Of a stretch of 64,000 bases of DNA, positions 1 to 64,000 are shown piece by piece. Origin of the DNA: Boothiomyces macroporosus (taxonomy: Eukaryota; Chytridiomycota; Chytridiomycetes; Rhizophydiales; Terramycetaceae); contig JADGKB010000044.1 of assembly GCA_027604185.1 (NCBI GenBank), positions 1 through 64,000 of the forward strand, given 5' to 3'. The notes under the pieces were generated by a model. The model saw only the letters and a list, made by a program, of their open reading frames with translations, had not been told where the DNA came from and did not search any database. Made by a program: the position numbers and the translations under genes. Position 1 is the first letter of the stretch, and each line of letters opens with the position of its first letter.

Positions 1-30
1 TATCATTCTTTTGGTGATTGGTTTCGTAGT
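1..30 (+). repeat. Direct repeat copy 1, with inverted CCAAT
   Basis: This stretch recurs almost unchanged at 746-775; both share TTTTGGTGATTGG and differ by one base in the following GTTTCGTAG/GTTTTGTAG. Each copy lies upstream of a plus-strand start: about 150 bases before the ATG at 178, and about 45 bases before the ATG at 819. TGATTGG is the reverse complement of a CCAAT box, so a shared promoter element is a reasonable inference. A small segmental duplication is the alternative. Confidence 0.5.
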
Positions 31-177
31 CCCTAACCCTATAAGCCTCATTGCAATAGTCTAATGCATAAACTTTATGCTCTGGACCAAGTCTGACAGC
101 ATTTTTTTTGAAATTCTAATTTTAAGTTATGCAAATAAACTTTTGTGCCGTTTCATGTTAATTTTTTTCACCAAAAC

Positions 178-408
178 ATGGACAGCGTTGGAAAATTGAT
201 AATGGCAGTCGGAGGGACGTTGATAGGGATTTCCTACGTAAGGAAGTATTGGCAGGAAACAAGAATCAAGCTGTTTGGAAGGGCAGTTGTAGTTGGAACA
301 ACTGTTCTTCCAGAATCAATTCCAGTTGAAGGGATTATATTTGATACCTTGGTAAAGGCGACAGTATGTAATATCTCAGCTAGCCCTGCAAATGTAACTC
401 TTTTGTAA
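178..408 (+). CDS. Possible small membrane protein, uncharacterised
   Basis: Open frame of 76 codons from an ATG at 178. The N-terminus (MDSVGKLIMAVGGTLIGISY) could be one membrane segment, followed by a basic stretch RKYWQETRIK. I do not recognise a family. A 20-base intron of the type used throughout this window can be drawn at 364-383 (GTATGT...CTAG). Splicing it would replace the last residues and extend the frame into a Cys/Lys/Arg-rich tail ending near 545. Which 3' end is right cannot be decided here. The gene sits downstream of repeat copy 1, which may be its promoter. Existence as a gene is uncertain. Confidence 0.35.
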   Translation: MDSVGKLIMAVGGTLIGISYVRKYWQETRIKLFGRAVVVGTTVLPESIPVEGIIFDTLVKATVCNISASPANVTLL

Positions 409-818
409 TGATAGACTACAAGCGAAAAAGATGCCAACTCTCCTGGAAAAGACTCTGGATATCTCTCCATGTAGTTTATATGTTTAATAAACTTTACTAT
501 ATTCTATGTACATTCTGCCATATGCACTCTCTAGCTCTCATTTAAATTGAAATAATTCAAGTGCCAGAATGATTAGAATCAAAAGGAAGCCGCTCTTACT
601 TTCTCGTATTCTTGCATCTGTTCAAATCCCTTTAATAAAAATATGCCATCCATGAAACCACGATTGCTCTAAACAAGCCAATGATTTGTATCGGTACTCC
701 CTCTCAAGTATATAACAGTCTATCAATTTGTTTTATATACCCTCATATCATTCTTTTGGTGATTGGTTTTGTAGCTTCTTTGGTGACTCATGTTTCCCAA
801 AAAAGCAAAACCTCATAA
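409..818. other. Intergenic, no clear gene
   Basis: About 400 AT-rich bases between the doubtful small gene and the FUN14 gene. I see no tRNA, no long frame and no family match. It holds repeat copy 2 at 746-775 just before the FUN14 start, and it could include a spliced 3' exon of the preceding gene up to about 545. Confidence 0.5.
746..775 (+). repeat. Direct repeat copy 2, with inverted CCAAT
   Basis: Near-identical copy of bases 1-30, ending about 43 bases before the FUN14-family ATG at 819. The conserved core carries TGATTGG, an inverted CCAAT box, so it may be a core promoter element for the FUN14 gene. Confidence 0.5.
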
Positions 819-1394
819 ATGTTTGGCAAGCCCAAATTAACAATAGGATCCTGGTTCAGTAAACCCCAACCAAAGGAAGAGACACCTATTGCTGACTCGA
901 ATATCAAGCAGCAGCTGGAAAAGAATTTTAAGCTGGAACTGGATAAACCAATTACCATCGACTCTACGGTGTTTCAACAAGATGATACTAAAAGCTTTTT
1001 TGAGCAAGCTCCTGAAATCAAAGAAATTGGAGTGGTAAATGTCCTTGATTCAGGCTTCATTCTTTGGGTTAAGCGCTGGATTCGCAACAAAGAGATTAAC
1101 CAAGACAGCTGCTATTGCGGTAGGTTTAGGCATCAGTGGAATTCAGGTATTTGATATTAATTGCAGCTGTTGGCATACAATGACCTAATATATGTAAATT
1201 GGCCAAGAGTGGAAGAACTAACCAAAGTTACTTTTGACGCAGATGGCGATGGAAACTTGACCACTAATGACAGTACCTTTAATTGACTCTTAGTAACTGT
1301 TGGCGCGGCTAAAATTATAAAAAATCTCGGAAGCGATTTGCCGTCAATCGGAGCATTCGGAACTGGTTTCATTGTAGGTTATCGCTACAGCTGA
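819..1394 (+). CDS. FUN14 family mitochondrial outer-membrane protein
   Basis: Removing three introns (1036-1054, 19 nt; 1147-1166, 20 nt; 1273-1293, 21 nt) gives an intact 171-residue protein. The spliced C-terminal half reads FGLSAGFATKRLTKTAA, GLGISGIQLLAYNDLIYVNW, then FDADGDGNL and GAFGTGFIVGYRYS. This is the FUN14/FUNDC1 pattern: glycine-rich helices around a DADGDG loop and a terminal GF..G.R. Family members sit in the mitochondrial outer membrane, and FUNDC1 recruits LC3/Atg8 in mitophagy. The N-terminal 70 residues are polar; I did not identify a definite LIR motif. Unspliced, the gene looks shattered into three frames, so it is an easy example of the miniature introns. Confidence 0.85.
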
Positions 1395-1458
1395 GTATCG
1401 AGAAGGCGAACGTAGCGTATAATAAATTTTTGGCGTCGAAAGTTTGTTTTTAATCTCA

Positions 1459-2438
1459 ATGTCGCAAGATCCTGATTTTTTATTTGCTGAAGCAGAAAAG
1501 AAGAGCACTCAAAAAGGTTGGTTCGGTGGTAATAAACTGGACGAAGCTGCGGATTTGTACGGACGAGCGGGAAACGCTTACAAGCTTAAACGTGAATGTA
1601 CTAGCAAGATAACATAGTTAAAAAGTCTGGAGAGGCGTTTATGAAGCAAGGAGCAACTCATGAAAAGTTAGGAGAAAGAGATGAAGCGTCAGGATGCTAT
1701 ATTAACGCCTCCAAGAGCTACAAGAAAGAGTTTCCAAAAGGTTATTTGTGCTAATGGCAGAAGCTGTAGAGGCGCTTAAATTGGCTGTAATGATTTTGAC
1801 CGAGAAAGGTACTCTGGGTTTTATAAAGGTCGCTTCTCTTCGGCAGCTTCAAATCAAAAACAAATTGCAGAGATTTACGAGCAAGATATCGGGGATTATA
1901 CTAGCGCAATGGAGGCGTACGAACTTGCTGCGGAATGGTACCAAGGAGAAGATTCTAATGCGTAATTGAATTTAATGATAGTCAAGCAAATGCCTGTTTG
2001 TTGAAGGTTGCTCAATTCGCCGCATCTGCAGCAGATTATGAAAAGGCAGTTGACATATTTGAAAAAGTTGCCAGTAAATCTTTGGACAACAATTTGACAA
2101 AATGGTCTGTTCGTGAATATTTGTTTAAAGCAATGATTTGCGTGTTGTGTTTGAATGTAGCTTTTAGATTGATTCTAGGATCCTATTAGAGCACGAACAA
2201 CCCTTGAAAGATATCAAGCGATGGATGCCACGTTTAGCGGAACCAGAGAATTTACTCTTTGTAGTGTAAAAAAAGATTAATATAGGCTCTCGTAACAGCA
2301 TGCGAGGAATCGGATGCTGAAGCATTCTCAACTGCTTTGGCTGAGTTTGATCGAATGACAAAGCTTGATGAATGGAAGACCTCTTTGCTTTTGATTGTTA
2401 AAAAGAATATTGAAAGTGATGAAGTCGATATCTTGTGA
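1459..2438 (+). CDS. SEC17: Alpha-SNAP (Sec17), SNARE disassembly adaptor
   Basis: With six introns removed (five of 20 nt, one of 22 nt) the frame is 285 residues, the usual length for alpha-SNAP. Family segments appear in order: AEKKSTQKGWFGG near the N-terminus, FKKSGEAFMKQG, EAVEALKLAV, then AAEWYQGEDSNAQANACLLKVAQFAA. The C-terminus reads FSGTREFTL and ends in EWKTSLLLIVKK. Alpha-SNAP binds SNARE complexes and stimulates NSF (Sec18) to take them apart after membrane fusion. The start ATG at 1459 begins MSQDPDFLFAEAEKK, as expected. An AATAAA signal follows the stop within about 10 bases. Confidence 0.93.
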
Positions 2439-2530
2439 ATTTAATAAAGCATGCTAAACCTAAACGTTTGTATGAACTCGGGATTTGGTTTGGGGCCCGA
2501 GAATTTTTGTCGAAACTTGTCATTTTTCCC

Positions 2531-2716
2531 ATGAAATTAACGCTTTCCATACTTGCACTTCCAGTATTTTCAGCTATCGTCTATAAAGTTGGATCGCCTT
2601 GTTCATTGGGTTCTGTCAAGGCAGGCTCTGCGAATACCTGTGGTGGTGCCAACTCTCACTTGATTTGCAAAAGACACAATGTCAAAGGAACAATTGGAAT
2701 ATGTGAAAGAGTTTAG
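2531..2716 (+). CDS. Small secreted Cys-containing protein
   Basis: A 61-residue frame starting MKLTLSILALPVFSA, a convincing short signal peptide. The mature part of about 46 residues has four cysteines and a Gly/Ser/Asn-rich middle, and ends GICERV. No family is recognised. Small secreted cysteine-containing proteins are common effector or surface candidates in parasitic fungi, but this is inference from shape only. An upstream in-frame extension lacks signal features, so the ATG at 2531 is preferred. Confidence 0.5.
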   Translation: MKLTLSILALPVFSAIVYKVGSPCSLGSVKAGSANTCGGANSHLICKRHNVKGTIGICERV

Positions 2717-2796
2717 AGAATAAAGAATATGTTTGTATAGAGTAAATTCTTTGTTTTAGGGTTACTAAAAAGATTCTGGTAGTACAGAACTGTATG

Positions 2797-5700
2797 TTAT
2801 ATTACACTGTCAAGTCTATTTAGAATATTGTCCAAATCATCCGCTGTAACGACAGACTTTTCGTAAAGTTCCCTTTCACCGAGCGAAAGCTGCTCAAAAG
2901 CATCAAATAAAGATCCATTTACTTTAATCCGGCTGTTGAGCAACAGTACCATTTCTATCCGCTCTGCGCTGCTCAAGTGCTTGAATTGAGACACAAACAA
3001 TCCATCTATAACATGATTAGGGGTGCCAAATTCTGTTGATCTGAATACTTTGTGGCTTCCACCAAGAATTGGTTTCGTTGTATCCCATTTTTGAAGAATA
3101 CTTTGGAGCAAAGATAGTATCTCAAACATTCTTTCTGATAATTTTACTAGTGCAAATCTGGTACCAGTCACAGAAACAACTTGGACGACTGCCTTGCTAT
3201 CCTGCACCCAAGGCACGTCAAAGTCCATTTCATCCAGCGACTGCAGACATGAAGAATCCACCTTTGAAGACAATCTGGATATAGTTGACCCGAAGCATAA
3301 TTTTGAACATGGCTCTTGCAAATTAAAATGAAATAGAGGCTCCAAGAATTGAGGAAAGCCTTCCTGTTTAATCTCTTTCTTCTGAAAAAGATAACCAGCA
3401 ATTGCACCTGTAGTCAGCAATGAAACAATGATCCTCTTGTTCTCATCCTGTGGAAACACTACTGTATCCTGTACTTGTCGAGGGACTACCTCGCCAGCAT
3501 CAAAGTCAATCGACTTTTTTGACGATGAAAATTTGTAGATACATGTAGAATCCTGCGAACTGGCCAGATAAATTTCATTTTCGTACGTTTTCAGAGAATT
3601 AGCTGGGTGGTTCAAACTAGTCTGAACTCCATGAACTATTCTAATCTTAGCAATCATTTACGTCCTATCAGAAGCCTGAATTTTAATTTGGACTAGGGCA
3701 TTTCCGATCCCTGCAACCAAATAATGGCCAAAATCTGACAGTGAAGTAATTGGCCCTCCAACTGACTTTCCAGGGAGGTGGAGTTTATATTGCACCATGT
3801 TGGATGTGCTACTCCTGCTATACTTTACACTAAATACTAAAACACGTCCTTGGGGGATTCCATTTGCCCACTTTGTCCCTATACATATATATCGCTTGTC
3901 TTGCTTTACCTTCCAGACTATATTAACAAGATTTACTGGTAATGCAAGTTACAATTTCCTGTGGTTTCAGAGGAAATGTGTGATGACAGGTTCCAGAAGT
4001 TGGTTCAATCACTTTGATTGTCCAGGTGCCCTCTCGATTTACTGGTTCGCAGGCAACAACCAGATTCTTTGTTGGTTTATCATAAACCAAAAACTTTGGG
4101 GTCTACATTAGTTTCAATTACGTTTTCTACAAATATCTTTCGGTATTGTTCGTTTTTGGAATAATCGATTTGAATAATGGACAAAATGTTTTCTGTTACT
4201 ACTAGTAATTGGTAATCGATATTTTCGCCTACTGTTTGAGTGATAATAGTGCCAACCTCGATTTGCTCATATGCAAGCTCAACCACTTGAAGTTTATTCG
4301 CGCTTATTTTCAAATGTATTGGTCGATGGTTTGAGTAGGCGATAAGATAATTAGTTGTTGGCATCGCAATTAGTTTTACAGGCAAATTCCCTAGGTTTTT
4401 GAACCGCACTTCTCCAGCGGAAATGATTCCATCTTCCTTTGTGAATTGATAATAAACAATATCTCCATTTCTATTTCCAATTATTAAAAACGATCTTGAT
4501 TGATTACTGATAACTCCTATGGAGTGTGGGATGATGAAAAATGGGTTGCTAGTGGGCATCTGCAATTGTATCGTGTATAAAATATTTGGGGATTCTTTAA
4601 GCGAGTCAAGTGCAACTATTTCAATTGTACCATCATAACTCGCCAACAATAATACTGGTTCTCCGAAAAAGGCTTTGGTGTATAGATCTGAAAACGGCGG
4701 AATATACAGAGATGAAATTTCTTTGCCAAATTCAATTTGGGAGAGCTCAATGATTGCCAAGCTATCGTTTGTTTGATCTACCAAGACTCGTAATAGATAT
4801 ATCATTGATGGGTTTGAGCAAGCCAATACTATTTTGTCTTCATAATTGGCGCCATGGACAATAGTTCCTGTTGCTGGCTTCCAATATTTGGCTTTGTTAA
4901 ACAATTCTGTACCTCTAACAAACATCATTGATCCATCCTCCTTATTTCGCATTTTGGAAATTGTAACGCCTTTGGCAGTTATCTGAACCAAAGTAGCAGT
5001 GTAATCTAGTGTAAATGCATTCAGGGTGGATTGGTTGTGAATTACACCGCAGGCATCGGTGATATCTTCCATGGAGCTTTGGTCCATGAGCATTACTTTT
5101 GTACATCCTGGGTATGATAATACCAATACATAATGTAGTGTTGTAAAACAGTTTATGTTGACTCCCCACATTAACTTTGGCTGGTCAAAATAATCGCATA
5201 GGATTGAACTTTCACAGGGCAGACCACTTTTTACTTCTTTTATGACTCCATTTGGGTATACTCCAGTCGCAAGATACATTGTATCAGACCATGTGTTTGA
5301 ATCTATATAATAATCATGAACTGGCGCTTTGTTTTCAATTGTTCGTGCTGGCCAGAATGTAATCAACTGTCGCTTTGCTTTAATCATAACAATCTCCCCA
5401 TTCGCTTGAGATCCAAAGAGAGAAAGCACAATCATATTTCCATCGTTTGAAAGTACAGTCATTTTTCCAACTGGGTTATGATATTTCGCAATTACAGATA
5501 ACTTCATATTCCAGCTTGGTTTACTCTGAATAGTTTCTTTTGAAACAATAGTTTGCAGAATAGTACCAGTGTCCGTTGCAAAAAATAGCGTCTGAGACAA
5601 ATCTAAACCTTTTTTGGGCATGCTGTCAATTATATGGCAACTAATAATTCCAGATATATCTTTTTTAATAGCAACTTACCACTAATACTGTCATACTGAC

Positions 5701-6611
5701 TTTGAAACGATAATGCAGAAGTTAACGTAATAGAAACTTTGGCGGTCCTTGGTGAAGCATCAAGCAATATGATAGAAGATGGCTTTAATTAGTATTCAAT
5801 TACTGTAGTTAAAAGGAAGCTGTTTGGTATATTTGGCAGTGCAATCAAATCCAAAGGACAATAGTCAGAGCTGATTGAACAGGCTGAATATTTCTTTACT
5901 CGCTTGGGATTGGTTTTATCAAATTCAAAGCAGGATACAAGGAAATCGCTTTTGTTAGAGAAAATTACTTTAGGCTGCCAGATGGCGAGTGCGCAACTAC
6001 AAATTTGACTGTTCCATCTTTGTTTTGAGGGTATACAAAACTCATATTCCAAATTACTCCTTCTACTTTGATTGTAATTTCACAACTCTTTGATTCAGTC
6101 GAGTATATAGACAGCTTTGATTCAAAAGCGCAAACTGCAATATGGTTATAATGAGGATCGACTGCTAGTAAATGTCCCAGTTCCGTATACAATGATCCAT
6201 TCATGGATAGTTTCTCCTTACATCAAATATAATCTACCTGCCATATTAATCTAAATGATCCAGATTGCCCTTGAATATCCACAACCAAAATAGATAAACA
6301 TCCTGAATCCGAAGTAATTACAATCACATCATAAGGTTCCACAAACTCTCCAGAATCCTCAAATTAATTCAAATTACGATATGATACTCTGGATCTTCAA
6401 TTGTCATTATTTTACAGTTGAATAATCTTCCAAACAGAAATTTATCAGCAACGATATTGTCCCAAGTCTTTTTCTTTGAAATATCAAAATCAACAAGAGT
6501 CAATCTGAATTCCGATACTAGCAGAAAGTACGGATTTCCGTTGCGGGCGTATTTTAAGCAATCCGAAATATTTGTTGGTATTGGATCTGTTTTGGTGATG
6601 CAGTATGCCAT
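2797..6611 (-). CDS. DDB1/SF3B3/CPSF1-superfamily beta-propeller protein
   Basis: Eight miniature introns (19 to 21 nt) join seven open blocks into one 1217-residue protein, the length typical of SF3B3. The N-terminal part matches the superfamily: DSGEFVEPYDVIVITSDSGC (compare VxSDSG in SF3B3 and CPSF1) and GHLLAVDPHYNHIAV (compare FLAVDPKGRA). The C-terminal quarter resembles a CPSF_A domain: TPKFLVYDKPTKNLVVAC, ICIGTKWANGIPQGRVLVFSV, GHYLVAGIGNALVQIKI, then NHVIDGLFVSQF. These are large triple-propeller scaffolds in splicing, RNA 3' processing or DNA repair. The sequence is too divergent for me to choose between SF3B3/Rse1, Mms1-like and others. ATG 6611 (MAYCITKTDPIP) is preferred over an upstream ATG. 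Confidence 0.75.
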
Positions 6612-6834
6612 GGTTAAAAAAAGATGGAATTTGATTAGTAGCAAGGCCAGCCGAATTCAGACATGGATGGAACCGGAAGCTATATGATAATCTGAACCAT
6701 AATCAGTAAAGATTAACTGCACTCAGTATAATTTCAATCTCATTGAACGAATAGTATTGAAATACGCAACTCTCCAAAAGATTAAGTATACTCACTAGAA
6801 AAGCATCTCAACCACATTCAGTACAGAAATTTAT

Positions 6835-7751
6835 TCATGAACATAGTTGGAATCCACTTTGCGCAACAGTGGCAATGGTAACAGCAGTACCCATCAGAAA
6901 CACCACAACATACATGTCATTGCAAAAAGTATTGTACATGTCAATATAGTCCCAAACACTGCTAATCAATCCCTCATAAAAAGAAGGGTTGAACCCAAAC
7001 TGAATCATTGCAGGTTTCATAATCTCTGGAATGGTGAATTTCTGGGTATTTGTTCTCTTCATTTGTAAGAATCTAATACTAAACAGAACCACTTCAAAAG
7101 TGAAAAACAGTCCCCATGCCGGCTGAATTAGCTTGATGTTACCATTATGTAATCGGATATTCTGATATGTGATGACGCTCCAATATCGTAATGGACAGGG
7201 TGGTTGGCCATGTAATCTAATTGACGGCACATTTGCAAGTACCATACATCCTTTTCAGGGCCAAGGGAAAAGCTCTCGTGTTTATGGTAAATAATCCAAG
7301 TAGCAAATGCGATTGTTGAAAATAATGAAAATAAAACTGCGTGTATCCATCCTAGTGTATCCATAACTGCAGATGCAGCTGGTGACTGTTCTACATAGTC
7401 AAATGGGTCTTGTAAAGGTGGTAATTCGACATCCTTTTCAATCATGTTGCTGAAATCAGCAGGTTTGGTAATTACAGGTTCTTTTTGAGCTGCTGGTTCT
7501 TCATTCACTACTTGTTCTGCTTTTACTTTATCACCGGATTCCGTAGTTGGTGTATCTGTACCAACATCCGTTTCTTCATTCACTTCTTGTTCAACCGATT
7601 CATGAGGCTCTGTTACATGAATATTTTCATTCGATCCTGAATATGTCGACACTATTTTATTCAAGCGAGATTCCCCTGAAGCCAATATTTTTGCTCTCCG
7701 TTGTTCTCTTTTCAATTGTAGTTTTTGTGCTTGAGTCAATTCCTCTGACAT
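6835..7751 (-). CDS. GET2: Get2/CAMLG-type tail-anchored protein receptor
   Basis: One 20-nt intron at 7123-7142 gives 298 residues. The N-terminus MSEELTQAQKLQLKREQRRAKILASGESRLNKI is the basic helix of Get2 proteins, which binds the ATPase Get3. An acidic, low-complexity linker follows. Three hydrophobic segments lie in the C-terminal half, starting WIHAVLFSLFSTIAFATWII, then AWGLFFTFEVVLFSIRF, and the last near VVVFLMGTAVTIATVA. Get2 with Get1 forms the ER receptor that inserts tail-anchored proteins. ATG 7751 is chosen because the nine codons before it start with a non-ATG codon. Confidence 0.85.
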
Positions 7752-7801
7752 GAGATGAGGTAAAGAAAAACATGACAATAGTAAATCGATAAACTATTAT
7801 A

Positions 7802-7957
7802 TTAGCAGGACGGTTGGAGTCTTGGCGGTTTCCAAATTCCTTTTGTAGAATAAAGAAACCCTAACGCTTGATGAACTGCTCGGCTAAACTCCATCAAAAC
7901 TAAAGGGATTAAACGTAGCGACGAAACGTAGCAATCCATTCGCGCGTATTTAAGCAT
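7802..7957 (-). CDS. Possible 51-residue ORF, unknown
   Basis: A short open frame (MLKYARMDCYVSSLRLIPLV...) fills the gap between the GET2 start and the COG4 stop, on the same strand. The composition looks protein-like, but no family is recognised, and no splice site or signal peptide supports it. It could be chance or a fragment of an unrecognised small gene. Confidence 0.25.
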   Translation of the reverse strand: MLKYARMDCYVSSLRLIPLVLMEFSRAVHQALGFLYSTKGIWKPPRLQPSC

Positions 7958-8008
7958 CGCCTCTCTCAATATAATTAATACCAAACTTCAATAGTTTATT
8001 GAAATACA

Positions 8009-10061
8009 CTAGTCTTTAAGTGGGTCTACAACATTTCCAAATTCAACTCGCAAACTCAATATCTTACCCAACTCTGTCTTTTTGATTTTCCATTTCTGAT
8101 TCCAGTACTCTTTAACTTCATCTTTATCTTCCATTGATAGCAGAATGCTAATCTGATTTAAGCGAGAGCATATTTCACGCATGTTGTTGAACCTTTGGAT
8201 CATTTGTTTGATTTGTGACTCGAATAGTAGTGCACCAATGTAGTTGAATTTCAGTTGGAATATCTTGATCTCTATTTCTTTAGTAACTTGTTCTAGCACT
8301 AGTTTCACTAGGTATTGTTGATTTTGGTCATTGAATTGGGTATTGAATAATGGATTTAATTGATTTTCGAGGGAAAGACCGAATGAATCTTGCTGGAATT
8401 CATTGATTACATAAGACTTTGCTAGTAGAGTTGATACAATGGGTTTGATTTTTGGTTTGATTGCTTGTTTGAAATAATTTTCAATCCAAGTCTACATTAA
8501 CAATACTTACTTGAACAATCGAATTGTATTTCTTTGAAAAATCGGTAATTATTGATAAACAGGACTTGATCTTTTCCAAAGATAGTTCTGTCGCATATGG
8601 AAACATTCTGGGAAGGTTAGATGTAATATCAGCATCCAATTTGATTATATAGTCACAGCATAATTGTAGATCATTAAGAACAGTTATTGCCTGGCTAATG
8701 CCTTGATCATCCTTGAACAAATTTGACAGATTCTTTTGTAATACACCCATGTACTTTTCTTCCAAGATTCTTCCTAAGATTAGTATCCATTCAAATTAAA
8801 TATCATTCTTGCCAACTTACCTATTTGATTAATGAGGACACAAAGACAATCTGGAGCTGTTTGCCCACCTCTAACTAGCACAGTCTTTAAAATATAGAAA
8901 ACATCATCTACAGATCTCGTACTCTTATTCTCTTCCAATATATTCTTTTTAAGCATTGCTTGCTGAATAGATAATTGAATATCTACTTTTAGCTCCATTT
9001 ACAATTTTCAGTTATAATAATGAAATAATCTAGTAATGTATCCAGTGCAATTTCTCTTTTAATCTTTCTGGTTTCCAAGAACCTATTGAACAAGACTGTT
9101 TTGTTTAGAATCAGCGCAATTTCAGTGATTATCTTGTCCAACTCTCTGGCTTCAGCTGTGCTCTTCCCTGCCTGTATTTCTTTTACCTGGATTAATCAAA
9201 CAGTACCTTGCGGTCAATTTGTTTAGTTTCAATAAACGAATTCAGCACCAGTCTAATCTGTACTTTAATTTCATCCGCAATCTTTTCCAACACTTGCATA
9301 TATAAATCACCATAAAACTTTGACACAATTTCTTGTTGCTTATCAATCATAATTGCTCCATTTTCATAAATAAAAGTGCAACTTTCAACAAACTGCTCCA
9401 AATATTTCTTTGACGAAATCATTTTACACAAGAAATAAGAGTATTTGTTGATACCAAGATGATGCTGGTTCAGTTTGGGGAAGAGCGGAAACAATTCTTG
9501 GATTTGTTTGAAATTCGAGTTTGTAATCGCTTCATCAAAATCTTGAACAAGCAGCTCAATGGCTTTTTCCAATAACAAATCCATTTCTTCAACTATACTT
9601 TTACCCATGAAATCTTCACTTTTTGTATCCAATGTTTGCGTGCGGTTATAAATTTCTTGTATTTGTGCAGTGTTGATTCTAAGGTAGTTTTCAAACAACG
9701 GAATACAGTCCAAGTAATTTCCCTTTGTCAGTTGACTTGAAATAACAAAAGACCACAAAGTCATGTCAATTACATTTTGGTAAATCTGTATACTGCTGCT
9801 TACTCGTGATTTCTGTTTATCCAATGAACGAACTTTTAAAGCAATATTTTCCGCAGATTTAAAAGTCTTTAAAACAATATTAATGAGTCCATCAGTCTTG
9901 TTTTGTAAATCGTTTAGGTGTGGAATACTGCTTTTGAACAGCAACTCTTTGGCTTGCTTTATACTAGACTGTGTATCAATAATAGTTTCCAAATCATCAT
10001 CAATCTTGCTTTCCTTTTGGTTCAGTTCAGCCAACTGGTTCTTGATTTCCAAAATGTCCAT
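8009..10061 (-). CDS. COG4: COG complex subunit 4 (Golgi vesicle tethering)
   Basis: Four introns (20, 20, 47 and 19 nt) removed give 648 residues. Diagnostic COG4 segments are GINKYSYFLCK, SVDDVFYILKTVLVRGG, DCLCVLINQIG and the C-terminal SLRVEFGNVVDPLKD; the N-terminal third is helical. COG4 is a lobe A subunit of the conserved oligomeric Golgi complex, which tethers retrograde vesicles and binds SM protein/SNAREs. The intron near 8770-8816 is 47 nt with GTAAGT and CTAAT motifs, the only clearly longer intron in the window. The start at 10061 is chosen because the upstream codon of the open frame would overlap the divergent small gene at 10079. Confidence 0.9.
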
Positions 10062-10078
10062 GAGATTTGTTTTTGTAA

Positions 10079-10252
10079 ATGCGAGCAATCTTTAAAAACC
10101 TTGAATATGAAAAAACAATTGAAGTTAAAAATGAAAAGAAGCTGTCGGAACAAATCGGCCAGCTCAGGGAACTCACCAATAGTTATTTGACAGAGTTAAT
10201 GGGAAAAATTAAAGAGAATGATATTATTAAAGAAGACAGCGACTTGGAATAA
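10079..10252 (+). CDS. 57-residue helical protein, possibly Gon7-like
   Basis: An intact frame from ATG 10079 (MRAIFKNLEYEKTIEVKNEK) to TAA 10252, divergent from COG4 with 17 bases between the two starts, so the two probably share a promoter. The product is charged and helical (LSEQIGQLRELTNSYLTELM) with an acidic end. Length and the GQLREL..LTELM pattern faintly recall the KEOPS subunit Gon7, but this is weak. The tight fit between two real genes is the main support. Confidence 0.5.
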   Translation: MRAIFKNLEYEKTIEVKNEKKLSEQIGQLRELTNSYLTELMGKIKENDIIKEDSDLE

Positions 10253-10259
10253 ATTGATT

Positions 10260-10995
10260 TTATTGGAATGGATTAGGTTTGTTTGGACAGTGGTTCGCAT
10301 AGTGTCCCTTTTCGCCACACTTGAAGCAAGTAACTTCACTAATCTGTCTGAATCCTGATCTATCATTGTTTTTCATTGCTTTTCTTTGTTGCGGTTGCGG
10401 TTGTATTTGCTGGAGTTGTTGTTGTGCTGCGATATCTGCCAATGAGTTTAAGACTGGAAGTTCGTATTTTGGATGCCCAAAAGTACAGTTATCTCCTTTA
10501 GGACAGAACCCAACCAAGTAGTTTGGACATGCGGCAGCTCTGGTATGTTTGTGTCTGCAATCTGCCCCGTGTTTACAAAATCCTCTAGCGTACCTTTAGT
10601 TAAAAAAATACTTACCAAGCACATTCTTTTTGTCTGCTATCTGGATCTATGTGGAGGTATAAGCATTCCGGATTAGTACATTCTCCCAGTTTGGCAAAGA
10701 ACCAGCACTCCGGCATCTTTTTCAAGTTATATTCGTGCAAGAATTCACAATCTTCTCCCTTTTTACATAATCCTCTAAGCCAGTGCTTACATACAACCAA
10801 CTTTGTCTTGGAAGGATGTTTATATGCGCATTTAGATCCCATTCTACAAATGTTTTTTAAATAATACTGGCATACTTCTTGTTTCTCTGGTTTTGTTAGA
10901 ATGATTGACAAGTGATCAGTGAGGAAATCTTCAAACCGGAATTTGACTTCTGGAGGATTTATAACGTAATCAAGGTTGAATTTTGCTGTTGTCAT
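10260..10995 (-). CDS. YTH1: CPSF4/Yth1 zinc-finger polyadenylation factor
   Basis: One 22-nt intron (10594-10615) gives 237 residues. Five CCCH zinc fingers lie in order: VCQYYLKNICRMGSKCAYKH, VCKHWLRGLCKKGEDCEFLH, ECWFFAKLGECTNPECLYLH, ECAWYARGFCKHGADCRHKH and ACPNYLVGFCPKGDNCTFGH. A Q-rich linker and one CCHC zinc knuckle (CFKCGEKGHYANHC) follow. This matches CPSF30/Yth1, which binds the AAUAAA signal within the cleavage and polyadenylation machinery. Yeast Yth1 lacks the knuckle, so this copy keeps the ancestral form seen in animals. Confidence 0.95.
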
Positions 10996-11299
10996 TAGAT
11001 TTGAATTTGGTTAAATTTTTCCACCTTTGAATCGACTGTTTTACTGTTTCAAAATGAATTAATTGGTGGAAATAAACATGAATTCATTGGTGGAAATATA
11101 CATGGATAGCCGATTGGTTGGAAATCAATGTAAGCGGCATTAAATGGATTAAAGTTAAATCTTGCATGAATCAAACACCAATCAGACCCTTGAAATTATC
11201 TATTGGAGATCAATGCGACAATATGAATAGATTTAGAAATGAATACTAGAAGGTTTAAACACTCAAGATGAGTAATACGTCACTTTAAAAAATTTCAAA
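10996..11299. promoter_or_regulatory. Upstream region of the 7TM gene with a 24-nt duplication
   Basis: No coding frame is apparent. The region lies between the divergent YTH1 start and the seven-transmembrane gene start, so it should hold both promoters. It contains a head-to-tail 24-base duplication at 11054-11101, and several CCAAT/ATTGG motifs (for example near 11113 and 11190). Confidence 0.45.
11054..11101 (+). repeat. Tandem 24-nt duplication
   Basis: Two adjacent 24-base units, 11054-11077 and 11078-11101, differ at two positions. Both carry ATTGGTGG, the complement of CCACCAAT. Location in an intergenic region between divergent starts suggests a duplicated regulatory site. Confidence 0.6.
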
Positions 11300-12733
11300 A
11301 TGAGTAGCATATTTCAGTCTATTTGGACAGTGGAAGAATGTCAAGGACCGCCTGATTCTATGCTTTCATTCAACGTGTCAAACGCTCCAATCTGGTACTA
11401 TCAGAATCCAATAGGAATATGTGGTACTGATTATTCACCCTCCAATGCTGGATTAGGCTGCTGTGTATCCTCAATAGATTTATCAGCTACAATTGTGTCT
11501 AGCTGGATGAGCATTTTAAACAGTGAAATTACAATAAATGCCAATTTTCACAGTTACTGCCAGTTCAAAATGTACAACAATTCTCTGTATGATTACCAGT
11601 ACTATAGAGCATCTGGAAATTGTATTTATGGCTATAAATGTACAGATAATGAATTTTCAATTTATTCTGATTTGGAATGTGGTAATTTGACTGATACATT
11701 TCCTGTATCCAATATACCAACAAATTACACTACCAATAATGGAAATATATCTTTATCGATAAACGTTTGGCAAAGTAAAGAGGGGTATATAGACTGGACT
11801 GCATTCATACCGGGTAGTGAAATTATCCCAACCAACAAGTCAGCGTCAGAGATATGTGGGCTGATTGGATTTATCCTCGCAGTATTAATTGAATCAAGTA
11901 CAATAGTATGGTATGGATACAAGGTACTCAAATCATTCAAAATCACAACAGCCATTATACTGGGTATACAAACCCTCAGCTTGATTGAAGCAGTATTCTT
12001 TATTCTCTACACCTATATTATTTTCACCGATGACCAAGTATTCTTTATTTTCTCAATGGTGATCGAATGCTCAAAGTTCTCTACTTTTCTATGCAACTCA
12101 ATCAGCTGTTTTATCATCATCAAGCTATTCAAATTTAAATCTAAATTATCAACCTTTCTTTTGTATCTCTGTTTATTCATGATATATTGCGGAGTCGAAA
12201 CAGTAACATTGATGTCAGATATAGCACTAACTTACAATATAGTAGAGTTATTTAGTATAGTAAGTCCGTATGCTACGTGGGTGCAGTCGTTTTACATTAC
12301 ATTCAACTTTGTGTTTAATATTCTACCAGCAGTCTTTTTACTGTCAAAAATCCTGTCGCAAAGGTTGAAAATGCAGAGAAAGAATGAGCAAGTAATCACT
12401 TTACGGACAATCCTTCTCGAGAATCAGCTCGTAATTGCCATCTTATTGCTTAATGTGATAGTAGCTGCATTCTATCTGTGGATCAATTACCTTCTTGTTC
12501 ATACAAAGTTCTTGGGGAACGATAGAGCAGTACTGGGCACTAATGGAATGTTTATCTTTCTTATTTGTATCCAGCATTTACTTACAATTACTTTATTCGA
12601 ATATCTCAAAGTTATTACCATGGAATTGGTTTATCAGGATAGGAAATCTAACGACACACCGGTAATGTTGCTGAAGAGAAGGAGTATTCCTACACTGGCA
12701 TCTCAAGACAAGACGGTAATGATAAAGAAATAA
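11300..12733 (+). CDS. Seven-transmembrane receptor-like protein with Cys-rich ectodomain
   Basis: Uninterrupted 477-residue protein. Residues 1-190 form an extracellular-looking domain with many Cys and N-glycosylation sites, including CQGPPDSM near residue 15 and GLGCCVSSIDLS near 55. Seven hydrophobic segments follow, starting GLIGFILAVLIESSTIVW and ending MFIFLICIQHLLTITLF, with short basic loops and a cytoplasmic tail. The fold resembles GPCRs, but no known class is recognised. A paralogue at 34944-36427 shares CSGPPDTM, GCCISSLDLS and the membrane layout. No classical signal peptide is present. Ligand and signalling route are unknown; an RGS protein lies elsewhere in the window, without evidence of a link. 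Confidence 0.7.
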   Translation: MSSIFQSIWTVEECQGPPDSMLSFNVSNAPIWYYQNPIGICGTDYSPSNAGLGCCVSSIDLSATIVSSWMSILNSEITINANFHSYCQFKMYNNSLYDYQYYRASGNCIYGYKCTDNEFSIYSDLECGNLTDTFPVSNIPTNYTTNNGNISLSINVWQSKEGYIDWTAFIPGSEIIPTNKSASEICGLIGFILAVLIESSTIVWYGYKVLKSFKITTAIILGIQTLSLIEAVFFILYTYIIFTDDQVFFIFSMVIECSKFSTFLCNSISCFIIIKLFKFKSKLSTFLLYLCLFMIYCGVETVTLMSDIALTYNIVELFSIVSPYATWVQSFYITFNFVFNILPAVFLLSKILSQRLKMQRKNEQVITLRTILLENQLVIAILLLNVIVAAFYLWINYLLVHTKFLGNDRAVLGTNGMFIFLICIQHLLTITLFEYLKVITMELVYQDRKSNDTPVMLLKRRSIPTLASQDKTVMIKK

Positions 12734-12738
12734 ATAGA

Positions 12739-12939
12739 CTAATTTGGAGAGAGATAAATTAATCTTTTGGTAACATTCTTGAGTATACAGTTTGGTGCAG
12801 CTCCAATAATAAATGAGTCGAATTCAGGACTATTATTTATGGTATTTTCAGCTTGGAATTGTGGTGATGACTCAATGATGGAAGGTTGAATAATACAAAT
12901 TTCAATCCCGTTGGAGATATAGAATAAAAAAGAACTCAT
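12739..12939 (-). CDS. Possible short conserved-looking ORF, unknown
   Basis: A 66-residue frame (MSSFLFYISNGIEICIIQ...) that exactly fills the gap between the convergent 7TM stop at 12733 and the divergent HUB1 start at 13003. The open frame continues 13 codons upstream without an ATG, so a missing 5' exon is possible. No family is recognised. The tight fit is the only support. Confidence 0.3.
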   Translation of the reverse strand: MSSFLFYISNGIEICIIQPSIIESSPQFQAENTINNSPEFDSFIIGAAPNCILKNVTKRLIYLSPN

Positions 12940-13002
12940 AATGTCAGCAGCTGATGATACAACTTGATTTTTCTGCACCCGAATTTTTCTAATCCTTTTT
13001 CA

Positions 13003-13243
13003 ATGATTGAGGTAAGTCAGATTTAACCAGATTACATGCAACGATAGACTAGGAACCAAAGTGAGAGTGAAATGTAATCCGGACGATACCATTCAAGTTC
13101 TTAAACTATTGATTGCTGCTCAGACTGGTACCAAGCCTGAAAAGATTGTTTTGAAGAAGGCCTACAATGTGTTCAAGGATCATATCACTCTGGAAGATTA
13201 TGAGATCCATGATGGAATGAATTTGGAAATGTACTATCAATAA
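13003..13243 (+). CDS. HUB1: Ubiquitin-like Hub1/UBL5
   Basis: A 19-nt intron at 13012-13030, right after the third codon, gives a 73-residue protein matching UBL5/Hub1 along its whole length: [51 protein letters not shown], ending [13 protein letters not shown]. The C-terminal YYQ (family YY plus one residue) replaces the di-glycine of ubiquitin, so it is not conjugated. Hub1 binds Snu66 in the tri-snRNP and tunes splice-site choice, which is notable in a genome with extremely short introns. AATAAA overlaps the stop region. Confidence 0.95.
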
Positions 13244-13409
13244 AGCAATCTGTTTGTATTAGAGATAGTTTGATCGTAACAGTTCAATTGATTCTGTTCA
13301 ATTGTCTCTGGTTCCTTCTAATCTATTAACGATCAGGTCTATTTAATAATAGTCTGATTTTATATTGGTTCATAATTCTCAAGGTTATAATTTTTTTCTT
13401 TCAATCAAA

Positions 13410-13982
13410 ATGAACAAGGAATTTGTAAAACAATTCAAGAAATTTGAACCTAAAGTAGACTTATTGCGCAGAGTGCTGCATATCCGTAAAGTATCCAGGA
13501 CAAACAGCGGTGGCAAAGTACGTTCAGTATCCGCAACAGTGGTGATTGGGGATCAACAAGGTAATGCTGGATACGGAATGGGGTCAAGTATAGATTACGC
13601 CGGAGCAGTAGAGAAAGCTACTTTGCAAGCGAAAAAGAATATGCAACACTTTGACTTGTTGGAAAACAGAACTATTTTCAGTGATGTCGATCATAAATTT
13701 CACAAAGTCTCTCTATCTCTAAAAACAGCAAAGCCAGGTATTTAGTTTTTAATATTAGGCTATGGTGTAGTAGCAAATAACTATGTTCACGAAATTTGCA
13801 GATGTATAGGGATTTCAGATTTATATGGAAAAGTAATGGGATCCAGAAATCCAATGAACATTATTAAAGCTACTTTTGAAGCTCTTAATAAACAAAAGAA
13901 GCCGGAAGAGATTGCAAGGATGAGAGGAAAGAAAGTGGTTGATGTTGAGATGACTTACTATGGAACTAGATTGAACCAGTAA
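13410..13982 (+). CDS. MRPS5: Mitochondrial ribosomal protein uS5m
   Basis: One 21-nt intron (13738-13758) gives 183 residues. The segments VRSVSATVVIGDQQGNAGYGMG and EKATLQAKKNM match the S5 N-terminal domain. After the intron, YGVVANNYVHEICRCIGISDLYGKVMGSRNPMNIIKATFEAL matches the C-terminal domain (..DV..KV.GS.NP.N.V.A). The Met-Gly motifs and absence of the eukaryotic RPS2 N- and C-extensions indicate the bacterial-type mitochondrial protein. No strong targeting presequence is visible in MNKEFVKQFKKFEP, which is basic and short. Confidence 0.85.
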
Positions 13983-14131
13983 TTTACAATTGAATAAATA
14001 TTTCATTAGCACTTGTGGTGCTTATTCAAAATGCCAGTTATTGAGCCAGTAAAGTCTGTGGCTGAAATAGGAGTTTGTGGCTTGTTTCAAACAATAGTGT
14101 GGCAAACATTTTCTAAAGTTTGCTTTCTAAA

Positions 14132-15412
14132 ATGGATAATGAAGAATTAAAAAAGAGATTGGACAATGCAGAAAAAGAAAAAGACGAAGCAAAGAAGCGA
14201 TATGATGATGCAGAAGCAAAATTACAAATATGGCAGTCAGAGTTGGGTAACAGTTGGAGGAATAATACAGAGTATATTTCTTATCAAAATTATGTGAGAG
14301 AGTTAGGAGATATCTACAATAATTTATTACAAATCTACAATACTTTGTTACAGAAGATTTCCAATCCAGCAATACCAATGCATGTGAAAGAAGACAAAGA
14401 ATATTCTGCAACATTATCACAAGCTGGATCAAACTTTTATGCAAAATTAATTGAAGAGTATAGCATTGGTCAGAAAACCATTATATCTCCAATCAGTCAG
14501 GATTTGTCAGCAACCACAAATTCATTTGAATGGGAAAAATCAGTAGAAAACAGTGCAGAAAATCGCACAAATTATTTAAGATATATCAAGGATGAAATAT
14601 TGGTTGGTATAGAGGACTTTCCGATTAATGTATTTGATGGTTCTGGTGAAACAAACTTACTTGATGCCTATTTGGGGGAACGGAAACTAAGAGGAACATG
14701 TGATGTTATGATATCATCTTGTATAGAGACTTTTGATAAGTTGATTAACTGTCATGTTATTTTTGAAGTTAAAAAACTCATTGTCGACAAGAACGTCAGA
14801 CAAGCAAAATTGGAGCTATTATGCGCAGATTATCACTCGAATTATACCGTAATAGTTGTCCTAACTGATTTGATGGATAAATGGAAGTTTTTTTGGTTGG
14901 AAAAACCGGATACAGCAGACAATAAAACTAAAACTGCGTATATTTGTGGTGCAACAGTCACAAGGAATTTGGCAATTGGGTATCTTCGCTATCATTTAAA
15001 GTGGGTAGCTAAAAGAAGACGAAAGGAAGAAGCCAGAATCGGCCTTGATTTTTCAGATCCTTTTGATGATGAAGATGAATGCAAGGATGATGATGTAGAG
15101 GAACAAACAAAGAAGAAACGAAAATTAACAACGGAAAGAAGGCCGACATTTTTAGGAACAAAGTATTCTTTATGTCATTTATCAAAATATGGAAATAACA
15201 ATGATTTATCTGACGAGCAAATCCGATCCATTGCACTTACAAACTTTATTAGAAAATATGAAGATGATTTCCAAGACTGGATTGTTCCTGAGGAAAAGGA
15301 AGTTGCAGTTGATAAAGCAGATAGTAATTCTAAAGTACTGGAGTGGGTAAGCTCGATATCTGAAAAGGATGGTGTATTAGCTAAACAAGAAAGCAGTTCT
15401 ACTGTTGTTTAA
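14132..15412 (+). CDS. Crinkler-like protein with PD-(D/E)XK nuclease-type fold
   Basis: Intronless, 426 residues. Residues 1-40 are a charged coiled coil (ELKKRLDNAEKEKDEAKKRY). The centre holds RGTCDVMIS, HVIFEVKK and an adjacent QAKLELLCADYHSNYTVIVV, then TDLMDKWKFFWL. The D...E-x-K arrangement is the signature of PD-(D/E)XK nuclease folds and of the C-terminal domains of many Crinkler (CRN) effectors in oomycetes, chytrids and arbuscular mycorrhizal fungi. A bipartite basic stretch TKKKRKLTTERR near residue 330 looks like a nuclear localisation signal. No signal peptide or LFLAK motif is seen, so secretion is unproven. ATG 14132 is the first true ATG in frame. Confidence 0.65.
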   Translation: MDNEELKKRLDNAEKEKDEAKKRYDDAEAKLQIWQSELGNSWRNNTEYISYQNYVRELGDIYNNLLQIYNTLLQKISNPAIPMHVKEDKEYSATLSQAGSNFYAKLIEEYSIGQKTIISPISQDLSATTNSFEWEKSVENSAENRTNYLRYIKDEILVGIEDFPINVFDGSGETNLLDAYLGERKLRGTCDVMISSCIETFDKLINCHVIFEVKKLIVDKNVRQAKLELLCADYHSNYTVIVVLTDLMDKWKFFWLEKPDTADNKTKTAYICGATVTRNLAIGYLRYHLKWVAKRRRKEEARIGLDFSDPFDDEDECKDDDVEEQTKKKRKLTTERRPTFLGTKYSLCHLSKYGNNNDLSDEQIRSIALTNFIRKYEDDFQDWIVPEEKEVAVDKADSNSKVLEWVSSISEKDGVLAKQESSSTVV

Positions 15413-15544
15413 GTCAATTAAATGTGTTGTGATAAAGAATTTTGAACATTTTTCCAGCACATTAGCTGTCAATTTTGTGTTTCAGAGTTCACATCCACAT
15501 TTTTCTGAGCACAAACAAAAAAATTTTGCGTTTAGAAACCCCAA

Positions 15545-16441
15545 ATGTGTGGACGAACTGCAATGAAATTAGCGCCAGAAGATATATCGGTATTAGCTGA
15601 AAAGCCATTCGCGAAACCGGAAGGATACTATTCATCATTCAATGTTGGTCCGACTAGACTGCAGCCGATTATTACCAAAGATAAAGTAATATTGGCAAAA
15701 TGGGGATTCACCGGATCGCATTTTATCATTAATAGGAGAATTGAATCTACTAATAGACCGTTATACACTCTTACCAACCACTGTGTAGTTCTCTGCGAAG
15801 CTTATTTTGAATGGAAAGAAAAACAACCGTATTGTATCAAATCAAAAGCAAAAGTATTTTATATGGCTGGACTGTATGGAGAATACAAAGGCGAATTGGT
15901 GTATGTCATTATAACAATGCCAGCTAGTGAAAATATTAGTCCAGTACACACCAGAATGCCAGCATTGCTAAGAAAAGATGAAGTAGATTCGTGGTTGAAT
16001 AGTAAAGACTTTAATATGCTTGAAAGCAAGAATGAAGGGTTCGAGTACTTTCCAGTTTGGAAAGATATGGGCAAAGTGACTGTTGATGATGAAAGGAATG
16101 TTCAACCAATTCAAGTAAAGAAAGGATTCAAACAGCCATTATTTGAATTTAAAAAGAAGAGCAAGATTGATATTGAAGGGATAAATTATACTTTGGGACA
16201 AGTTGTGGAAGCATTGAGAAATACAAATGAAAGAAACCAAGACAGCTCACAATTAAAGAAAGAGGATGCTCCTGTTGTGACGGTAAAGACTGAACCAGAT
16301 ATTCCTGTTGTCAACGTAAAGAGTGAACCTCAAACCACTTCTAGAACAATAAGGCAAGAAACTACCGGATCCAAAAAGAGAAAAGCAGATGATAAACCTG
16401 GTGCTCCAAAGAACCGAAAGATTACCGACTTTTTTAAATAA
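15545..16441 (+). CDS. HMCES: HMCES/SRAP abasic-site shield protein
   Basis: Intronless, 298 residues. The chain starts MCGR, so after Met removal Cys2 is the nucleophile that crosslinks to abasic sites in single-stranded DNA. Other SRAP signatures are FNVGPT (active-site Asn), LCEAYFEW (active-site Glu region) and VHTRMP (active-site His). The tail is polar and ends KNRKITDFFK, a PCNA-interacting (PIP) type motif with the ITDFF core. Family role: protects abasic sites at replication forks. The single-exon structure is unusual among its neighbours. Confidence 0.92.
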   Translation: MCGRTAMKLAPEDISVLAEKPFAKPEGYYSSFNVGPTRLQPIITKDKVILAKWGFTGSHFIINRRIESTNRPLYTLTNHCVVLCEAYFEWKEKQPYCIKSKAKVFYMAGLYGEYKGELVYVIITMPASENISPVHTRMPALLRKDEVDSWLNSKDFNMLESKNEGFEYFPVWKDMGKVTVDDERNVQPIQVKKGFKQPLFEFKKKSKIDIEGINYTLGQVVEALRNTNERNQDSSQLKKEDAPVVTVKTEPDIPVVNVKSEPQTTSRTIRQETTGSKKRKADDKPGAPKNRKITDFFK

Positions 16442-16512
16442 ACTTGTAAATACCGTTTGCTCTCTGAGAACCAGTTAGTCACGATTTAAACTTTTTTTTC
16501 AAAACTCAATCT

Positions 16513-17235
16513 ATGGACCACTTGAATACAATCCCAATCCTCGTACAAGAAGGTGAATTCCATACGAGCACGTACTACCCTACCCGACCCTACATCAATC
16601 AAATAAAATCAGTATTCAAACAATGGGAATCAATTCATACCTTCCAAGACCTATTCAAGTGCTTGTTTCACCTGGATATACATCAAAACCAAGAAATTTG
16701 TAAATTCTTCAATGATTCAACTGTTCCTGCTTTACAAGAACTGTTTGATAAATACAATGCATTCGTCAAGAGTAGCGATTACGAGTATATTGCAAAAAAT
16801 CTTACCAATAGCGAGATCAAGTTACTGCTGGGGATTAGGAAAACTGTTGGATCAGTTGATACAGTCTTTCCGCCTAATTTGAATGAACTGTTGAGTGCGT
16901 TTCAAGAGTTGCATTCTAATGCCGATACCCTGACTGTTGGGGCGAGGGCATTATCAAAACATGTGCATCGATCTAGCTCAGACTGGTATGGAGTAACGAA
17001 ATATACAGGGACGAGAGATGAAAAGAATAGAGTAGCGCTAGATTTGATACTACGGATGATTGACAATGCAGTTTGGTTGAATATACATTCATTGCCCCAT
17101 CAAGTGTTTGTATTGGAGATTAGAGTGACGGAAGGGTATGGTGCAAGATGGACATGCGCTCCTCATGTAAAGTTTAGAGGGTTTTTGGAACCAATGATGG
17201 AAGGAGGACATGAACAGAGATGGAGGCACGATTAA
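16513..17235 (+). CDS. Conserved eukaryotic protein of unknown function
   Basis: Intronless, 240 residues. The C-terminal half has a pattern I recall from uncharacterised proteins in fungi and plants: LTVGARALSKHVHRSS, then WLNIHSLPHQVFVLEIRVTE, GYGARWT, FRGFLEPMMEGGHEQRWRHD at the very end. The strongly conserved GYGARW and FLEP.ME.GH...WRH ends suggest a compact enzyme or ligand-binding fold, but no activity is known to me. It lies convergent with SPE2 with 10 bases between stops. Confidence 0.7.
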   Translation: MDHLNTIPILVQEGEFHTSTYYPTRPYINQIKSVFKQWESIHTFQDLFKCLFHLDIHQNQEICKFFNDSTVPALQELFDKYNAFVKSSDYEYIAKNLTNSEIKLLLGIRKTVGSVDTVFPPNLNELLSAFQELHSNADTLTVGARALSKHVHRSSSDWYGVTKYTGTRDEKNRVALDLILRMIDNAVWLNIHSLPHQVFVLEIRVTEGYGARWTCAPHVKFRGFLEPMMEGGHEQRWRHD

Positions 17236-17245
17236 CCTTTTTTAT

Positions 17246-18628
17246 TTAACGGTCAGCCTTGATAATTGCAGGCTTTGGCGACTTTTCCAACTCGTAGTGA
17301 GAGAAAACCATCTCCCACTTACCCAAGGAATGGATAATACGATCTCTTTGTCTAAAATCTGGCAATGGCTTTTCCAATAAAGATTCTTGCAAGTGGGATT
17401 TCATTGTATGGCGAACAAACAATGTGGTAGAGAATTTACCTGGTTGGAATACATCAACCACTTTCTGTACAACTTCGTTGAATGAAGTGTATTCAAATTC
17501 AGTTCCTTCTCTAGTGTGTTTTGGTAGGAAAGCTTTTACTGGAATAGTCGTTTCAAAAGATGCATACGAACAAATATCTTCTGGAGTGACGTGGATAGTG
17601 TAGTAATACGGACCAAGCAAACCATTGGCAGAATAACCACATGGATCAAAGGCATAGTCATCAATCAAAGACTCTGGATAGATCTTTGCAATACCAGATT
17701 CGTTGTAAATTCTGTGCTTTTGTCCATCAAATACGTGCTTCTTGGCATCAATATTATGCGGCAACTTTCCTTGAGCAAGTTCTTCTTTGGTGCGCCAAAA
17801 TGTTTTCATTGCATCTTGGTTCAAGTCGGTCATCAAGATTTCCAAGGTAATATCATCTTCATCCTCGTCGTTTTCTACGTCATCTGGAATAGAGTTTCCA
17901 TCAGAATCTAAAAGAAGAGGAGTTCCAACATACAAGCACCAATGATCTCCATTGATTTTCCCAACAACATATCCTGAGGTTTCAAAAGACATTGGAACGA
18001 AAATATTGTCTAAATAAGCAACCTAATATAAATTACTATTTACCTCATCCCCAAACTTTCCATGGGGAAATTCTTGTCTTTCAGGGAACAGGAATGATTT
18101 TCTAGAGTAGAAAATCGCTTCCACTTTGTCCAGTTTGCAATGCTCTTTTGCAATTTCCAAAATACGAGGAACCGCGTGCAACAAGGTAGTTGTTCCGCAA
18201 GTTTTGAGCATAAGTCTGTTTTTGTAAACAAACATGGATGACTCGCTGAGCAAGTAGGCATCAACGAATTCGTTTTTGAGAGTTGAAAGCACTTGGCACT
18301 GTACAATCTTCAACATATCTTCCCAAACCGATTGGTCAACAGTTCTGAGGCCAGCGCGCTTGAACTTGTAAAGTCCATTTTTCTGGATCACATCTTTTGT
18401 CGCATAATGGTGGATAGGTGCTTCCATTTCAGAAAGCTCACTATCAGACGTATCAGTGCGTGAGAGCGATGGTCGATAATCAGTTGGGGGTTTTTCAAAC
18501 CAAATCTCGAGCAATTTTTCTGGTCCTTCAAAGCCTGAAAGAGTGAGTTTTTGCTCCAAATTGATTTCAGTCTGATAAATTTGAGAGTTCATCAAGTTAC
18601 TAGATGGGCTATTGCTAATAGAAGTCAT
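17246..18628 (-). CDS. SPE2: S-adenosylmethionine decarboxylase proenzyme
   Basis: One 21-nt intron gives 453 residues. Hallmarks: GFEGPEKLLEIWF near the N-terminus; AYLLSESSMFV, where the chain self-cleaves before the second Ser to create the pyruvoyl cofactor; KTCGTTTLLHAVP with the catalytic Cys; FPERQEFPHGKFGDEV; and after the intron IFVPMSFETSGYVVGKINGDHW. The enzyme makes decarboxylated AdoMet for spermidine and spermine. The first true ATG is at 18628; the first 30 residues are a Ser/Asn-rich extension. Confidence 0.95.
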
Positions 18629-18902
18629 ATTACGGAGGTCTTTTAGGAGAAATGCCAATTAATAATAGTTCAGGTTCAGATGGAGAGATATAAACTGCGG
18701 TCTTTGAGTCGGTTTCTTTGTTTCCGTTAGGGCAAATTTGCATACACTGGGTGCGAGGATTCCTAGGTGAAGGTAGAAAATATTTTTTTTGTTCTTAGAA
18801 AAAATCTACCCAAGCCACACGCTTTTTTGCGGGGCACTTCGCTGTCCAAGTCCGTTCTGGTAGGGACGGGTTTCATGCTCAACACAAATATCAAGCACGC
18901 TT

Positions 18903-20723
18903 TTATTCGTTGTGTTCAATAATATTTAGTTTTTCTATTCTGTCAGCAACTTCAGTATTTTCTTCTGGAGAGATTTTATCATAGACTGGTGTTGTATCAT
19001 CCGAGAAATCGCCAATACTTGGAATAAACGGCCGCAAGGTTGGTTTCAAAGGAAGACTGCCTTTTCTCACATAAGTTTCTTGTGTAGAATATTCTGGCAA
19101 AACTTCGAGCGAATTGATGGCTGTGTGCGTGCTACCAGAATGCACCGACGACCGGCTTTCATTGAGCGTCCTAGTTGAATTGGATACGCTTGAATTGCCG
19201 CCAACAGAGTCCTTTCGTTCATTTCCTGCTCGTTCAAATGTTCTGCTTAAGCGTGAAGACTTTCTTCTGAATGTTACAATTTCAGTTGGGAAATCAAACT
19301 TTTCATCAGTTGGAGTTTTAGGTATCTTTTCTGGAAAGTCTGCTGCAAGTCGGTTGATGTCAAACGGAAATCTATGTGGCGAGCTGAGACTTGAAACAGA
19401 GCGAGAAATTGGGCTTCTTGTCATACTCTCGCTTGACGGCTTTCTAAGTTTTGATGACAATCTGGAGCTGGTAACATCTGAACTCGAGTCTATTTCTCTG
19501 TGGACTTGAGGAGACCGAGGAGAAACCCTAGCAGATTCTGGACTACCAGTTGGGCTTTTGGGTGTTTTCGTAGTGAGTAATTTGAATAGAGAGTTTGGTC
19601 TTTTACCCTTGTCTGGTTTCTGAAGCTTTGGAGAGCTTCCACTATGGATAGACATTCCTTCAAATGTTGTGTTTACTGAATTATCAATGCTGGAGAAAGA
19701 GTCAAAAGATTGCTCAATCGAATCCAATAGTTGGTTGGTAGCTACTGATAAAGAATTGGAGGTTTCAGAATGAGTATTGAAAACGCTTGTTGGCTGTCCC
19801 AGATTAATGTTGTATTGATCATTAGGATAAATGGAACTGGAATCGTGTACAAGAGGGGGTATTATGCTATCAAATATGCTAGCGTAGTGTTGGCCAGGGG
19901 GCATATCAGTCCACACTGATGACTCTGTCCAACCTGGCGAATCAGAGAACCTGTCAATATTTGGATCAGTCAGAGTAAGATTAGGGACAGTTTGGGAAAG
20001 AGGACTTTTACCGATAGAGCGGGTGCTCATATGTCTTTGCATTGGAAAAATTGGCGAATCTGGACCAAAATCTCCGGCTTGGCTGAATGAAGTTGTAATT
20101 GCCGGCGGAGAGGTAGGTGCATCTGATACGATATCTACTTTTCTGAAGGAGCCTCTTTTTGTTTTGCTGTTTCTTCTGGATCGTTTTTTAACTGCACCAT
20201 CATTGCTCGTCTGAGAGTTGTTGCTGCTGGCATTACTATGAACAGAGTTTGAATGTGAATGGGGTATAATATCGTTGTTTGAATAAGGAGGATTTGTCGA
20301 AAAGCTGCTTTTCGGAAGAATATTCACACTACTCGGTAAAGTTGCTCTTTCTTTCTTTCTTTGCTCCAGATAAAGGGCCAATTCACGATCGTACCGCGCT
20401 TTATCTGCTCGTGCCTGTAGGATATACGGTTTCTTCTCTAACGGTGTCAACGCCTTCCACAACTCCGCGATTTTTTTGGATCCTTGCATCCCATGGATCT
20501 TTCGCATTTCTTTATTGAATAAGAGATATTCATTGCACGGCTTTGTGGGACACGTTAACCGTTGCTGTGTAAAATTACTGTTTGATAGTCCGGATATTTT
20601 GAAATATGATAATTTAATTTTCGTAACTCCCCTTGGTAACAACTCATTGTTCATACCCCACGGTAAACAAAAGAATGCAAACTCGTTGAATTCTTTTACT
20701 ATAGGCCTACTATAGCGACACAT
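18903..20723 (-). CDS. HMG-box (MATA_HMG-type) transcription factor 1
   Basis: Intronless 606-residue frame. The HMG box spans about residues 58-125: CPTKPCNEYLLFNKEMRKIH, SKKIAELWKALTPLEKKPYI, ARADKARYDRELALYLEQRK. The remainder is a long Ser/Pro/Thr-rich tail with many SP/TP sites, a basic patch KKRSRRNSKTKRGSFRK and no other domain. The box type is that of fungal mating and MATA_HMG regulators. It is the last of three tandem paralogues on this strand. The ATG at 20723 lies only 5 bases after the stop of the next copy, so the true start may be the Met at 20654. Confidence 0.75.
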   Translation of the reverse strand: MCRYSRPIVKEFNEFAFFCLPWGMNNELLPRGVTKIKLSYFKISGLSNSNFTQQRLTCPTKPCNEYLLFNKEMRKIHGMQGSKKIAELWKALTPLEKKPYILQARADKARYDRELALYLEQRKKERATLPSSVNILPKSSFSTNPPYSNNDIIPHSHSNSVHSNASSNNSQTSNDGAVKKRSRRNSKTKRGSFRKVDIVSDAPTSPPAITTSFSQAGDFGPDSPIFPMQRHMSTRSIGKSPLSQTVPNLTLTDPNIDRFSDSPGWTESSVWTDMPPGQHYASIFDSIIPPLVHDSSSIYPNDQYNINLGQPTSVFNTHSETSNSLSVATNQLLDSIEQSFDSFSSIDNSVNTTFEGMSIHSGSSPKLQKPDKGKRPNSLFKLLTTKTPKSPTGSPESARVSPRSPQVHREIDSSSDVTSSRLSSKLRKPSSESMTRSPISRSVSSLSSPHRFPFDINRLAADFPEKIPKTPTDEKFDFPTEIVTFRRKSSRLSRTFERAGNERKDSVGGNSSVSNSTRTLNESRSSVHSGSTHTAINSLEVLPEYSTQETYVRKGSLPLKPTLRPFIPSIGDFSDDTTPVYDKISPEENTEVADRIEKLNIIEHNE

Positions 20724-20728
20724 GTATT

Positions 20729-22122
20729 TTATTCATCTCTTTCAGTAAAACTGTTATCTACAGGAGTGTAGTCTACTTCTGCTATAAAGTCATAGCCAGC
20801 GCTTTTTACTGGAGAAGATTCTTCTCGAACAGTTTCTTGGGAAGGAATCCTAATTTCAGGCGGTTTCACTAAATCTTCGTTTGATATCATCGCCACTATG
20901 AATTAATTTCTTTTTACAGTTGTTTTCTGAGGCAGGAAAATCAGTTCGAACATCTTCATATATAGGCGATTCAGATGTTACTAGAGTTAATTATTTTATA
21001 CTTGATTTCTTGAGTCTACGCTGTGGTTTGCTTGTGCTGTGTAGGGTTTGATTGGAGGCAGATAAGATATTCGGCTGTTTAACAATAAATTACCATTAAT
21101 GATCTTGCACCGCGCACGCTAGACGTTCTTCTCAATTGAGTTTGATCCATGCCTGTATTGGAGGCAGCGGGAGATATTGCTGTGGTTTTCCCTCCAATAC
21201 TGTGGAAACTCGAAACCCTGCCATAATCTGCCAAAGAATTATGTCTCGTCGTTGTAGAAGACTCAATAGAGTTTTTGGATAGCGATAGGTTGGCCAGCGG
21301 AGATAAAGGACTCAAAAAATCGTCATTCGACAGATTTGATGAAACAAAGGACGGGCTTCCCACAATTTTTGGCGAATAATATCCCTGCTTCGGGGAGTTG
21401 CTTCCAGAGTGAGCTGTCGATAAATACGGAAAGTCTGGCCCCACAGTAACCCTTCTGTGATAGTCAATGGGCAGTCTAGGAGAATTGCTACCAGAGTTTG
21501 GAAGTAAATATGGTGAATTGTATCCGGAATAACTCACCGAGTTAGTGCCAGATAACTTTGGAGATATATTTCCAGATAGTTTAGGAGAATGATTTCCTGA
21601 AGTATGTAATCGATCTTCTTGGTTGCTGTCCTCGTCAAAGTCAGATGAGGACTGGTTTATAAATTTCCATTTTGTAATCACTGCAGACATGCTGTATTTG
21701 TCAGACGGGTGTGACTTTAGAAAGTACTGGTTCTTGTCAGTTTCAAAGGTGAACTTTTGGTCCAGGTTTGCCGAAGGATCAATAACTACATCTGGATGGC
21801 TGGCATGATTGTCGATATTATAATTTGGTATAAGGTTTTTCTGTTGTCTTGGTGCGAGAAGAGGCAATTTCTCGCTGACAGGGATGGGTGGTTGCGCGAT
21901 TTCGAGCCGCTTTTCCCTTTCTAAATATCTTTTGTATTCTTCCATTTCTCTTTTGTATCTTTGCCTTTCCTGTTTGGCCAACAGCACATACGGTTTCTTT
22001 TCTTCGAATGTCATTCCTCTCCATATCTCGGCCATCTTTTGGGAATTGTTTGTCCCAAAGTTCTTTCTGTTTTCCCTGTTAAAAATCAAATATTCATTGA
22101 GCGGCCGCACTGGACACTGCAC
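20729..22122 (-). CDS. HMG-box (MATA_HMG-type) factor 2, 5' end unresolved
   Basis: Four open blocks joined by three introns (19, 21, 22 nt) give about 443 residues. The HMG box reads CPVRPLNEYLIFNRENRKNF, SQKMAEIWRGMTFEEKKPYV, QERQRYKREMEEYKRYLERE. A tail with repeated GxxSPKL/NSP motifs follows and ends YTPVDNSFTERDE at 20729. No ATG exists between the stop of HMG3 (22265) and the box; the coordinate given is a GTG. In-frame residues upstream (LKISTNEYIGSSKS) resemble the KIS segment before the box in HMG1, so the coding region probably begins further upstream by an unseen exon, or at a non-AUG codon. Confidence 0.65.
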
Positions 22123-22264
22123 TTTTTTGTAAGGAGCTGTACTCTTTGAGCTTCCTATGTATTCGTTTGTAGATATTTTGAGCTAAAAATCGATACTATA
22201 AATGACAATGGCTAATTTTTTCCGCCAATGGATTGGAATTCGGAAATCAATTGTATATATATAT

Positions 22265-23282
22265 TTATTCCCTGCTTTCAGTGGTATCTTGGTTCGGGCT
22301 CGGAGATTCTTCTAACGTGTAGTTTGGATTCGCGTTTCCGAATGTAGCCAAAGATGAAAAGTCATGAGACATTGGTGAAGCCATTGTGGCATTTGATTCC
22401 ATTGCACTGCTGCGTCTTTCTACAATTAATGAAATTTACTGTCAAAGGGCTTCACATAGTCTAAACTTCCTGCTGATTGTGGTATGCCAGCAGCTTCTTT
22501 CACATAACGGACTGGCATTAATTCTATGGAACCTGGATTCAAGTTAGATAGACTAGGAGGTGGGATACGTCTTTGATATGCCGGAAATCGGGGCTACATA
22601 AAGAGAAACTTACCTGGGATAGGGTTCGGTTTAAATTTTGACCTACAGTGTGAACATGAGTATGTGACAACATTTCTCGGATTTGGTCGGCATCTAGATA
22701 AAGCGACTGGGTACCAACATCTGGTAGTGAGGCACCTAAAGTGTTTACAGAGTCGGTAATATTCAAGTTTTGGGTGTCAGAAATGAGCGATCCTCGAGAT
22801 AAGGAAACGTTAATATTGGAATCTTCAGAGTTTGTATTAGATTGGCCACTAGATTCTTCAAAGTCATACTTTGTCTTGTGTACCCATGTGAACCCTGACT
22901 TGTCTTTAATTGGTTTCTCTTTTCTAGGAACCAGACTGCCAACGGACTGTCGGATGTGTTTTTGTGGAACTGGGTTATTTACCGGTGAATCCAAATACAA
23001 ATGTCTTGTATCTGGAGGATTTTGTGGTTGAGGAGCAATCACCGGATAGCCAAAAGTAGCAGAGCTGCTATAAAGGCTGTTTCTTTCGCGTTCTCTTTGC
23101 TGAGTGTAAGCTTCCATATCTTTCTTGTACCTTAGTCGCTCTTCTTTTGCTTTTAGCACGTATGGCATCTTCTCTTCTTGTGTCATACTTTTCCATATTT
23201 CAGACATTTTTTTAGAACCATCTCCGCTAAAGTTCTTGCGCTGTTCTCTATTGAATATCAGGAATTCGTTCAGTGGCCGCAT
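22265..23282 (-). CDS. HMG-box (MATA_HMG-type) factor 3
   Basis: Three blocks joined by two 20-nt introns give 325 residues from ATG 23282, placed right at the box: MRPLNEFLIFNREQRKNF, SKKMSEIWKSMTQEEKMPYV, KEERLRYKKDMEAYTQQRER. The tail is Ser/Asn/Pro rich; after splicing it includes RFPAYQRRIPPPSLSNLNPG and ends SPNQDTTESRE. As in HMG2, codons upstream of the ATG read PVKISENNISDTSQKRL in frame, echoing the KIS segment of HMG1, but an in-frame stop lies 7 codons further up. Tandem array with HMG1 and HMG2 implies local duplication. Confidence 0.7.
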
Positions 23283-23465
23283 TGGAGGGAGGAGCCTCTT
23301 TTGCGAGGTATCGGATATATTATTTTCTGATATTTTGACAGGTTTTGGCGGGAAGGTTTAAAGCTATGGTGAAATGGATATAAATCCATTGTTTAACATA
23401 ACAATAGTAACACCTCGCCCTTACAAAGAAAACCGCCTATTAAAATGAAATACAAAATAATTTAA

Positions 23466-24501
23466 TTAGCAATATAAGGACTGACACAAATCAACATAGC
23501 ATTGTACATTTTGGACAATCATCGTGTCCCGTTTGCTTTCGGACCCGTGAAGCGATACCAATAGTGAGTTTAGTAAATTAGTAACTTTATCCAAGTCTTC
23601 CTTTGTTCTGCTGATAGTAAATTCGCCTATCATTAATAATTTAATACCTAAATCAGAGACCATTTGGGCGTATACGCTTGATTTCTTGAAGCCGCTAAAA
23701 GATTGTTCCAGCAATATCATAATTTCTTTGGCTGCTCTATCGTAACACTCATCGCTCATCAAATTAGCTTCAATTTGTTTCTTGGATTTGTAAGTCAAGT
23801 TAAGCTCGAATGGAGCTTCTGGGACAACAAATTTCTTGAATAGCTGTTCATTCTTTTCCGACTTTCCTTTGTTTTCCTTATATTCTAGCAAAAAGAACTA
23901 TAGTTAGTAAGGCAGTTACCAAATTTTCAAAAGTATGCTCCTGCAAGAGGAAACAGAGAAAGTAGAACAACGGCAGCTTGCTGTTCAACAAAGAAGGCAA
24001 ACCAGTAAGCGAAACAGTAGCGACTGCTGTATCCGGCATAGTTTCTTTCAGCAACATGCTGAGTCTTGCATTTGAATAGTCTTCCGATGATCCTTTTGAA
24101 GATAAACTCTCTGCAGACCTAGCCTTTGTCAGAGTTTTTGCGGTTTTAACCCCATAAAATGAACCCAGCTTTTTCTGAGAGCCATCAGATATGACAATAT
24201 CCCTCTCCCCAAAGAATTGAACGACTTTGTCTCTTGAACGATGGTTTGCTGCAGTGTAAATCAAATCTTTTGGAGCTAGAACTGCGTCAAATGATTGTCT
24301 TCTAAACTCACTCTTCTGTGGTCTGAGCGGAACAAGAGGTTCTTTATCCTTTATCAAAAAATCCTCGCTTTCTGCAATGGAAATTGTAGACTCTGAGCTA
24401 GGGCTCTTTAGTTGTGTTGCTGATAGTTCTTCGCCAAAGAAGCGTTTGGCCTTTTCAATTGATCTAGGTGGCAAATTCATTAAGCTTCTGTGGGTATTCA
24501 T
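23466..24501 (-). CDS. RGS-domain protein (G-protein signalling regulator)
   Basis: One 22-nt intron gives 337 residues. The RGS domain occupies the C-terminal half: LLNSKLPLFYFLCFLLQEHT, FENL joined across the intron to FFLLEYKENKG, ...LFKKFVVPEAPFELNL, YDRAAKEIMILLEQSFSGFKKS. RGS domains accelerate GTP hydrolysis by G-alpha subunits. The N-terminal half is Ser-rich and has two short FFGE elements (AKRFFGEELS, VVQFFGERDI) plus a GSFYG variant, a repeated motif of unknown role. It lies immediately upstream of the HMG array on the same strand. Confidence 0.85.
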
Positions 24502-24942
24502 TGGTTATTTATGTAAAACTGCCGTAAGCTGACACATTCGTTTTGATTGCGCCACAGTTTCATTTGGACAGAGCAAAGGTCATTCAGAGTTTCAGGTTGC
24601 GAGAGTGATATTAAAAAAGCATTTGGAACTGTTTCCATTGCTGAGCGAGTCTGTATTGATGTTTGGTTACAGAGTAGTTCATTATGATTTGGTATCGTGT
24701 GGTTTATTCACTGAGCGGTATTTCTAAAATCAATTGAGAAACAGTTCGCCTTTCCTGTGTAGATAAGATGGAGCACATAGCATCCCTCAGTCTCGATTGG
24801 CTGCATTCCATCATAATTATCCGCACTGTTTCTTGGCTACAAAGCAGCACAGTTGATTCACCCGCGGTTGATGTTACAGAGGAATACATGATTATACACC
24901 TGGCATTATAGAGTTTTTAGAATCGCGTTTTGGTTTTTCCAA
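24502..24942. other. Gap between RGS and calcineurin starts; contains a minus ORF at 24704-24889
   Basis: The RGS and calcineurin genes diverge from here, so both promoters should lie inside. A 61-residue minus-strand frame with a true ATG (24889 to 24704, MYSSVTSTAGESTVLL...) is present. It ends ...LILEIPLSE, with protein-like composition but no recognised family; it may be a small gene or chance. Nothing else is evident. Confidence 0.35.
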
Positions 24943-26753
<1,811 letters not shown>

Positions 26754-26832
26754 ATCGTTTTTCACACCTGTTAAATATCATGTGACCTGTCATTGTCAAT
26801 CCCATTTCTTTTCCTAACAAAAAACAACCAAT

Positions 26833-28254
26833 ATGTCTGTGCAAGAACAAAACCCATTAAACAGTCCTCCCAGTAGCAGTACGAGCAGAAGTCCTCCACC
26901 CATATTAACTACTCAAAGAAGTAAAGGAGCTATCGAAATTCCTAGGACAAATCAGGCAAGACCTATCTCCAGTTATGCAGACCCATCATCAATTGCTTCG
27001 CCAATTACTCCAAAAATGCACAATAGGATCCACTCTCACTTATTTGAAGGGGCGATGAGTCCAACCGCTCCGTCTCCTATTACAAAGCCAAGAAGAGATA
27101 ACAACAACTCTTGGGTGGGTGTTGGAGTATCGGTAGAAGAAAACAGTAAAGGACAGCCAGTAATACGCAATTCCTACCAACATGTGTCAAAGAGGCCATC
27201 TGCAGAACAAATTTTATATGATGATATGAAAAAACCAATATCTGGCACCCTCGCTACAATATATCCCATTGGAGCAGACGATGATAATGATCCATATGCA
27301 TTTAGAATAATGGATCCAACGCCTGTAGGGTCCCATTATCCTTCTGCCTTTGAAACACCAGTTCTTGACAGAAACACTTCTAAATACTACACGACAGATA
27401 TTCCAAAAGACGAAAAAAATAAATCTTTGGAAGCGATTGCAAACAAAAATATTGAAAAGTCGGACACACCTACAAAGAAGGTGCAGTCAGACGAAAAACT
27501 GAATGAAAAGAAAATTGCAAATCCTGATGGGCCATTAAAAGAAAAGCCAACTTCAGACCAAGATTTGAAAAGCAAGGATGTCGAAAGAGTTCCTCTTCAA
27601 GATGTACCTTCAGTCGCGTCTCCAAGGTTACTGAAAACAAAAAGTAGAAGCAGCTTCTTGGCGTTCTTGAAAAAAAGAGAAGGCTCAACAGATGAACTGA
27701 ATTCGTCAAAGGGAGAGCTAAAAGATAAAGAGACTGAAAAGAAACACAAGTCGTTCTTTTTCGCCAAAAGAACAAGTTCGTCTAATTTACTTGATGATCA
27801 AAAGGCTCCTGGTTCCAGTGCTGATATAAACAAGGCGAATGAAGCCCCAAAAGAAAAAGAAAAGCATCGTTCCTTATTTTTCGTCAAGAAAACAAGTTCG
27901 TCCAATCTAATAGATGACCAAAAAGCAGCAGGTTCAAATGCTGATATCGTCAAAGTCCACGAGGCTCCAAAAGAAAAGCACCGCTCATTCTTTTTCGTAA
28001 AACGAGCAAGTGCCGCAAATCTACTAGATGAACACAAAGCAGCAGAAGTTCCAGCTGCTCCTCCTCCACCTCCGCCTACGCTTTTAAAAGATATTGGAAT
28101 CGAACCAAAAATAGAAAAACTTAAACCGGAAATTGAACTCAACAAAAAGATTGCGACGTTGGAGAAAACTGTAAAGGTGCTGCAAGAAGTGGTGGACCGC
28201 TTGACAAAAGAAAATGAGAGTTTAAAGCAGCAATTGGAGAGCAAAGTAGAATAG
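26833..28254 (+). CDS. Ser/Lys-rich protein with internal repeats and C-terminal coiled coil
   Basis: Intronless, 473 residues, no recognised domain. The first 200 residues are Ser/Pro-rich. From about residue 270 come four related modules: SRSSFLAFLKKREGSTDELN, then KSFFFAKRTSSSNLLDDQKA, RSLFFVKKTSSSNLIDDQKA, RSFFFVKRASAANLLDEHKA, each followed by an acidic-basic spacer. A PPPPPP run and a heptad-rich coiled coil (LNKKIATLEKTVKVLQEVVD) close the protein. Modules of aromatic-basic residues followed by Ser suggest membrane-binding or phosphoregulated short motifs, which is inference only. It is encoded convergent with the protease array, 10 bases from its stop. Confidence 0.6.
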   Translation: MSVQEQNPLNSPPSSSTSRSPPPILTTQRSKGAIEIPRTNQARPISSYADPSSIASPITPKMHNRIHSHLFEGAMSPTAPSPITKPRRDNNNSWVGVGVSVEENSKGQPVIRNSYQHVSKRPSAEQILYDDMKKPISGTLATIYPIGADDDNDPYAFRIMDPTPVGSHYPSAFETPVLDRNTSKYYTTDIPKDEKNKSLEAIANKNIEKSDTPTKKVQSDEKLNEKKIANPDGPLKEKPTSDQDLKSKDVERVPLQDVPSVASPRLLKTKSRSSFLAFLKKREGSTDELNSSKGELKDKETEKKHKSFFFAKRTSSSNLLDDQKAPGSSADINKANEAPKEKEKHRSLFFVKKTSSSNLIDDQKAAGSNADIVKVHEAPKEKHRSFFFVKRASAANLLDEHKAAEVPAAPPPPPPTLLKDIGIEPKIEKLKPEIELNKKIATLEKTVKVLQEVVDRLTKENESLKQQLESKVE

Positions 28255-28264
28255 ATTTGTTTTA

Positions 28265-29691
28265 TTACAGAAAAATAAAAATGGCATTTAAAATAAGTGT
28301 AAATAACACATTTGAATTATCCTCTGAGTTGGGAATTTGTGTGCCGGTCGGAGGATTTGAAGAAGGAGTGACATAAGAATTGCCTAAAGGGTATACATCC
28401 CCTACTGTAGAGTAATCATAGGGGTAGTTGGTATAACTGGTAGAATTGGAATCCGCTGCTACTGAATGCATTTTTGGATATAAACTATTTAACTTGCAAT
28501 CACATGGGATATCAAAGGATATTTGACCGAGTGCTCTATCTAGCACAATATGAAATGACAGGAATATTGGCAGCCCCAACGTGATGTATCTGCTGTCAGC
28601 ACTTTGTACTGCAAATATATCTAGATTAGTGTTTATTTACATTGACCGTTTCCATTTGGAAGTATGTAGTTTTCCGGCCCAATTGTTATTGTCAAGTTTC
28701 TCGGATCAGCTCCGCCGGTATTGATTGTGAATGAAATATTGGGAAGCAGATGCCACTTGAAATTTGTATATGGAGTTGGAAAAAGTTGGTACAGCCAATT
28801 ATTGAAATCCTGAGAAGACAGTAGTTCATTTGGCAACCCGTTGGAGTTGATTAATAATGTTTGGAGATTGTAAACTAGGTCTGCTGGCATCGCTAAGAAA
28901 TTTGTACAGGAATCTAGTATTGACCAAAATTGTCCTCCAAGCGCCTGTCTAGACTTGCACTGAAAATTGCTAGGTAGCGGTTGTGCTATACCTGCGATGG
29001 ACGTGGATACAATGTTGAGTGTGTAAAAGGTTAATGAAGGCGATGTTACAATCCCATTGACTTTGGCACAGCTTTCTACCACGGTAGTATTACCATAATC
29101 TATCCAGTAGTTGCTGGGATCACAAGCATGAATGGCAACTTGGTTGCGTGGTATTACACCATCGTGAACAAGTGTGTCGATAATATTATTGGGGTTGAAA
29201 AATTTTATATTTGCTAGAGCTGGATAAGCTATTCCTAATAATCCACTGTATGAATGTCCGTCAATGAATGTTGGATTTGTACTTTGGGATGTAATTAGCC
29301 CAACAGGTGCGCTTGTGTAATTGTCAATGTTATCCAAGGCAATATCCAGCAAAATTGCACCTCCTGTCCATGAAGAGCCGTCAGCATATACGTTAAATAT
29401 CTTTTCTGAGGTGTCTGTGATATTGAGTGGAATAGTCGGGCCACTAAAGTTATTAATAGCATGTCCTGGCAGCGCAGTATCGCTTGAGCCTGTGTCTATT
29501 TGGACAAGGAATGACTCTTGATTGTAAATAATGTTGGTTAATAGGCAAGTATTAAGGCCTCCAGATATTGTTGATTTCTGGCGGCTGATACCCTCTTTCC
29601 GCCCACTGAATAAGCTTGGAAGATGTAAATCTGACTTTAATGCCGTTATCCCAACAAAATACTGTATAATTAAAAGCAAAAATAGTAACAT
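28265..29691 (-). CDS. Aspartic protease D, last of the array
   Basis: One 20-nt intron (28621-28640) gives 468 residues. Signal peptide MLLFLLLIIQYFVGITA, then a pepsin-type fold with first active site VQIDTGSSDTALP. The second site reads ILDSCTNFLAMP, with Cys where the family normally has Gly (DTG/DSG). The C-terminus is Ser/Asn/Tyr-rich and ends in a hydrophobic stretch VLFTLILNAIFIFL, typical of a GPI-anchor signal. Relatives of yapsin type are surface-anchored. The start lies 32 bases after the stop of protease C. Without splicing of protease C's last intron the two frames fuse (see findings). Confidence 0.85.
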
Positions 29692-29723
29692 ATCTATTGT
29701 AAAACGCGCTTTCGGAAAAATAA

Positions 29724-31098
29724 CTAGAAAAGTGATACTGAAATCACCAGAGCAATCAACAATGCTGTAACTGTTGTTAGTTTGAAAATTACCCTTGTAG
29801 CTACTTGCCCCTGCTGATTGGACATTTGTTATTGGGGCTCCTGCGCTAGTGTTTGAAGTAACAATTTTTGGGTTTCCATCAGTGGAATATGAACAGGCAC
29901 ATCCTATCGACACTGCTAACTGCCCAGCATTAAGATCAGCAACTACGTGAAATGCCGAAAAGAAGGGTAATCCTAAAACGACATAGTAGTCAGGACTTGA
30001 ACTAACAATAAACCCATCTAATGTTAACAATAATTTACAATAGCCAGAACTATCTGCTTGGATATATTGCTGCGGACCTAGTACAAATTGAACAATTGTT
30101 GGGTTCAGCCCTCCAGTACTGACATTGAAAGCCAACGTGGGAAGAGCAGACCAAATAAAAGAATTGGAAGATACGGAGATACGGACTTCGCTGTTAAGCC
30201 ATTGAGTCAAATATCCAGAAGTAGTAATTTGCAATGGAAGTCCTCCGCTATTCTGCACTGCTGTTTGCAAAGCATAGAGAACTGACTGGGGCAAACTAAT
30301 ATCGGAATTGCAAGAGTCCATAAACGACCAGTATCTACCTCCATATTGATTGGTAGTGAAACTTTGGAATGACGAAGGCAGGCTCACCAAATTTCCACCA
30401 ACGTAGACTGCCCTTACATCAACAGTGTAATAACTCTTGTAGGGCATTGTTATCGTGGCTGAGACATTGGAGCAAGATTGGTAAGGAGAGGTGTTGCCTA
30501 TATCAATATAAGCCTGTGAAACTTGTGAATATGGACAACCGTGGATTGCAACCTGCTTTTGGCTAATTTGGCCAGAAGCATAGAAAGCGTCCATGATCGT
30601 TTGAGGGGAAGATTGAATTGCAGCCAAAATAGGAAAACCTAAACCTACTAAACCATTAGAGTTAGATCCGTCAGCAAATATCGGGTTGGTGCTTTGTTGA
30701 GTCATGAGAGCGACATTTGCAGTTGTGCTCAAAGATGTCCCAGTTACGCCAATCACCATGCTGACCTGATATCCAGACCAGTAGGATGTATCTGCATAAT
30801 GATCGGCAAGAGACGTAGTGCCCATTGACGAAGAGTATGTGAGCGATGGACCAGTATAGTTGTTTAAAATTGAAGCTGGCAACACGGTATCAGAGCTTCC
30901 TGTATCTACCTGCACATTGAATGTCTTACTTTGAGCCGTAAGACTTGCTAAATAGCATGTTTTGTACCCTCCTCCCATAGTGGATATTTGCTTTGCAATT
31001 CCTGCAGAGACAGCTTCGACATTTGAATCTGGAATAGTGATAGAAATTCGATCAGAAGAAACAAGTCTAAATACAACTAAATACAGTATATTTTTCAT
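29724..31098 (-). CDS. Aspartic protease C
   Basis: Two introns, 30018-30038 (21 nt, in frame and stop-free) and 29771-29792 (22 nt), give 443 residues. MKNILYLVVFRLVSS is a short secretion signal. First active site VQVDTGSSDTVLP; second FMDSCNSDISLP with the unusual Cys. After the second intron the protein ends KVTALLIALVISVSLF, a hydrophobic GPI-type tail, and stops at 29724. Read without splicing, the frame runs on into protease D for 835 codons in all. Paralogue alignment supports both introns. Confidence 0.85.
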
Positions 31099-31150
31099 TT
31101 CAATGGAAAGTTGAGAGGTTGAGAATCGGAGATTTATCAACCAACGTCAG

Positions 31151-32648
31151 CTACATCGTCATCACAAAATTTACAAGTATCATATGAAGGGCAATTGCAC
31201 TACACATTGATACTTTACCTGATGAGTGAATTCCATTGGAGGAATTTGTCCAGTTTGCAGTGAAAATTCCAGAGGAATTGGAATTCGACATCAACGTGGA
31301 ATTAGCTGCTTAGTTAAGAACAGAGTACATGCAACGGATGCGGTTTGTGTTGTGTAGCTTTTTGTTTTAGTAGCTGATGAACTATTCTTGCTTGGGGTTC
31401 CGACGCCGTTTGAAGTTATTATTTTTGGATAATTTGAAGTGGAATAAAGGCATGAGCAGCCCAAAGAAACCTGAAGTTGCCCACTGTTTCTGTCTACCAA
31501 AACGTAATATGCCGAAAAGAAAGGTAGCCCAAGGACCGCGTATTGATCATACCCAGCAGTTATCATAATTCCAACTTGGTTAGATATTGATTACCATATC
31601 CATTCTCATCGGCTTGAATATACTGCTGAGGGCCTAAAACAAACGTTGCCGCTGATTGGGTTGAATCTCCTGTGTTTACGATGATTGAAATGTTTGGCAA
31701 AAGAGCCCATTGAAAGGAACTCAAGGAAACCGCCATGCGCACTTGGCCAGTAAGCCAGGCATTATAGTATGCAGAATAGGTAATTGAGATGGGCAGTCCT
31801 CCAGAACTTTTAATCGCACTGATCAACGAATTGACCACAGTGGATGGCAAATTTATAGCTGAATTGCACGTATCCATAAATGACCAGTAGTATCCCCCAT
31901 AATTATAAGTGGTACTGCTTTGAAAAGTTGATGGCAAAGAAACTGCCACTCCACCAATTTGAATTCCCTGAATATTGATGTTGTAGTATGATTTGTAAGG
32001 CATATTGATGGTAGCAACAATATTGGAGCAAGAGGAGTACGGGGCAGTGTTTCCAATATCCATCCAAGCATTTTGAATTTGAGAATATGGGCAGCCATAT
32101 ATGCCAACTTGATTTTTTGAAATAACATTCTGTGATAAATATCCATCAACAACTGTTCTACTCCCAATTGTAATCGCTGATAGAATGGGGAATCCCAGCC
32201 CCAACAACCCATTGGAATAAGAACCATCTGCAAAAACAACATTCGTACTTTGCGAGGTCATTAATGCTATTGGGACGGCGGCACTTATGTTGGTTCCTGT
32301 TACAGTAACAGTATATTGTGTTTGATACCCCGACCAGTATGATCCGTCACCATACGTGTCAGTCACTGAAGAAGTTCCCATCGTGTTGGGATTATACGCT
32401 ATCGTTGACCCAATGTAGTTGTTTAATCCGGTTGCAGGTAATACCGTATCGGAGCTTCCTGTATCTACCTGTACTATAAACGTTTGAGAATTTGCAGTCA
32501 GACTAGCAAGAAAACATGTGGTAAATCCACCACTTATTGATGACAGCTGCTTGCCAATGCCATTGCCTATAATATCATAGGGCTCTGTGGGTAATGAAAT
32601 AGCAACTCTTTCGGAGGATACAAGTGCAATCAATGCTGTCGAAATCAT
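31151..32648 (-). CDS. Aspartic protease B
   Basis: Introns at 31575-31594 (20 nt) and 31306-31328 (23 nt) give 484 residues. N-terminus MISTALIALVSS is a minimal signal; an upstream exon is possible. First active site VQVDTGSSDTVLP, second FMDTCNSAINLP, again with Cys replacing Gly. Splicing the 23-nt intron leads into an Asn/Ser-rich spacer (SNSTLMSNSNSSG) and a hydrophobic end SAIALHMILVNFVM, matching the GPI-like tails of the other copies. If this intron is retained the protein stops at 31291 without a hydrophobic tail. Confidence 0.78.
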
Positions 32649-32696
32649 TGGCCAAAGCAAAATACACTTACGTAAGTGAAAAGGGGGTTTATATTT

Positions 32697-34048
32697 TTAT
32701 ACGAATAATACAACGGCAGCAAGTGTAATATATAGTATTTGTTCTAGATTAATTGACTACTTACCACTTTTCCAGGCAGCAGAACCTGTTGGAACAGTGG
32801 CAACACTATTTCCGATTACAATCTGAGGATAACCGTCTGTAGAGTAAGAGCAAGAGCAGCCTAGCGAAATAGTAGCTTGGCCAAGAGATAAATCGGCTAC
32901 TACATGGAATGCAGAAAAGAATGGCAACCCAAACGTTACAGAATTCTGGTCGCCAGCATTGTAAACCAGCAAAGAGTAGTATCCATCTGCATCAGCTTGA
33001 ATAAATTGTTGCGGCCCTAAAATCAAGTTTACCAGAGTGGGGTTCGAGCCCCCAGTAGAAAGGGTAAAGTTTAAAGTAGGAAGTAAACCCCAATTAAAAT
33101 CTGAAGATGAGGCACGAATATTGATATTACCATTTAACCAGTCGTTCAAATACTGTGAGGATTGAATAACCGAAGGAAGCCCGTTGCTATCTGCAATTGC
33201 TGTTGCCAAAGCATTAAAAGCTACAGTTGGAACTGAAATTAATGAAGTGCAAGAATCAAATATTGACCAATCTGTACCACCTAAATAGCTGCTACTTTTC
33301 CCTTGAAAAGTGCTTGGAAGTGTAACTGGCGACTTACCAATCGAAATTCCTCGAACATCTACGGTATAGTAACTATCATAGGGAAAATTGAATGTAGCAG
33401 AAATGCTTGAACATGAGCTGTAAGGTCGGGTGTTTCCAAAATCTATATATGCGCTATTTAGGTTTGAATAAGGGCAGCCATGGATTGCAATTTGGTTTTT
33501 GGAAACAGCACCTGAAGTGTAAAATGCTTCCATAACAGTCAGTGGAGCATTAGTAACTGATGCCAAACTGCCAAATCCAATACCCATAAGGCCGTTAGAG
33601 GATACCCCGTCGGAAAATATTGGATTTGTTGATTGCTGAACCATAGCAATTATAGGAGCTGTTGACTGAACGTTAGTGCCAGGTATTTGAATGGAGAGTC
33701 TAGCTTCGTATCCGATCCAATATGAACTATCCCCATAAGTAGCTTGCAAAGTTTTCGCGCCAGATGAAGGAGTGAAAGAGATAGTTGGGCCAGTGCTAAG
33801 TTACACAGCTTTTACTAATTATTTAGGTTTTGAGTAGGAAGTATAGTATCAGATGATCCTGTATCCAGTAACAGAGAAAAGTTTACATTTTGATAGGTAA
33901 GGTCAACCAGGAAGCAATTGGAAAACCCGCCAGTCAGTGCTTCATATTGGCGTGAAATCTTGTCAAGCTGGATCGAATTTCTAACAGGCAGCTTTATTCT
34001 TGTTCTTCCTGCCAAGCATTCAGCTGCTATCAAAAGCACGAACTTCAT
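32697..34048 (-). CDS. Aspartic protease A, first of the array
   Basis: Introns at 33796-33815 (20 nt) and 32744-32764 (21 nt) give 436 residues. N-terminal signal MKFVLLIAAECLAG. First active site LLLDTGSSDTILP; second IFDSCTSLISVP, with Cys after D-S. After the last intron the protein ends in hydrophobic ILYITLAAVVLFV, a GPI-type tail. The four copies share GGF/GGY.(N)CFL near the N-terminus, ADGSYSNGLLGLGFP-type motifs, CPYS before the dimer strand and QYIQAD near the C-terminus. All run in the same direction with 32 to 52 bases between genes. Confidence 0.85.
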
Positions 34049-34079
34049 TTAAAAAAATTACGTATACACAACGGAGTAT

Positions 34080-34715
34080 TTATTTAAAGGAAGTATTGGC
34101 TTTTGAGAGGGTTTCCAGCAGCTTTGGATCAAAAACTTCTTCCACTTCTATTTCAGGCACTTCTTTAACTTCTGGTATAATATCTCCCGTTGAGGACAAG
34201 CTTTGGCCGAGCTGTCTGACATTCAATGGATCTGATATTTTGCTTTTCCCTTTGGTATTCTTTGGAGACACTTTTGTGGAAAAGAACTCTGATTCATCTA
34301 TCGCAGACATTATGGCTGTATTAGGAGGCTCCTGTTTCACTGGTGAAGGAGGGATAAGTGAAATTTGAAGGGATGAGGGTGTCGGTATAGGAAATGATGT
34401 TAATTTTGAGACTTGTTCGTTGGTCAATAGTTGTGCAGTAGCTTGTGATTCCTGACCAAACAAGACATCCTCTCTGGTAGTATCAAAAGTAGGAAGCGGC
34501 TGATAAGTAGTCCTAGAGTATCCGTTAGGGCTGAATCTGAATAATGACGCTATGCTATTCCATATCGAAGGCTCTTGCTGTTGACCAAATCCGCCAGTTC
34601 CTCCTTCGTTTAAAAGATTTTCAAATTCCAAATCGTCTATTTCATCGTAATCAAAAGAAGGATATTGTCGCTGTTTGAAGCAGCAAAAAAGCGGGCAGCT
34701 ATTGCAAGATTTCAT
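34080..34715 (-). CDS. Ser/Pro-rich protein with Cys-rich N-terminus, unknown
   Basis: Intronless, 211 residues from ATG 34715 (MKSCNSCPLFCCFKQRQ). Four to five Cys in the first 15 residues could be palmitoylated to hold the protein at a membrane. The rest is acidic, Ser/Pro-rich and disordered in appearance, ending EVFDPKLLETLSKANTSFK. No family is recognised. It lies just before the protease array on the same strand, 31 bases from protease A, and divergent from the second 7TM gene, but a functional link is not shown. Confidence 0.55.
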   Translation of the reverse strand: MKSCNSCPLFCCFKQRQYPSFDYDEIDDLEFENLLNEGGTGGFGQQQEPSIWNSIASLFRFSPNGYSRTTYQPLPTFDTTREDVLFGQESQATAQLLTNEQVSKLTSFPIPTPSSLQISLIPPSPVKQEPPNTAIMSAIDESEFFSTKVSPKNTKGKSKISDPLNVRQLGQSLSSTGDIIPEVKEVPEIEVEEVFDPKLLETLSKANTSFK

Positions 34716-34943
34716 GATTTGTAATGTCAACTTTTTGACTTTGCCACAATAATGAGCTAGACCTCTGGATTATATGAGGAGGGATTAGGCTTAATAAAAG
34801 GATATCAATATTCCCTGGTGTTCCAGAAGTCTAGAGAGATGGCTGTCCAGTTAATATTTCTATACTCGACTAGGTTATAATTAGTGTAGGCACATTGTTG
34901 ATCAAATTTAAGATAGCTGCACACGTCATCAAAACTCCGTTTC

Positions 34944-36427
34944 ATGAGCGCCAATGTTGTGTTGCTGTCAGCGTGGGATTCTTCAAAACTATGCTCAGGG
35001 CCACCAGATACTATGTTTATATTTTCAGAGGACTATACGATTCCCCTATACAATTTTACACTAGTCCAAAACCCGATCCCGTACTGTAGATCCGCACCAA
35101 GCGATGTTCCTGAAGGATGCTGCATCTCATCTTTAGACCTGTCGCAAACTTTTGGTATTCCTTCTTATACGAACAGTTATATTGACGCGCAGTCCAATGT
35201 AGCCCACTCAATGCCGCTTTCGGCTTCTGGTTACAATTACTGCAGCTTAAAACTGTATCAAAACTCTTCATTAGGATACTGGGATATGTTCTATCTGGGA
35301 AATGCAAAGTGCAACAACGGAATTATTTGCAATCTCGATGTCAATCAAATATCCATATTTGAGGATATAAGTTGCAAGGGTATATCGGAAAACATCTCCA
35401 TTAATTATGACAGCGCAAGTTACAATTCAACTTTTATGGGGACCATTGATATATCACGCTATGATGTTGTGCAGTCAATGGTAAAGATTTCTTGGATAAC
35501 TTCCGAGCCACAAAACTCGCTAATTCCTCGTTATAATACGGCAATGGATTTCGTGGCTCTGTTTGATTTCATTGGCACGATGATAATTTGTGTATGTTCA
35601 ATGTGGTACTATTCTAGGGTATACGTTCAAAAGAAAAAGAAGCAGGACCTGCTATTCGCTCTCAACCAGTTCTTTATTGCCATACGGTCGATATTTTCAT
35701 TCACATACCTGAGTATGATTTTCCAAGATGATAATACAATTAATTATTTCACCATCACTAGAGAGTTGACGAATATTCAAACTTTATTCTCTAGTAAATT
35801 TGTACTAATGTAGCCTACACCAGTTTGTTGCTACTTTCTAGTTTCTGGAAAGAGTATCAGGAGTCCTACCAGCTCAAAATTGTTTATGTTTTGTTAACAT
35901 TACTTCATTTTGGCCTTTCATACTGGCTAATACCAGGGCTTGTAGTCAATATTATCACCGGAGGATTCGCTGTATTCTATTTCTATTATAATCTCAACCA
36001 CTCGCTAAGTCAAGTTTGGAACTTTATTTATCTATTGATTGAAGCGCTTCCTTCTATGGTAATCCTTTTTAAAGTGGTAAACGTAGCGCTTCAAAAGAAT
36101 TTGCACAATGCAAATGGAAAGCTAAAGAAAATGATTGTGTTGTCCGTTGCCCAACTGGTTGTTATAGTGCTGTATTTGATTCTTAGTTCTCTCACAGAAA
36201 ACACGAATATCACTGGATCAGATGAGACATTCCTAACAGTTCAGTTTTCTTACACCATCCTATTCCCGCTAAATAGCATATTCAATATTCTACTGTTTGA
36301 GTACCTCAAAGAAACGACTTCGCTGTTGGTCAAGAAAAAGGCAACCCCCAACAAGGCAGGCAAGACCGTTCAAATTCAGAGTACTTTGCCCTGTCCAGAC
36401 TCGCAAACAGCGAAAGCTTCTCAATAA
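34944..36427 (+). CDS. Seven-transmembrane receptor-like protein, second copy
   Basis: One 20-nt intron near 35793-35812 gives 487 residues. The ectodomain (about residues 1-205) is Cys- and N-glycosylation-rich with CSGPPDTM and GCCISSLDLS as in the copy at 11300. Seven hydrophobic segments follow, from FDFIGTMIICVCSMWYYS to the last near LFPLNSIFNILLFEYL, with the LFEYLK motif also in the paralogue. The cytoplasmic tail is short and Lys/Thr-rich. The paralogue has no intron. Receptor function is inferred only from topology. Confidence 0.7.
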
Positions 36428-36496
36428 AATATTTTCAAATCTGATTTTTCGGTGATGAAGATCATCGCCCGCATTTTTCACTTTCCAAAATAACTA

Positions 36497-38521
36497 ATGC
36501 TAAAGTCAAGGATTTTTGCAAGATTCAAGCACTCTCAAACTCTAGTGGAAAAGATTGCCCAAAAGTATGCGATGGGCGCTACAGTCAAACAAGGTGAATT
36601 CATTGCGATTAAACCCCATCATTGCATGACTCACGATAATACTGCAGCAGTAATGTCCAAATACAAGAGCATTGGCCCAAAATCCTTCTATAATAACAGA
36701 CAGCCGGTATTTACGTTAGATCACGATGTTCAAAACAAAACAGAAAAGAATTTGCAGAAATACAGGAATATTGAGGAGTTTGCAAAGTCGAATGGGGTTG
36801 ATTTCTATCCTGCTGGTAGAGGAATTGGTCACCAAATTATGATTGAAGAAGGATATGCGTTTCCACAAACTATGGTTGTAGCATCTGACTCTCATTCCAA
36901 TATGTACGGAGGAATAGGCTGTTTAGGAACCCCGATTGTTCGTACAGACGCAGCGGCTATATGGGCAACTGGCCAAACCTGGTGGCAAGTACCAAGTGTA
37001 GTCAAAGTAGAATTGTTGAACAAATTACCTCCTGGAGTAACTGGCAAGGACGTAATTGTCACCTTGTGTGGAATGTTTAACAAGGATGAGGTATTGAACG
37101 CGGCTGTAGAGTTTACTGGTCCAGGTAGATTTATTCTCATAAATAGGTGTCGAAAGTTTATCAATTGATAGTCGTCTTACCATTGCAAATATGGTATTCT
37201 TCAAAATTAATCTAGACTACCGAATGGGGAGCTTTGGCTGGTGTGTTCCCAGTAGATACTGCTGCACTTGACTGGTTGAAAAGTCGTAACGAGAGATTCA
37301 AGAAGCTATATCCAGTCAAGCATCCAAGGATTAACGATGACAGCGTGCAAGAATTGGAAAAAAATATCCTCAAAGCTGATAAAGATGCTTACTATGCAAA
37401 AGAGCTCGTATTGGATTTAGCAACAGTTTCACCATATGTCTCTGGACCTAACTCTGTGAAGATTGCAAATCCTCTCTACGAATTGGAACAGCAAAAAATC
37501 AAGATCCACAAAGCATATTTGTTGTCTTGTACCAATTCCAGGGCAAGCGATATTATTGAAGCTGCAAATATTGTTGGAGACAAAAAGATTGCTGATGGAG
37601 TTGAATTCTATATAGCAGCGGCTTCTTCAGAAGTCCAAAAAGACGTTGAATTATCTGGCCACTGGGAAAAGTTATTGAAAGCAGGCGCTAAACCTCTCCC
37701 AGCAGGTTGCGGGCCGTGTATTGGGCTAGGAACTGGCTTACTAAAGGAAGGAGAAGTTGGTATTTCTGCCACAAATAGAAATTATAAGGGTAGAATGGGA
37801 TCTCCAAAAGCTTTGGCCTATTTAGCGTCTCCAGCCGTAGTCGCTTCATCTGCAATTTCAGGTTATATCACTGGAGCTGCTTCAAAATCTCCAAAGCCAA
37901 CAACCTCCATTAAAGTAAATCCAAAGCCAGTCAAGAAAGAAGAGGGTGAGGCGAAACTCGTCGAAGGGTTTCCATCGACTTTAGTAGGAGAGCTTCTATT
38001 CTGCGATGCTGATAATTTGAATACAGATGGAATTTACCCTGGAAAGTACACATATCAGGACGATATGACACCAGAAATGATGGCAAAGGTTGCAATGGAA
38101 AATTATGATACTGACTTTGTCAACGTCCGAAAGAAGGTATTTCAAACTAATGTAGAATGATATTTTGGTAGCTGGTTACAGCTTTGGAAGTGGATCATCC
38201 CGCGAACAAGCTGCCACTGCCCTATTATATGCAGGAATTAAACTGGTCTTGGCTGGATCTTTCTCTGAAACGTTCAAACGTAATGCCATAAACAATGGGC
38301 TGATGGTTTTGGAAGCCCCAGAGCTTGTTAAGCATCTACGTGATAAATTTAAATCTGATGAAAAAAAGTTGACTCGAAGAACTGGGTCCAATGTTTCGAT
38401 TGATTTAATCAATGGGATAATTAAAGGAGAACAAGAATTCCAAATCCCAAAAGTAGGGTTTGCTGCACAAGAACTTATTGTTGAAGGAGGGTTGGAAAAC
38501 TGGGTAAAGAACCGTATTTAA
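36497..38521 (+). CDS. LYS4: Homoaconitase (lysine biosynthesis)
   Basis: Introns of 22, 22 and 19 nt removed give 653 residues. Aconitase-family features: [48 protein letters not shown] and GCGPCIG, with the three iron-sulfur cysteines. [32 protein letters not shown] and [13 protein letters not shown] are typical of fungal homoaconitase rather than TCA-cycle aconitase. It acts in the mitochondrial alpha-aminoadipate pathway, converting homocitrate towards homoisocitrate. The basic N-terminus [14 protein letters not shown] fits mitochondrial import. This gene is the best single fungal marker in the window. Confidence 0.93.
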
Positions 38522-38612
38522 ATAAAAGCTGCTCGTTTGCAATCAATAGAAAGAAATTCAGATGCAAATGCCACCTTTTATTCATGTTTGATTTATTTCT
38601 TTATTGATTGGC

Positions 38613-38954
38613 TCAGTAGCCAACACTATTAAAGTAATCAGCAAGATCTTTCATAAACCTGGTAGCATCAGATTCTGAAATCTTGTCATAGACCCCAATT
38701 GCAAAGTACCTCTTTGTTTTGTGAATAATCAAATTTGGAGCGTACAATACATCCAAGGATTTGGTAACGCTGTAATTCTTTCCAGATACAGTAATATTTC
38801 CGCCCTTAGAGAAAGCTGCTTGGATACCAAATACCTCATCTCTGGTGATATTGAAAGAAGGAGAGTAAGCAACCGAGTAGTTCTCTTGGTCATGAATGGC
38901 GGCATGAGTGAATCCCTTTTTAATCAAATCATCAATATAGTTTTGCCAGGACAT
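38613..38954 (-). CDS. PFY1: Profilin, actin-monomer binding protein
   Basis: Intronless, 113 residues, slightly shorter than usual. MSWQNYIDDLIKKGFTHAAI is the canonical profilin N-terminus with the Trp/Tyr of the poly-proline-binding surface. The centre, YSVTKSLDVLYAPNLIIHKTK, and the end, DLADYFNSVGY, match the profilin C-terminal helix. Profilin binds G-actin, poly-Pro ligands such as formins, and phosphoinositides. No splice sites are needed. Confidence 0.9.
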   Translation of the reverse strand: MSWQNYIDDLIKKGFTHAAIHDQENYSVAYSPSFNITRDEVFGIQAAFSKGGNITVSGKNYSVTKSLDVLYAPNLIIHKTKRYFAIGVYDKISESDATRFMKDLADYFNSVGY

Positions 38955-39076
38955 TACGCGAAAATAGAAAAATAGATTTCATTGGGTTCTTTATGAAAAC
39001 AGTTTATCGAAATTAAGGTTTGCAAAGAGTTTAACCTTATTAATGTATATAAGCTTTTGGAAATATTGTCAATTGC

Positions 39077-40238
39077 ATGAAAATCGCTGGTTTAATTGGC
39101 TCATATCTCAATATAATACAGTACCATCACTACAGATTAAGCTCGGTTAACAGCTTGGGCGAAATACCAAAGTTGACGTTTTCTGCATATAAAGAATCTT
39201 GTGATTTACTTTGTACAAGAGACCCTTCGGTGTACATGATGCTGCTGTACACAACTCCAGAAGCATTCATTTACATTGTGATGAATCAGCATACCAGGCA
39301 GATTATACGCTCCAAATCAAAAATTCCATTATCGCTCAAATTAAGCATTTTCAACTACTTTGTAGAGCCAGTGGCATTGTACTCTATATTGATTGACATA
39401 TTGAAAGAATCAAGAACGCAAAATGTGTACATCAACTGCAAAATTTTGTTTGATAAAATGATTGACTTTGGAGATGTTTTAATCATCAATTTGTTATTGC
39501 GCGATGATAGATTTGAACCATCTTTTGAACACATGAAACGCGCATTGCATCAACTAAACACAAGTGTCGTCCATTTACTAATTAATGATGGAAGAATAGA
39601 TGTTACTCTTGAAAATGATTACTTGTTTCGTACTTGCTGTTGTATCGGAATGGCAACTGTAGTCGATGGCTTACTTAAATACACTTTAGTTGACGCTTGT
39701 GCTGTCAAGAATGAAGGGCTGAGGTGAGCCAAGTTAACCTAGGTACGCATGTCTGAACGGTCATGTTGAAGTCGTAGAGTTATTGCTCAAAGAAGATCGC
39801 ATAGATCCTTCCTATGGGATATGTCCCAATGATTCGTTAGTTTATGGTAATCCAAAGTAAAATTAGCATGCACAAGCGGGAATCATGATATAGTGAAGTT
39901 ATTGTTGAAAAAAGTAGATCCAGCCATTAATGGACATCATGCGCTATTCAACTCTTGCTATTGGGGCCACTATGGTAGTTTTCACTAATATTGCCGTTGT
40001 AGAACTATTACTAGAAGATGGAAGGATTGACCCAACTACCGCTGATCATCTTGCTGTATTTCTAGCTTATTCCAATCAAAAATATTCAATCGTTGAGCTT
40101 TTGCTGAATGATAGCCGAATTGATCCAGCAAAAGTTTTTGAAATGGCAATGATCAACAATCAAATGGGTATCGCTGACTATCTGGTGAGGGAAGAGTACA
40201 TGGTGAAAAAGTCGACTAGAAAATGGTTTTGCTTCTGA
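39077..40238 (+). CDS. Ankyrin-repeat protein
   Basis: Three introns (about 39724-39742, 19 nt; 39851-39870, 20 nt; and one near 39971-39998, 28 nt) leave 364 residues. Repeat units with the consensus VVELLLxDxRIDP recur: INLLLRDDRFEPS, VHLLINDGRIDVT, VVELLLKEDRIDPS, IVKLLLKKVDPAI, ELLLEDGRIDPTT, IVELLLNDSRIDPA. The short divergent repeats resemble those expanded in many protist and fungal genomes. Partners are unknown. The 28-nt intron is the least certain: it is forced by the reading frame and removes part of a repeat helix. Confidence 0.65.
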
Positions 40239-40430
40239 TCAATAAATCAACTCGAGCTGCAAATAGATTAGTAGTATACACTGCTTTTGGAGAGGAAAAG
40301 TTTATAATGCGAATCAAGAGCGAATATTTGCTGTCATCAAAAGCCCTTCCGCAATACCAACAGTATGATCGCGAATTTAAACCAACCCGTAATTATTATG
40401 TTTCAAAATTATTTCCGGTTGTTATTGCAC

Positions 40431-42442
40431 ATGGAAGGCTGTAGAACTCGATTTCCAGATTCACATTTTTTTCTTGCCATGCTGTTGGAAACAAATTCAA
40501 TGGAAAACACTGTTCCACATGAGGATAAAACATACCGTGACTTTTATCCAGATTTGAACCCGCTGATTACACTGGAATTACACAAAGTGGATGATTCAGA
40601 GGATCCTGCTCACGCGAACTATAACGCTGGTAAACCAAATTAATACAGACCCGCTACCAAAGGTGCATGTAAATTTCTCCAAACCAGTACCAAAACCATC
40701 GTTCAAAATCATTGAAAAATCATATTCCAAAAAAGTTGCTGATATTCCTTCGTTTGCCAGATATGTTGAAGCAACTGAGGATGAACTGGCGGATAGAATA
40801 GAGTACGATTTAGATGAACAGGATAAAATATGGCTGGAAGAAAAGAAAAAGAAAGGACTAGACATTGACTGGGATTATTTCGAGTTTGTAATGGATCACT
40901 TGGAAAAGGACTGGTTTGATTTGGTTAAAGATATCCCAAAGACGCTAAAAGAAGATATACAGTACCCTGAAGATATCGCTTGTGCTATATGTGACGATAA
41001 CGAAGCTGAAAACAGCAACGCAATCGTGTTCTGTGATGGGTGCAATTTAGCTGTTCATCAGGATTGCTATGGGGTTCCATTTATACCTGAAGGACAATGG
41101 CTATGCAGAAAGTGCATGCTGAGTCCTGAACATCCGGTAAAATGTGTACTTTGTCCAACTCCTGGTGGTGCGTTTAAACAAACTACTTCAAGCAAATGGG
41201 TACATTTGCATTGTGCCATGTGGATACCCGAATGTGGAATTCAAAACTTGGTGTATATGGAACCGATCGAAGGAGTGGAGAATATACCAAAAAATAGATG
41301 GAAGTTGGTAAGACTTGGTTAATGTAGTTGTGTTATATTTGCCACAAAAGATATGGCGCACCCATACAGTGTAGTAGCAAACACTGCTTTGTACCATTTC
41401 ATCCTTCCTGCGCTCGAAAAGCGAAATTGTACATGAAAATGCGTGGGATCAGTGATAGTGCTCAATTCAAGGCTTATTGTGATAGACACACTCCAAAAGA
41501 ATACAGAGATAAAGTGGATGTGGATTATCATTTACAAGTGGCAGTCGATGAATTATCTCGAACAGTTTTTGAACTAGACTTTGATATTGATGCTCTTCAA
41601 TCAGAAAAGAAACAGGCCAGAGAACCTGTAAAACGACTTTCATTATCAGCACCAATTATACCAGCAAAGATACTGAAAGATGTTATTGACTATCCGTGTG
41701 ACTATGCACCAAAGAAACGATCGGAAATCACAATTGCAATCGCTAAATATTGGTCTTTAAAGAAAGAGTCTCGAAGAGGTGCGGCACTACTTAAACGATT
41801 GCACTTGGAGGTACACTATATCTAACTTAGCCGTGGACTGCAACCGCCTCAGCAAACAAGGAAGAAGAAGAGCAAAAGGCTCACAAATACGAATTGTTGT
41901 CTCAAATCAGGAAAGATCTGGAAAAGGCGCGATTGTTGCTCGACATTGTCCGTAAACGAGAACGCCAAAAACTTCGAATATACAAGCAGCAATTGGAACT
42001 TTTCGAGTATTGCAGCTTTCCGCTAAACAAGATTCTTGCGCCTATCTTGGAAAAATGCAAAGCGTAATATTTCTTTTAATCTAGTTATGACAAGTTTAAT
42101 ATTTTTGCAGAACCGGTGGACACTGAAGCTGTAAAGGATTATCTGAATTACATCAAATCACCTATGGATTTCCAGACAATGACAGAGAAATTAGAGTCGC
42201 ATCAGTACAAAAACTTGGCCGACTTTCAACAAGATATTTCTTTGATTTGCGAAAACTGTAAACTTTACAATCGACCGGAAACCATCTTTTTCAAACAGGC
42301 GGCTAAATTAGAAAACTACTATGCAAGTTTGATTCCCGAGATTTATCACCAAGCCAAATTGTATGGAGTCGACCTCGAGAGCGGATGGTGGTCCACGTCT
42401 CCTATCGGCAAGCAGGTGTTAGAAGGATTTTCTTACAAATAA
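40431..42442 (+). CDS. NTO1: BRPF/Nto1-type chromatin reader, MYST HAT scaffold
   Basis: Introns of 19, 20, 20 and 21 nt give 643 residues. Order: an EPL1-like segment (FARYVEATEDELADRIEYDL); a PHD finger (CAICDDNEAENSNAIVFCDG, CNLAVHQDCYGVPFIPEGQW); a zinc knuckle and extended PHD (CVLCPTPGGAFKQTTSSKWV, HLHCAMWIPE, CYICHKRYGAPIQC); then a C-terminal bromodomain (VKDYLNYIKSPMDFQTMTEK, ICENCKLYNRPET). This PZP-plus-bromodomain layout is BRPF1 in animals; yeast Nto1 in NuA3 lacks the bromodomain. The start is tentative; an ATG 66 bases upstream is also open. Confidence 0.9.
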
Positions 42443-42472
42443 AAATCTCTTGCTTCATTAATTTCGTTTTAA

Positions 42473-43513
42473 ATGACCCGATTCTTTAGCAATCTACGAA
42501 AAATGGCCAAAGCAATTCAAGTGTCAGAAACAGGCGACATCTCTGTTCTCAAATACACCACAGTACCAATGCCAACAATCAAGCCTACCCAATTACTGGT
42601 AAAGAACCACTATGCAGGAATCAATTTCATTGATACGTACCACAGAACCGGACTGTACAAGCTTCCATTGCCTTTCATTCCAGGACGGTATGTCATTGAT
42701 AACATAGCGAAGCTTCCGGAGTAGTAGAGCAAGTCGGGGAACAAGTAACAGGATTCAAAGTTGGCGATCGAGTAGCTTATACTGGTTCTGGAACCTATGC
42801 AGAATACACTGCTGCAGAAAGAAGCAATATTATCAAAATCCCGGATAATGTTTCGTTTGAATTAGGTGCGGCCGTCTTGTTGCAAGGATTAACAGCTGTA
42901 GCATTGACTAGAATGATGCACCCGGTTCAACCTGGTCAAACTGTGCTGATCCATGCTGCTGCTGGTGGTACAGGCCAAGTTCTGGTACAGCTATGCAGGC
43001 TATACGGTGCAACTGTTATTGGGACTGTGTCCACTAAAGCAAAGAAAGAGCTGGCACTAAAGGCTGGTGCTCACCATGTCATAATCTACAAGGAAACAGA
43101 AATTGCGCCAAAAGTATTAGAGCTTACAAATGGGCAAGGTGTGGATGCAGTCTTTGATGGTGTTGGCAAAACCACGTTTGACACTTCTTTGGCATGCTTG
43201 AAAACTCTGGGATCATTGGTGTCTTTTGGAAATGCTTCAGGAAAAGTAGATCCAATTGATATAATGAAACTAGTACCAAAATGTGTACGTTTATCCAGAC
43301 CTTCCTTATTCAACTTGATTAAAACCCAGGAAGACTTTACGAAATGTAAGATTTACTAATGTAGACGCTGCTGAATTGTTTGACTTGATCTCTAAAGGCA
43401 AGCTGGATATTTCCGTTTCTAAAGTGTATGACATTGAAGAGATTGGGCAAGCTCATACCGACTTGGAAACCCAAAAAACCACTGGCAAGATCGTCATTAA
43501 ATGTTTCAAATAA
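42473..43513 (+). CDS. ZTA1: NADPH:quinone oxidoreductase, Zta1/CRYZ family
   Basis: Introns of 20 and 19 nt give 333 residues. The MDR fold is clear: HYAGINFIDTYHRTGLYKLP, FIPGREASGVVEQVGE across the first intron, DRVAYTGSGTYAEYTAAE, VLLQGLTAVAL and the nucleotide-binding AAAGGTGQVLVQLCR. No catalytic zinc ligands are present, as in the quinone reductase branch. The first ten residues (MTRFFSNLRK) before MAKAIQVSE could be a mitochondrial presequence. Confidence 0.92.
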
Positions 43514-43537
43514 ACTGAAAATACAAATTAAAGTATA

Positions 43538-44702
43538 TTAATGAAGATTTTTTTCTCTTAGAAAAGTCATTGACAAGCTAGTCTTGAGTACTGCCGATGA
43601 TAGTCGTTTGATAAGCTTTGGTTTCTTTTCTTTGCGGGGTAAATTAGGCAAACTTGGGCTGCTATGCAACGTTTTTTCTTTGACTGACGCATTGGAAGAA
43701 GCCCTGCTTCTGTTTGGAGTACTTGGAGCTGAACTTCTTGTTGGAGCAGTGGCTGGTACAGTGCTAAACAATTTTTCAATCCTTTTCAATTCATTATCGT
43801 AATGATCTATACATAGTCTGGATTCTATCGGAATTGGTTTGTTGTTTCTTGTGATAATCCTGATGCGACTTTCATACTGTTCAAAATAGGGTCCTTTGCA
43901 AAAAGTACATTCGTGACTTGAAGTCAAGTACTTTTGTAATTGATCATGAACCAAATAGTTCACTGGGATTTGGTTTCTCACTATATACCTCGCAGTAATT
44001 TCTTTCAGTGATAATACTTTTGGAGGCTGTGGAAGTGGAACAGTATCCAATAAAGGGCATTCATTCGTTCGCACAAGCTTCAAACTAAAAATCCTCGATG
44101 TTTCCGCAGGAAGCACTTCAAGTGGGTTGTTTGAAACGTCAATCATTTCCAGTTTCTTCAACTTTCCAATTTCGGCTGGTAATTCTTTCAGGCGATTTCT
44201 TTGAAGTGACAGCGTTGTCAGGTTTTTCAACAATCCAATCGAGCATGGAATGTAAACCAATTCGTTGTTGCTCACAGTCAATTCAGTCAGCTTTTCCAAA
44301 TACCCGAGGGTGTCTGGAAGCGCAACAATCTTGTTGTTTGCCAATGACAGGTTTGTTAAATTTCGCATATATCCGATTGAATCCGGAATTTCCGTCAATG
44401 AATTACAGCAACTATGTTAATAAAAATTACAGCATGAGTCGAGTGGTGTTTTTTAAAAACTGAATATTGTCAGAAATAATCGATAAATTAGAGTTACAAG
44501 CATTGAGAGTGATCAAGGATTTCAGTTCACAAAATTTAAATTCCTGCAGTTGTGGTAGAGGCGACACCTTGTTGATTGTATGGTAAGAGTGCACCAGCAA
44601 GTTTGATTTTTCTAATTCTGTCTGATGAAATTCCGCATCCGATTCCTTCTTTAGGTATCCGAATGGTTGCTGAGCTTGCTCTTTGCTAATCGTTGCTCCC
44701 AT
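43538..44702 (-). CDS. Leucine-rich repeat protein, probably N-myristoylated
   Basis: One 19-nt intron gives 381 residues. The N-terminus MGATISKEQ fits N-myristoylation (Gly2, Ser6). Five or six 23-residue LRRs follow (LTEIPDSIGYMRNLTNLSLA and similar), of the Ras-suppressor/SHOC2 type. After the repeats comes a Cys-containing segment (HECTFCKGPYFEQYESRIRI) found in relatives of fungal LRR proteins, then a Ser/Pro/Lys-rich tail. Likely a signalling scaffold at a membrane; this is inference. Confidence 0.75.
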
Positions 44703-44973
44703 TATTGACGCCTCTTGAAAGTTGAAAAAGAGTGGAGACCAAAATTGTGGCATTTCAGTCACATGATTTGACACGATCAAAGTGGAATCACAGATTCTTT
44801 GAAATAATCCTTGGTCTAAATTAAAATGTGAAAAGACAGGCTATTTAAGGGACCTAAATAAAGTACATCAAAGAAAAAAAATTGAAATTATTCGGCATTA
44901 TCCATCAGCGTTATCGCAATACATCTTTATTCCTCACCGTAATGAGAGAAATCATACACATTAATTTGCTAAG

Positions 44974-46240
44974 TTAGATTCGGTATACCTTTGAAGAGCA
45001 TGTCCCAAGATAATTGTCATTAAATTGCATTTGAGAGAGATCGGTTTCGGCGATTTCATACAAGAAAGAAAAGTTGTCTCTGCTCCACAGTTTAATTAGT
45101 GAGTTGGATATAGTAACTACTCTGTCGAGGTCAAACTGCACTCCGATGATTCCTTCATTGTTGTGCAATCTCGCTTGTTTGACTAGTTTTCCTCTGGTAT
45201 CCACCACAGACAAGAATCCATTTGGGTGTCCGAGCATTATATTTTCACCATCAAAGTGGAGACTTGCTATTCTGAATCCTAATTTGACCACTTGAAGTAG
45301 TTTTTTTCTTAAATCGCACAAAATGAGTTCTGCATCAGAACAAGTTACCTCTTGATCCACTAACAAGTATATTATTAACAACTTGCAGGCAAGTTATACT
45401 TTCAGTGTGTCCGTTTAACGTATACAGAAGCTTTCCGCTGTCTACATTCCACACTTTGACCGTCTGATCTTTAGAGCCTGTTATAATATAGTTTTCATCA
45501 AATTGTAAGCAAGTGATGGTATCCAAATGTTTCACCCTGAATAATATCTTTCCATTAAACAGATCCCACGCAATAGCTGATTTATCTGCAGACCCGGAAA
45601 CAATAATATTATCATCAAACTGTAAACATGATACACAGTCCGTATGACCTTCAAACATCCTATGACAAATACCAGTGCCAAGCCCATATATGCGTATTTT
45701 CCCATCTTCTGTTCCAACAACTAATTTCTCGCTATCAAACTGAAAGCAAGCAAACTCAATATCCTGTTCGATTAAAGTTGAAACAAAATATTTCTTTTGA
45801 AACCAGTTTTGATTAACTTTGCGCAACTCCATCTGCCTCCTCTTGGTATTTTCCAAATCAACATCCTTCTCTGGCTTCATTACATGCTTTTGAAAAACGA
45901 TTTCTTTATCGGGTATTTCCAAGAATAAGCTCCATACATTACTGGATCTTAGTATTGGATCGTCTGAATACAGTATTCCTTCCAGATATTTTGTTAGTTC
46001 AAGTTTTCGTTCATTAACCAGATCTGGTGAAAAGTTCATCACTGCTTTAGGCGGTAGCGGAAATGGAGGCTGTTCTATATCAGATAATTTCGAGTGAAGT
46101 TCTACAAATTCCGAAAATCTTCTTGAAACCTGCCAGGTAGATAGGGGGCCAAATACTGTGATCACATACAAGGTATAGTGAGAAGGATTAGATACCTCTA
46201 TTGTATCATTAATCTCTACTGCGGAAACAGGCTCTATCAT
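44974..46240 (-). CDS. PX-domain and WD40-repeat protein
   Basis: One 19-nt intron (45330-45348) gives 415 residues. Residues 1-110 form a PX phosphoinositide-binding domain: YTLYVITVFGPLSTWQVSRR, FSEFVELHSKL, PPFPLPPKA, ERKLELTKYLEGIL. A linker then leads to at least six WD40 repeats (ICHRMFEGHTDCVSCLQFDD, SGSADKSAIAWDL, TGSKDQTVKVWNV). An N-terminal PX joined to WD40 is uncommon; it suggests an endosomal adaptor. The ATG at 46240 is preferred because the longer frame begins with GTG. Confidence 0.8.
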
Positions 46241-46290
46241 TGGGCAACTTTGATCGTACACGGTTGCTCATAGCAATTGGGTGATCAAAA

Positions 46291-46452
46291 GTCAGGTGAA
46301 AAGATGAATTGAACTGGAATTTATTGCGAGGTCAGGTGAAAAGATGAATTGAACTGGAATTTATTGCGAGGTCAGGTGAAAAGATGAATTGAAACTGGAA
46401 TTTATTGCGAGGTCAGGTGAAAAGATGAATTGAAACTGGAATTTATTGCGAG
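46291..46452 (+). repeat. Minisatellite, four copies of a 40-41 nt unit
   Basis: Four head-to-tail units: 46291-46330 and 46331-46370 (40 bases), 46371-46411 and 46412-46452 (41 bases, one extra A in a GAA(A)CTGG step). Otherwise identical. The array ends one base before the stop codon of the DUF1295 gene and lies within 50 bases of the PX-WD40 start, so it is the promoter region of the latter. The near-identity shows recent expansion. Confidence 0.95.
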
Positions 46453-46453
46453 G

Positions 46454-47343
46454 CTAGTCTTTCTTTAGCTTTGGGAATAGGCGAGGAACAAGTATAGGAA
46501 CATTCTTTTTATAGGTCAAGTATTCCTTCACATCTTTGAATTTCTTGTCGGAAGCTTTTTCCAATAGATTTACCCCAGAAACGTTATTGATCAATTGGTA
46601 AACAAACACTGGTGATATCGCGAATGTGACAGCAGTTCTCAAGCCCACCACCCCTAAATGGGAGAACGCTGATGAACAAGTAACCGCATTGCCTGCCCAT
46701 AACAGCATTTCTCCAAAGTAGTTTGGATGCCTTGAAATAGACCACAATCCTTCATTAATAAACTTGTGGTGGCGATCATTTCCAAGTCTGTTTTGCCATC
46801 TGATCTTTTGAATATCTGCAATAGTTTCAAATCCAAATCCAATTAACCACATTGAAAACCCAATATAATCTAGCAAACCAATAGGCGATAATTCTGCAAC
46901 TGGCGTCACATTCACAACATAAACTGGGAAAGCAGTAAGGTAAACCCAAACTCCCTGTAAAAACCATGCGACAAAGAAACGTACTGGATTAACCTTGATC
47001 TTGTCAAATCTTGAATCTTTCCCATGCTTTGAAATTCTGTAGAGCAAATATGATCCTAGTCTGACACACCATAATATAGTGGTAGCCGAGACCAATAATT
47101 GTCGAGGATGCAAATCTTTTAATAATTCCAGTATAGCTGGAACTGAATGCTCTTTTAATCTGTTGTTGGCGAGGGAAGCGAGGACGCAAATGAGATAGGT
47201 CATTGATCCTGTGAAATCGTAAAATCTATCAGTCTGAATTAGATTTAACATACCTGCAGGGGTGCAGCGATTGCATATGCGGCAAATTGAATTCCAAAAT
47301 CAGTGGAAATAACAGGTAAGAGGTTCGAAAAGGTGTTTCCCAT
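46454..47343 (-). CDS. DUF1295 / steroid 5-alpha-reductase-like membrane protein
   Basis: One 20-nt intron gives 289 residues with about six membrane segments. The C-terminal motif QNRLGNDRHHKFINEGLWSI, SRHPNYFGEMLLWAG is the DUF1295 signature of proteins related to steroid 5-alpha-reductases and isoprenylcysteine methyltransferases. The substrate is unknown. The start MGNTFSNLLPVISTDFG matches family N-termini; a longer frame from 47469 is polar and probably 5' UTR. Confidence 0.85.
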
Positions 47344-47825
47344 TTTTTCAGTTGAGGAAAAACCGTCCTTGAATTTATGTGAATTTGGTTTTTCCGCACA
47401 GTATCTGTGGGAATAGGCTTGTGAGTATAATTTCTTTGTTTCATCTCTATTATTTTCGACGGTGTTCATCAAGTTGAATTGTTAAGACTGGATTACGCTG
47501 CATATGTTAGTGATTGAAGCCTTATTTAGAGCTGTTCAAATTTCGCCCTAATGAGAAGGGATACTATTCGCTGTAGCTTGGATGACGACCTGCATGTATT
47601 GCTTGACGATAAATAGAGACCAAAATATGAATCACCTTCTAAACATGTGTTACTTTGAAAATAGATTAACGTTGGAATGAATTGACTACAGTGTAGTTAT
47701 TCAATCTAACTTTAAAGAAATCGCGTTCAAGTGCTATGCGCAAATGCCGGCTGTAAGATTGTTGGATAGTAACACTTTGGAATTTGATTCAAGCTTATTT
47801 ACGCGTCCAAACTTTACAAAATTGA
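47344..47825. other. Intergenic region, nothing recognised
   Basis: About 480 bases between the divergent DUF1295 and DNAI3 starts. No family-like frame, tRNA or repeat is visible. The part next to 47343 is open in the DUF1295 frame up to 47469 but not conserved. It should contain both promoters, and is the largest gap in this compact region. Confidence 0.6.
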
Positions 47826-50674
47826 ATGAGCACACCAAAGTTGAAAACCAAATCAAATGCTGGAAGTGCAGTACCAAGCAGAGCCGCAAGTAGGGCAACT
47901 TCTATTCAAAAATTACATGAATCAAAACCAGATATAAGCAGGGTAAAGGTTGGTTCGAGAGGGAATTCAGCGTCTTTTAGAAAGACATCACCAGGACCGC
48001 AACCGAATATTGGATCAAAGAACGACATCATAACTGCAATTAAAGATGATCTAGCAGCCGAAAAGACCGTTTCAACAGACTACTACCACAAGAAGCAACT
48101 GGAAGGAATAATACCCTTATTTCTGACAGCTCAATCTCAGCAAATAGTAAAGTGTACGATTGGAGAAGATGTGACAGAAGAGAAAATGTTTAGAATGATC
48201 CCAAAATCGGATTTGATGCAGGATATGGCTACTAGATTAGCAATATCAGATTTTACACCAGCAAAGGAAGCCATACTGGTTATTTCTGTCTAAACTAGGC
48301 CTATCCAAGGGAAGAGTTAATGCTGCATTATGATCCAGAATACAAGTACACTCAAAACTTTTTCCTAGTAGTATCTCCGGAAACTTTCGACTTGATCATC
48401 AATGTAATAGAGTCATAATAGTAGCCGCCGTCAGAAGAAACAAACGAAGCTGAAGCAGAGCAGCAGAAAGCCAAAGAAAGAAAACCGTGGCTATCGCATG
48501 GAAGTGAAAAGGACGTTGAAATGGAATGGGTAAGAAACATGGGAAATCTCGTAAAAATCAATGTTTCTCGCAAATACGGTGAATTCAAGGCTCCCTGTAA
48601 ATTCGCTGATAGAGACGCTCAAGATGGTTTCCTGGAAATAAAATCCTACAAGGATCCAACGTACGATCTAAATAGAATGGAATTAATGGCTGGGTGTCAG
48701 GCTGTTCCAGAATTAGTGTCTACTGAATGTCAGACCGCTTGGTTTAGACCACTAAATTTCTCGTGTCAATATGAACCAATTGAAATGGATTACGCTGAGC
48801 AAGAAGAGATTCAAAATTCAACAGGAATGGAAGATTTCCTACTGAATATCTCTACGCGATTAGAAGAAACCTTACAGCAAAATGAAATGATCAACATCTA
48901 TGAAGACGATTATATCAATCTTGGAGAAGAGGAGGTTGCAATCGAACAAGGATCCCACACAATTTTACAAGTACGCTTTCATTGACTGTAGGAATATCAA
49001 TCATTTACAGATTTAGTCAACAGCAAAGACAAATGCATCTCTTGCATTAATTGGCACCCTGCGCAGAAAGGTGTGCTTGCTGTTTCTTGTACTCAGGTCT
49101 GCGGGTTTGAAGATAAGTTGCTGCTGGGATATGCCTCACGGTCCAAGCTGGCCCAAATTATCATCTGGAGTTTCCATGATCCCATTCATCCCCAGCTTAT
49201 TTTGGAGTCACATGAAGATATTACATGTTTCGAAATGAACCCTCAAGATTCTTCAATAATCGTTGCTGGAAGTGTTAGTGGACAAATTCTGCTGTGGGAT
49301 ATCAGTGAATACCAGGAGATGTTGCGGTCCTCCAGAAAGTCTGAAAGCGATCAGCACGCTACAGAGGATACAGAATCCAAGACTACTCCTTCAGTAAGGT
49401 ATGCTGTTATATCTTCTATTGAAGCCAGTCATAGAGCACCAGTAACAGATATTAAATGGTTACCGAAACACTATGAAGTAATCTTAGCGGCTAAACATAG
49501 GTTGGGCCAAATGGCGAACCAGTTGAAAATGCAGAAAATGGAGATAAGCAAATTGTGACTTGCTCACTTGATGGCACAGTAGCATTTTGGGATCTGAGAT
49601 TCAAGAAGGACTGGAAGTCGTTAGATTTGGCTTGGAGGCCATTCATCCGCGTTCCGATGAGCTCTTTAGATAATAGCTACGACTATAGCTTAACTAGGGT
49701 TTCTTTAAAGACAGCTTTTAACGAAGAAATTCAAGGTAAACAAGCAAAGCCTAGCTCAGCGTCAGATTCAGCTTCAAATCAAGAATTAAAAACGGGTAAA
49801 TCCATCGTGAAAACTCTATCTACGAAATTCTATTGTGCAACCGAAGAAGGAGATTTGATCTACGCTGATTGGAATGCCGAAAAAGTTTCTGATGAAAAAG
49901 TAACTAGAGTAGAGTTTGCGTATGGCGCACATTATGGTCCAATGAGTGAAATTGCTCGATCACCGTTTTTCCCAGACATCTTCCTTACAGTTGGTGGATG
50001 GTCATTCCATATCTGGAAAGAAAAGCACCACGTATGTTTTTGCTTATATTAGATGGGTCCATTATTGTCTAGTGCTCAAGCAAGCAGTTGCATTACGTGT
50101 GGAAAGTGGTCTCCAACCAGACCAGGAGTGTTTTATATTGGACGGGCTGATGGTATGCTAGAAGTTTGGGATCTATTGGACAAGTCACATAGCCCAGCGA
50201 CTATTCAAAATGTTGCGACTAGTGCAATATCCACCATCGAAATCAAACAATATGCAGGGAAAGGAAGCCCTCAATTTATCGCAATTGGGGATGATGCTGG
50301 AACATTACATATTTTAGAAACCCCAAAAAATCTACAGAAAATGACAAAGAATGAAAAATCTGTAATTTCAGCATACTTTGAAAGGGAAACTAAAAGGGTG
50401 TCAGCCAGTAGCGAAAGAAAGAAGAATCACGTCAAGGATAGAGCGGCATTCGATGCTGCAGTGCTAGAACAAGCTCAAGTAACTATTGCTAATGCTAGGC
50501 TGCTGCCAAGGCTTTGGCTGCCAAACAAGCTGAAGATCAGAAAGCAGAAAATAATGAGGAGGATGCTGAAGAGCTAAAGGAAGAGAAAGCATACCAAGCA
50601 ATGGAGATAGCGTATACTTTTGTTAATGTAGATTCCTTGAAGCAGAGAATATGCTGGCACCATCAGCAGAATAA
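47826..50674 (+). CDS. DNAI3: Axonemal inner-arm dynein intermediate chain (WDR63/DNAI3)
   Basis: Seven introns (20-23 nt) give 900 residues, close to the animal protein. Matching parts: VPELVSTECQTAWFRPLNFS, ETLQQNEMINIYEDDYINLG, then EYQSFTDLVNSKDKCISCIN with WHPAQKGVLAVS, followed by IIIWSFHDPIHPQLILESHE and WD40 repeats (ILLWDISEYQ, TCSLDGTVAFWDLRFKKDWK, YIGRADGMLEVWD). The C-terminus is a charged helix. Family members (Chlamydomonas IC140) belong to the I1/f inner dynein arm. The gene argues for a motile flagellum. The N-terminus is Ser/Lys-rich. Confidence 0.92.
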
Positions 50675-50698
50675 ACGCATTTTGATTTAAATATATTA

Positions 50699-53525
50699 CT
50701 ATAATATTCTTGCGTATGCTAAATTATTTTGAGATTTTTGCCGTATTATATACCACTTTCTTAGTTCCTCTATCCAAAATACTATACTGCTTAGTGAAAT
50801 AAGGTATAGCCAGTCATATATCGACAGCGGCTCTGTCAGAAAGATGGAATTTAGGAAGGGGAAATGCACTACCAATACCTGACCGAACAGTACCAGCGAT
50901 AATGCATAGTTGTACATTTGATTGGTGAAAAAGCCCTTTGAGAATATTGATCGGGCTTCTGACCTGCATGATAAAGAGTTCCATAATGCAAATAAGACTA
51001 TTAATGTGAATGACTGGGGTTAAAAATGCCATACCATGGTTCTAGTTCGATCGTCCAAACCATCTTCCAGTTCTTCTTGAATGAACACAGTCAGCGTGCC
51101 GATTACTATAATGATAGCATTCGTTACCACTCTAACTAACAGCAAATTAGTTAGGATTGGCTCATCCTTTTTTCTAGGTGGTTTAGCACAGATTACGGGA
51201 TCCATTGGCTCTACTCCAAGCGATTGAGCGACTGGACCATCGCAAATAATATCTAGAGTTAATACAGCGTACTGATCCATAAAATCTGCATTGCGTTCAG
51301 GGGGTTTGGCAATCCAAAAAGAGAGCACATTGCAACCAAAATCAGTGCAGCAAGCGAAGTGCATAATTGAAAGGTTAAAAAGTTTTTGATGTTGTAAAAG
51401 ATATTCTTCCCTTCATCGATTGCATATATAATTGTTCCCAGATTGTCATCAACCAGGATCATATCTGCGGCTTCTTTCGCAACGTCTGTTCCGTTACCCA
51501 TAGAGACCCCAATATCAGCCAAACTCAAAGCTGGAGCGTCATTGACTAGATAAACCCAAAAATACCTCCATCGCCCGTCATCGCAACAATATTCCCTCCT
51601 GCCTGCAGAGCCTCTACGATCTTCAATTTGTGAGAGGGAGTGGTCCGATAGTATAAGCTTGAAACCAATACTGAACCTTTCAACTCTTCAAAACTCATCG
51701 CATCTAGTTGATTCCCAGAATAACTCGTGTCCTTGACTTTAATGCCAACCTGTTCTGCAATAGCTTTAGCAGTTCCATCTAAATTAATAGCGGATTACAC
51801 GAATCGCCTGTTATCATTATAATATGTATTCCGGCATCATTAAGTTTCTCTATTGTTTTAATTGTTTGCGGTCGAGGAGGGTCATAAACCCCAATGAATC
51901 CCACGAACGTTAGAGAGTCTAACTCGCTTCCAATAGCAAAAGTAAGAATTCTCAGTCCACTTGACGATATCTGGCTTTCATATTCTATAAATTCTCGTTT
52001 CCTGTCCTCTGTGATTGGTGATTTAACATTATTTCCGTGCAAGTAATATTTACACTTTGACAAAACTGCCTCAATGGCACCTTTTACATAGTACTGAGTA
52101 TCAATTTGATTAGAGGATTCTACAGCCATCCATTTTACCTCTGGATTAAATGGTATTTCGGAAATCCGAGTGTGGTACTGTTTGTTAACCAGTATAAACC
52201 TTTCTTTCATCCTCCAACTTTGCCTTTGAAAAAAAGTCCATAATAGCGACTTCTGTCGGCTGGCCATTCAGAACACCCTCCTCGTCATAGTAAGAGTTAT
52301 TGCAGATATTTCCAACGCTAAGCAATCGCCTAATGACAGGATGATTCAGCTGAGGTGAAAATGAATAGTTCTCAATGTCTATCTCTAATTTATCTGCCGC
52401 AGCGACGAGTAGAGTAGCCACCATTTTGTTTGTAGTGATAGTACCAGTCTTGTCAATGCAAACTACATTTACTGAACCGAGAGACTCTACTGAAGGTAAT
52501 TTCTTGACAATTGCACTATGTTTTGTCATCCTTAATACCCCCAGAGCCAGAGTAACTGTCACAACCACAGGAAGGCCTTCTGGAATTGCGGCAACGGCTA
52601 AACTAACTGTATATTAGCACAAATTACCAGCAATTTGAAATACCTCCAACCATTGCTTTCCTTGTAAGATTCCAAGAAGACTGATGACGGCAATCAGTAC
52701 AAATGAAGCAAACGATAAATGTTTCCCCAATTCATCCATCTTTAGTTGCAATGGAGTCTTTGGCTTGTCAACCTCTGACACCATTCTTAAAACTGATCCT
52801 AATTCAGTTTTATTTGCAGTTCCAAAAACCAGTGCAGTTCCATGGCCATTTCGAACTAGTGTCCCCATGAATACTAAATTTGTTCTGTCCGCAAAGGACA
52901 AGTCATTAGAGTATGAATGAATAACTTTGGTATCCTTTCTACTTGGTTCTGTTTCTCCTGTAAGATTCGACTCGTCTACTTCCAAAGATACGCTCTCCAA
53001 TAATCTACAATCCGCGGGTATTCTATCTCCTCTACTAAACTTTACTACATCCCCAGGAACTAATTCACTCGCCAGAATTTCAACTGTATGGCCGTTTCTG
53101 ATTAACTGTTTAAATTACCTTACGACGTGGCAGTGCGGTGGTGCTAATTTTGTCAAAGCTTCGATACTCTGGCTTGATTTGTACTCTTGAACAAACGCAA
53201 CTGTATTAATAAAATGTACCAGTCATTACTATAAATATTGTCTTGGGTTAACCTTATTTACCATGGTGATTGACACTGCATCCGACACTTGTCCAACCAA
53301 TAGAGATAATAAAGCGGAACATAACAGCATCAATATCAACGGATCCTTGAACTGCTCAATAAACCTTTCCAAAATTGATTCCTTTTCTTCCAATTCAATT
53401 TCATTTGAACCATACTTTACTCTACGCGATGGAATTTGGTCAGATGTTAAACCAGTAAACGTAGTTTCCAGATATTCACAACACTCCTCTGGCGTCTTGG
53501 ATGAAAATTTAAATGATTCCCCCAT
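50699..53525 (-). CDS. PMR1: Golgi Ca2+/Mn2+ P-type ATPase (PMR1/SPCA)
   Basis: Nine introns (19-22 nt) give 880 residues. P-type hallmarks: SNLTGETEP in the actuator domain; [19 protein letters not shown] in M4; the phosphorylation site [18 protein letters not shown]; and, across an intron, MTGDGVNDAPAL. AIPEGLP and the M6 region [19 protein letters not shown] match secretory-pathway ATPases rather than SERCA or PMCA, and the length fits. It fills the Golgi with Ca2+ and Mn2+. The last helix ends a few bases from the DNAI3 stop, convergent. Confidence 0.93.
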
Positions 53526-53591
53526 TGTTGTGGAGATGCGCTTTGCTTATGCTGAAAAAAGTCAACTAAATAATTTGTACAACAATCAGAA

Positions 53592-54189
53592 TTATATTTT
53601 ATTAGCGGTATAATCAACAAAACCAACGCTCATGATTTCGTTAAACGGATCATCCTTGAAGCTTTTCTGTAATATTTTGGTGAGATTCTGTTCAATAATA
53701 GTACTTTGCTCAATCTTTTTCAGCCTAACTTTTAAATCTTCGCCAAGCGGATGCAATGGTAACTATATCAGCAGGTATTACCTTTGTTTCCATGAAAGAG
53801 TGCTGAGGCGGATAGTTGGGAAAATGTTTTGGAATAGATTCATCGCGAAGGACTGTGCCGAATGTAGAGCTTGGAGCAGGCAGAGTTTGGACAGGTGGGG
53901 CAGGTGTTTCCATTACTTGGTCTTCAATCCTTTCCAACTGCAATTCCTGGATGATATACGCCTGAATTTCCTTTATACTGGAGACTTGCTCTATTGCTAG
54001 CAGTACATCCTTCCAAGTCGGCTTAGTTCGATTGTTGAGCTCTGAAAAACACATTACTTGCTTTGTTATTAAATTAAAATAGTTTTCAAATATATTCTCA
54101 AATTCCTCCAGTACATGCGGTCCGATTGCGCTGCAGTCATGCTGTAGTAGGATCTGTGATAAACAGTGTTGGGTTTGTTTCTTTGGCAT
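53592..54189 (-). CDS. TAF8: TFIID subunit TAF8
   Basis: One 19-nt intron gives 192 residues. The N-terminal histone fold begins MPKKQTQHCLSQILLQHDCS and continues AIGPHVLEEFENIFENYFNL. After a Pro-rich linker, IPKHFPNYPPQHSFMETKLP with HPLGEDL is the TAF8 C-terminal motif (xPxHxPxxPxxHxF). TAF8 pairs with TAF10 in TFIID. It is divergent from the RhoGAP gene, with 45 bases between starts. The protein is shorter than animal TAF8. Confidence 0.82.
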
Positions 54190-54234
54190 TTGGTGAACAA
54201 ATTTTCTCCTCAAGCCACCAGCAAAAGAATCACG

Positions 54235-56069
54235 ATGCCGTCTCAAATAACTGCGGTTGCATTATGGAACTATACAGCTCAGGAAGTATTTCTTTTGGTA
54301 ATAGTAGGACAACGAAATCAGTTTTCGCGCTGGAGATATGATCAACATTGTGGAACTGTGTAACCAAGTAATATCTATTAATGAAAGGATTGGTATGAAG
54401 GTACCATCAATGGGCTTACTGGATTGTTCCCTGCGAATCATGTAAAGTTGGTAGATCATAAGACTGAGAATGAAGATAATGAGGGTTCAGAGTCTGGTGA
54501 ATCTGAAGGAAACGCTTGGCATGTCGTAACCACCGAAAACGGGACGGTTTATTACTGGAATGAACAGACTGGGGAAACTTCTTGGGAGCCTCCGTCTAAA
54601 GATGGAAAGAAAAGCATTGGTAGCGACGGGGCACCTAAATTGGATTTAGCTAATCTCCCTCACGTTGTATCAGTAAAAAATTGATAACATCAGGATCATA
54701 TTGAGCTTGTCCCTCCAGAGCTCATTCGTAGAGAGGGTCAATTGGCATACAAGGTAAAAAAAGATTATGGCGGAGTGGAGCCAAAAAGACAACACTCTTG
54801 GCACAACTCGTGGGCTGTCGTATGCGTCGGATATCTAATATTTTACAAAGAAGAGCCATCGAAATTAAAAAAGAAGCAAGGTTTGATTGGCTAATACCAG
54901 GAGACAAACCAGTAATTCCTGTACATGTCCAAATGCTGGACGCGGTTACTTTAAAGAAGGAAGCAAAAGACGCAGGACGTAAAAACTTGATATCTGTACA
55001 GTCCAGAAGTGGAGCGGTGTTGCTGATACAGCCAAATACTGAAAACGAAGTCAATGAATGGTTTACCACAATATCAGAGTCAACAAAAGAAAATTCCACC
55101 CAAGCCGAAGTAAAATATCTCTCAATTTAGTATGAAAATGTCATGTCGAGACTATTTGCAAAGGATGATTCCCCAAAAGACATAAAGGAGGATAAAAAGA
55201 AGGGACCAGTACGGGATAATAGCAAAAAAAGTTTGACTGGTTTGGAAGATGATGAAGCCAAAGGAAAAGTCAAATCTAAACTAAACGCATTCTTCAAGAG
55301 AGTCGGAGATATCAAAGAGAATGTCGCAAATCCTGGGAAGAAGGAAAAGGATGCTCCTGTGGCGGTGGAAAGTAAATCCAAATTGATGGTAGATCTCGTG
55401 TTTGGTGGAACATTGGAAATCCTTGCATCTAAAAATTCTTCAAAGAAAATACCATTACTCATTGAAAAGTGCGTTGTTCATGTGGAACAGCATGGAGGTT
55501 TGTGTATTTAATACAGGTCTTGAGAGTCAAGGTATCTACAGATTATCCGGAAACGCTTCAACAGTACAAAAATTTAGAGCTCAGTTGAACCAAGACAATT
55601 ATCAGGATATTTTCGAACCTGCACAAGACGTAAATGTTATAGCTGCACTGCTAAAACGTAAATAATAGCTGATTACAGTTTTCTTTAGAGAAGTCCAGAT
55701 TCCAGTCATTCCATTCACAATGTATAACCAATTCATAGACAGCATGAAAATCGATGACTATAACAACAGATTATGTACCATCAAGACTCTAGTTCAGGCA
55801 TTACCAAAAGTACACTACGATGTATTGGAATATATGATGCGTCATTTAGTCAAAGTAAGTGCACAGAGTGAAGTCAACAAAATGGAACCTAGCAACTTGG
55901 CGATTGTATTTGGACCTAGTTTGATCAGACCAATGGAGAGTGGAGAAAGCGACATGTATGCAAATATGATGAACATGTCTTTCCAGAATGGATTAATCGA
56001 AGCAATGATTAACCAAACAGAGGTAGCTCTTTTTAATCGTAGTGGTTATTTGATGGAAACCCAAACTGA
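54235..56069 (+). CDS. SH3-WW-PH-RhoGAP protein (ARHGAP12/15/27-like)
   Basis: Eight introns (19-22 nt) give 556 residues. SH3: AVALWNYTAQEDNEISFRAG, NQDWYEGTINGLTGLFPANH. WW: WHVVTTENGTVYYWNEQTGE with SWEPPSK. PH: REGQLAYKV, WAVVCVGYLIFYKEEP, NEWFTTISES. RhoGAP: GLESQGIYRLSGNAS with the catalytic arginine, LFFREVQIPVIPF, MEPSNLAIVFGPSLIRP. The enzyme turns off Rho-type GTPases. The last intron adds WLFDGNPN and a stop at 56069, 43 bases before the convergent FAHD1 stop; unspliced reading would overlap FAHD1. Confidence 0.92.
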
Positions 56070-56112
56070 TTCAATAAATCCTTTTCATGTACAAGTATGC
56101 AATTCACCAATT

Positions 56113-56772
56113 TTATTTTCTGTCAATTACAGTGAATTTGATTTCCGACAATTCTTTTCCAGTGTCATTATCTTTGAGCAAACCGCAAACAGTTTGGCCA
56201 CTAGATACTGGCCCAACACCACTTGGCGTACCAGTCAAAATCAAATCTCCCTTCTCTAGAGTCATAATGCCACTAACATGCCTAATTAGCGTTGGAATAT
56301 CAAAAATCATGTCAGCAGTACTACCGTTTTGTTTTACTTGCTCATCCACTTTGAGAATCAACTGCAGATTCTTTGGGTTCTTTATATTTTCCTTTGGGAT
56401 AAAGGATCCGATTGGAGTAAAAGTATCGTATCCTTTCGCAACAGTCCAAGGATGTCCTTTCTTTTTCGCTTGATCTTGCACGTTCCTTGCAGTCATATCT
56501 AATGCCAAGACATATCCATCCACAAAGCTGTTTGCTTCTTGCAAAGAAATATCCCGTCCAGTTTTCCCGATAATTACGCCCAATTCAAGCTCATGATGCA
56601 CGTCGCAGTTTTTTGGGATTTCAATTTTCCCGCCGTTTTGAAGGAATGACGAAGTCGGTTTAAGGAATAACATTGGTTCGGTTGGTACTGCATTCCCGAG
56701 TTCTTTTGCATGCTCGGCATAGTTTCTTCCGATAGCGACAATCTTTTTGCAGAGTGATGTGAACCTTGACAT
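56113..56772 (-). CDS. FAHD1: FAHD1-type acylpyruvase/oxaloacetate decarboxylase
   Basis: Intronless, 219 residues from ATG 56772 (MSRFTSLCKKIVAIGRNYAE). Fumarylacetoacetase-fold motifs: IGRNYAEHAKELGN, FLKPTSSF, VHHELELGVIIG with the metal-binding E...E, DMTARNVQDQAKKKGHPWT, GDLILTGTPSGVGPV. Family members are mitochondrial hydrolases of acylpyruvates and decarboxylate oxaloacetate. The start is 9 bases from the divergent methyltransferase, implying a bidirectional promoter. Confidence 0.92.
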   Translation of the reverse strand: MSRFTSLCKKIVAIGRNYAEHAKELGNAVPTEPMLFLKPTSSFLQNGGKIEIPKNCDVHHELELGVIIGKTGRDISLQEANSFVDGYVLALDMTARNVQDQAKKKGHPWTVAKGYDTFTPIGSFIPKENIKNPKNLQLILKVDEQVKQNGSTADMIFDIPTLIRHVSGIMTLEKGDLILTGTPSGVGPVSSGQTVCGLLKDNDTGKELSEIKFTVIDRK

Positions 56773-56781
56773 TTTCAAAAA

Positions 56782-57447
56782 ATGATCTCTGTACCGTCTG
56801 AAGGGAAACCAGAGAGTGAAATTATTGTGCCGACATTTGAAAATACTTTGCCGTACGAATTCGAGGATATTAAACTACAGTATGATCCAACTGGGAATCT
56901 GAAAGCAGGAACAGGAGCAACTGTCTGGGATTCTTCATTTGTATTACTGAAATATCTGGAATCGCAGTTCAAAAAGGGGCTGACTAAAGATAATCTTAGT
57001 ATTATAGAACTGGGAGCGGGAACTGGTTTAGTTGGACTATCTTTAGGAACAATGTTGCCCAATGCTCAAATCACACTCACAGATCAAGCCTCAGTTGTAC
57101 CGCTTCTCAAATTCAATGCCGAAAATGCCAAGTTATCAAATGTAAGAGTAGAGATACTTGATTGGAAGCAACCGCCTTTGCTGGAACAGTACGATATGAT
57201 TATAATGAGCGACTTGATTACTTGGCCTGAACTATACACACCGCTAGTGAATACAATAGATCTTCTCAGCAACGAAGAGACTCTAATAGTGTTTTCTCAT
57301 GAATGCAGGAGCTTTGAAAAAGAACAAAAGTTTTACCAGAAACTGAGCAAGAAATTCCGGTTCAAGAATGTAGATGAAAATGAGCAGGATCCTGTTTATA
57401 GATCGGACGACTTGTATTTGTTTACCGCCAAAAAGAAATGTGAATAA
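56782..57447 (+). CDS. METTL21-family protein methyltransferase
   Basis: Intronless, 221 residues. The AdoMet-binding core has GATVWDSSFVLLKYLE, then SIIELGAGTGLVGLSLG (motif I) and ITLTDQ (motif II). MIIMSDLITWPELY follows: its D-L-x-x-W is a variant of the D-x-x-Y motif in seven-beta-strand lysine methyltransferases (METTL21, EFM families). Probably methylates a lysine of a chaperone or translation factor, but the exact target cannot be read from sequence. Confidence 0.85.
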   Translation: MISVPSEGKPESEIIVPTFENTLPYEFEDIKLQYDPTGNLKAGTGATVWDSSFVLLKYLESQFKKGLTKDNLSIIELGAGTGLVGLSLGTMLPNAQITLTDQASVVPLLKFNAENAKLSNVRVEILDWKQPPLLEQYDMIIMSDLITWPELYTPLVNTIDLLSNEETLIVFSHECRSFEKEQKFYQKLSKKFRFKNVDENEQDPVYRSDDLYLFTAKKKCE

Positions 57448-57587
57448 TAAAGCTGTTTTGATAAAGAGGAGATCTTAACTGCTGATGAATTAGAACTAAA
57501 CCATCGAATTTATGGTCACTTGAAGCGTGTTTAATTTCTCTTTGGTGCACGGCCAGCTTTTGCCAGGGCTCACCAAAGACAACTTTC

Positions 57588-58439
57588 ATGTTATCTGCCG
57601 CTTACAACATGTTCTCGTCACTTGTAGGCAAGCTCGAAGAAGAAGTAGTCGACAATGTAATTCAGCCAATCGTTCACTCTACCGTCAGCCAAAAGGTAGT
57701 AGAGTTGAGAGGTTGGGGATTCAAAGAACTTCCTTCAACCATTAAAGGTTGCATAAATGATACTGCTGCTGGGCCAAAAGAGGTCGAAATTGGAGGAAAG
57801 AAGCATACGATTTCAGCCGTCACTCATCACTTTCTGCAAAAGCATTTTGTAGAATCACCAAAAGCACAAGAGAAGCTGGATCGATTTTCAAACAAATTCA
57901 CTACTGAATTGGAGCCAGTTATATTGGACGTAACCAAGAACTCGGATAATGACATTACTGATTACACTGTACTCCAATTAAAAGTGGAACTAGGGCTGGC
58001 TAAAGCACCACCTACGACAGAAACCAAATCTAATGATTGGCCACCAATACCAGCCTTGCCAGAGCAACCCACTACCATTGATACTGTTGCTCATAAAGTT
58101 AGAACAACTGTAAGAGACGCAAACACCCGTATTTTGCCAGATATCGTTAAAGTGATTCCACCAACTCTTGAGTCTGTAATTACAAAGTTCATCAATCAAG
58201 AAATCCAAGAAGGATTTGAAGAGCTAAAACATGGCTGGAAGCTTTTGGATGGATTTGTAGATTGGGCTGAGAGGGGATTGGAACATGCCCAAAAAACCAT
58301 CTGCGAAGAGATTTTCAATATTGTTTGGGGAGGCATGGAACCAAAAATCACTCTGGATTTGAAAGCCAAATTGGTAGAGCTGGAGCAATCTGTTGCCGAC
58401 TCTGTCAGAGCATCCATGAAAAAGATTCCAGGATTTTAA
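57588..58439 (+). CDS. Unknown soluble protein of 283 residues
   Basis: Intronless frame from ATG 57588 (MLSAAYNMFSSLVGKLEEEV). Mostly helical and acidic; no signal peptide, membrane segment or recognised motif. The middle has a Pro-rich linker (KAPPTTETKSNDWPPIPALP), separating two helical halves, and the end is DSVRASMKKIPGF. Good length, codon use like its neighbours and an AATAAA just after the stop support a real gene. It may be specific to early fungi. Confidence 0.6.
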   Translation: MLSAAYNMFSSLVGKLEEEVVDNVIQPIVHSTVSQKVVELRGWGFKELPSTIKGCINDTAAGPKEVEIGGKKHTISAVTHHFLQKHFVESPKAQEKLDRFSNKFTTELEPVILDVTKNSDNDITDYTVLQLKVELGLAKAPPTTETKSNDWPPIPALPEQPTTIDTVAHKVRTTVRDANTRILPDIVKVIPPTLESVITKFINQEIQEGFEELKHGWKLLDGFVDWAERGLEHAQKTICEEIFNIVWGGMEPKITLDLKAKLVELEQSVADSVRASMKKIPGF

Positions 58440-58587
58440 TAAAAAGACACGCGTCAATTATTCATGTAAGCTTTAATACAATCAAGATCAAGAGATCTTT
58501 AGAGTCAGCCTGTGTTACGAAACGTTTGAGTGATCACGTGATATATATGAGTCTAAAAAAACTGAAGAAAAAATTTAAAAAAAAATC

Positions 58588-60394
58588 ATGGCTGGTGATA
58601 AGGAAAAAAAAGAAAAGAAACCAAGAAGAGTTGGAAAAAGAAATAAGGAAGCCAGCGTCGAGAATATTACTGAAGCTGCAGCCAAAGTAGCTCTCGACAA
58701 TAACCGCTCTTCTACTGGTGTGTTGACTTCAGAAAAAAATTCCAGAGACGTAAAGGTAATTCCATAATTTAAATTAGATTGAATTGTACTCTTTGAATTT
58801 CTTTTCACAAAATTTGATCAACGAAAGTACCATAGAATTGAACTATGGAAGACGGTACGGTTTAATTGGACCAAACGGGTCTGGTAAATCCACTTTCCTT
58901 CAATCCTTGGCAGCTAGAGAAGCACCAATTCCAGAACATATAGATATTTATTTATTGAATGCGGAATATGCACCTACAGAAATGTCTGCTTTGGAAGCAG
59001 TTATTAACGACGCTGAACTTGAAATCAAGAGATTGGAAAAACTGATGGAAGATATCTTGTCTGAAGATCCTGAATCACCATTGTTGGATGGTATTTATGA
59101 CCGTATTGAGGATTTGGATCCTGCAACATTTGAATCCAGAGCTGCCATGTTGCTGGATGGTCTTGGCTTCAGTCCTCAAAGAATGAAGATGAAGACAAAG
59201 GATTTGTCTGGTGGTTGGCGTATGAGAGTAGCTTTGGCCAAAGCTCTTTTCATCAAGCCTACCATGTTGATTCTCGATGAACCAACTAACCACTTGGATT
59301 TAGGTGCTTGTGTGTGGCTTGAAGAATACTTGTCCAAGTATGATAGAATTTTGTTGCTTGTTTCCCACTCTCAAGATTTCCTCAACACTGTCTGTACCAA
59401 CATTATCGAACTTGACCACAAGAAACAATTGAAATATTATACTGGTAATTACGACATGTATATCAAGACCAAGAAGGAAAACGAAGTCAACCAAATGAAA
59501 GCTTACAAGAAGCAGCAAGAAGAAATTGCTGATATCAAGAAATTCATTGCATCTTGTGGTACTTTTGCCAACTTGGTAAAGCAAGCTAAATCCCGTCAAA
59601 AGATTTTGGACAAGATGGAAGCTGATGGTTTGATTGAAAAAGTTCCCGATGAAAAAGTATTTGACTTTACTTTCTGGTCTGCTGGTCCTCTTCCACCTCC
59701 AGTATTGGCATTCAATGACATGTCTTTCTCTTACAGTGGCAAAATGGATGATTTGATCTACAAAAACTTGGAATTTGGTGTTGATACCGAATCAAGAATT
59801 GCTTTGGTGGGTCCTAACGGTGCTGGTAAATCCACATTGTTGAAATTGATGGCTGGCACACTGCACCCAACTGCTGGTACCATCAGCAGACATTCTCACT
59901 TGAAAATTGGTGTTTACTCTCAACATTCAGCAGATCAATTGACTTTGGATAAATCCGCAGTTGACTATTTACGTAGTAAATTCCCTGAAATGCCACAAGA
60001 TTTGCCATACTGGCGCCAAAATGTTGGCCGTTTCGGGTTGACTGGAAATGCACAATTATGTCCAATTGAACAGTTGTCAGATGGTCAAAGGGCACGTATT
60101 GTTTTCTGTGAATTGTCCTTACACAGACCTAATCTTTTGCTTTTGGATGAACCTACTAACGCCCTTGATATTGAAACCATCGACTCATTGGCTAGAGCAA
60201 TCAACCGATTCGAAGGTGGTGTAGTACTAGTATCCCACGATTTCAGATTGATTCGTCAAGTAGCAGAGGTAATTATAAATTAAATTTAGCAAATCTGGGT
60301 ATGTGAAAATGGAAACATGAACTTGTGGGATGGATCCATTGCACAATACAAGGAAAAGTTGCGTAAAGAAGTCACAAAGAGTTTGCCAAAGTAA
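58588..60394 (+). CDS. ARB1: ABC-F ATPase, ARB1/ABCF2 type, ribosome biogenesis
   Basis: Introns of 22 and 21 nt give 587 residues. Two ABC cassettes: Walker A GPNGSGKS then LSGGWRMR and [10 protein letters not shown]; Walker A GPNGAGKS then LSDGQRAR and [10 protein letters not shown]. The linker between is coiled. Phrases such as [50 protein letters not shown] and IWVCEN match ABCF2 closely. The Lys-rich N-terminus ([17 protein letters not shown]) fits. ARB1 acts in 40S and 60S assembly and shuttles between cytoplasm and nucleus. Confidence 0.95.
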
Positions 60395-60503
60395 ATCAGT
60401 TAATAAAGCGTTCTGTTCATTAAAGTGTTACTCTCTAAAGTCAAGTTTTACACGAATTAAGCTATTTGAATGATTCCAAACAAACGTTTATTCATATCGA
60501 GTC

Positions 60504-61217
60504 TCACTTGATATCTTTTCTAATCTTTTCCTTTGTAATCCCACATTCCTTATCATGGGCAGGAAAGATAGTATCAACATCCAGGCCCAGTATCTTTTCC
60601 ACACTCTTTTTAGCATCCTGCATACAGCAAGTAGTAAGCCCAAAGATGCTACAAGAGGGGCAAGAAGAAAATGGAGAGTAGTTCATTAACGAATCACCAA
60701 CCATTACACTCTTGCTTTCCTTGTGTAAATACGACATTGATCCAAGTGTGTGTCCATGAGTGGTAACACAAACTAATCCGCCAATTGGTTGGTTATCTGT
60801 AATAGGTACCAGATACCCTTTACCAACTACCACTTTACTCCCATGATGAAACCTTCTAGTTGCATTAAACAAGAGCGTATCACCATTATCAGCATTGTAT
60901 TTCTTTTCACCGGTCAAGTAAATAAACTCTTTCTCGTTTGCCATTATCTTTACATTTGGATAGTCTTTAATCAAAAGAGGAATTGCGGCAATATGATCCA
61001 AGTGCCCGTGAGTTATAAAGATGTAGGAGAGCGTATCACCGTTCAATTGCGTTTTTATATCTTGAAGGAGTTGTGTTGAGTGTGCATCATAGCCGGCATC
61101 GATTAGCGACCATCCAGAGTCGTGTTTGATTAGGAACGTGCTGACTGGGATTGTTATTGGCCCTTGCGTCCATGGGAGAGTATTTCTGAATAGTCCTGGC
61201 TTCACTTCAGTGTACAT
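60504..61217 (-). CDS. Metallo-beta-lactamase-fold hydrolase
   Basis: Intronless, 237 residues. Motifs: FLIKHDSGWSLIDAGYD; FITHGHLDHIAAIP, the metal-binding HxHxDH; TTHGHTLGSMSYLH with the third His; VMVGDSLMN with the bridging Asp; FPAHDKE with the last His. The active site is therefore complete. The substrate is not indicated; such proteins include glyoxalase II-like, lactonase and quorum-quenching types. A Cys-rich stretch (SSCPSCSIFGLTTCCM) is unusual. ATG 61217 is the first true start. Confidence 0.85.
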   Translation of the reverse strand: MYTEVKPGLFRNTLPWTQGPITIPVSTFLIKHDSGWSLIDAGYDAHSTQLLQDIKTQLNGDTLSYIFITHGHLDHIAAIPLLIKDYPNVKIMANEKEFIYLTGEKKYNADNGDTLLFNATRRFHHGSKVVVGKGYLVPITDNQPIGGLVCVTTHGHTLGSMSYLHKESKSVMVGDSLMNYSPFSSCPSCSIFGLTTCCMQDAKKSVEKILGLDVDTIFPAHDKECGITKEKIRKDIK

Positions 61218-61321
61218 TAATGTATATGAAAGCAAGTGCTTTTTAAACTTTTTTTGCCGAGGACTGACCGCAGCATTGGCACGTGAATATTCTTGAAACC
61301 AGTCATAAGATAAAAGGTAGT

Positions 61322-61910
61322 TTATTTCAACCTGGATAAACCTTCCTTTACAGACTCGGTAAATGAAGGAGACACATTGGTGAAATACGCTTTAATCAGC
61401 AGTTCACCTAGTCGTCCCTTCATAGATCCAACAAATTGGTCGTTATAAAAAACTACAAGTTCATCCTTGTTCTTGTAAAACAGTAACCGAGACTGTTTCT
61501 TGAAATGCTTGATTGCCAACAAACTCTTGAATTCTTGGATTTCTTGTTCGCTAGGTTTTTCCAGTTGCTTGTTTAGTAATCGAAGGAATCCATTCCTCAT
61601 GTGCGCTCCATCCGTATCCCTTTTTAATCACAGAATACCTGTATGGAATGATTTGCAGACAGCATTCATCATAGATGTCATTGAATCGCTTTGGTAGATA
61701 GAAAGAGATGGTGTAAGCAGTGATATTGAGAAAAGTAACTTTTCTAGCTCCTAAACCTACCAAATGGAATCGCTCAAGAACAGTGTTTGGGATTAGAGTC
61801 TTTGTGTTTGGTTCAATAGTGGTTTGGGTTTGATCGCAATATACCTTTGAGGAAATAATACCTTGATTAGTATATTTAAACCTAGTATTAGTATATTTAA
61901 ACCTATTCAT
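61322..61910 (-). CDS. Chalcone-isomerase-fold protein, AIM18/AIM46-like
   Basis: One 19-nt intron gives 189 residues. FHLVGLGARKVTFLNITAYT, ISFYLP, CCLQIIPYR joined across the intron to DTDGAHMRNGFLRLLNKQ, then LGELLIKAYFTNVSPSFTES fit the chalcone isomerase-like fold of yeast Aim18 and Aim46. Members in fungi are mitochondrial; no catalysis is known. Codons 3-16 contain a direct duplication (61866-61883 and 61887-61904), encoding two RFKYTN units. The Arg/Lys/Asn start may be a mitochondrial presequence. Confidence 0.8.
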
Positions 61911-62013
61911 TATGATCACACTATACCTGTATCAATAAGACTTACCTATATTAAAATGGCGTACCAAGAGGAAGAGCAAGTTTTCGAATTACATTCATTT
62001 TCGGACAATCTCA

Positions 62014-64000
62014 ATGCAACAATTGGAAAAGTTCAAAACATTCGTCTTCTATTTCGATGACCTGGATTCAACCAAATACCAAAAGATAACTGAATTTGGA
62101 GCTAAAATTAAAAAGAATCTCTCCTTGGAAATCACTCATTTTATCAGCAACCAAAATGAAATCATAGAATTCGCTAGAGTGATGAATAAATTAGTCTGGA
62201 GTGAAGAGAGTAATTATTGCTAATATAGAACTAGCTACTGTTCTAAATAAACTAGAGATAATCAGAGAACAAAACAAGGAAAATAGAATGAAACTCGTTC
62301 CTCCAATAAAGCGAGATCCAAGAGTAGATCCATTAAAAGAAAGCAGAAAATCAAACAAGCTGCTACAACTGCTATCAATGGAAAAGACTGGGGGAACTAG
62401 AAAAGAGTTTACCCTTCCGTTTATCCAGATTCTAGAAACTTCAAACCAATACAAGCCAATCTTAGAATATCAAGGAAAACTACAATCTTCAATAATATAC
62501 AGCCGCAAAGACAAGCCTTCTGCCTTTTCACTAGAAAAACAAATCAACCTCAAAGAATCAATTTCATCAAAAACTAATTCTACTGTTAATAGCTGTATGA
62601 CTACATCAACGGCAAAGAGTGTAAAAAGAAAAACTGTTGGTGGCTACTGTGAAAACTGCAATGTAAAGTACTCTTGCTTAAAGAAACACTTGGAATCATT
62701 CAAGCATCAAAAATTAACTAAATCCAACTTGTTTCAGTCTGTGGATGTGTTTATATCGAAACTGAATCAAAATAGAAAGAGCCTGGAAAAGAAATCTATA
62801 GAAAATATAGGTTTTAAAGAGATGAATGGTTTAAATAGTTTCAAGGAAAGAGAATTAATGGATATTTTAGAGCAAAAGGAGGTGCAAACTATGGAAGGAA
62901 AAGAGACGGTGGATTTTGTAATGTCAGAGACCCTTGATAATGGTGAAAAGATGGATAGAGTAGATGCGAATGATAAAAACTTGGATATTCCTATGGTATC
63001 TGAAATAAATGGTGGTCAAGAGAATACAGCGATGGGCAAAATGATAGAGGAAAGCAATACTGAAGCTTGTTTGAATAATAACGAAAAAGTTGAAGAGTCT
63101 AATTTGACAGAGGCAGTAGTGGATAAAGACATGGAAATTGTTTATACTAGTGATATTCAAAAGCATGATTCGGTTGGTGAAACATCTGGTTCAAAGGATA
63201 ATACACACGAGGAACTTTTCAAACCCCAAGACACTCTAGAAAAACAACAAGAAATACAGAGTACAATCTTCAATAAAGATGCAACTGTGGATGAAAAGAA
63301 GGAAGAGATATTACCAATTGAAGTGAAATGTGAAAAATTAAAAGAAAAAGGGTTTGTGATTAAAATTCCCAACATTCACTATGTACCTCGAACTCTTGAA
63401 TCAAAAAATACTGAAACCAAAACTCCAGATCAAGATGAATTCAAGGAATGTCAGCAGGAAATAAAAAATGAGGTTGTTGGAAAGCTTGAAGCAGATCAGG
63501 TAGTGAATAAAGAGGTACCAAACAAAGCGGATATAGAACATCCCATTATACCTGGTTTTGAAGAAGGCGAAAAAAGTTCAGCAATAGAGATAATTGTGGA
63601 AAACCTAACAGAAGCACATATGAACGACTGTCAAGTACAATCTACGTGCGATATTGTCGAAAATGATGGGCAAGATCTAAATATCGCATCTTTTAAATCT
63701 ACGCTTGACAATATGACGGATTGTTTAACGAGTTACTTTACTGCTGGTAAAGATGTTGATATGCAATCAACAAAGAGCCAAAGCGAGATGGATATAGAAA
63801 TATTACAGCATAGTAGTGTTGAATTGGAAGATGGTGAATTAATTGAAGAATTGGAAGAAGGTGAATTATTTGAAAAGGATTTGAAATGTGAGTCTATAGA
63901 ACAATTGGAGAATGTGGAAAAACAGCTTGATGCTTTTCGTAACAAAGAAATAGTGAAATTAGACCGAAAAGATGCGAATGTAGATATTCAAGAAAATATT
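62014..64000 (+). CDS. DBF4: DBF4-type Cdc7 kinase regulatory subunit, partial
   Basis: Open from ATG 62014 to the window edge, with one 19-nt intron near 62211-62229; 656 codons without a stop. Motif N (BRCT-like): KFKTFVFYFDDLDSTKYQKI, ..EITHFISN. Motif M: RKEFTLPFIQILETSNQYKP. Motif C: GYCENCNVKYSCLKKHLESF and KHQ, a CCHH zinc finger. These are the three conserved Dbf4/Dfp1 regions that activate Cdc7 to phosphorylate MCM. About 430 acidic, repetitive residues follow the finger, much longer than usual. An ATG at 61957 may begin an upstream exon, but I found no in-frame splice. Confidence 0.85.

Follow-up and report, generated by a model that had tools for sequence, protein, structure and literature searches.

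Predicted U2-type introns of 19–23 nt throughout the genome of the chytrid fungus Boothiomyces macroporosus

Results

Census of ultrashort introns

We found that most genes of the chytrid fungus Boothiomyces macroporosus appear to be interrupted by very short GT–AG segments, which we read from sequence as U2-type spliceosomal introns that have shrunk genome-wide to near-minimal length (probability about 94%). The window, i.e., the whole stretch of 64,000 nucleotides analyzed here, is part of a 109,397-base contig in a genome of 15.2 Mb; the fungus-like genome guessed at in the original prediction is that of a chytrid. In 274 kb (22 pieces from 21 contigs), a gene model with learned signals, in which lengths of 12–32 nt were weighted alike and introns above 32 nt barred by construction, called 293 introns in 141 genes, 281 of them 19–23 nt and 122 exactly 20 nt long. 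Five control dinucleotide pairs yielded 16–25 calls at 19–23 nt under the same model, without a peak. When lengths of 12–80 nt were allowed (learned signals), 261 of 287 introns measured 19–23 nt; seven of the remaining 26 were 17, 18 or 24 nt long, and the other 19 ranged widely from 27 to 78 nt. These counts are to be read with the knowledge that the splice-signal profile was trained on 19–22 nt introns of the same sequences and rewards the branch motif, and that introns of 18, 21 or 24 nt lacking an in-frame stop are under-called. The length distribution, as in an ultrashort intron class, is narrow and lies below about 25 nt genome-wide. Intron density amounts to 1.57 per kb of coding sequence (gene model, 274 kb), and by extrapolation the genome would hold some 16,000 introns of 19–23 nt.

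In the window, 28 of the 40 gene models contain introns, 72 altogether and every one of 19–23 nt (maximum length 32 nt); the gene model missed at least five more, namely two in PMR1 and three that visual reading placed in the gene at 819. Hence, 77 of the "about 90" introns first proposed are accounted for, and the total of about 90 is plausible.

Length peak without learned signals

A bridging test, which uses no gene model and counts segments whose removal joins two otherwise blocked 45-codon open frames, gave a peak of 33 at 20 nt for bare GT...AG in the window alone; the background was noisy, with counts of 20–28 at single lengths in some controls. Over 264 kb, GTA...[ACT]AG bridged 45, 92, 65, 25 and 16 times at 19, 20, 21, 22 and 23 nt (243 in total) and only twice at 24 nt. 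For ten further motif pairs the totals over 19–23 nt were 28–79, without a comparable peak; three of the ten (GTC, GTG and GTT) are distinguished from GTA by the third base alone, and a few of their segments could be genuine introns. A donor consensus with GT–AG ends is therefore present, the peak being seen for GTA...AG and absent for the ten other pairs. In turn, a signal-free gene model, requiring only GT and AG and weighting lengths of 12–80 nt alike, returned 55 introns, of which 12, 8 and 5 fell at 20, 21 and 22 nt; no such length peak appeared in three controls. The earlier claim that the introns are nearly all 19–23 nt and most often 20 nt long is borne out by both bridging and gene models.

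Conserved genes, relatives and public annotation

Three conserved genes hold 23 of the introns, and 22 of these could be tested against homologs. The gene for the PMR1 Ca2+/Mn2+ ATPase (50699..53525, minus strand) has nine, at 53242–53261 (20 nt), 53201–53219 (19), 53098–53118 (21), 52607–52627 (21), 52178–52199 (22), 51779–51798 (20), 51546–51565 (20), 51253–51272 (20) and 51014–51034 (21). Against a profile of 116 homologs the spliced protein scores 1307.2 bits vs. 1103.4 for the public protein of this contig (P0001), and all nine introns are needed for the best score, since retaining any single one lowers it. P0001 is identical to our protein except for residues 93–122 and after residue 776; it ends inside the last intron, 21 nt long and unremoved, and is thereby shortened. 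The SEC17/alpha-SNAP gene (1459..2438, plus strand) has six introns, at 1598–1617, 1741–1760, 1809–1828 and 1962–1981 (20 nt each), 2157–2178 (22) and 2266–2285 (20); compared with a solved alpha-SNAP, five of the six junctions are gap-free and the sixth leaves a one-residue difference. The public SEC17 protein (P0241), otherwise identical to ours, has the first four introns removed at the same positions and skips the exon of 29 residues that separates the fifth intron from the sixth. Altogether, five PMR1 introns and four SEC17 introns are taken out identically in the public annotation of this contig and in our models. The calcineurin A gene (24943..26753, plus strand) has eight introns, at 25145–25164 (20), 25497–25516 (20), 25629–25647 (19), 25794–25814 (21), 26033–26052 (20), 26274–26295 (22), 26371–26390 (20) and 26574–26595 (22). 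The best alignment to a solved calcineurin chain covers seven of the eight junctions, none of which shows a gap, and the protein aligns over its whole length with P0121 of Boothiomyces sp. JEL0866, with no indel of four or more residues.

Public proteins of relatives carry six inserts at these intron positions, all in-frame: Boothiomyces sp. JEL0866 has inserts of 7 aa at two positions and Terramyces has one of 7 aa, while Kappamyces has one of 11 aa and, at a different position, one of 10 aa in each of two strains. Such inserts are as expected of retained introns. The Terramyces insert falls in a region of calcineurin A whose length differs among other homologs as well.

These comparisons bear on the explanation that the frames are broken by faulty assembly or sequencing, with GT–AG segments picked by chance. 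Short introns in a raw assembly do look like frame breaks, and the public annotation of the same contig treats some of them differently. Yet, 21 of the 22 testable introns fit the homologs cleanly and one leaves the single-residue difference, the inserts recur at the same positions in separately sequenced relatives, the bridging peak is sharp for GTA...AG only, and a branch motif is found in 72% of introns vs. 6% of exonic 20-mers, which makes error a very improbable source. As the truncated PMR1 illustrates, damage is being done to the gene models of these public genomes.

Further intron-bearing genes of the window

The first gene, FUN14-like by eye (819..1293, plus strand), was missed by the gene model; its frames, read by eye, place introns at 1036–1054 (19), 1147–1166 (20) and 1273–1293 (21). 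On the minus strand lie an RSE1/DDB1/CPSF1-type beta-propeller gene (2797..5621; 4103–4121 (19), 3918–3936 (19) and 3641–3661 (21)), COG4 (8009..10061; 9187–9206 (20), 8983–9002 (20), 8492–8510 (19) and a longer candidate described below), an HMG-box gene (20729..22035; 21075–21093 (19), 20981–21001 (21) and 20896–20917 (22)), a PX-WD40 gene (44927..46240; 45330–45348 (19) and 44969–44988 (20)) and a metallo-beta-lactamase-fold gene (60504..61910; 61620–61638 (19) and 61332–61351 (20)). The plus strand carries an aconitase-family gene (36497..38521; 37125–37146 (22), 37194–37215 (22) and 38137–38155 (19)), two genes called by the gene model within 41439..43513 (41811–41830 (20) and 42064–42084 (21); 42688–42707 (20) and 43346–43364 (19)), and a WD40-repeat gene with seven introns (47826..50674; 48279–48298 (20), 48404–48424 (21), 48971–48991 (21), 49478–49500 (23), 50032–50052 (21), 50479–50498 (20) and 50612–50631 (20)), named DNAI3 in the earlier reading and matching WD40-type profiles only. 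It also carries an SH3-WW-PH-RhoGAP gene with eight introns of 19–22 nt (54235..56069; 54286–54307, 54368–54387, 54673–54693, 54881–54900, 55110–55130, 55498–55516, 55658–55678 and 56023–56042), an ABCF-type gene with matches to ABC_tran and ABC_tran_Xtn, earlier named ARB1 (58588..60394; 58756–58777 (22) and 60269–60289 (21)), and a gene-model call leaving the window at its end (62014..64000; 62210–62228 (19)). Single or paired introns of other genes are predicted by model calls only, at 7123–7142, 13738–13758, 18023–18043, 22594–22613, 22420–22439, 23898–23919, 28621–28640, 33796–33815, 32744–32764, 35794–35813, 40630–40648, 44412–44430 and 47234–47253.

Splice signals and internal geometry

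Among 292 introns, A occupies donor position +3 in 90% and +4 in 60%. At +5, T reaches 46.6% and G only 17.5% vs. a background of 19.2%, so that G is not preferred there. G at +5 is a usual rather than a required feature of the U2-type consensus, and the commonest intron of Stentor, GUAAUUUUUAUAUAG, with its GUAAUU donor, likewise has U at +5 (PMC9505925). The YTRAY branch motif is found at its proper position in 211 of the 292 introns, compared with 703 of 11,703 exonic 20-mers ending in AG; the strict motif is absent from the other 81. The gene model favors a YTRAY-like motif; the bridging set does not, yet gives the same A peaks.

With the branch A placed by the motif, the distance to it from the first G would be 14, 15, 16 or 17 nt in 85, 77, 27 and 14 of the 211 YTRAY introns (14–16 nt in 189), with none at 13, five at 10–12 and three above 17; from the branch A to the intron end it would be 5 or 6 nt in 178. 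The two distances are uncorrelated (Spearman −0.05, p 0.43; 211 introns), and the product of their distributions approximates the observed lengths, the departures being 89 vs. 70.1 expected at 20 nt, 40 vs. 51.0 at 21 nt and 2 vs. 6.6 at 18 nt. Each intron would then consist of two independently varying pieces, mostly 14–16 nt from first G to branch A and 5–6 nt from branch A to final G, and the 19–22 nt class with its sharp lower edge at 19 may be explained as their sum. The "extreme geometry" of the original prediction is supported by the mostly 14–16 nt measured between donor and branch; for the human B complex, about 52 nt is the estimated least span that leaves the structure unaltered (PMC6692369). 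Introns of 19–23 nt fall far short of the lengths considered workable for human splicing.

Germline genomes of Paramecium are known to contain short inserts within coding DNA (PMC8354472), and the segments might likewise be removed from DNA, in the manner of ciliate internal eliminated sequences, rather than from RNA. GT–AG ends together with a spliceosomal branch motif at fixed spacing, as well as snRNAs and splicing factors in the genome, argue against DNA elimination, which we consider even less probable than sequencing error. Chytrids are not known to possess a second nucleus.

Longer introns

The 19–23 nt class holds for nearly all introns, with a likely exception in COG4 at 8774–8820 (47 nt), which has a GTAAGT donor and a TACTAAT branch. 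COG4_N, COG4_m and COG4_C are all found in the protein joined across this segment, and COG4 splits into two gene models when the maximum intron length is 32 nt. Together with two more 50-nt candidates with GTA[AT]GT donors, it raises the question of whether a separate longer class, under-called here, accompanies the ultrashort majority. In a search reaching up to 120 nt, GTA[AT][ACT]T donors, a pattern standing for six sequences, bridged 6 times at 51–80 nt and 11 times at 81–120 nt, vs. 0–1 and 1–3 for two narrower controls standing for two sequences each. However, strong donors gave three matches at 31–50 nt vs. one and two in controls and none at 51–120 nt, no second length peak emerged with lengths to 80 nt allowed, and two or more among the 19 calls of 27–78 nt proved wrong. 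We therefore regard a separate longer class as unlikely.

Splicing machinery

A genome search recovered a canonical U1 5′ end, U2 branch-binding sequence and U6 ACAGAGA; U2 scored over the cut-off twice and U6 likewise exceeded its own, while U1 reached 68.8 bits vs. a cut-off of 69.5. SF1 and the U2AF large subunit (U2AF65) are present, as are the branching factors Yju2, Cwc25 and Isy1. The earlier reading of the segments as spliceosomal introns, which had singled out U1, U2, SF1 and U2AF for inspection, finds support in the branch motif, the ordinary snRNA recognition sequences and the two factors.

Whether this machinery is specifically adapted to tiny introns (through a replaced Isy1 N-terminus and the absence of RED), and poor on longer ones, is doubtful. 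The predicted Isy1 N-terminus matches none of eight solved Isy1 chains, alignments beginning at query residues 33–42, nor did a regular-expression scan of the 3-kb locus turn up a convincing copy of the motif normally seen at the N-terminus; the Stentor Isy1 N-terminus is reported as likewise non-conserved (PMC9505925). RED_N and RED_C were not found in the genome by a profile search run without a positive control. On the other hand, the Isy1 start is only predicted, with two candidate introns in the predicted N-terminus, Cwc25 retains the Gly-rich plug that Stentor is described as having lost (PMC9505925), the match to the Yju2 profile begins at profile position 1, and the Isy1 and RED traits are those of a single chytrid genome.

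Discussion

Under the preferred reading of U2-type introns, recognition would proceed through AAG/GTAA, a YTRAY-like branch site and a TAG or CAG end, read by U1, U2 and U6 of ordinary recognition sequence, SF1 and the U2AF large subunit having been retained, and removal would be by the spliceosome. The U6–donor and U2–branch pairings would nearly abut within the 14-nt span, which may have freed donor +5 from selection for G. A bolder version, which we hold only tentatively and think improbable as a whole, is that a near-standard spliceosome works at a hard floor (at least 14 nt from donor to branch A and at least about 5 nt from there to the end), the 14-nt limit arising because the two helices must lie end to end, with +5 released, the Isy1 N-terminus replaced convergently with Stentor and no Smu1/RED pathway. 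The latter pathway is needed by human cells for short introns.

Ultrashort introns are already known from heterotrich ciliates, nucleomorphs and mikrocytids; we found no literature report of them in a fungus. Paramecium, originally named as a parallel, has introns of around 25 nt (PMC5014332). The nucleomorphs of the chlorarachniophytes Bigelowiella natans and Lotharella oceanica, with 951 and 1,011 introns, mostly of 18–23 nt with a mode of 19 (PMC4035089), resemble our case in their many GT–AG introns of such lengths. Yet, they are relic endosymbiont nuclei, in contrast to a fungal nuclear genome with an extrapolated 16,000 or so introns and a mode of 20. Stentor coeruleus is reported to have 8,806 introns of 15–16 nt in 18% of its genes, with the branch A at position 10 in most and no strong branch consensus (PMC9505925); it shares with Boothiomyces genome-wide tiny introns, five nucleotides after the branch A, the GUAAUU donor and canonical U1, U2 and U6 recognition sequences. 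The 224 introns given for the parasite Mikrocytos mackini, of 16–17 nt (PMC10245619), are likewise very short and very uniform, but its spliceosome is strongly reduced, whereas here the genome is intron-rich and most checked splicing factors are present. Ordinary fungal introns share the U2-type signals, SF1 and the U2AF large subunit; their quoted densities, in introns per kb of coding sequence, are 2.53 for Rozella and 3.93 when averaged over two Chytridiomycota, and, unlike here, their mean lengths are given as 63 nt and more (PMC8476143).

The earlier hosts of tiny introns (a relic nucleus, giant ciliates and a reduced parasite) are all distant from organisms whose splicing is understood. 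If the segments are spliced, minimum splicing geometry could be studied close to yeast and human, in a system combining thousands of 20-nt introns with recognizable U1, U2, U6, SF1, U2AF large subunit and branching factors. This fungus can be cultured.

The introns were probably miniaturized within Rhizophydiales, where older ones would have eroded in situ. Proteins of Globomyces and Kappamyces, back-translated by eye, hint at introns of about 27–33 nt, so that a single order may hold a graded series.

Intron lengths and numbers

Boothiomyces macroporosus is a chytrid fungus (Chytridiomycota, Rhizophydiales, Terramycetaceae) with a genome of 15.2 Mb in 216 contigs; the window forms part of a 109,397-base contig (C44). 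Judging from the genomic sequence, its introns belong among the ultrashort spliceosomal introns as a further case, and we infer that they are removed from RNA. Without any gene model, we searched for segments whose removal joins two otherwise blocked open frames (bridging). Bare GT...AG bridging in the window alone gave a peak at 20 nt (33 segments) over a noisy background. With GTA...[ACT]AG ends and 264 kb of sequence, 45, 92, 65, 25 and 16 segments were found at 19, 20, 21, 22 and 23 nt, respectively, and 2 at 24 nt; ten other motif pairs produced no comparable peak in the same 264 kb.

The splice signals of our gene model were learned from 19-22 nt introns of the same sequences, which is why signal-free tests matter. 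A model restricted to codon usage and the GT and AG ends, with a fixed intron penalty and every length of 12-80 nt treated equally, placed its peak at 20-22 nt (25 of 55 introns); it called too few introns for other uses and was kept solely as a signal-free check. With learned signals and lengths up to 80 nt, 261 of 287 introns measured 19-23 nt and 19 were spread across 27-78 nt. When 12-32 nt were allowed, 274 kb yielded 293 introns and 141 genes, 103 of them intron-bearing; 281 introns fell within 19-23 nt, including 122 of exactly 20 nt, and five control dinucleotide pairs gave 16-25 calls in that range in the same run. This amounts to 1.57 introns for each kb of coding sequence, from which a genome-wide total of about 16,260 is extrapolated. 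Genome-wide rates rest on 22 non-overlapping pieces; a run that pooled overlapping loci was not used for them.

Within the window, 28 of 40 gene models carry 72 introns, all of 19-23 nt, and at least five more that the model missed were recovered through homology or by eye. The original prediction had counted about 90 introns in roughly 30 genes, a plausible figure of which 77 are accounted for here. Its near-uniform 19-23 nt class holds for the modelled introns, with one likely exception in COG4, where a likely 47-nt intron (8774-8820), the sole likely long one in the window, has the donor GTAAGT and the branch sequence TACTAAT. From this single case, longer introns may need stronger signals.

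Homology tests and public annotation

Three genes, calcineurin A (24943-26753, plus strand, eight introns), SEC17 (1459-2438, plus strand, six) and PMR1 (50699-53525, minus strand, nine), together carry 23 introns. The alignment of calcineurin A with a solved chain covers seven of its introns, all seven junctions being gap-free, and leaves out the eighth. Against a solved homolog, SEC17 has no gap at five of its six junctions and a one-residue difference at the remaining one. PMR1 was scored with a profile of 116 homologs, the four closest (Boothiomyces, Terramyces) being excluded. The fully spliced protein reached 1307.2 bits, and retention of any one of the nine introns cut this score: the loss was 8.7 to 1,231.7 bits if the intron was translated through and 123.7 to 1,225.4 bits if translation ended at the first stop. 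The small read-through losses of three 21-nt introns (8.7, 10.4 and 12.0 bits) are as expected, because each adds only seven residues. Two longer introns of an early model, 77 nt in SEC17 and 49 nt in PMR1, proved wrong after homolog comparison, the actual ones being 20 and 22 nt.

The public PMR1 protein of the same contig scores 1103.4 bits against the 116-homolog profile, owing to a divergent stretch near its start and to termination within an unremoved 21-nt intron. It is identical to our spliced PMR1 except for residues 93-122 and beyond residue 776, and the public SEC17 is identical to ours except for an absent 29-residue exon between two short introns. These mismatches are places where the two gene models excise different segments. 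Five PMR1 and four SEC17 introns are excised identically by the public models and by ours; therefore, short introns are already implicit in the public annotation. We note that both public proteins are damaged by short introns.

Inserts in proteins of relatives

We looked for inserts of at least 7 residues in 47 homologs of calcineurin A, SEC17 and PMR1 (the best 15 from each 120-member list and two further ones for PMR1); the fungus's own proteins account for two of the 47. Six of the 12 inserts found coincide exactly with intron positions of B. macroporosus: two in PMR1 of Boothiomyces sp. JEL0866 (7 residues each), one in calcineurin of Terramyces (7 residues), one in PMR1 of one Kappamyces (11 residues) and, at another PMR1 position, one in each of two Kappamyces (10 residues). 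By back-translation by eye, they are compatible with retained GT...AG introns of 21, 21, 21, 33 and 30 nt; the calcineurin insert is the weaker one, as its region varies in length in other homologs too. A seventh insert, in Globomyces (9 residues, approximately 27 nt), lies at a position that is intronless in B. macroporosus, and the remaining five occur in more distant fungi. A public homolog (P0130) has a 4-residue insert at an intron position, under the 7-residue threshold. These annotation errors, read from proteins alone, suggest that the intron positions are old and shared and that their lengths decrease toward Terramycetaceae.

Intron anatomy

One of the 293 introns, which had no three preceding bases, was left out (n = 292). 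Strict YTRAY was in place in 211 of the 292, versus 703 of 11,703 exonic 20-mers that terminate in AG. The gene model favours the branch motif and the bridging set does not; in the latter, 76% of the 92 introns of 20 nt carry A at position 14, and 64% at position 15. We took the A of YTRA as the putative branch A, assigned from the motif. It lies mostly 5-6 nt from the intron end (5 in 86, 6 in 92, at most 4 in 13 of 211). The distance from the first G to this A is 14, 15, 16 and 17 nt in 85, 77, 27 and 14 of the 211; it exceeds 17 nt in 3 and falls short of 14 nt in 5, with no intron at 13. These two distances vary without correlation (Spearman -0.05, p 0.43), and the product of their distributions approximates the lengths: 6.6, 39.4, 70.1, 51.0 and 23.9 introns expected at 18, 19, 20, 21 and 22 nt versus 2, 40, 89, 40 and 25 observed. 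Two floors, 14 and 5, thus add up to approximately the lower edge of the lengths, 19 nt.

The donor consensus is AAG/GTAA, with G at -1 in 50%, A at +3 in 90% and A at +4 in 60%. G at +5 occurs in 17.5%, versus 19.2% genome-wide, so the G preference at this position is gone; T at +5 (47%) is not above the following positions. We detected no trade-off between G at -1 and G at +5 (p 0.89), and no clear dependence of +5 G on intron length.

Splicing machinery

For U2, two genes were found, both carrying the canonical branch-binding sequence; they (L023 and L024, on contigs C80 and C178) have clearly different 3' halves and a common 5' recognition part. U1 has a canonical 5' end and scores 0.7 bits below the Rfam cut-off, and U6 is present with ACAGAGA. 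The U2AF large subunit reached 230.7 bits on raw DNA (curated cut-off 310.3), because introns interrupt the match; once spliced, it matches solved U2AF65 chains across the two RNA-binding domains as well as the C-terminal domain. Genes for SF1, Isy1 and Yju2 were found, the Yju2 match beginning at the profile's first position, as was a METTL16-family gene, a family that matches bacteria as well. The N-terminal MGGGDLNLKKSWHP of Cwc25, 43 residues downstream of the start in the gene model, is identical to that of a solved CWC25 homolog. The Cwc25 locus occurs in two copies (L040 and L041, on C49 and C100) with identical predicted genes on either flank; the locus may have been duplicated recently, or C49 and C100 may be haplotype contigs.

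None of eight solved relatives aligns with the predicted Isy1 N-terminus, the alignments starting at query residues 33-42. The usual N-terminal motif was not seen in the Isy1 locus. At the uncertain gene start (1225-1300 of locus L043), two candidate introns follow each other a few bases apart. No RED_N or RED_C candidate appeared in the genome, in searches run without a positive control. Four of the five modelled splicing proteins, all but Yju2, are intron-bearing, with introns of 19-24 nt except for one of 17 nt in Isy1.

Proposed mechanism and comparison with known systems

In our proposal, U1 would pair with AAG/GUAA, the branch site would be taken by SF1 and then U2, and the tri-snRNP would take the place of U1. 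The donor would be recognised by its first four bases together with its exon side, with which the lost +5 G is consistent. At 14-16 nt from first G to branch A, a short U6-donor pairing and the U2-branch helix would lie nearly end to end, with no space between. Passages of one study (PMC6692369) put efficient assembly in human extracts at about 50 nt, with 35 abolishing assembly on one substrate, and estimate the need of the human B complex at about 52 nt. Compared with the latter, the 14-16 nt of most introns here uphold the extreme geometry first envisaged; therefore, the B-complex arrangement would differ, or contacts would form sequentially.

According to excerpts of the respective sources, ultrashort introns are mostly 18-23 nt in nucleomorphs (PMC4035089), 15-16 nt in heterotrich ciliates (PMC9505925) and 16-17 nt in mikrocytids (PMC10245619). 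Unlike these, B. macroporosus is a fungus, is intron-rich and has kept most of the splicing factors checked. It resembles Stentor (15-nt introns), whose commonest intron, in the same ciliate excerpts, has a GUAAUU donor and a five-nt tail. We found no report of such introns in any fungus in the open-licence literature (subscription papers and preprints being outside this scope); part of a survey of 644 fungal genomes gives mean lengths of at least 63 bases (PMC8476143).

Other observations in the window

Nothing in the window reached threshold in Rfam or tRNA scans. Three neighbouring gene models at 28265-34048 have repeated DTGSSD motifs and look aspartic-protease-like by eye; as unspliced ORFs, the three long ORFs of this region gave no hit to any Pfam family at E 0.001. 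Three HMG-box genes stand in tandem on the minus strand (18903-23282). Upstream of the first genes, a 29-nt direct repeat (1-29 and 746-774) is 97% identical, its copies being 745 bases apart from start to start.
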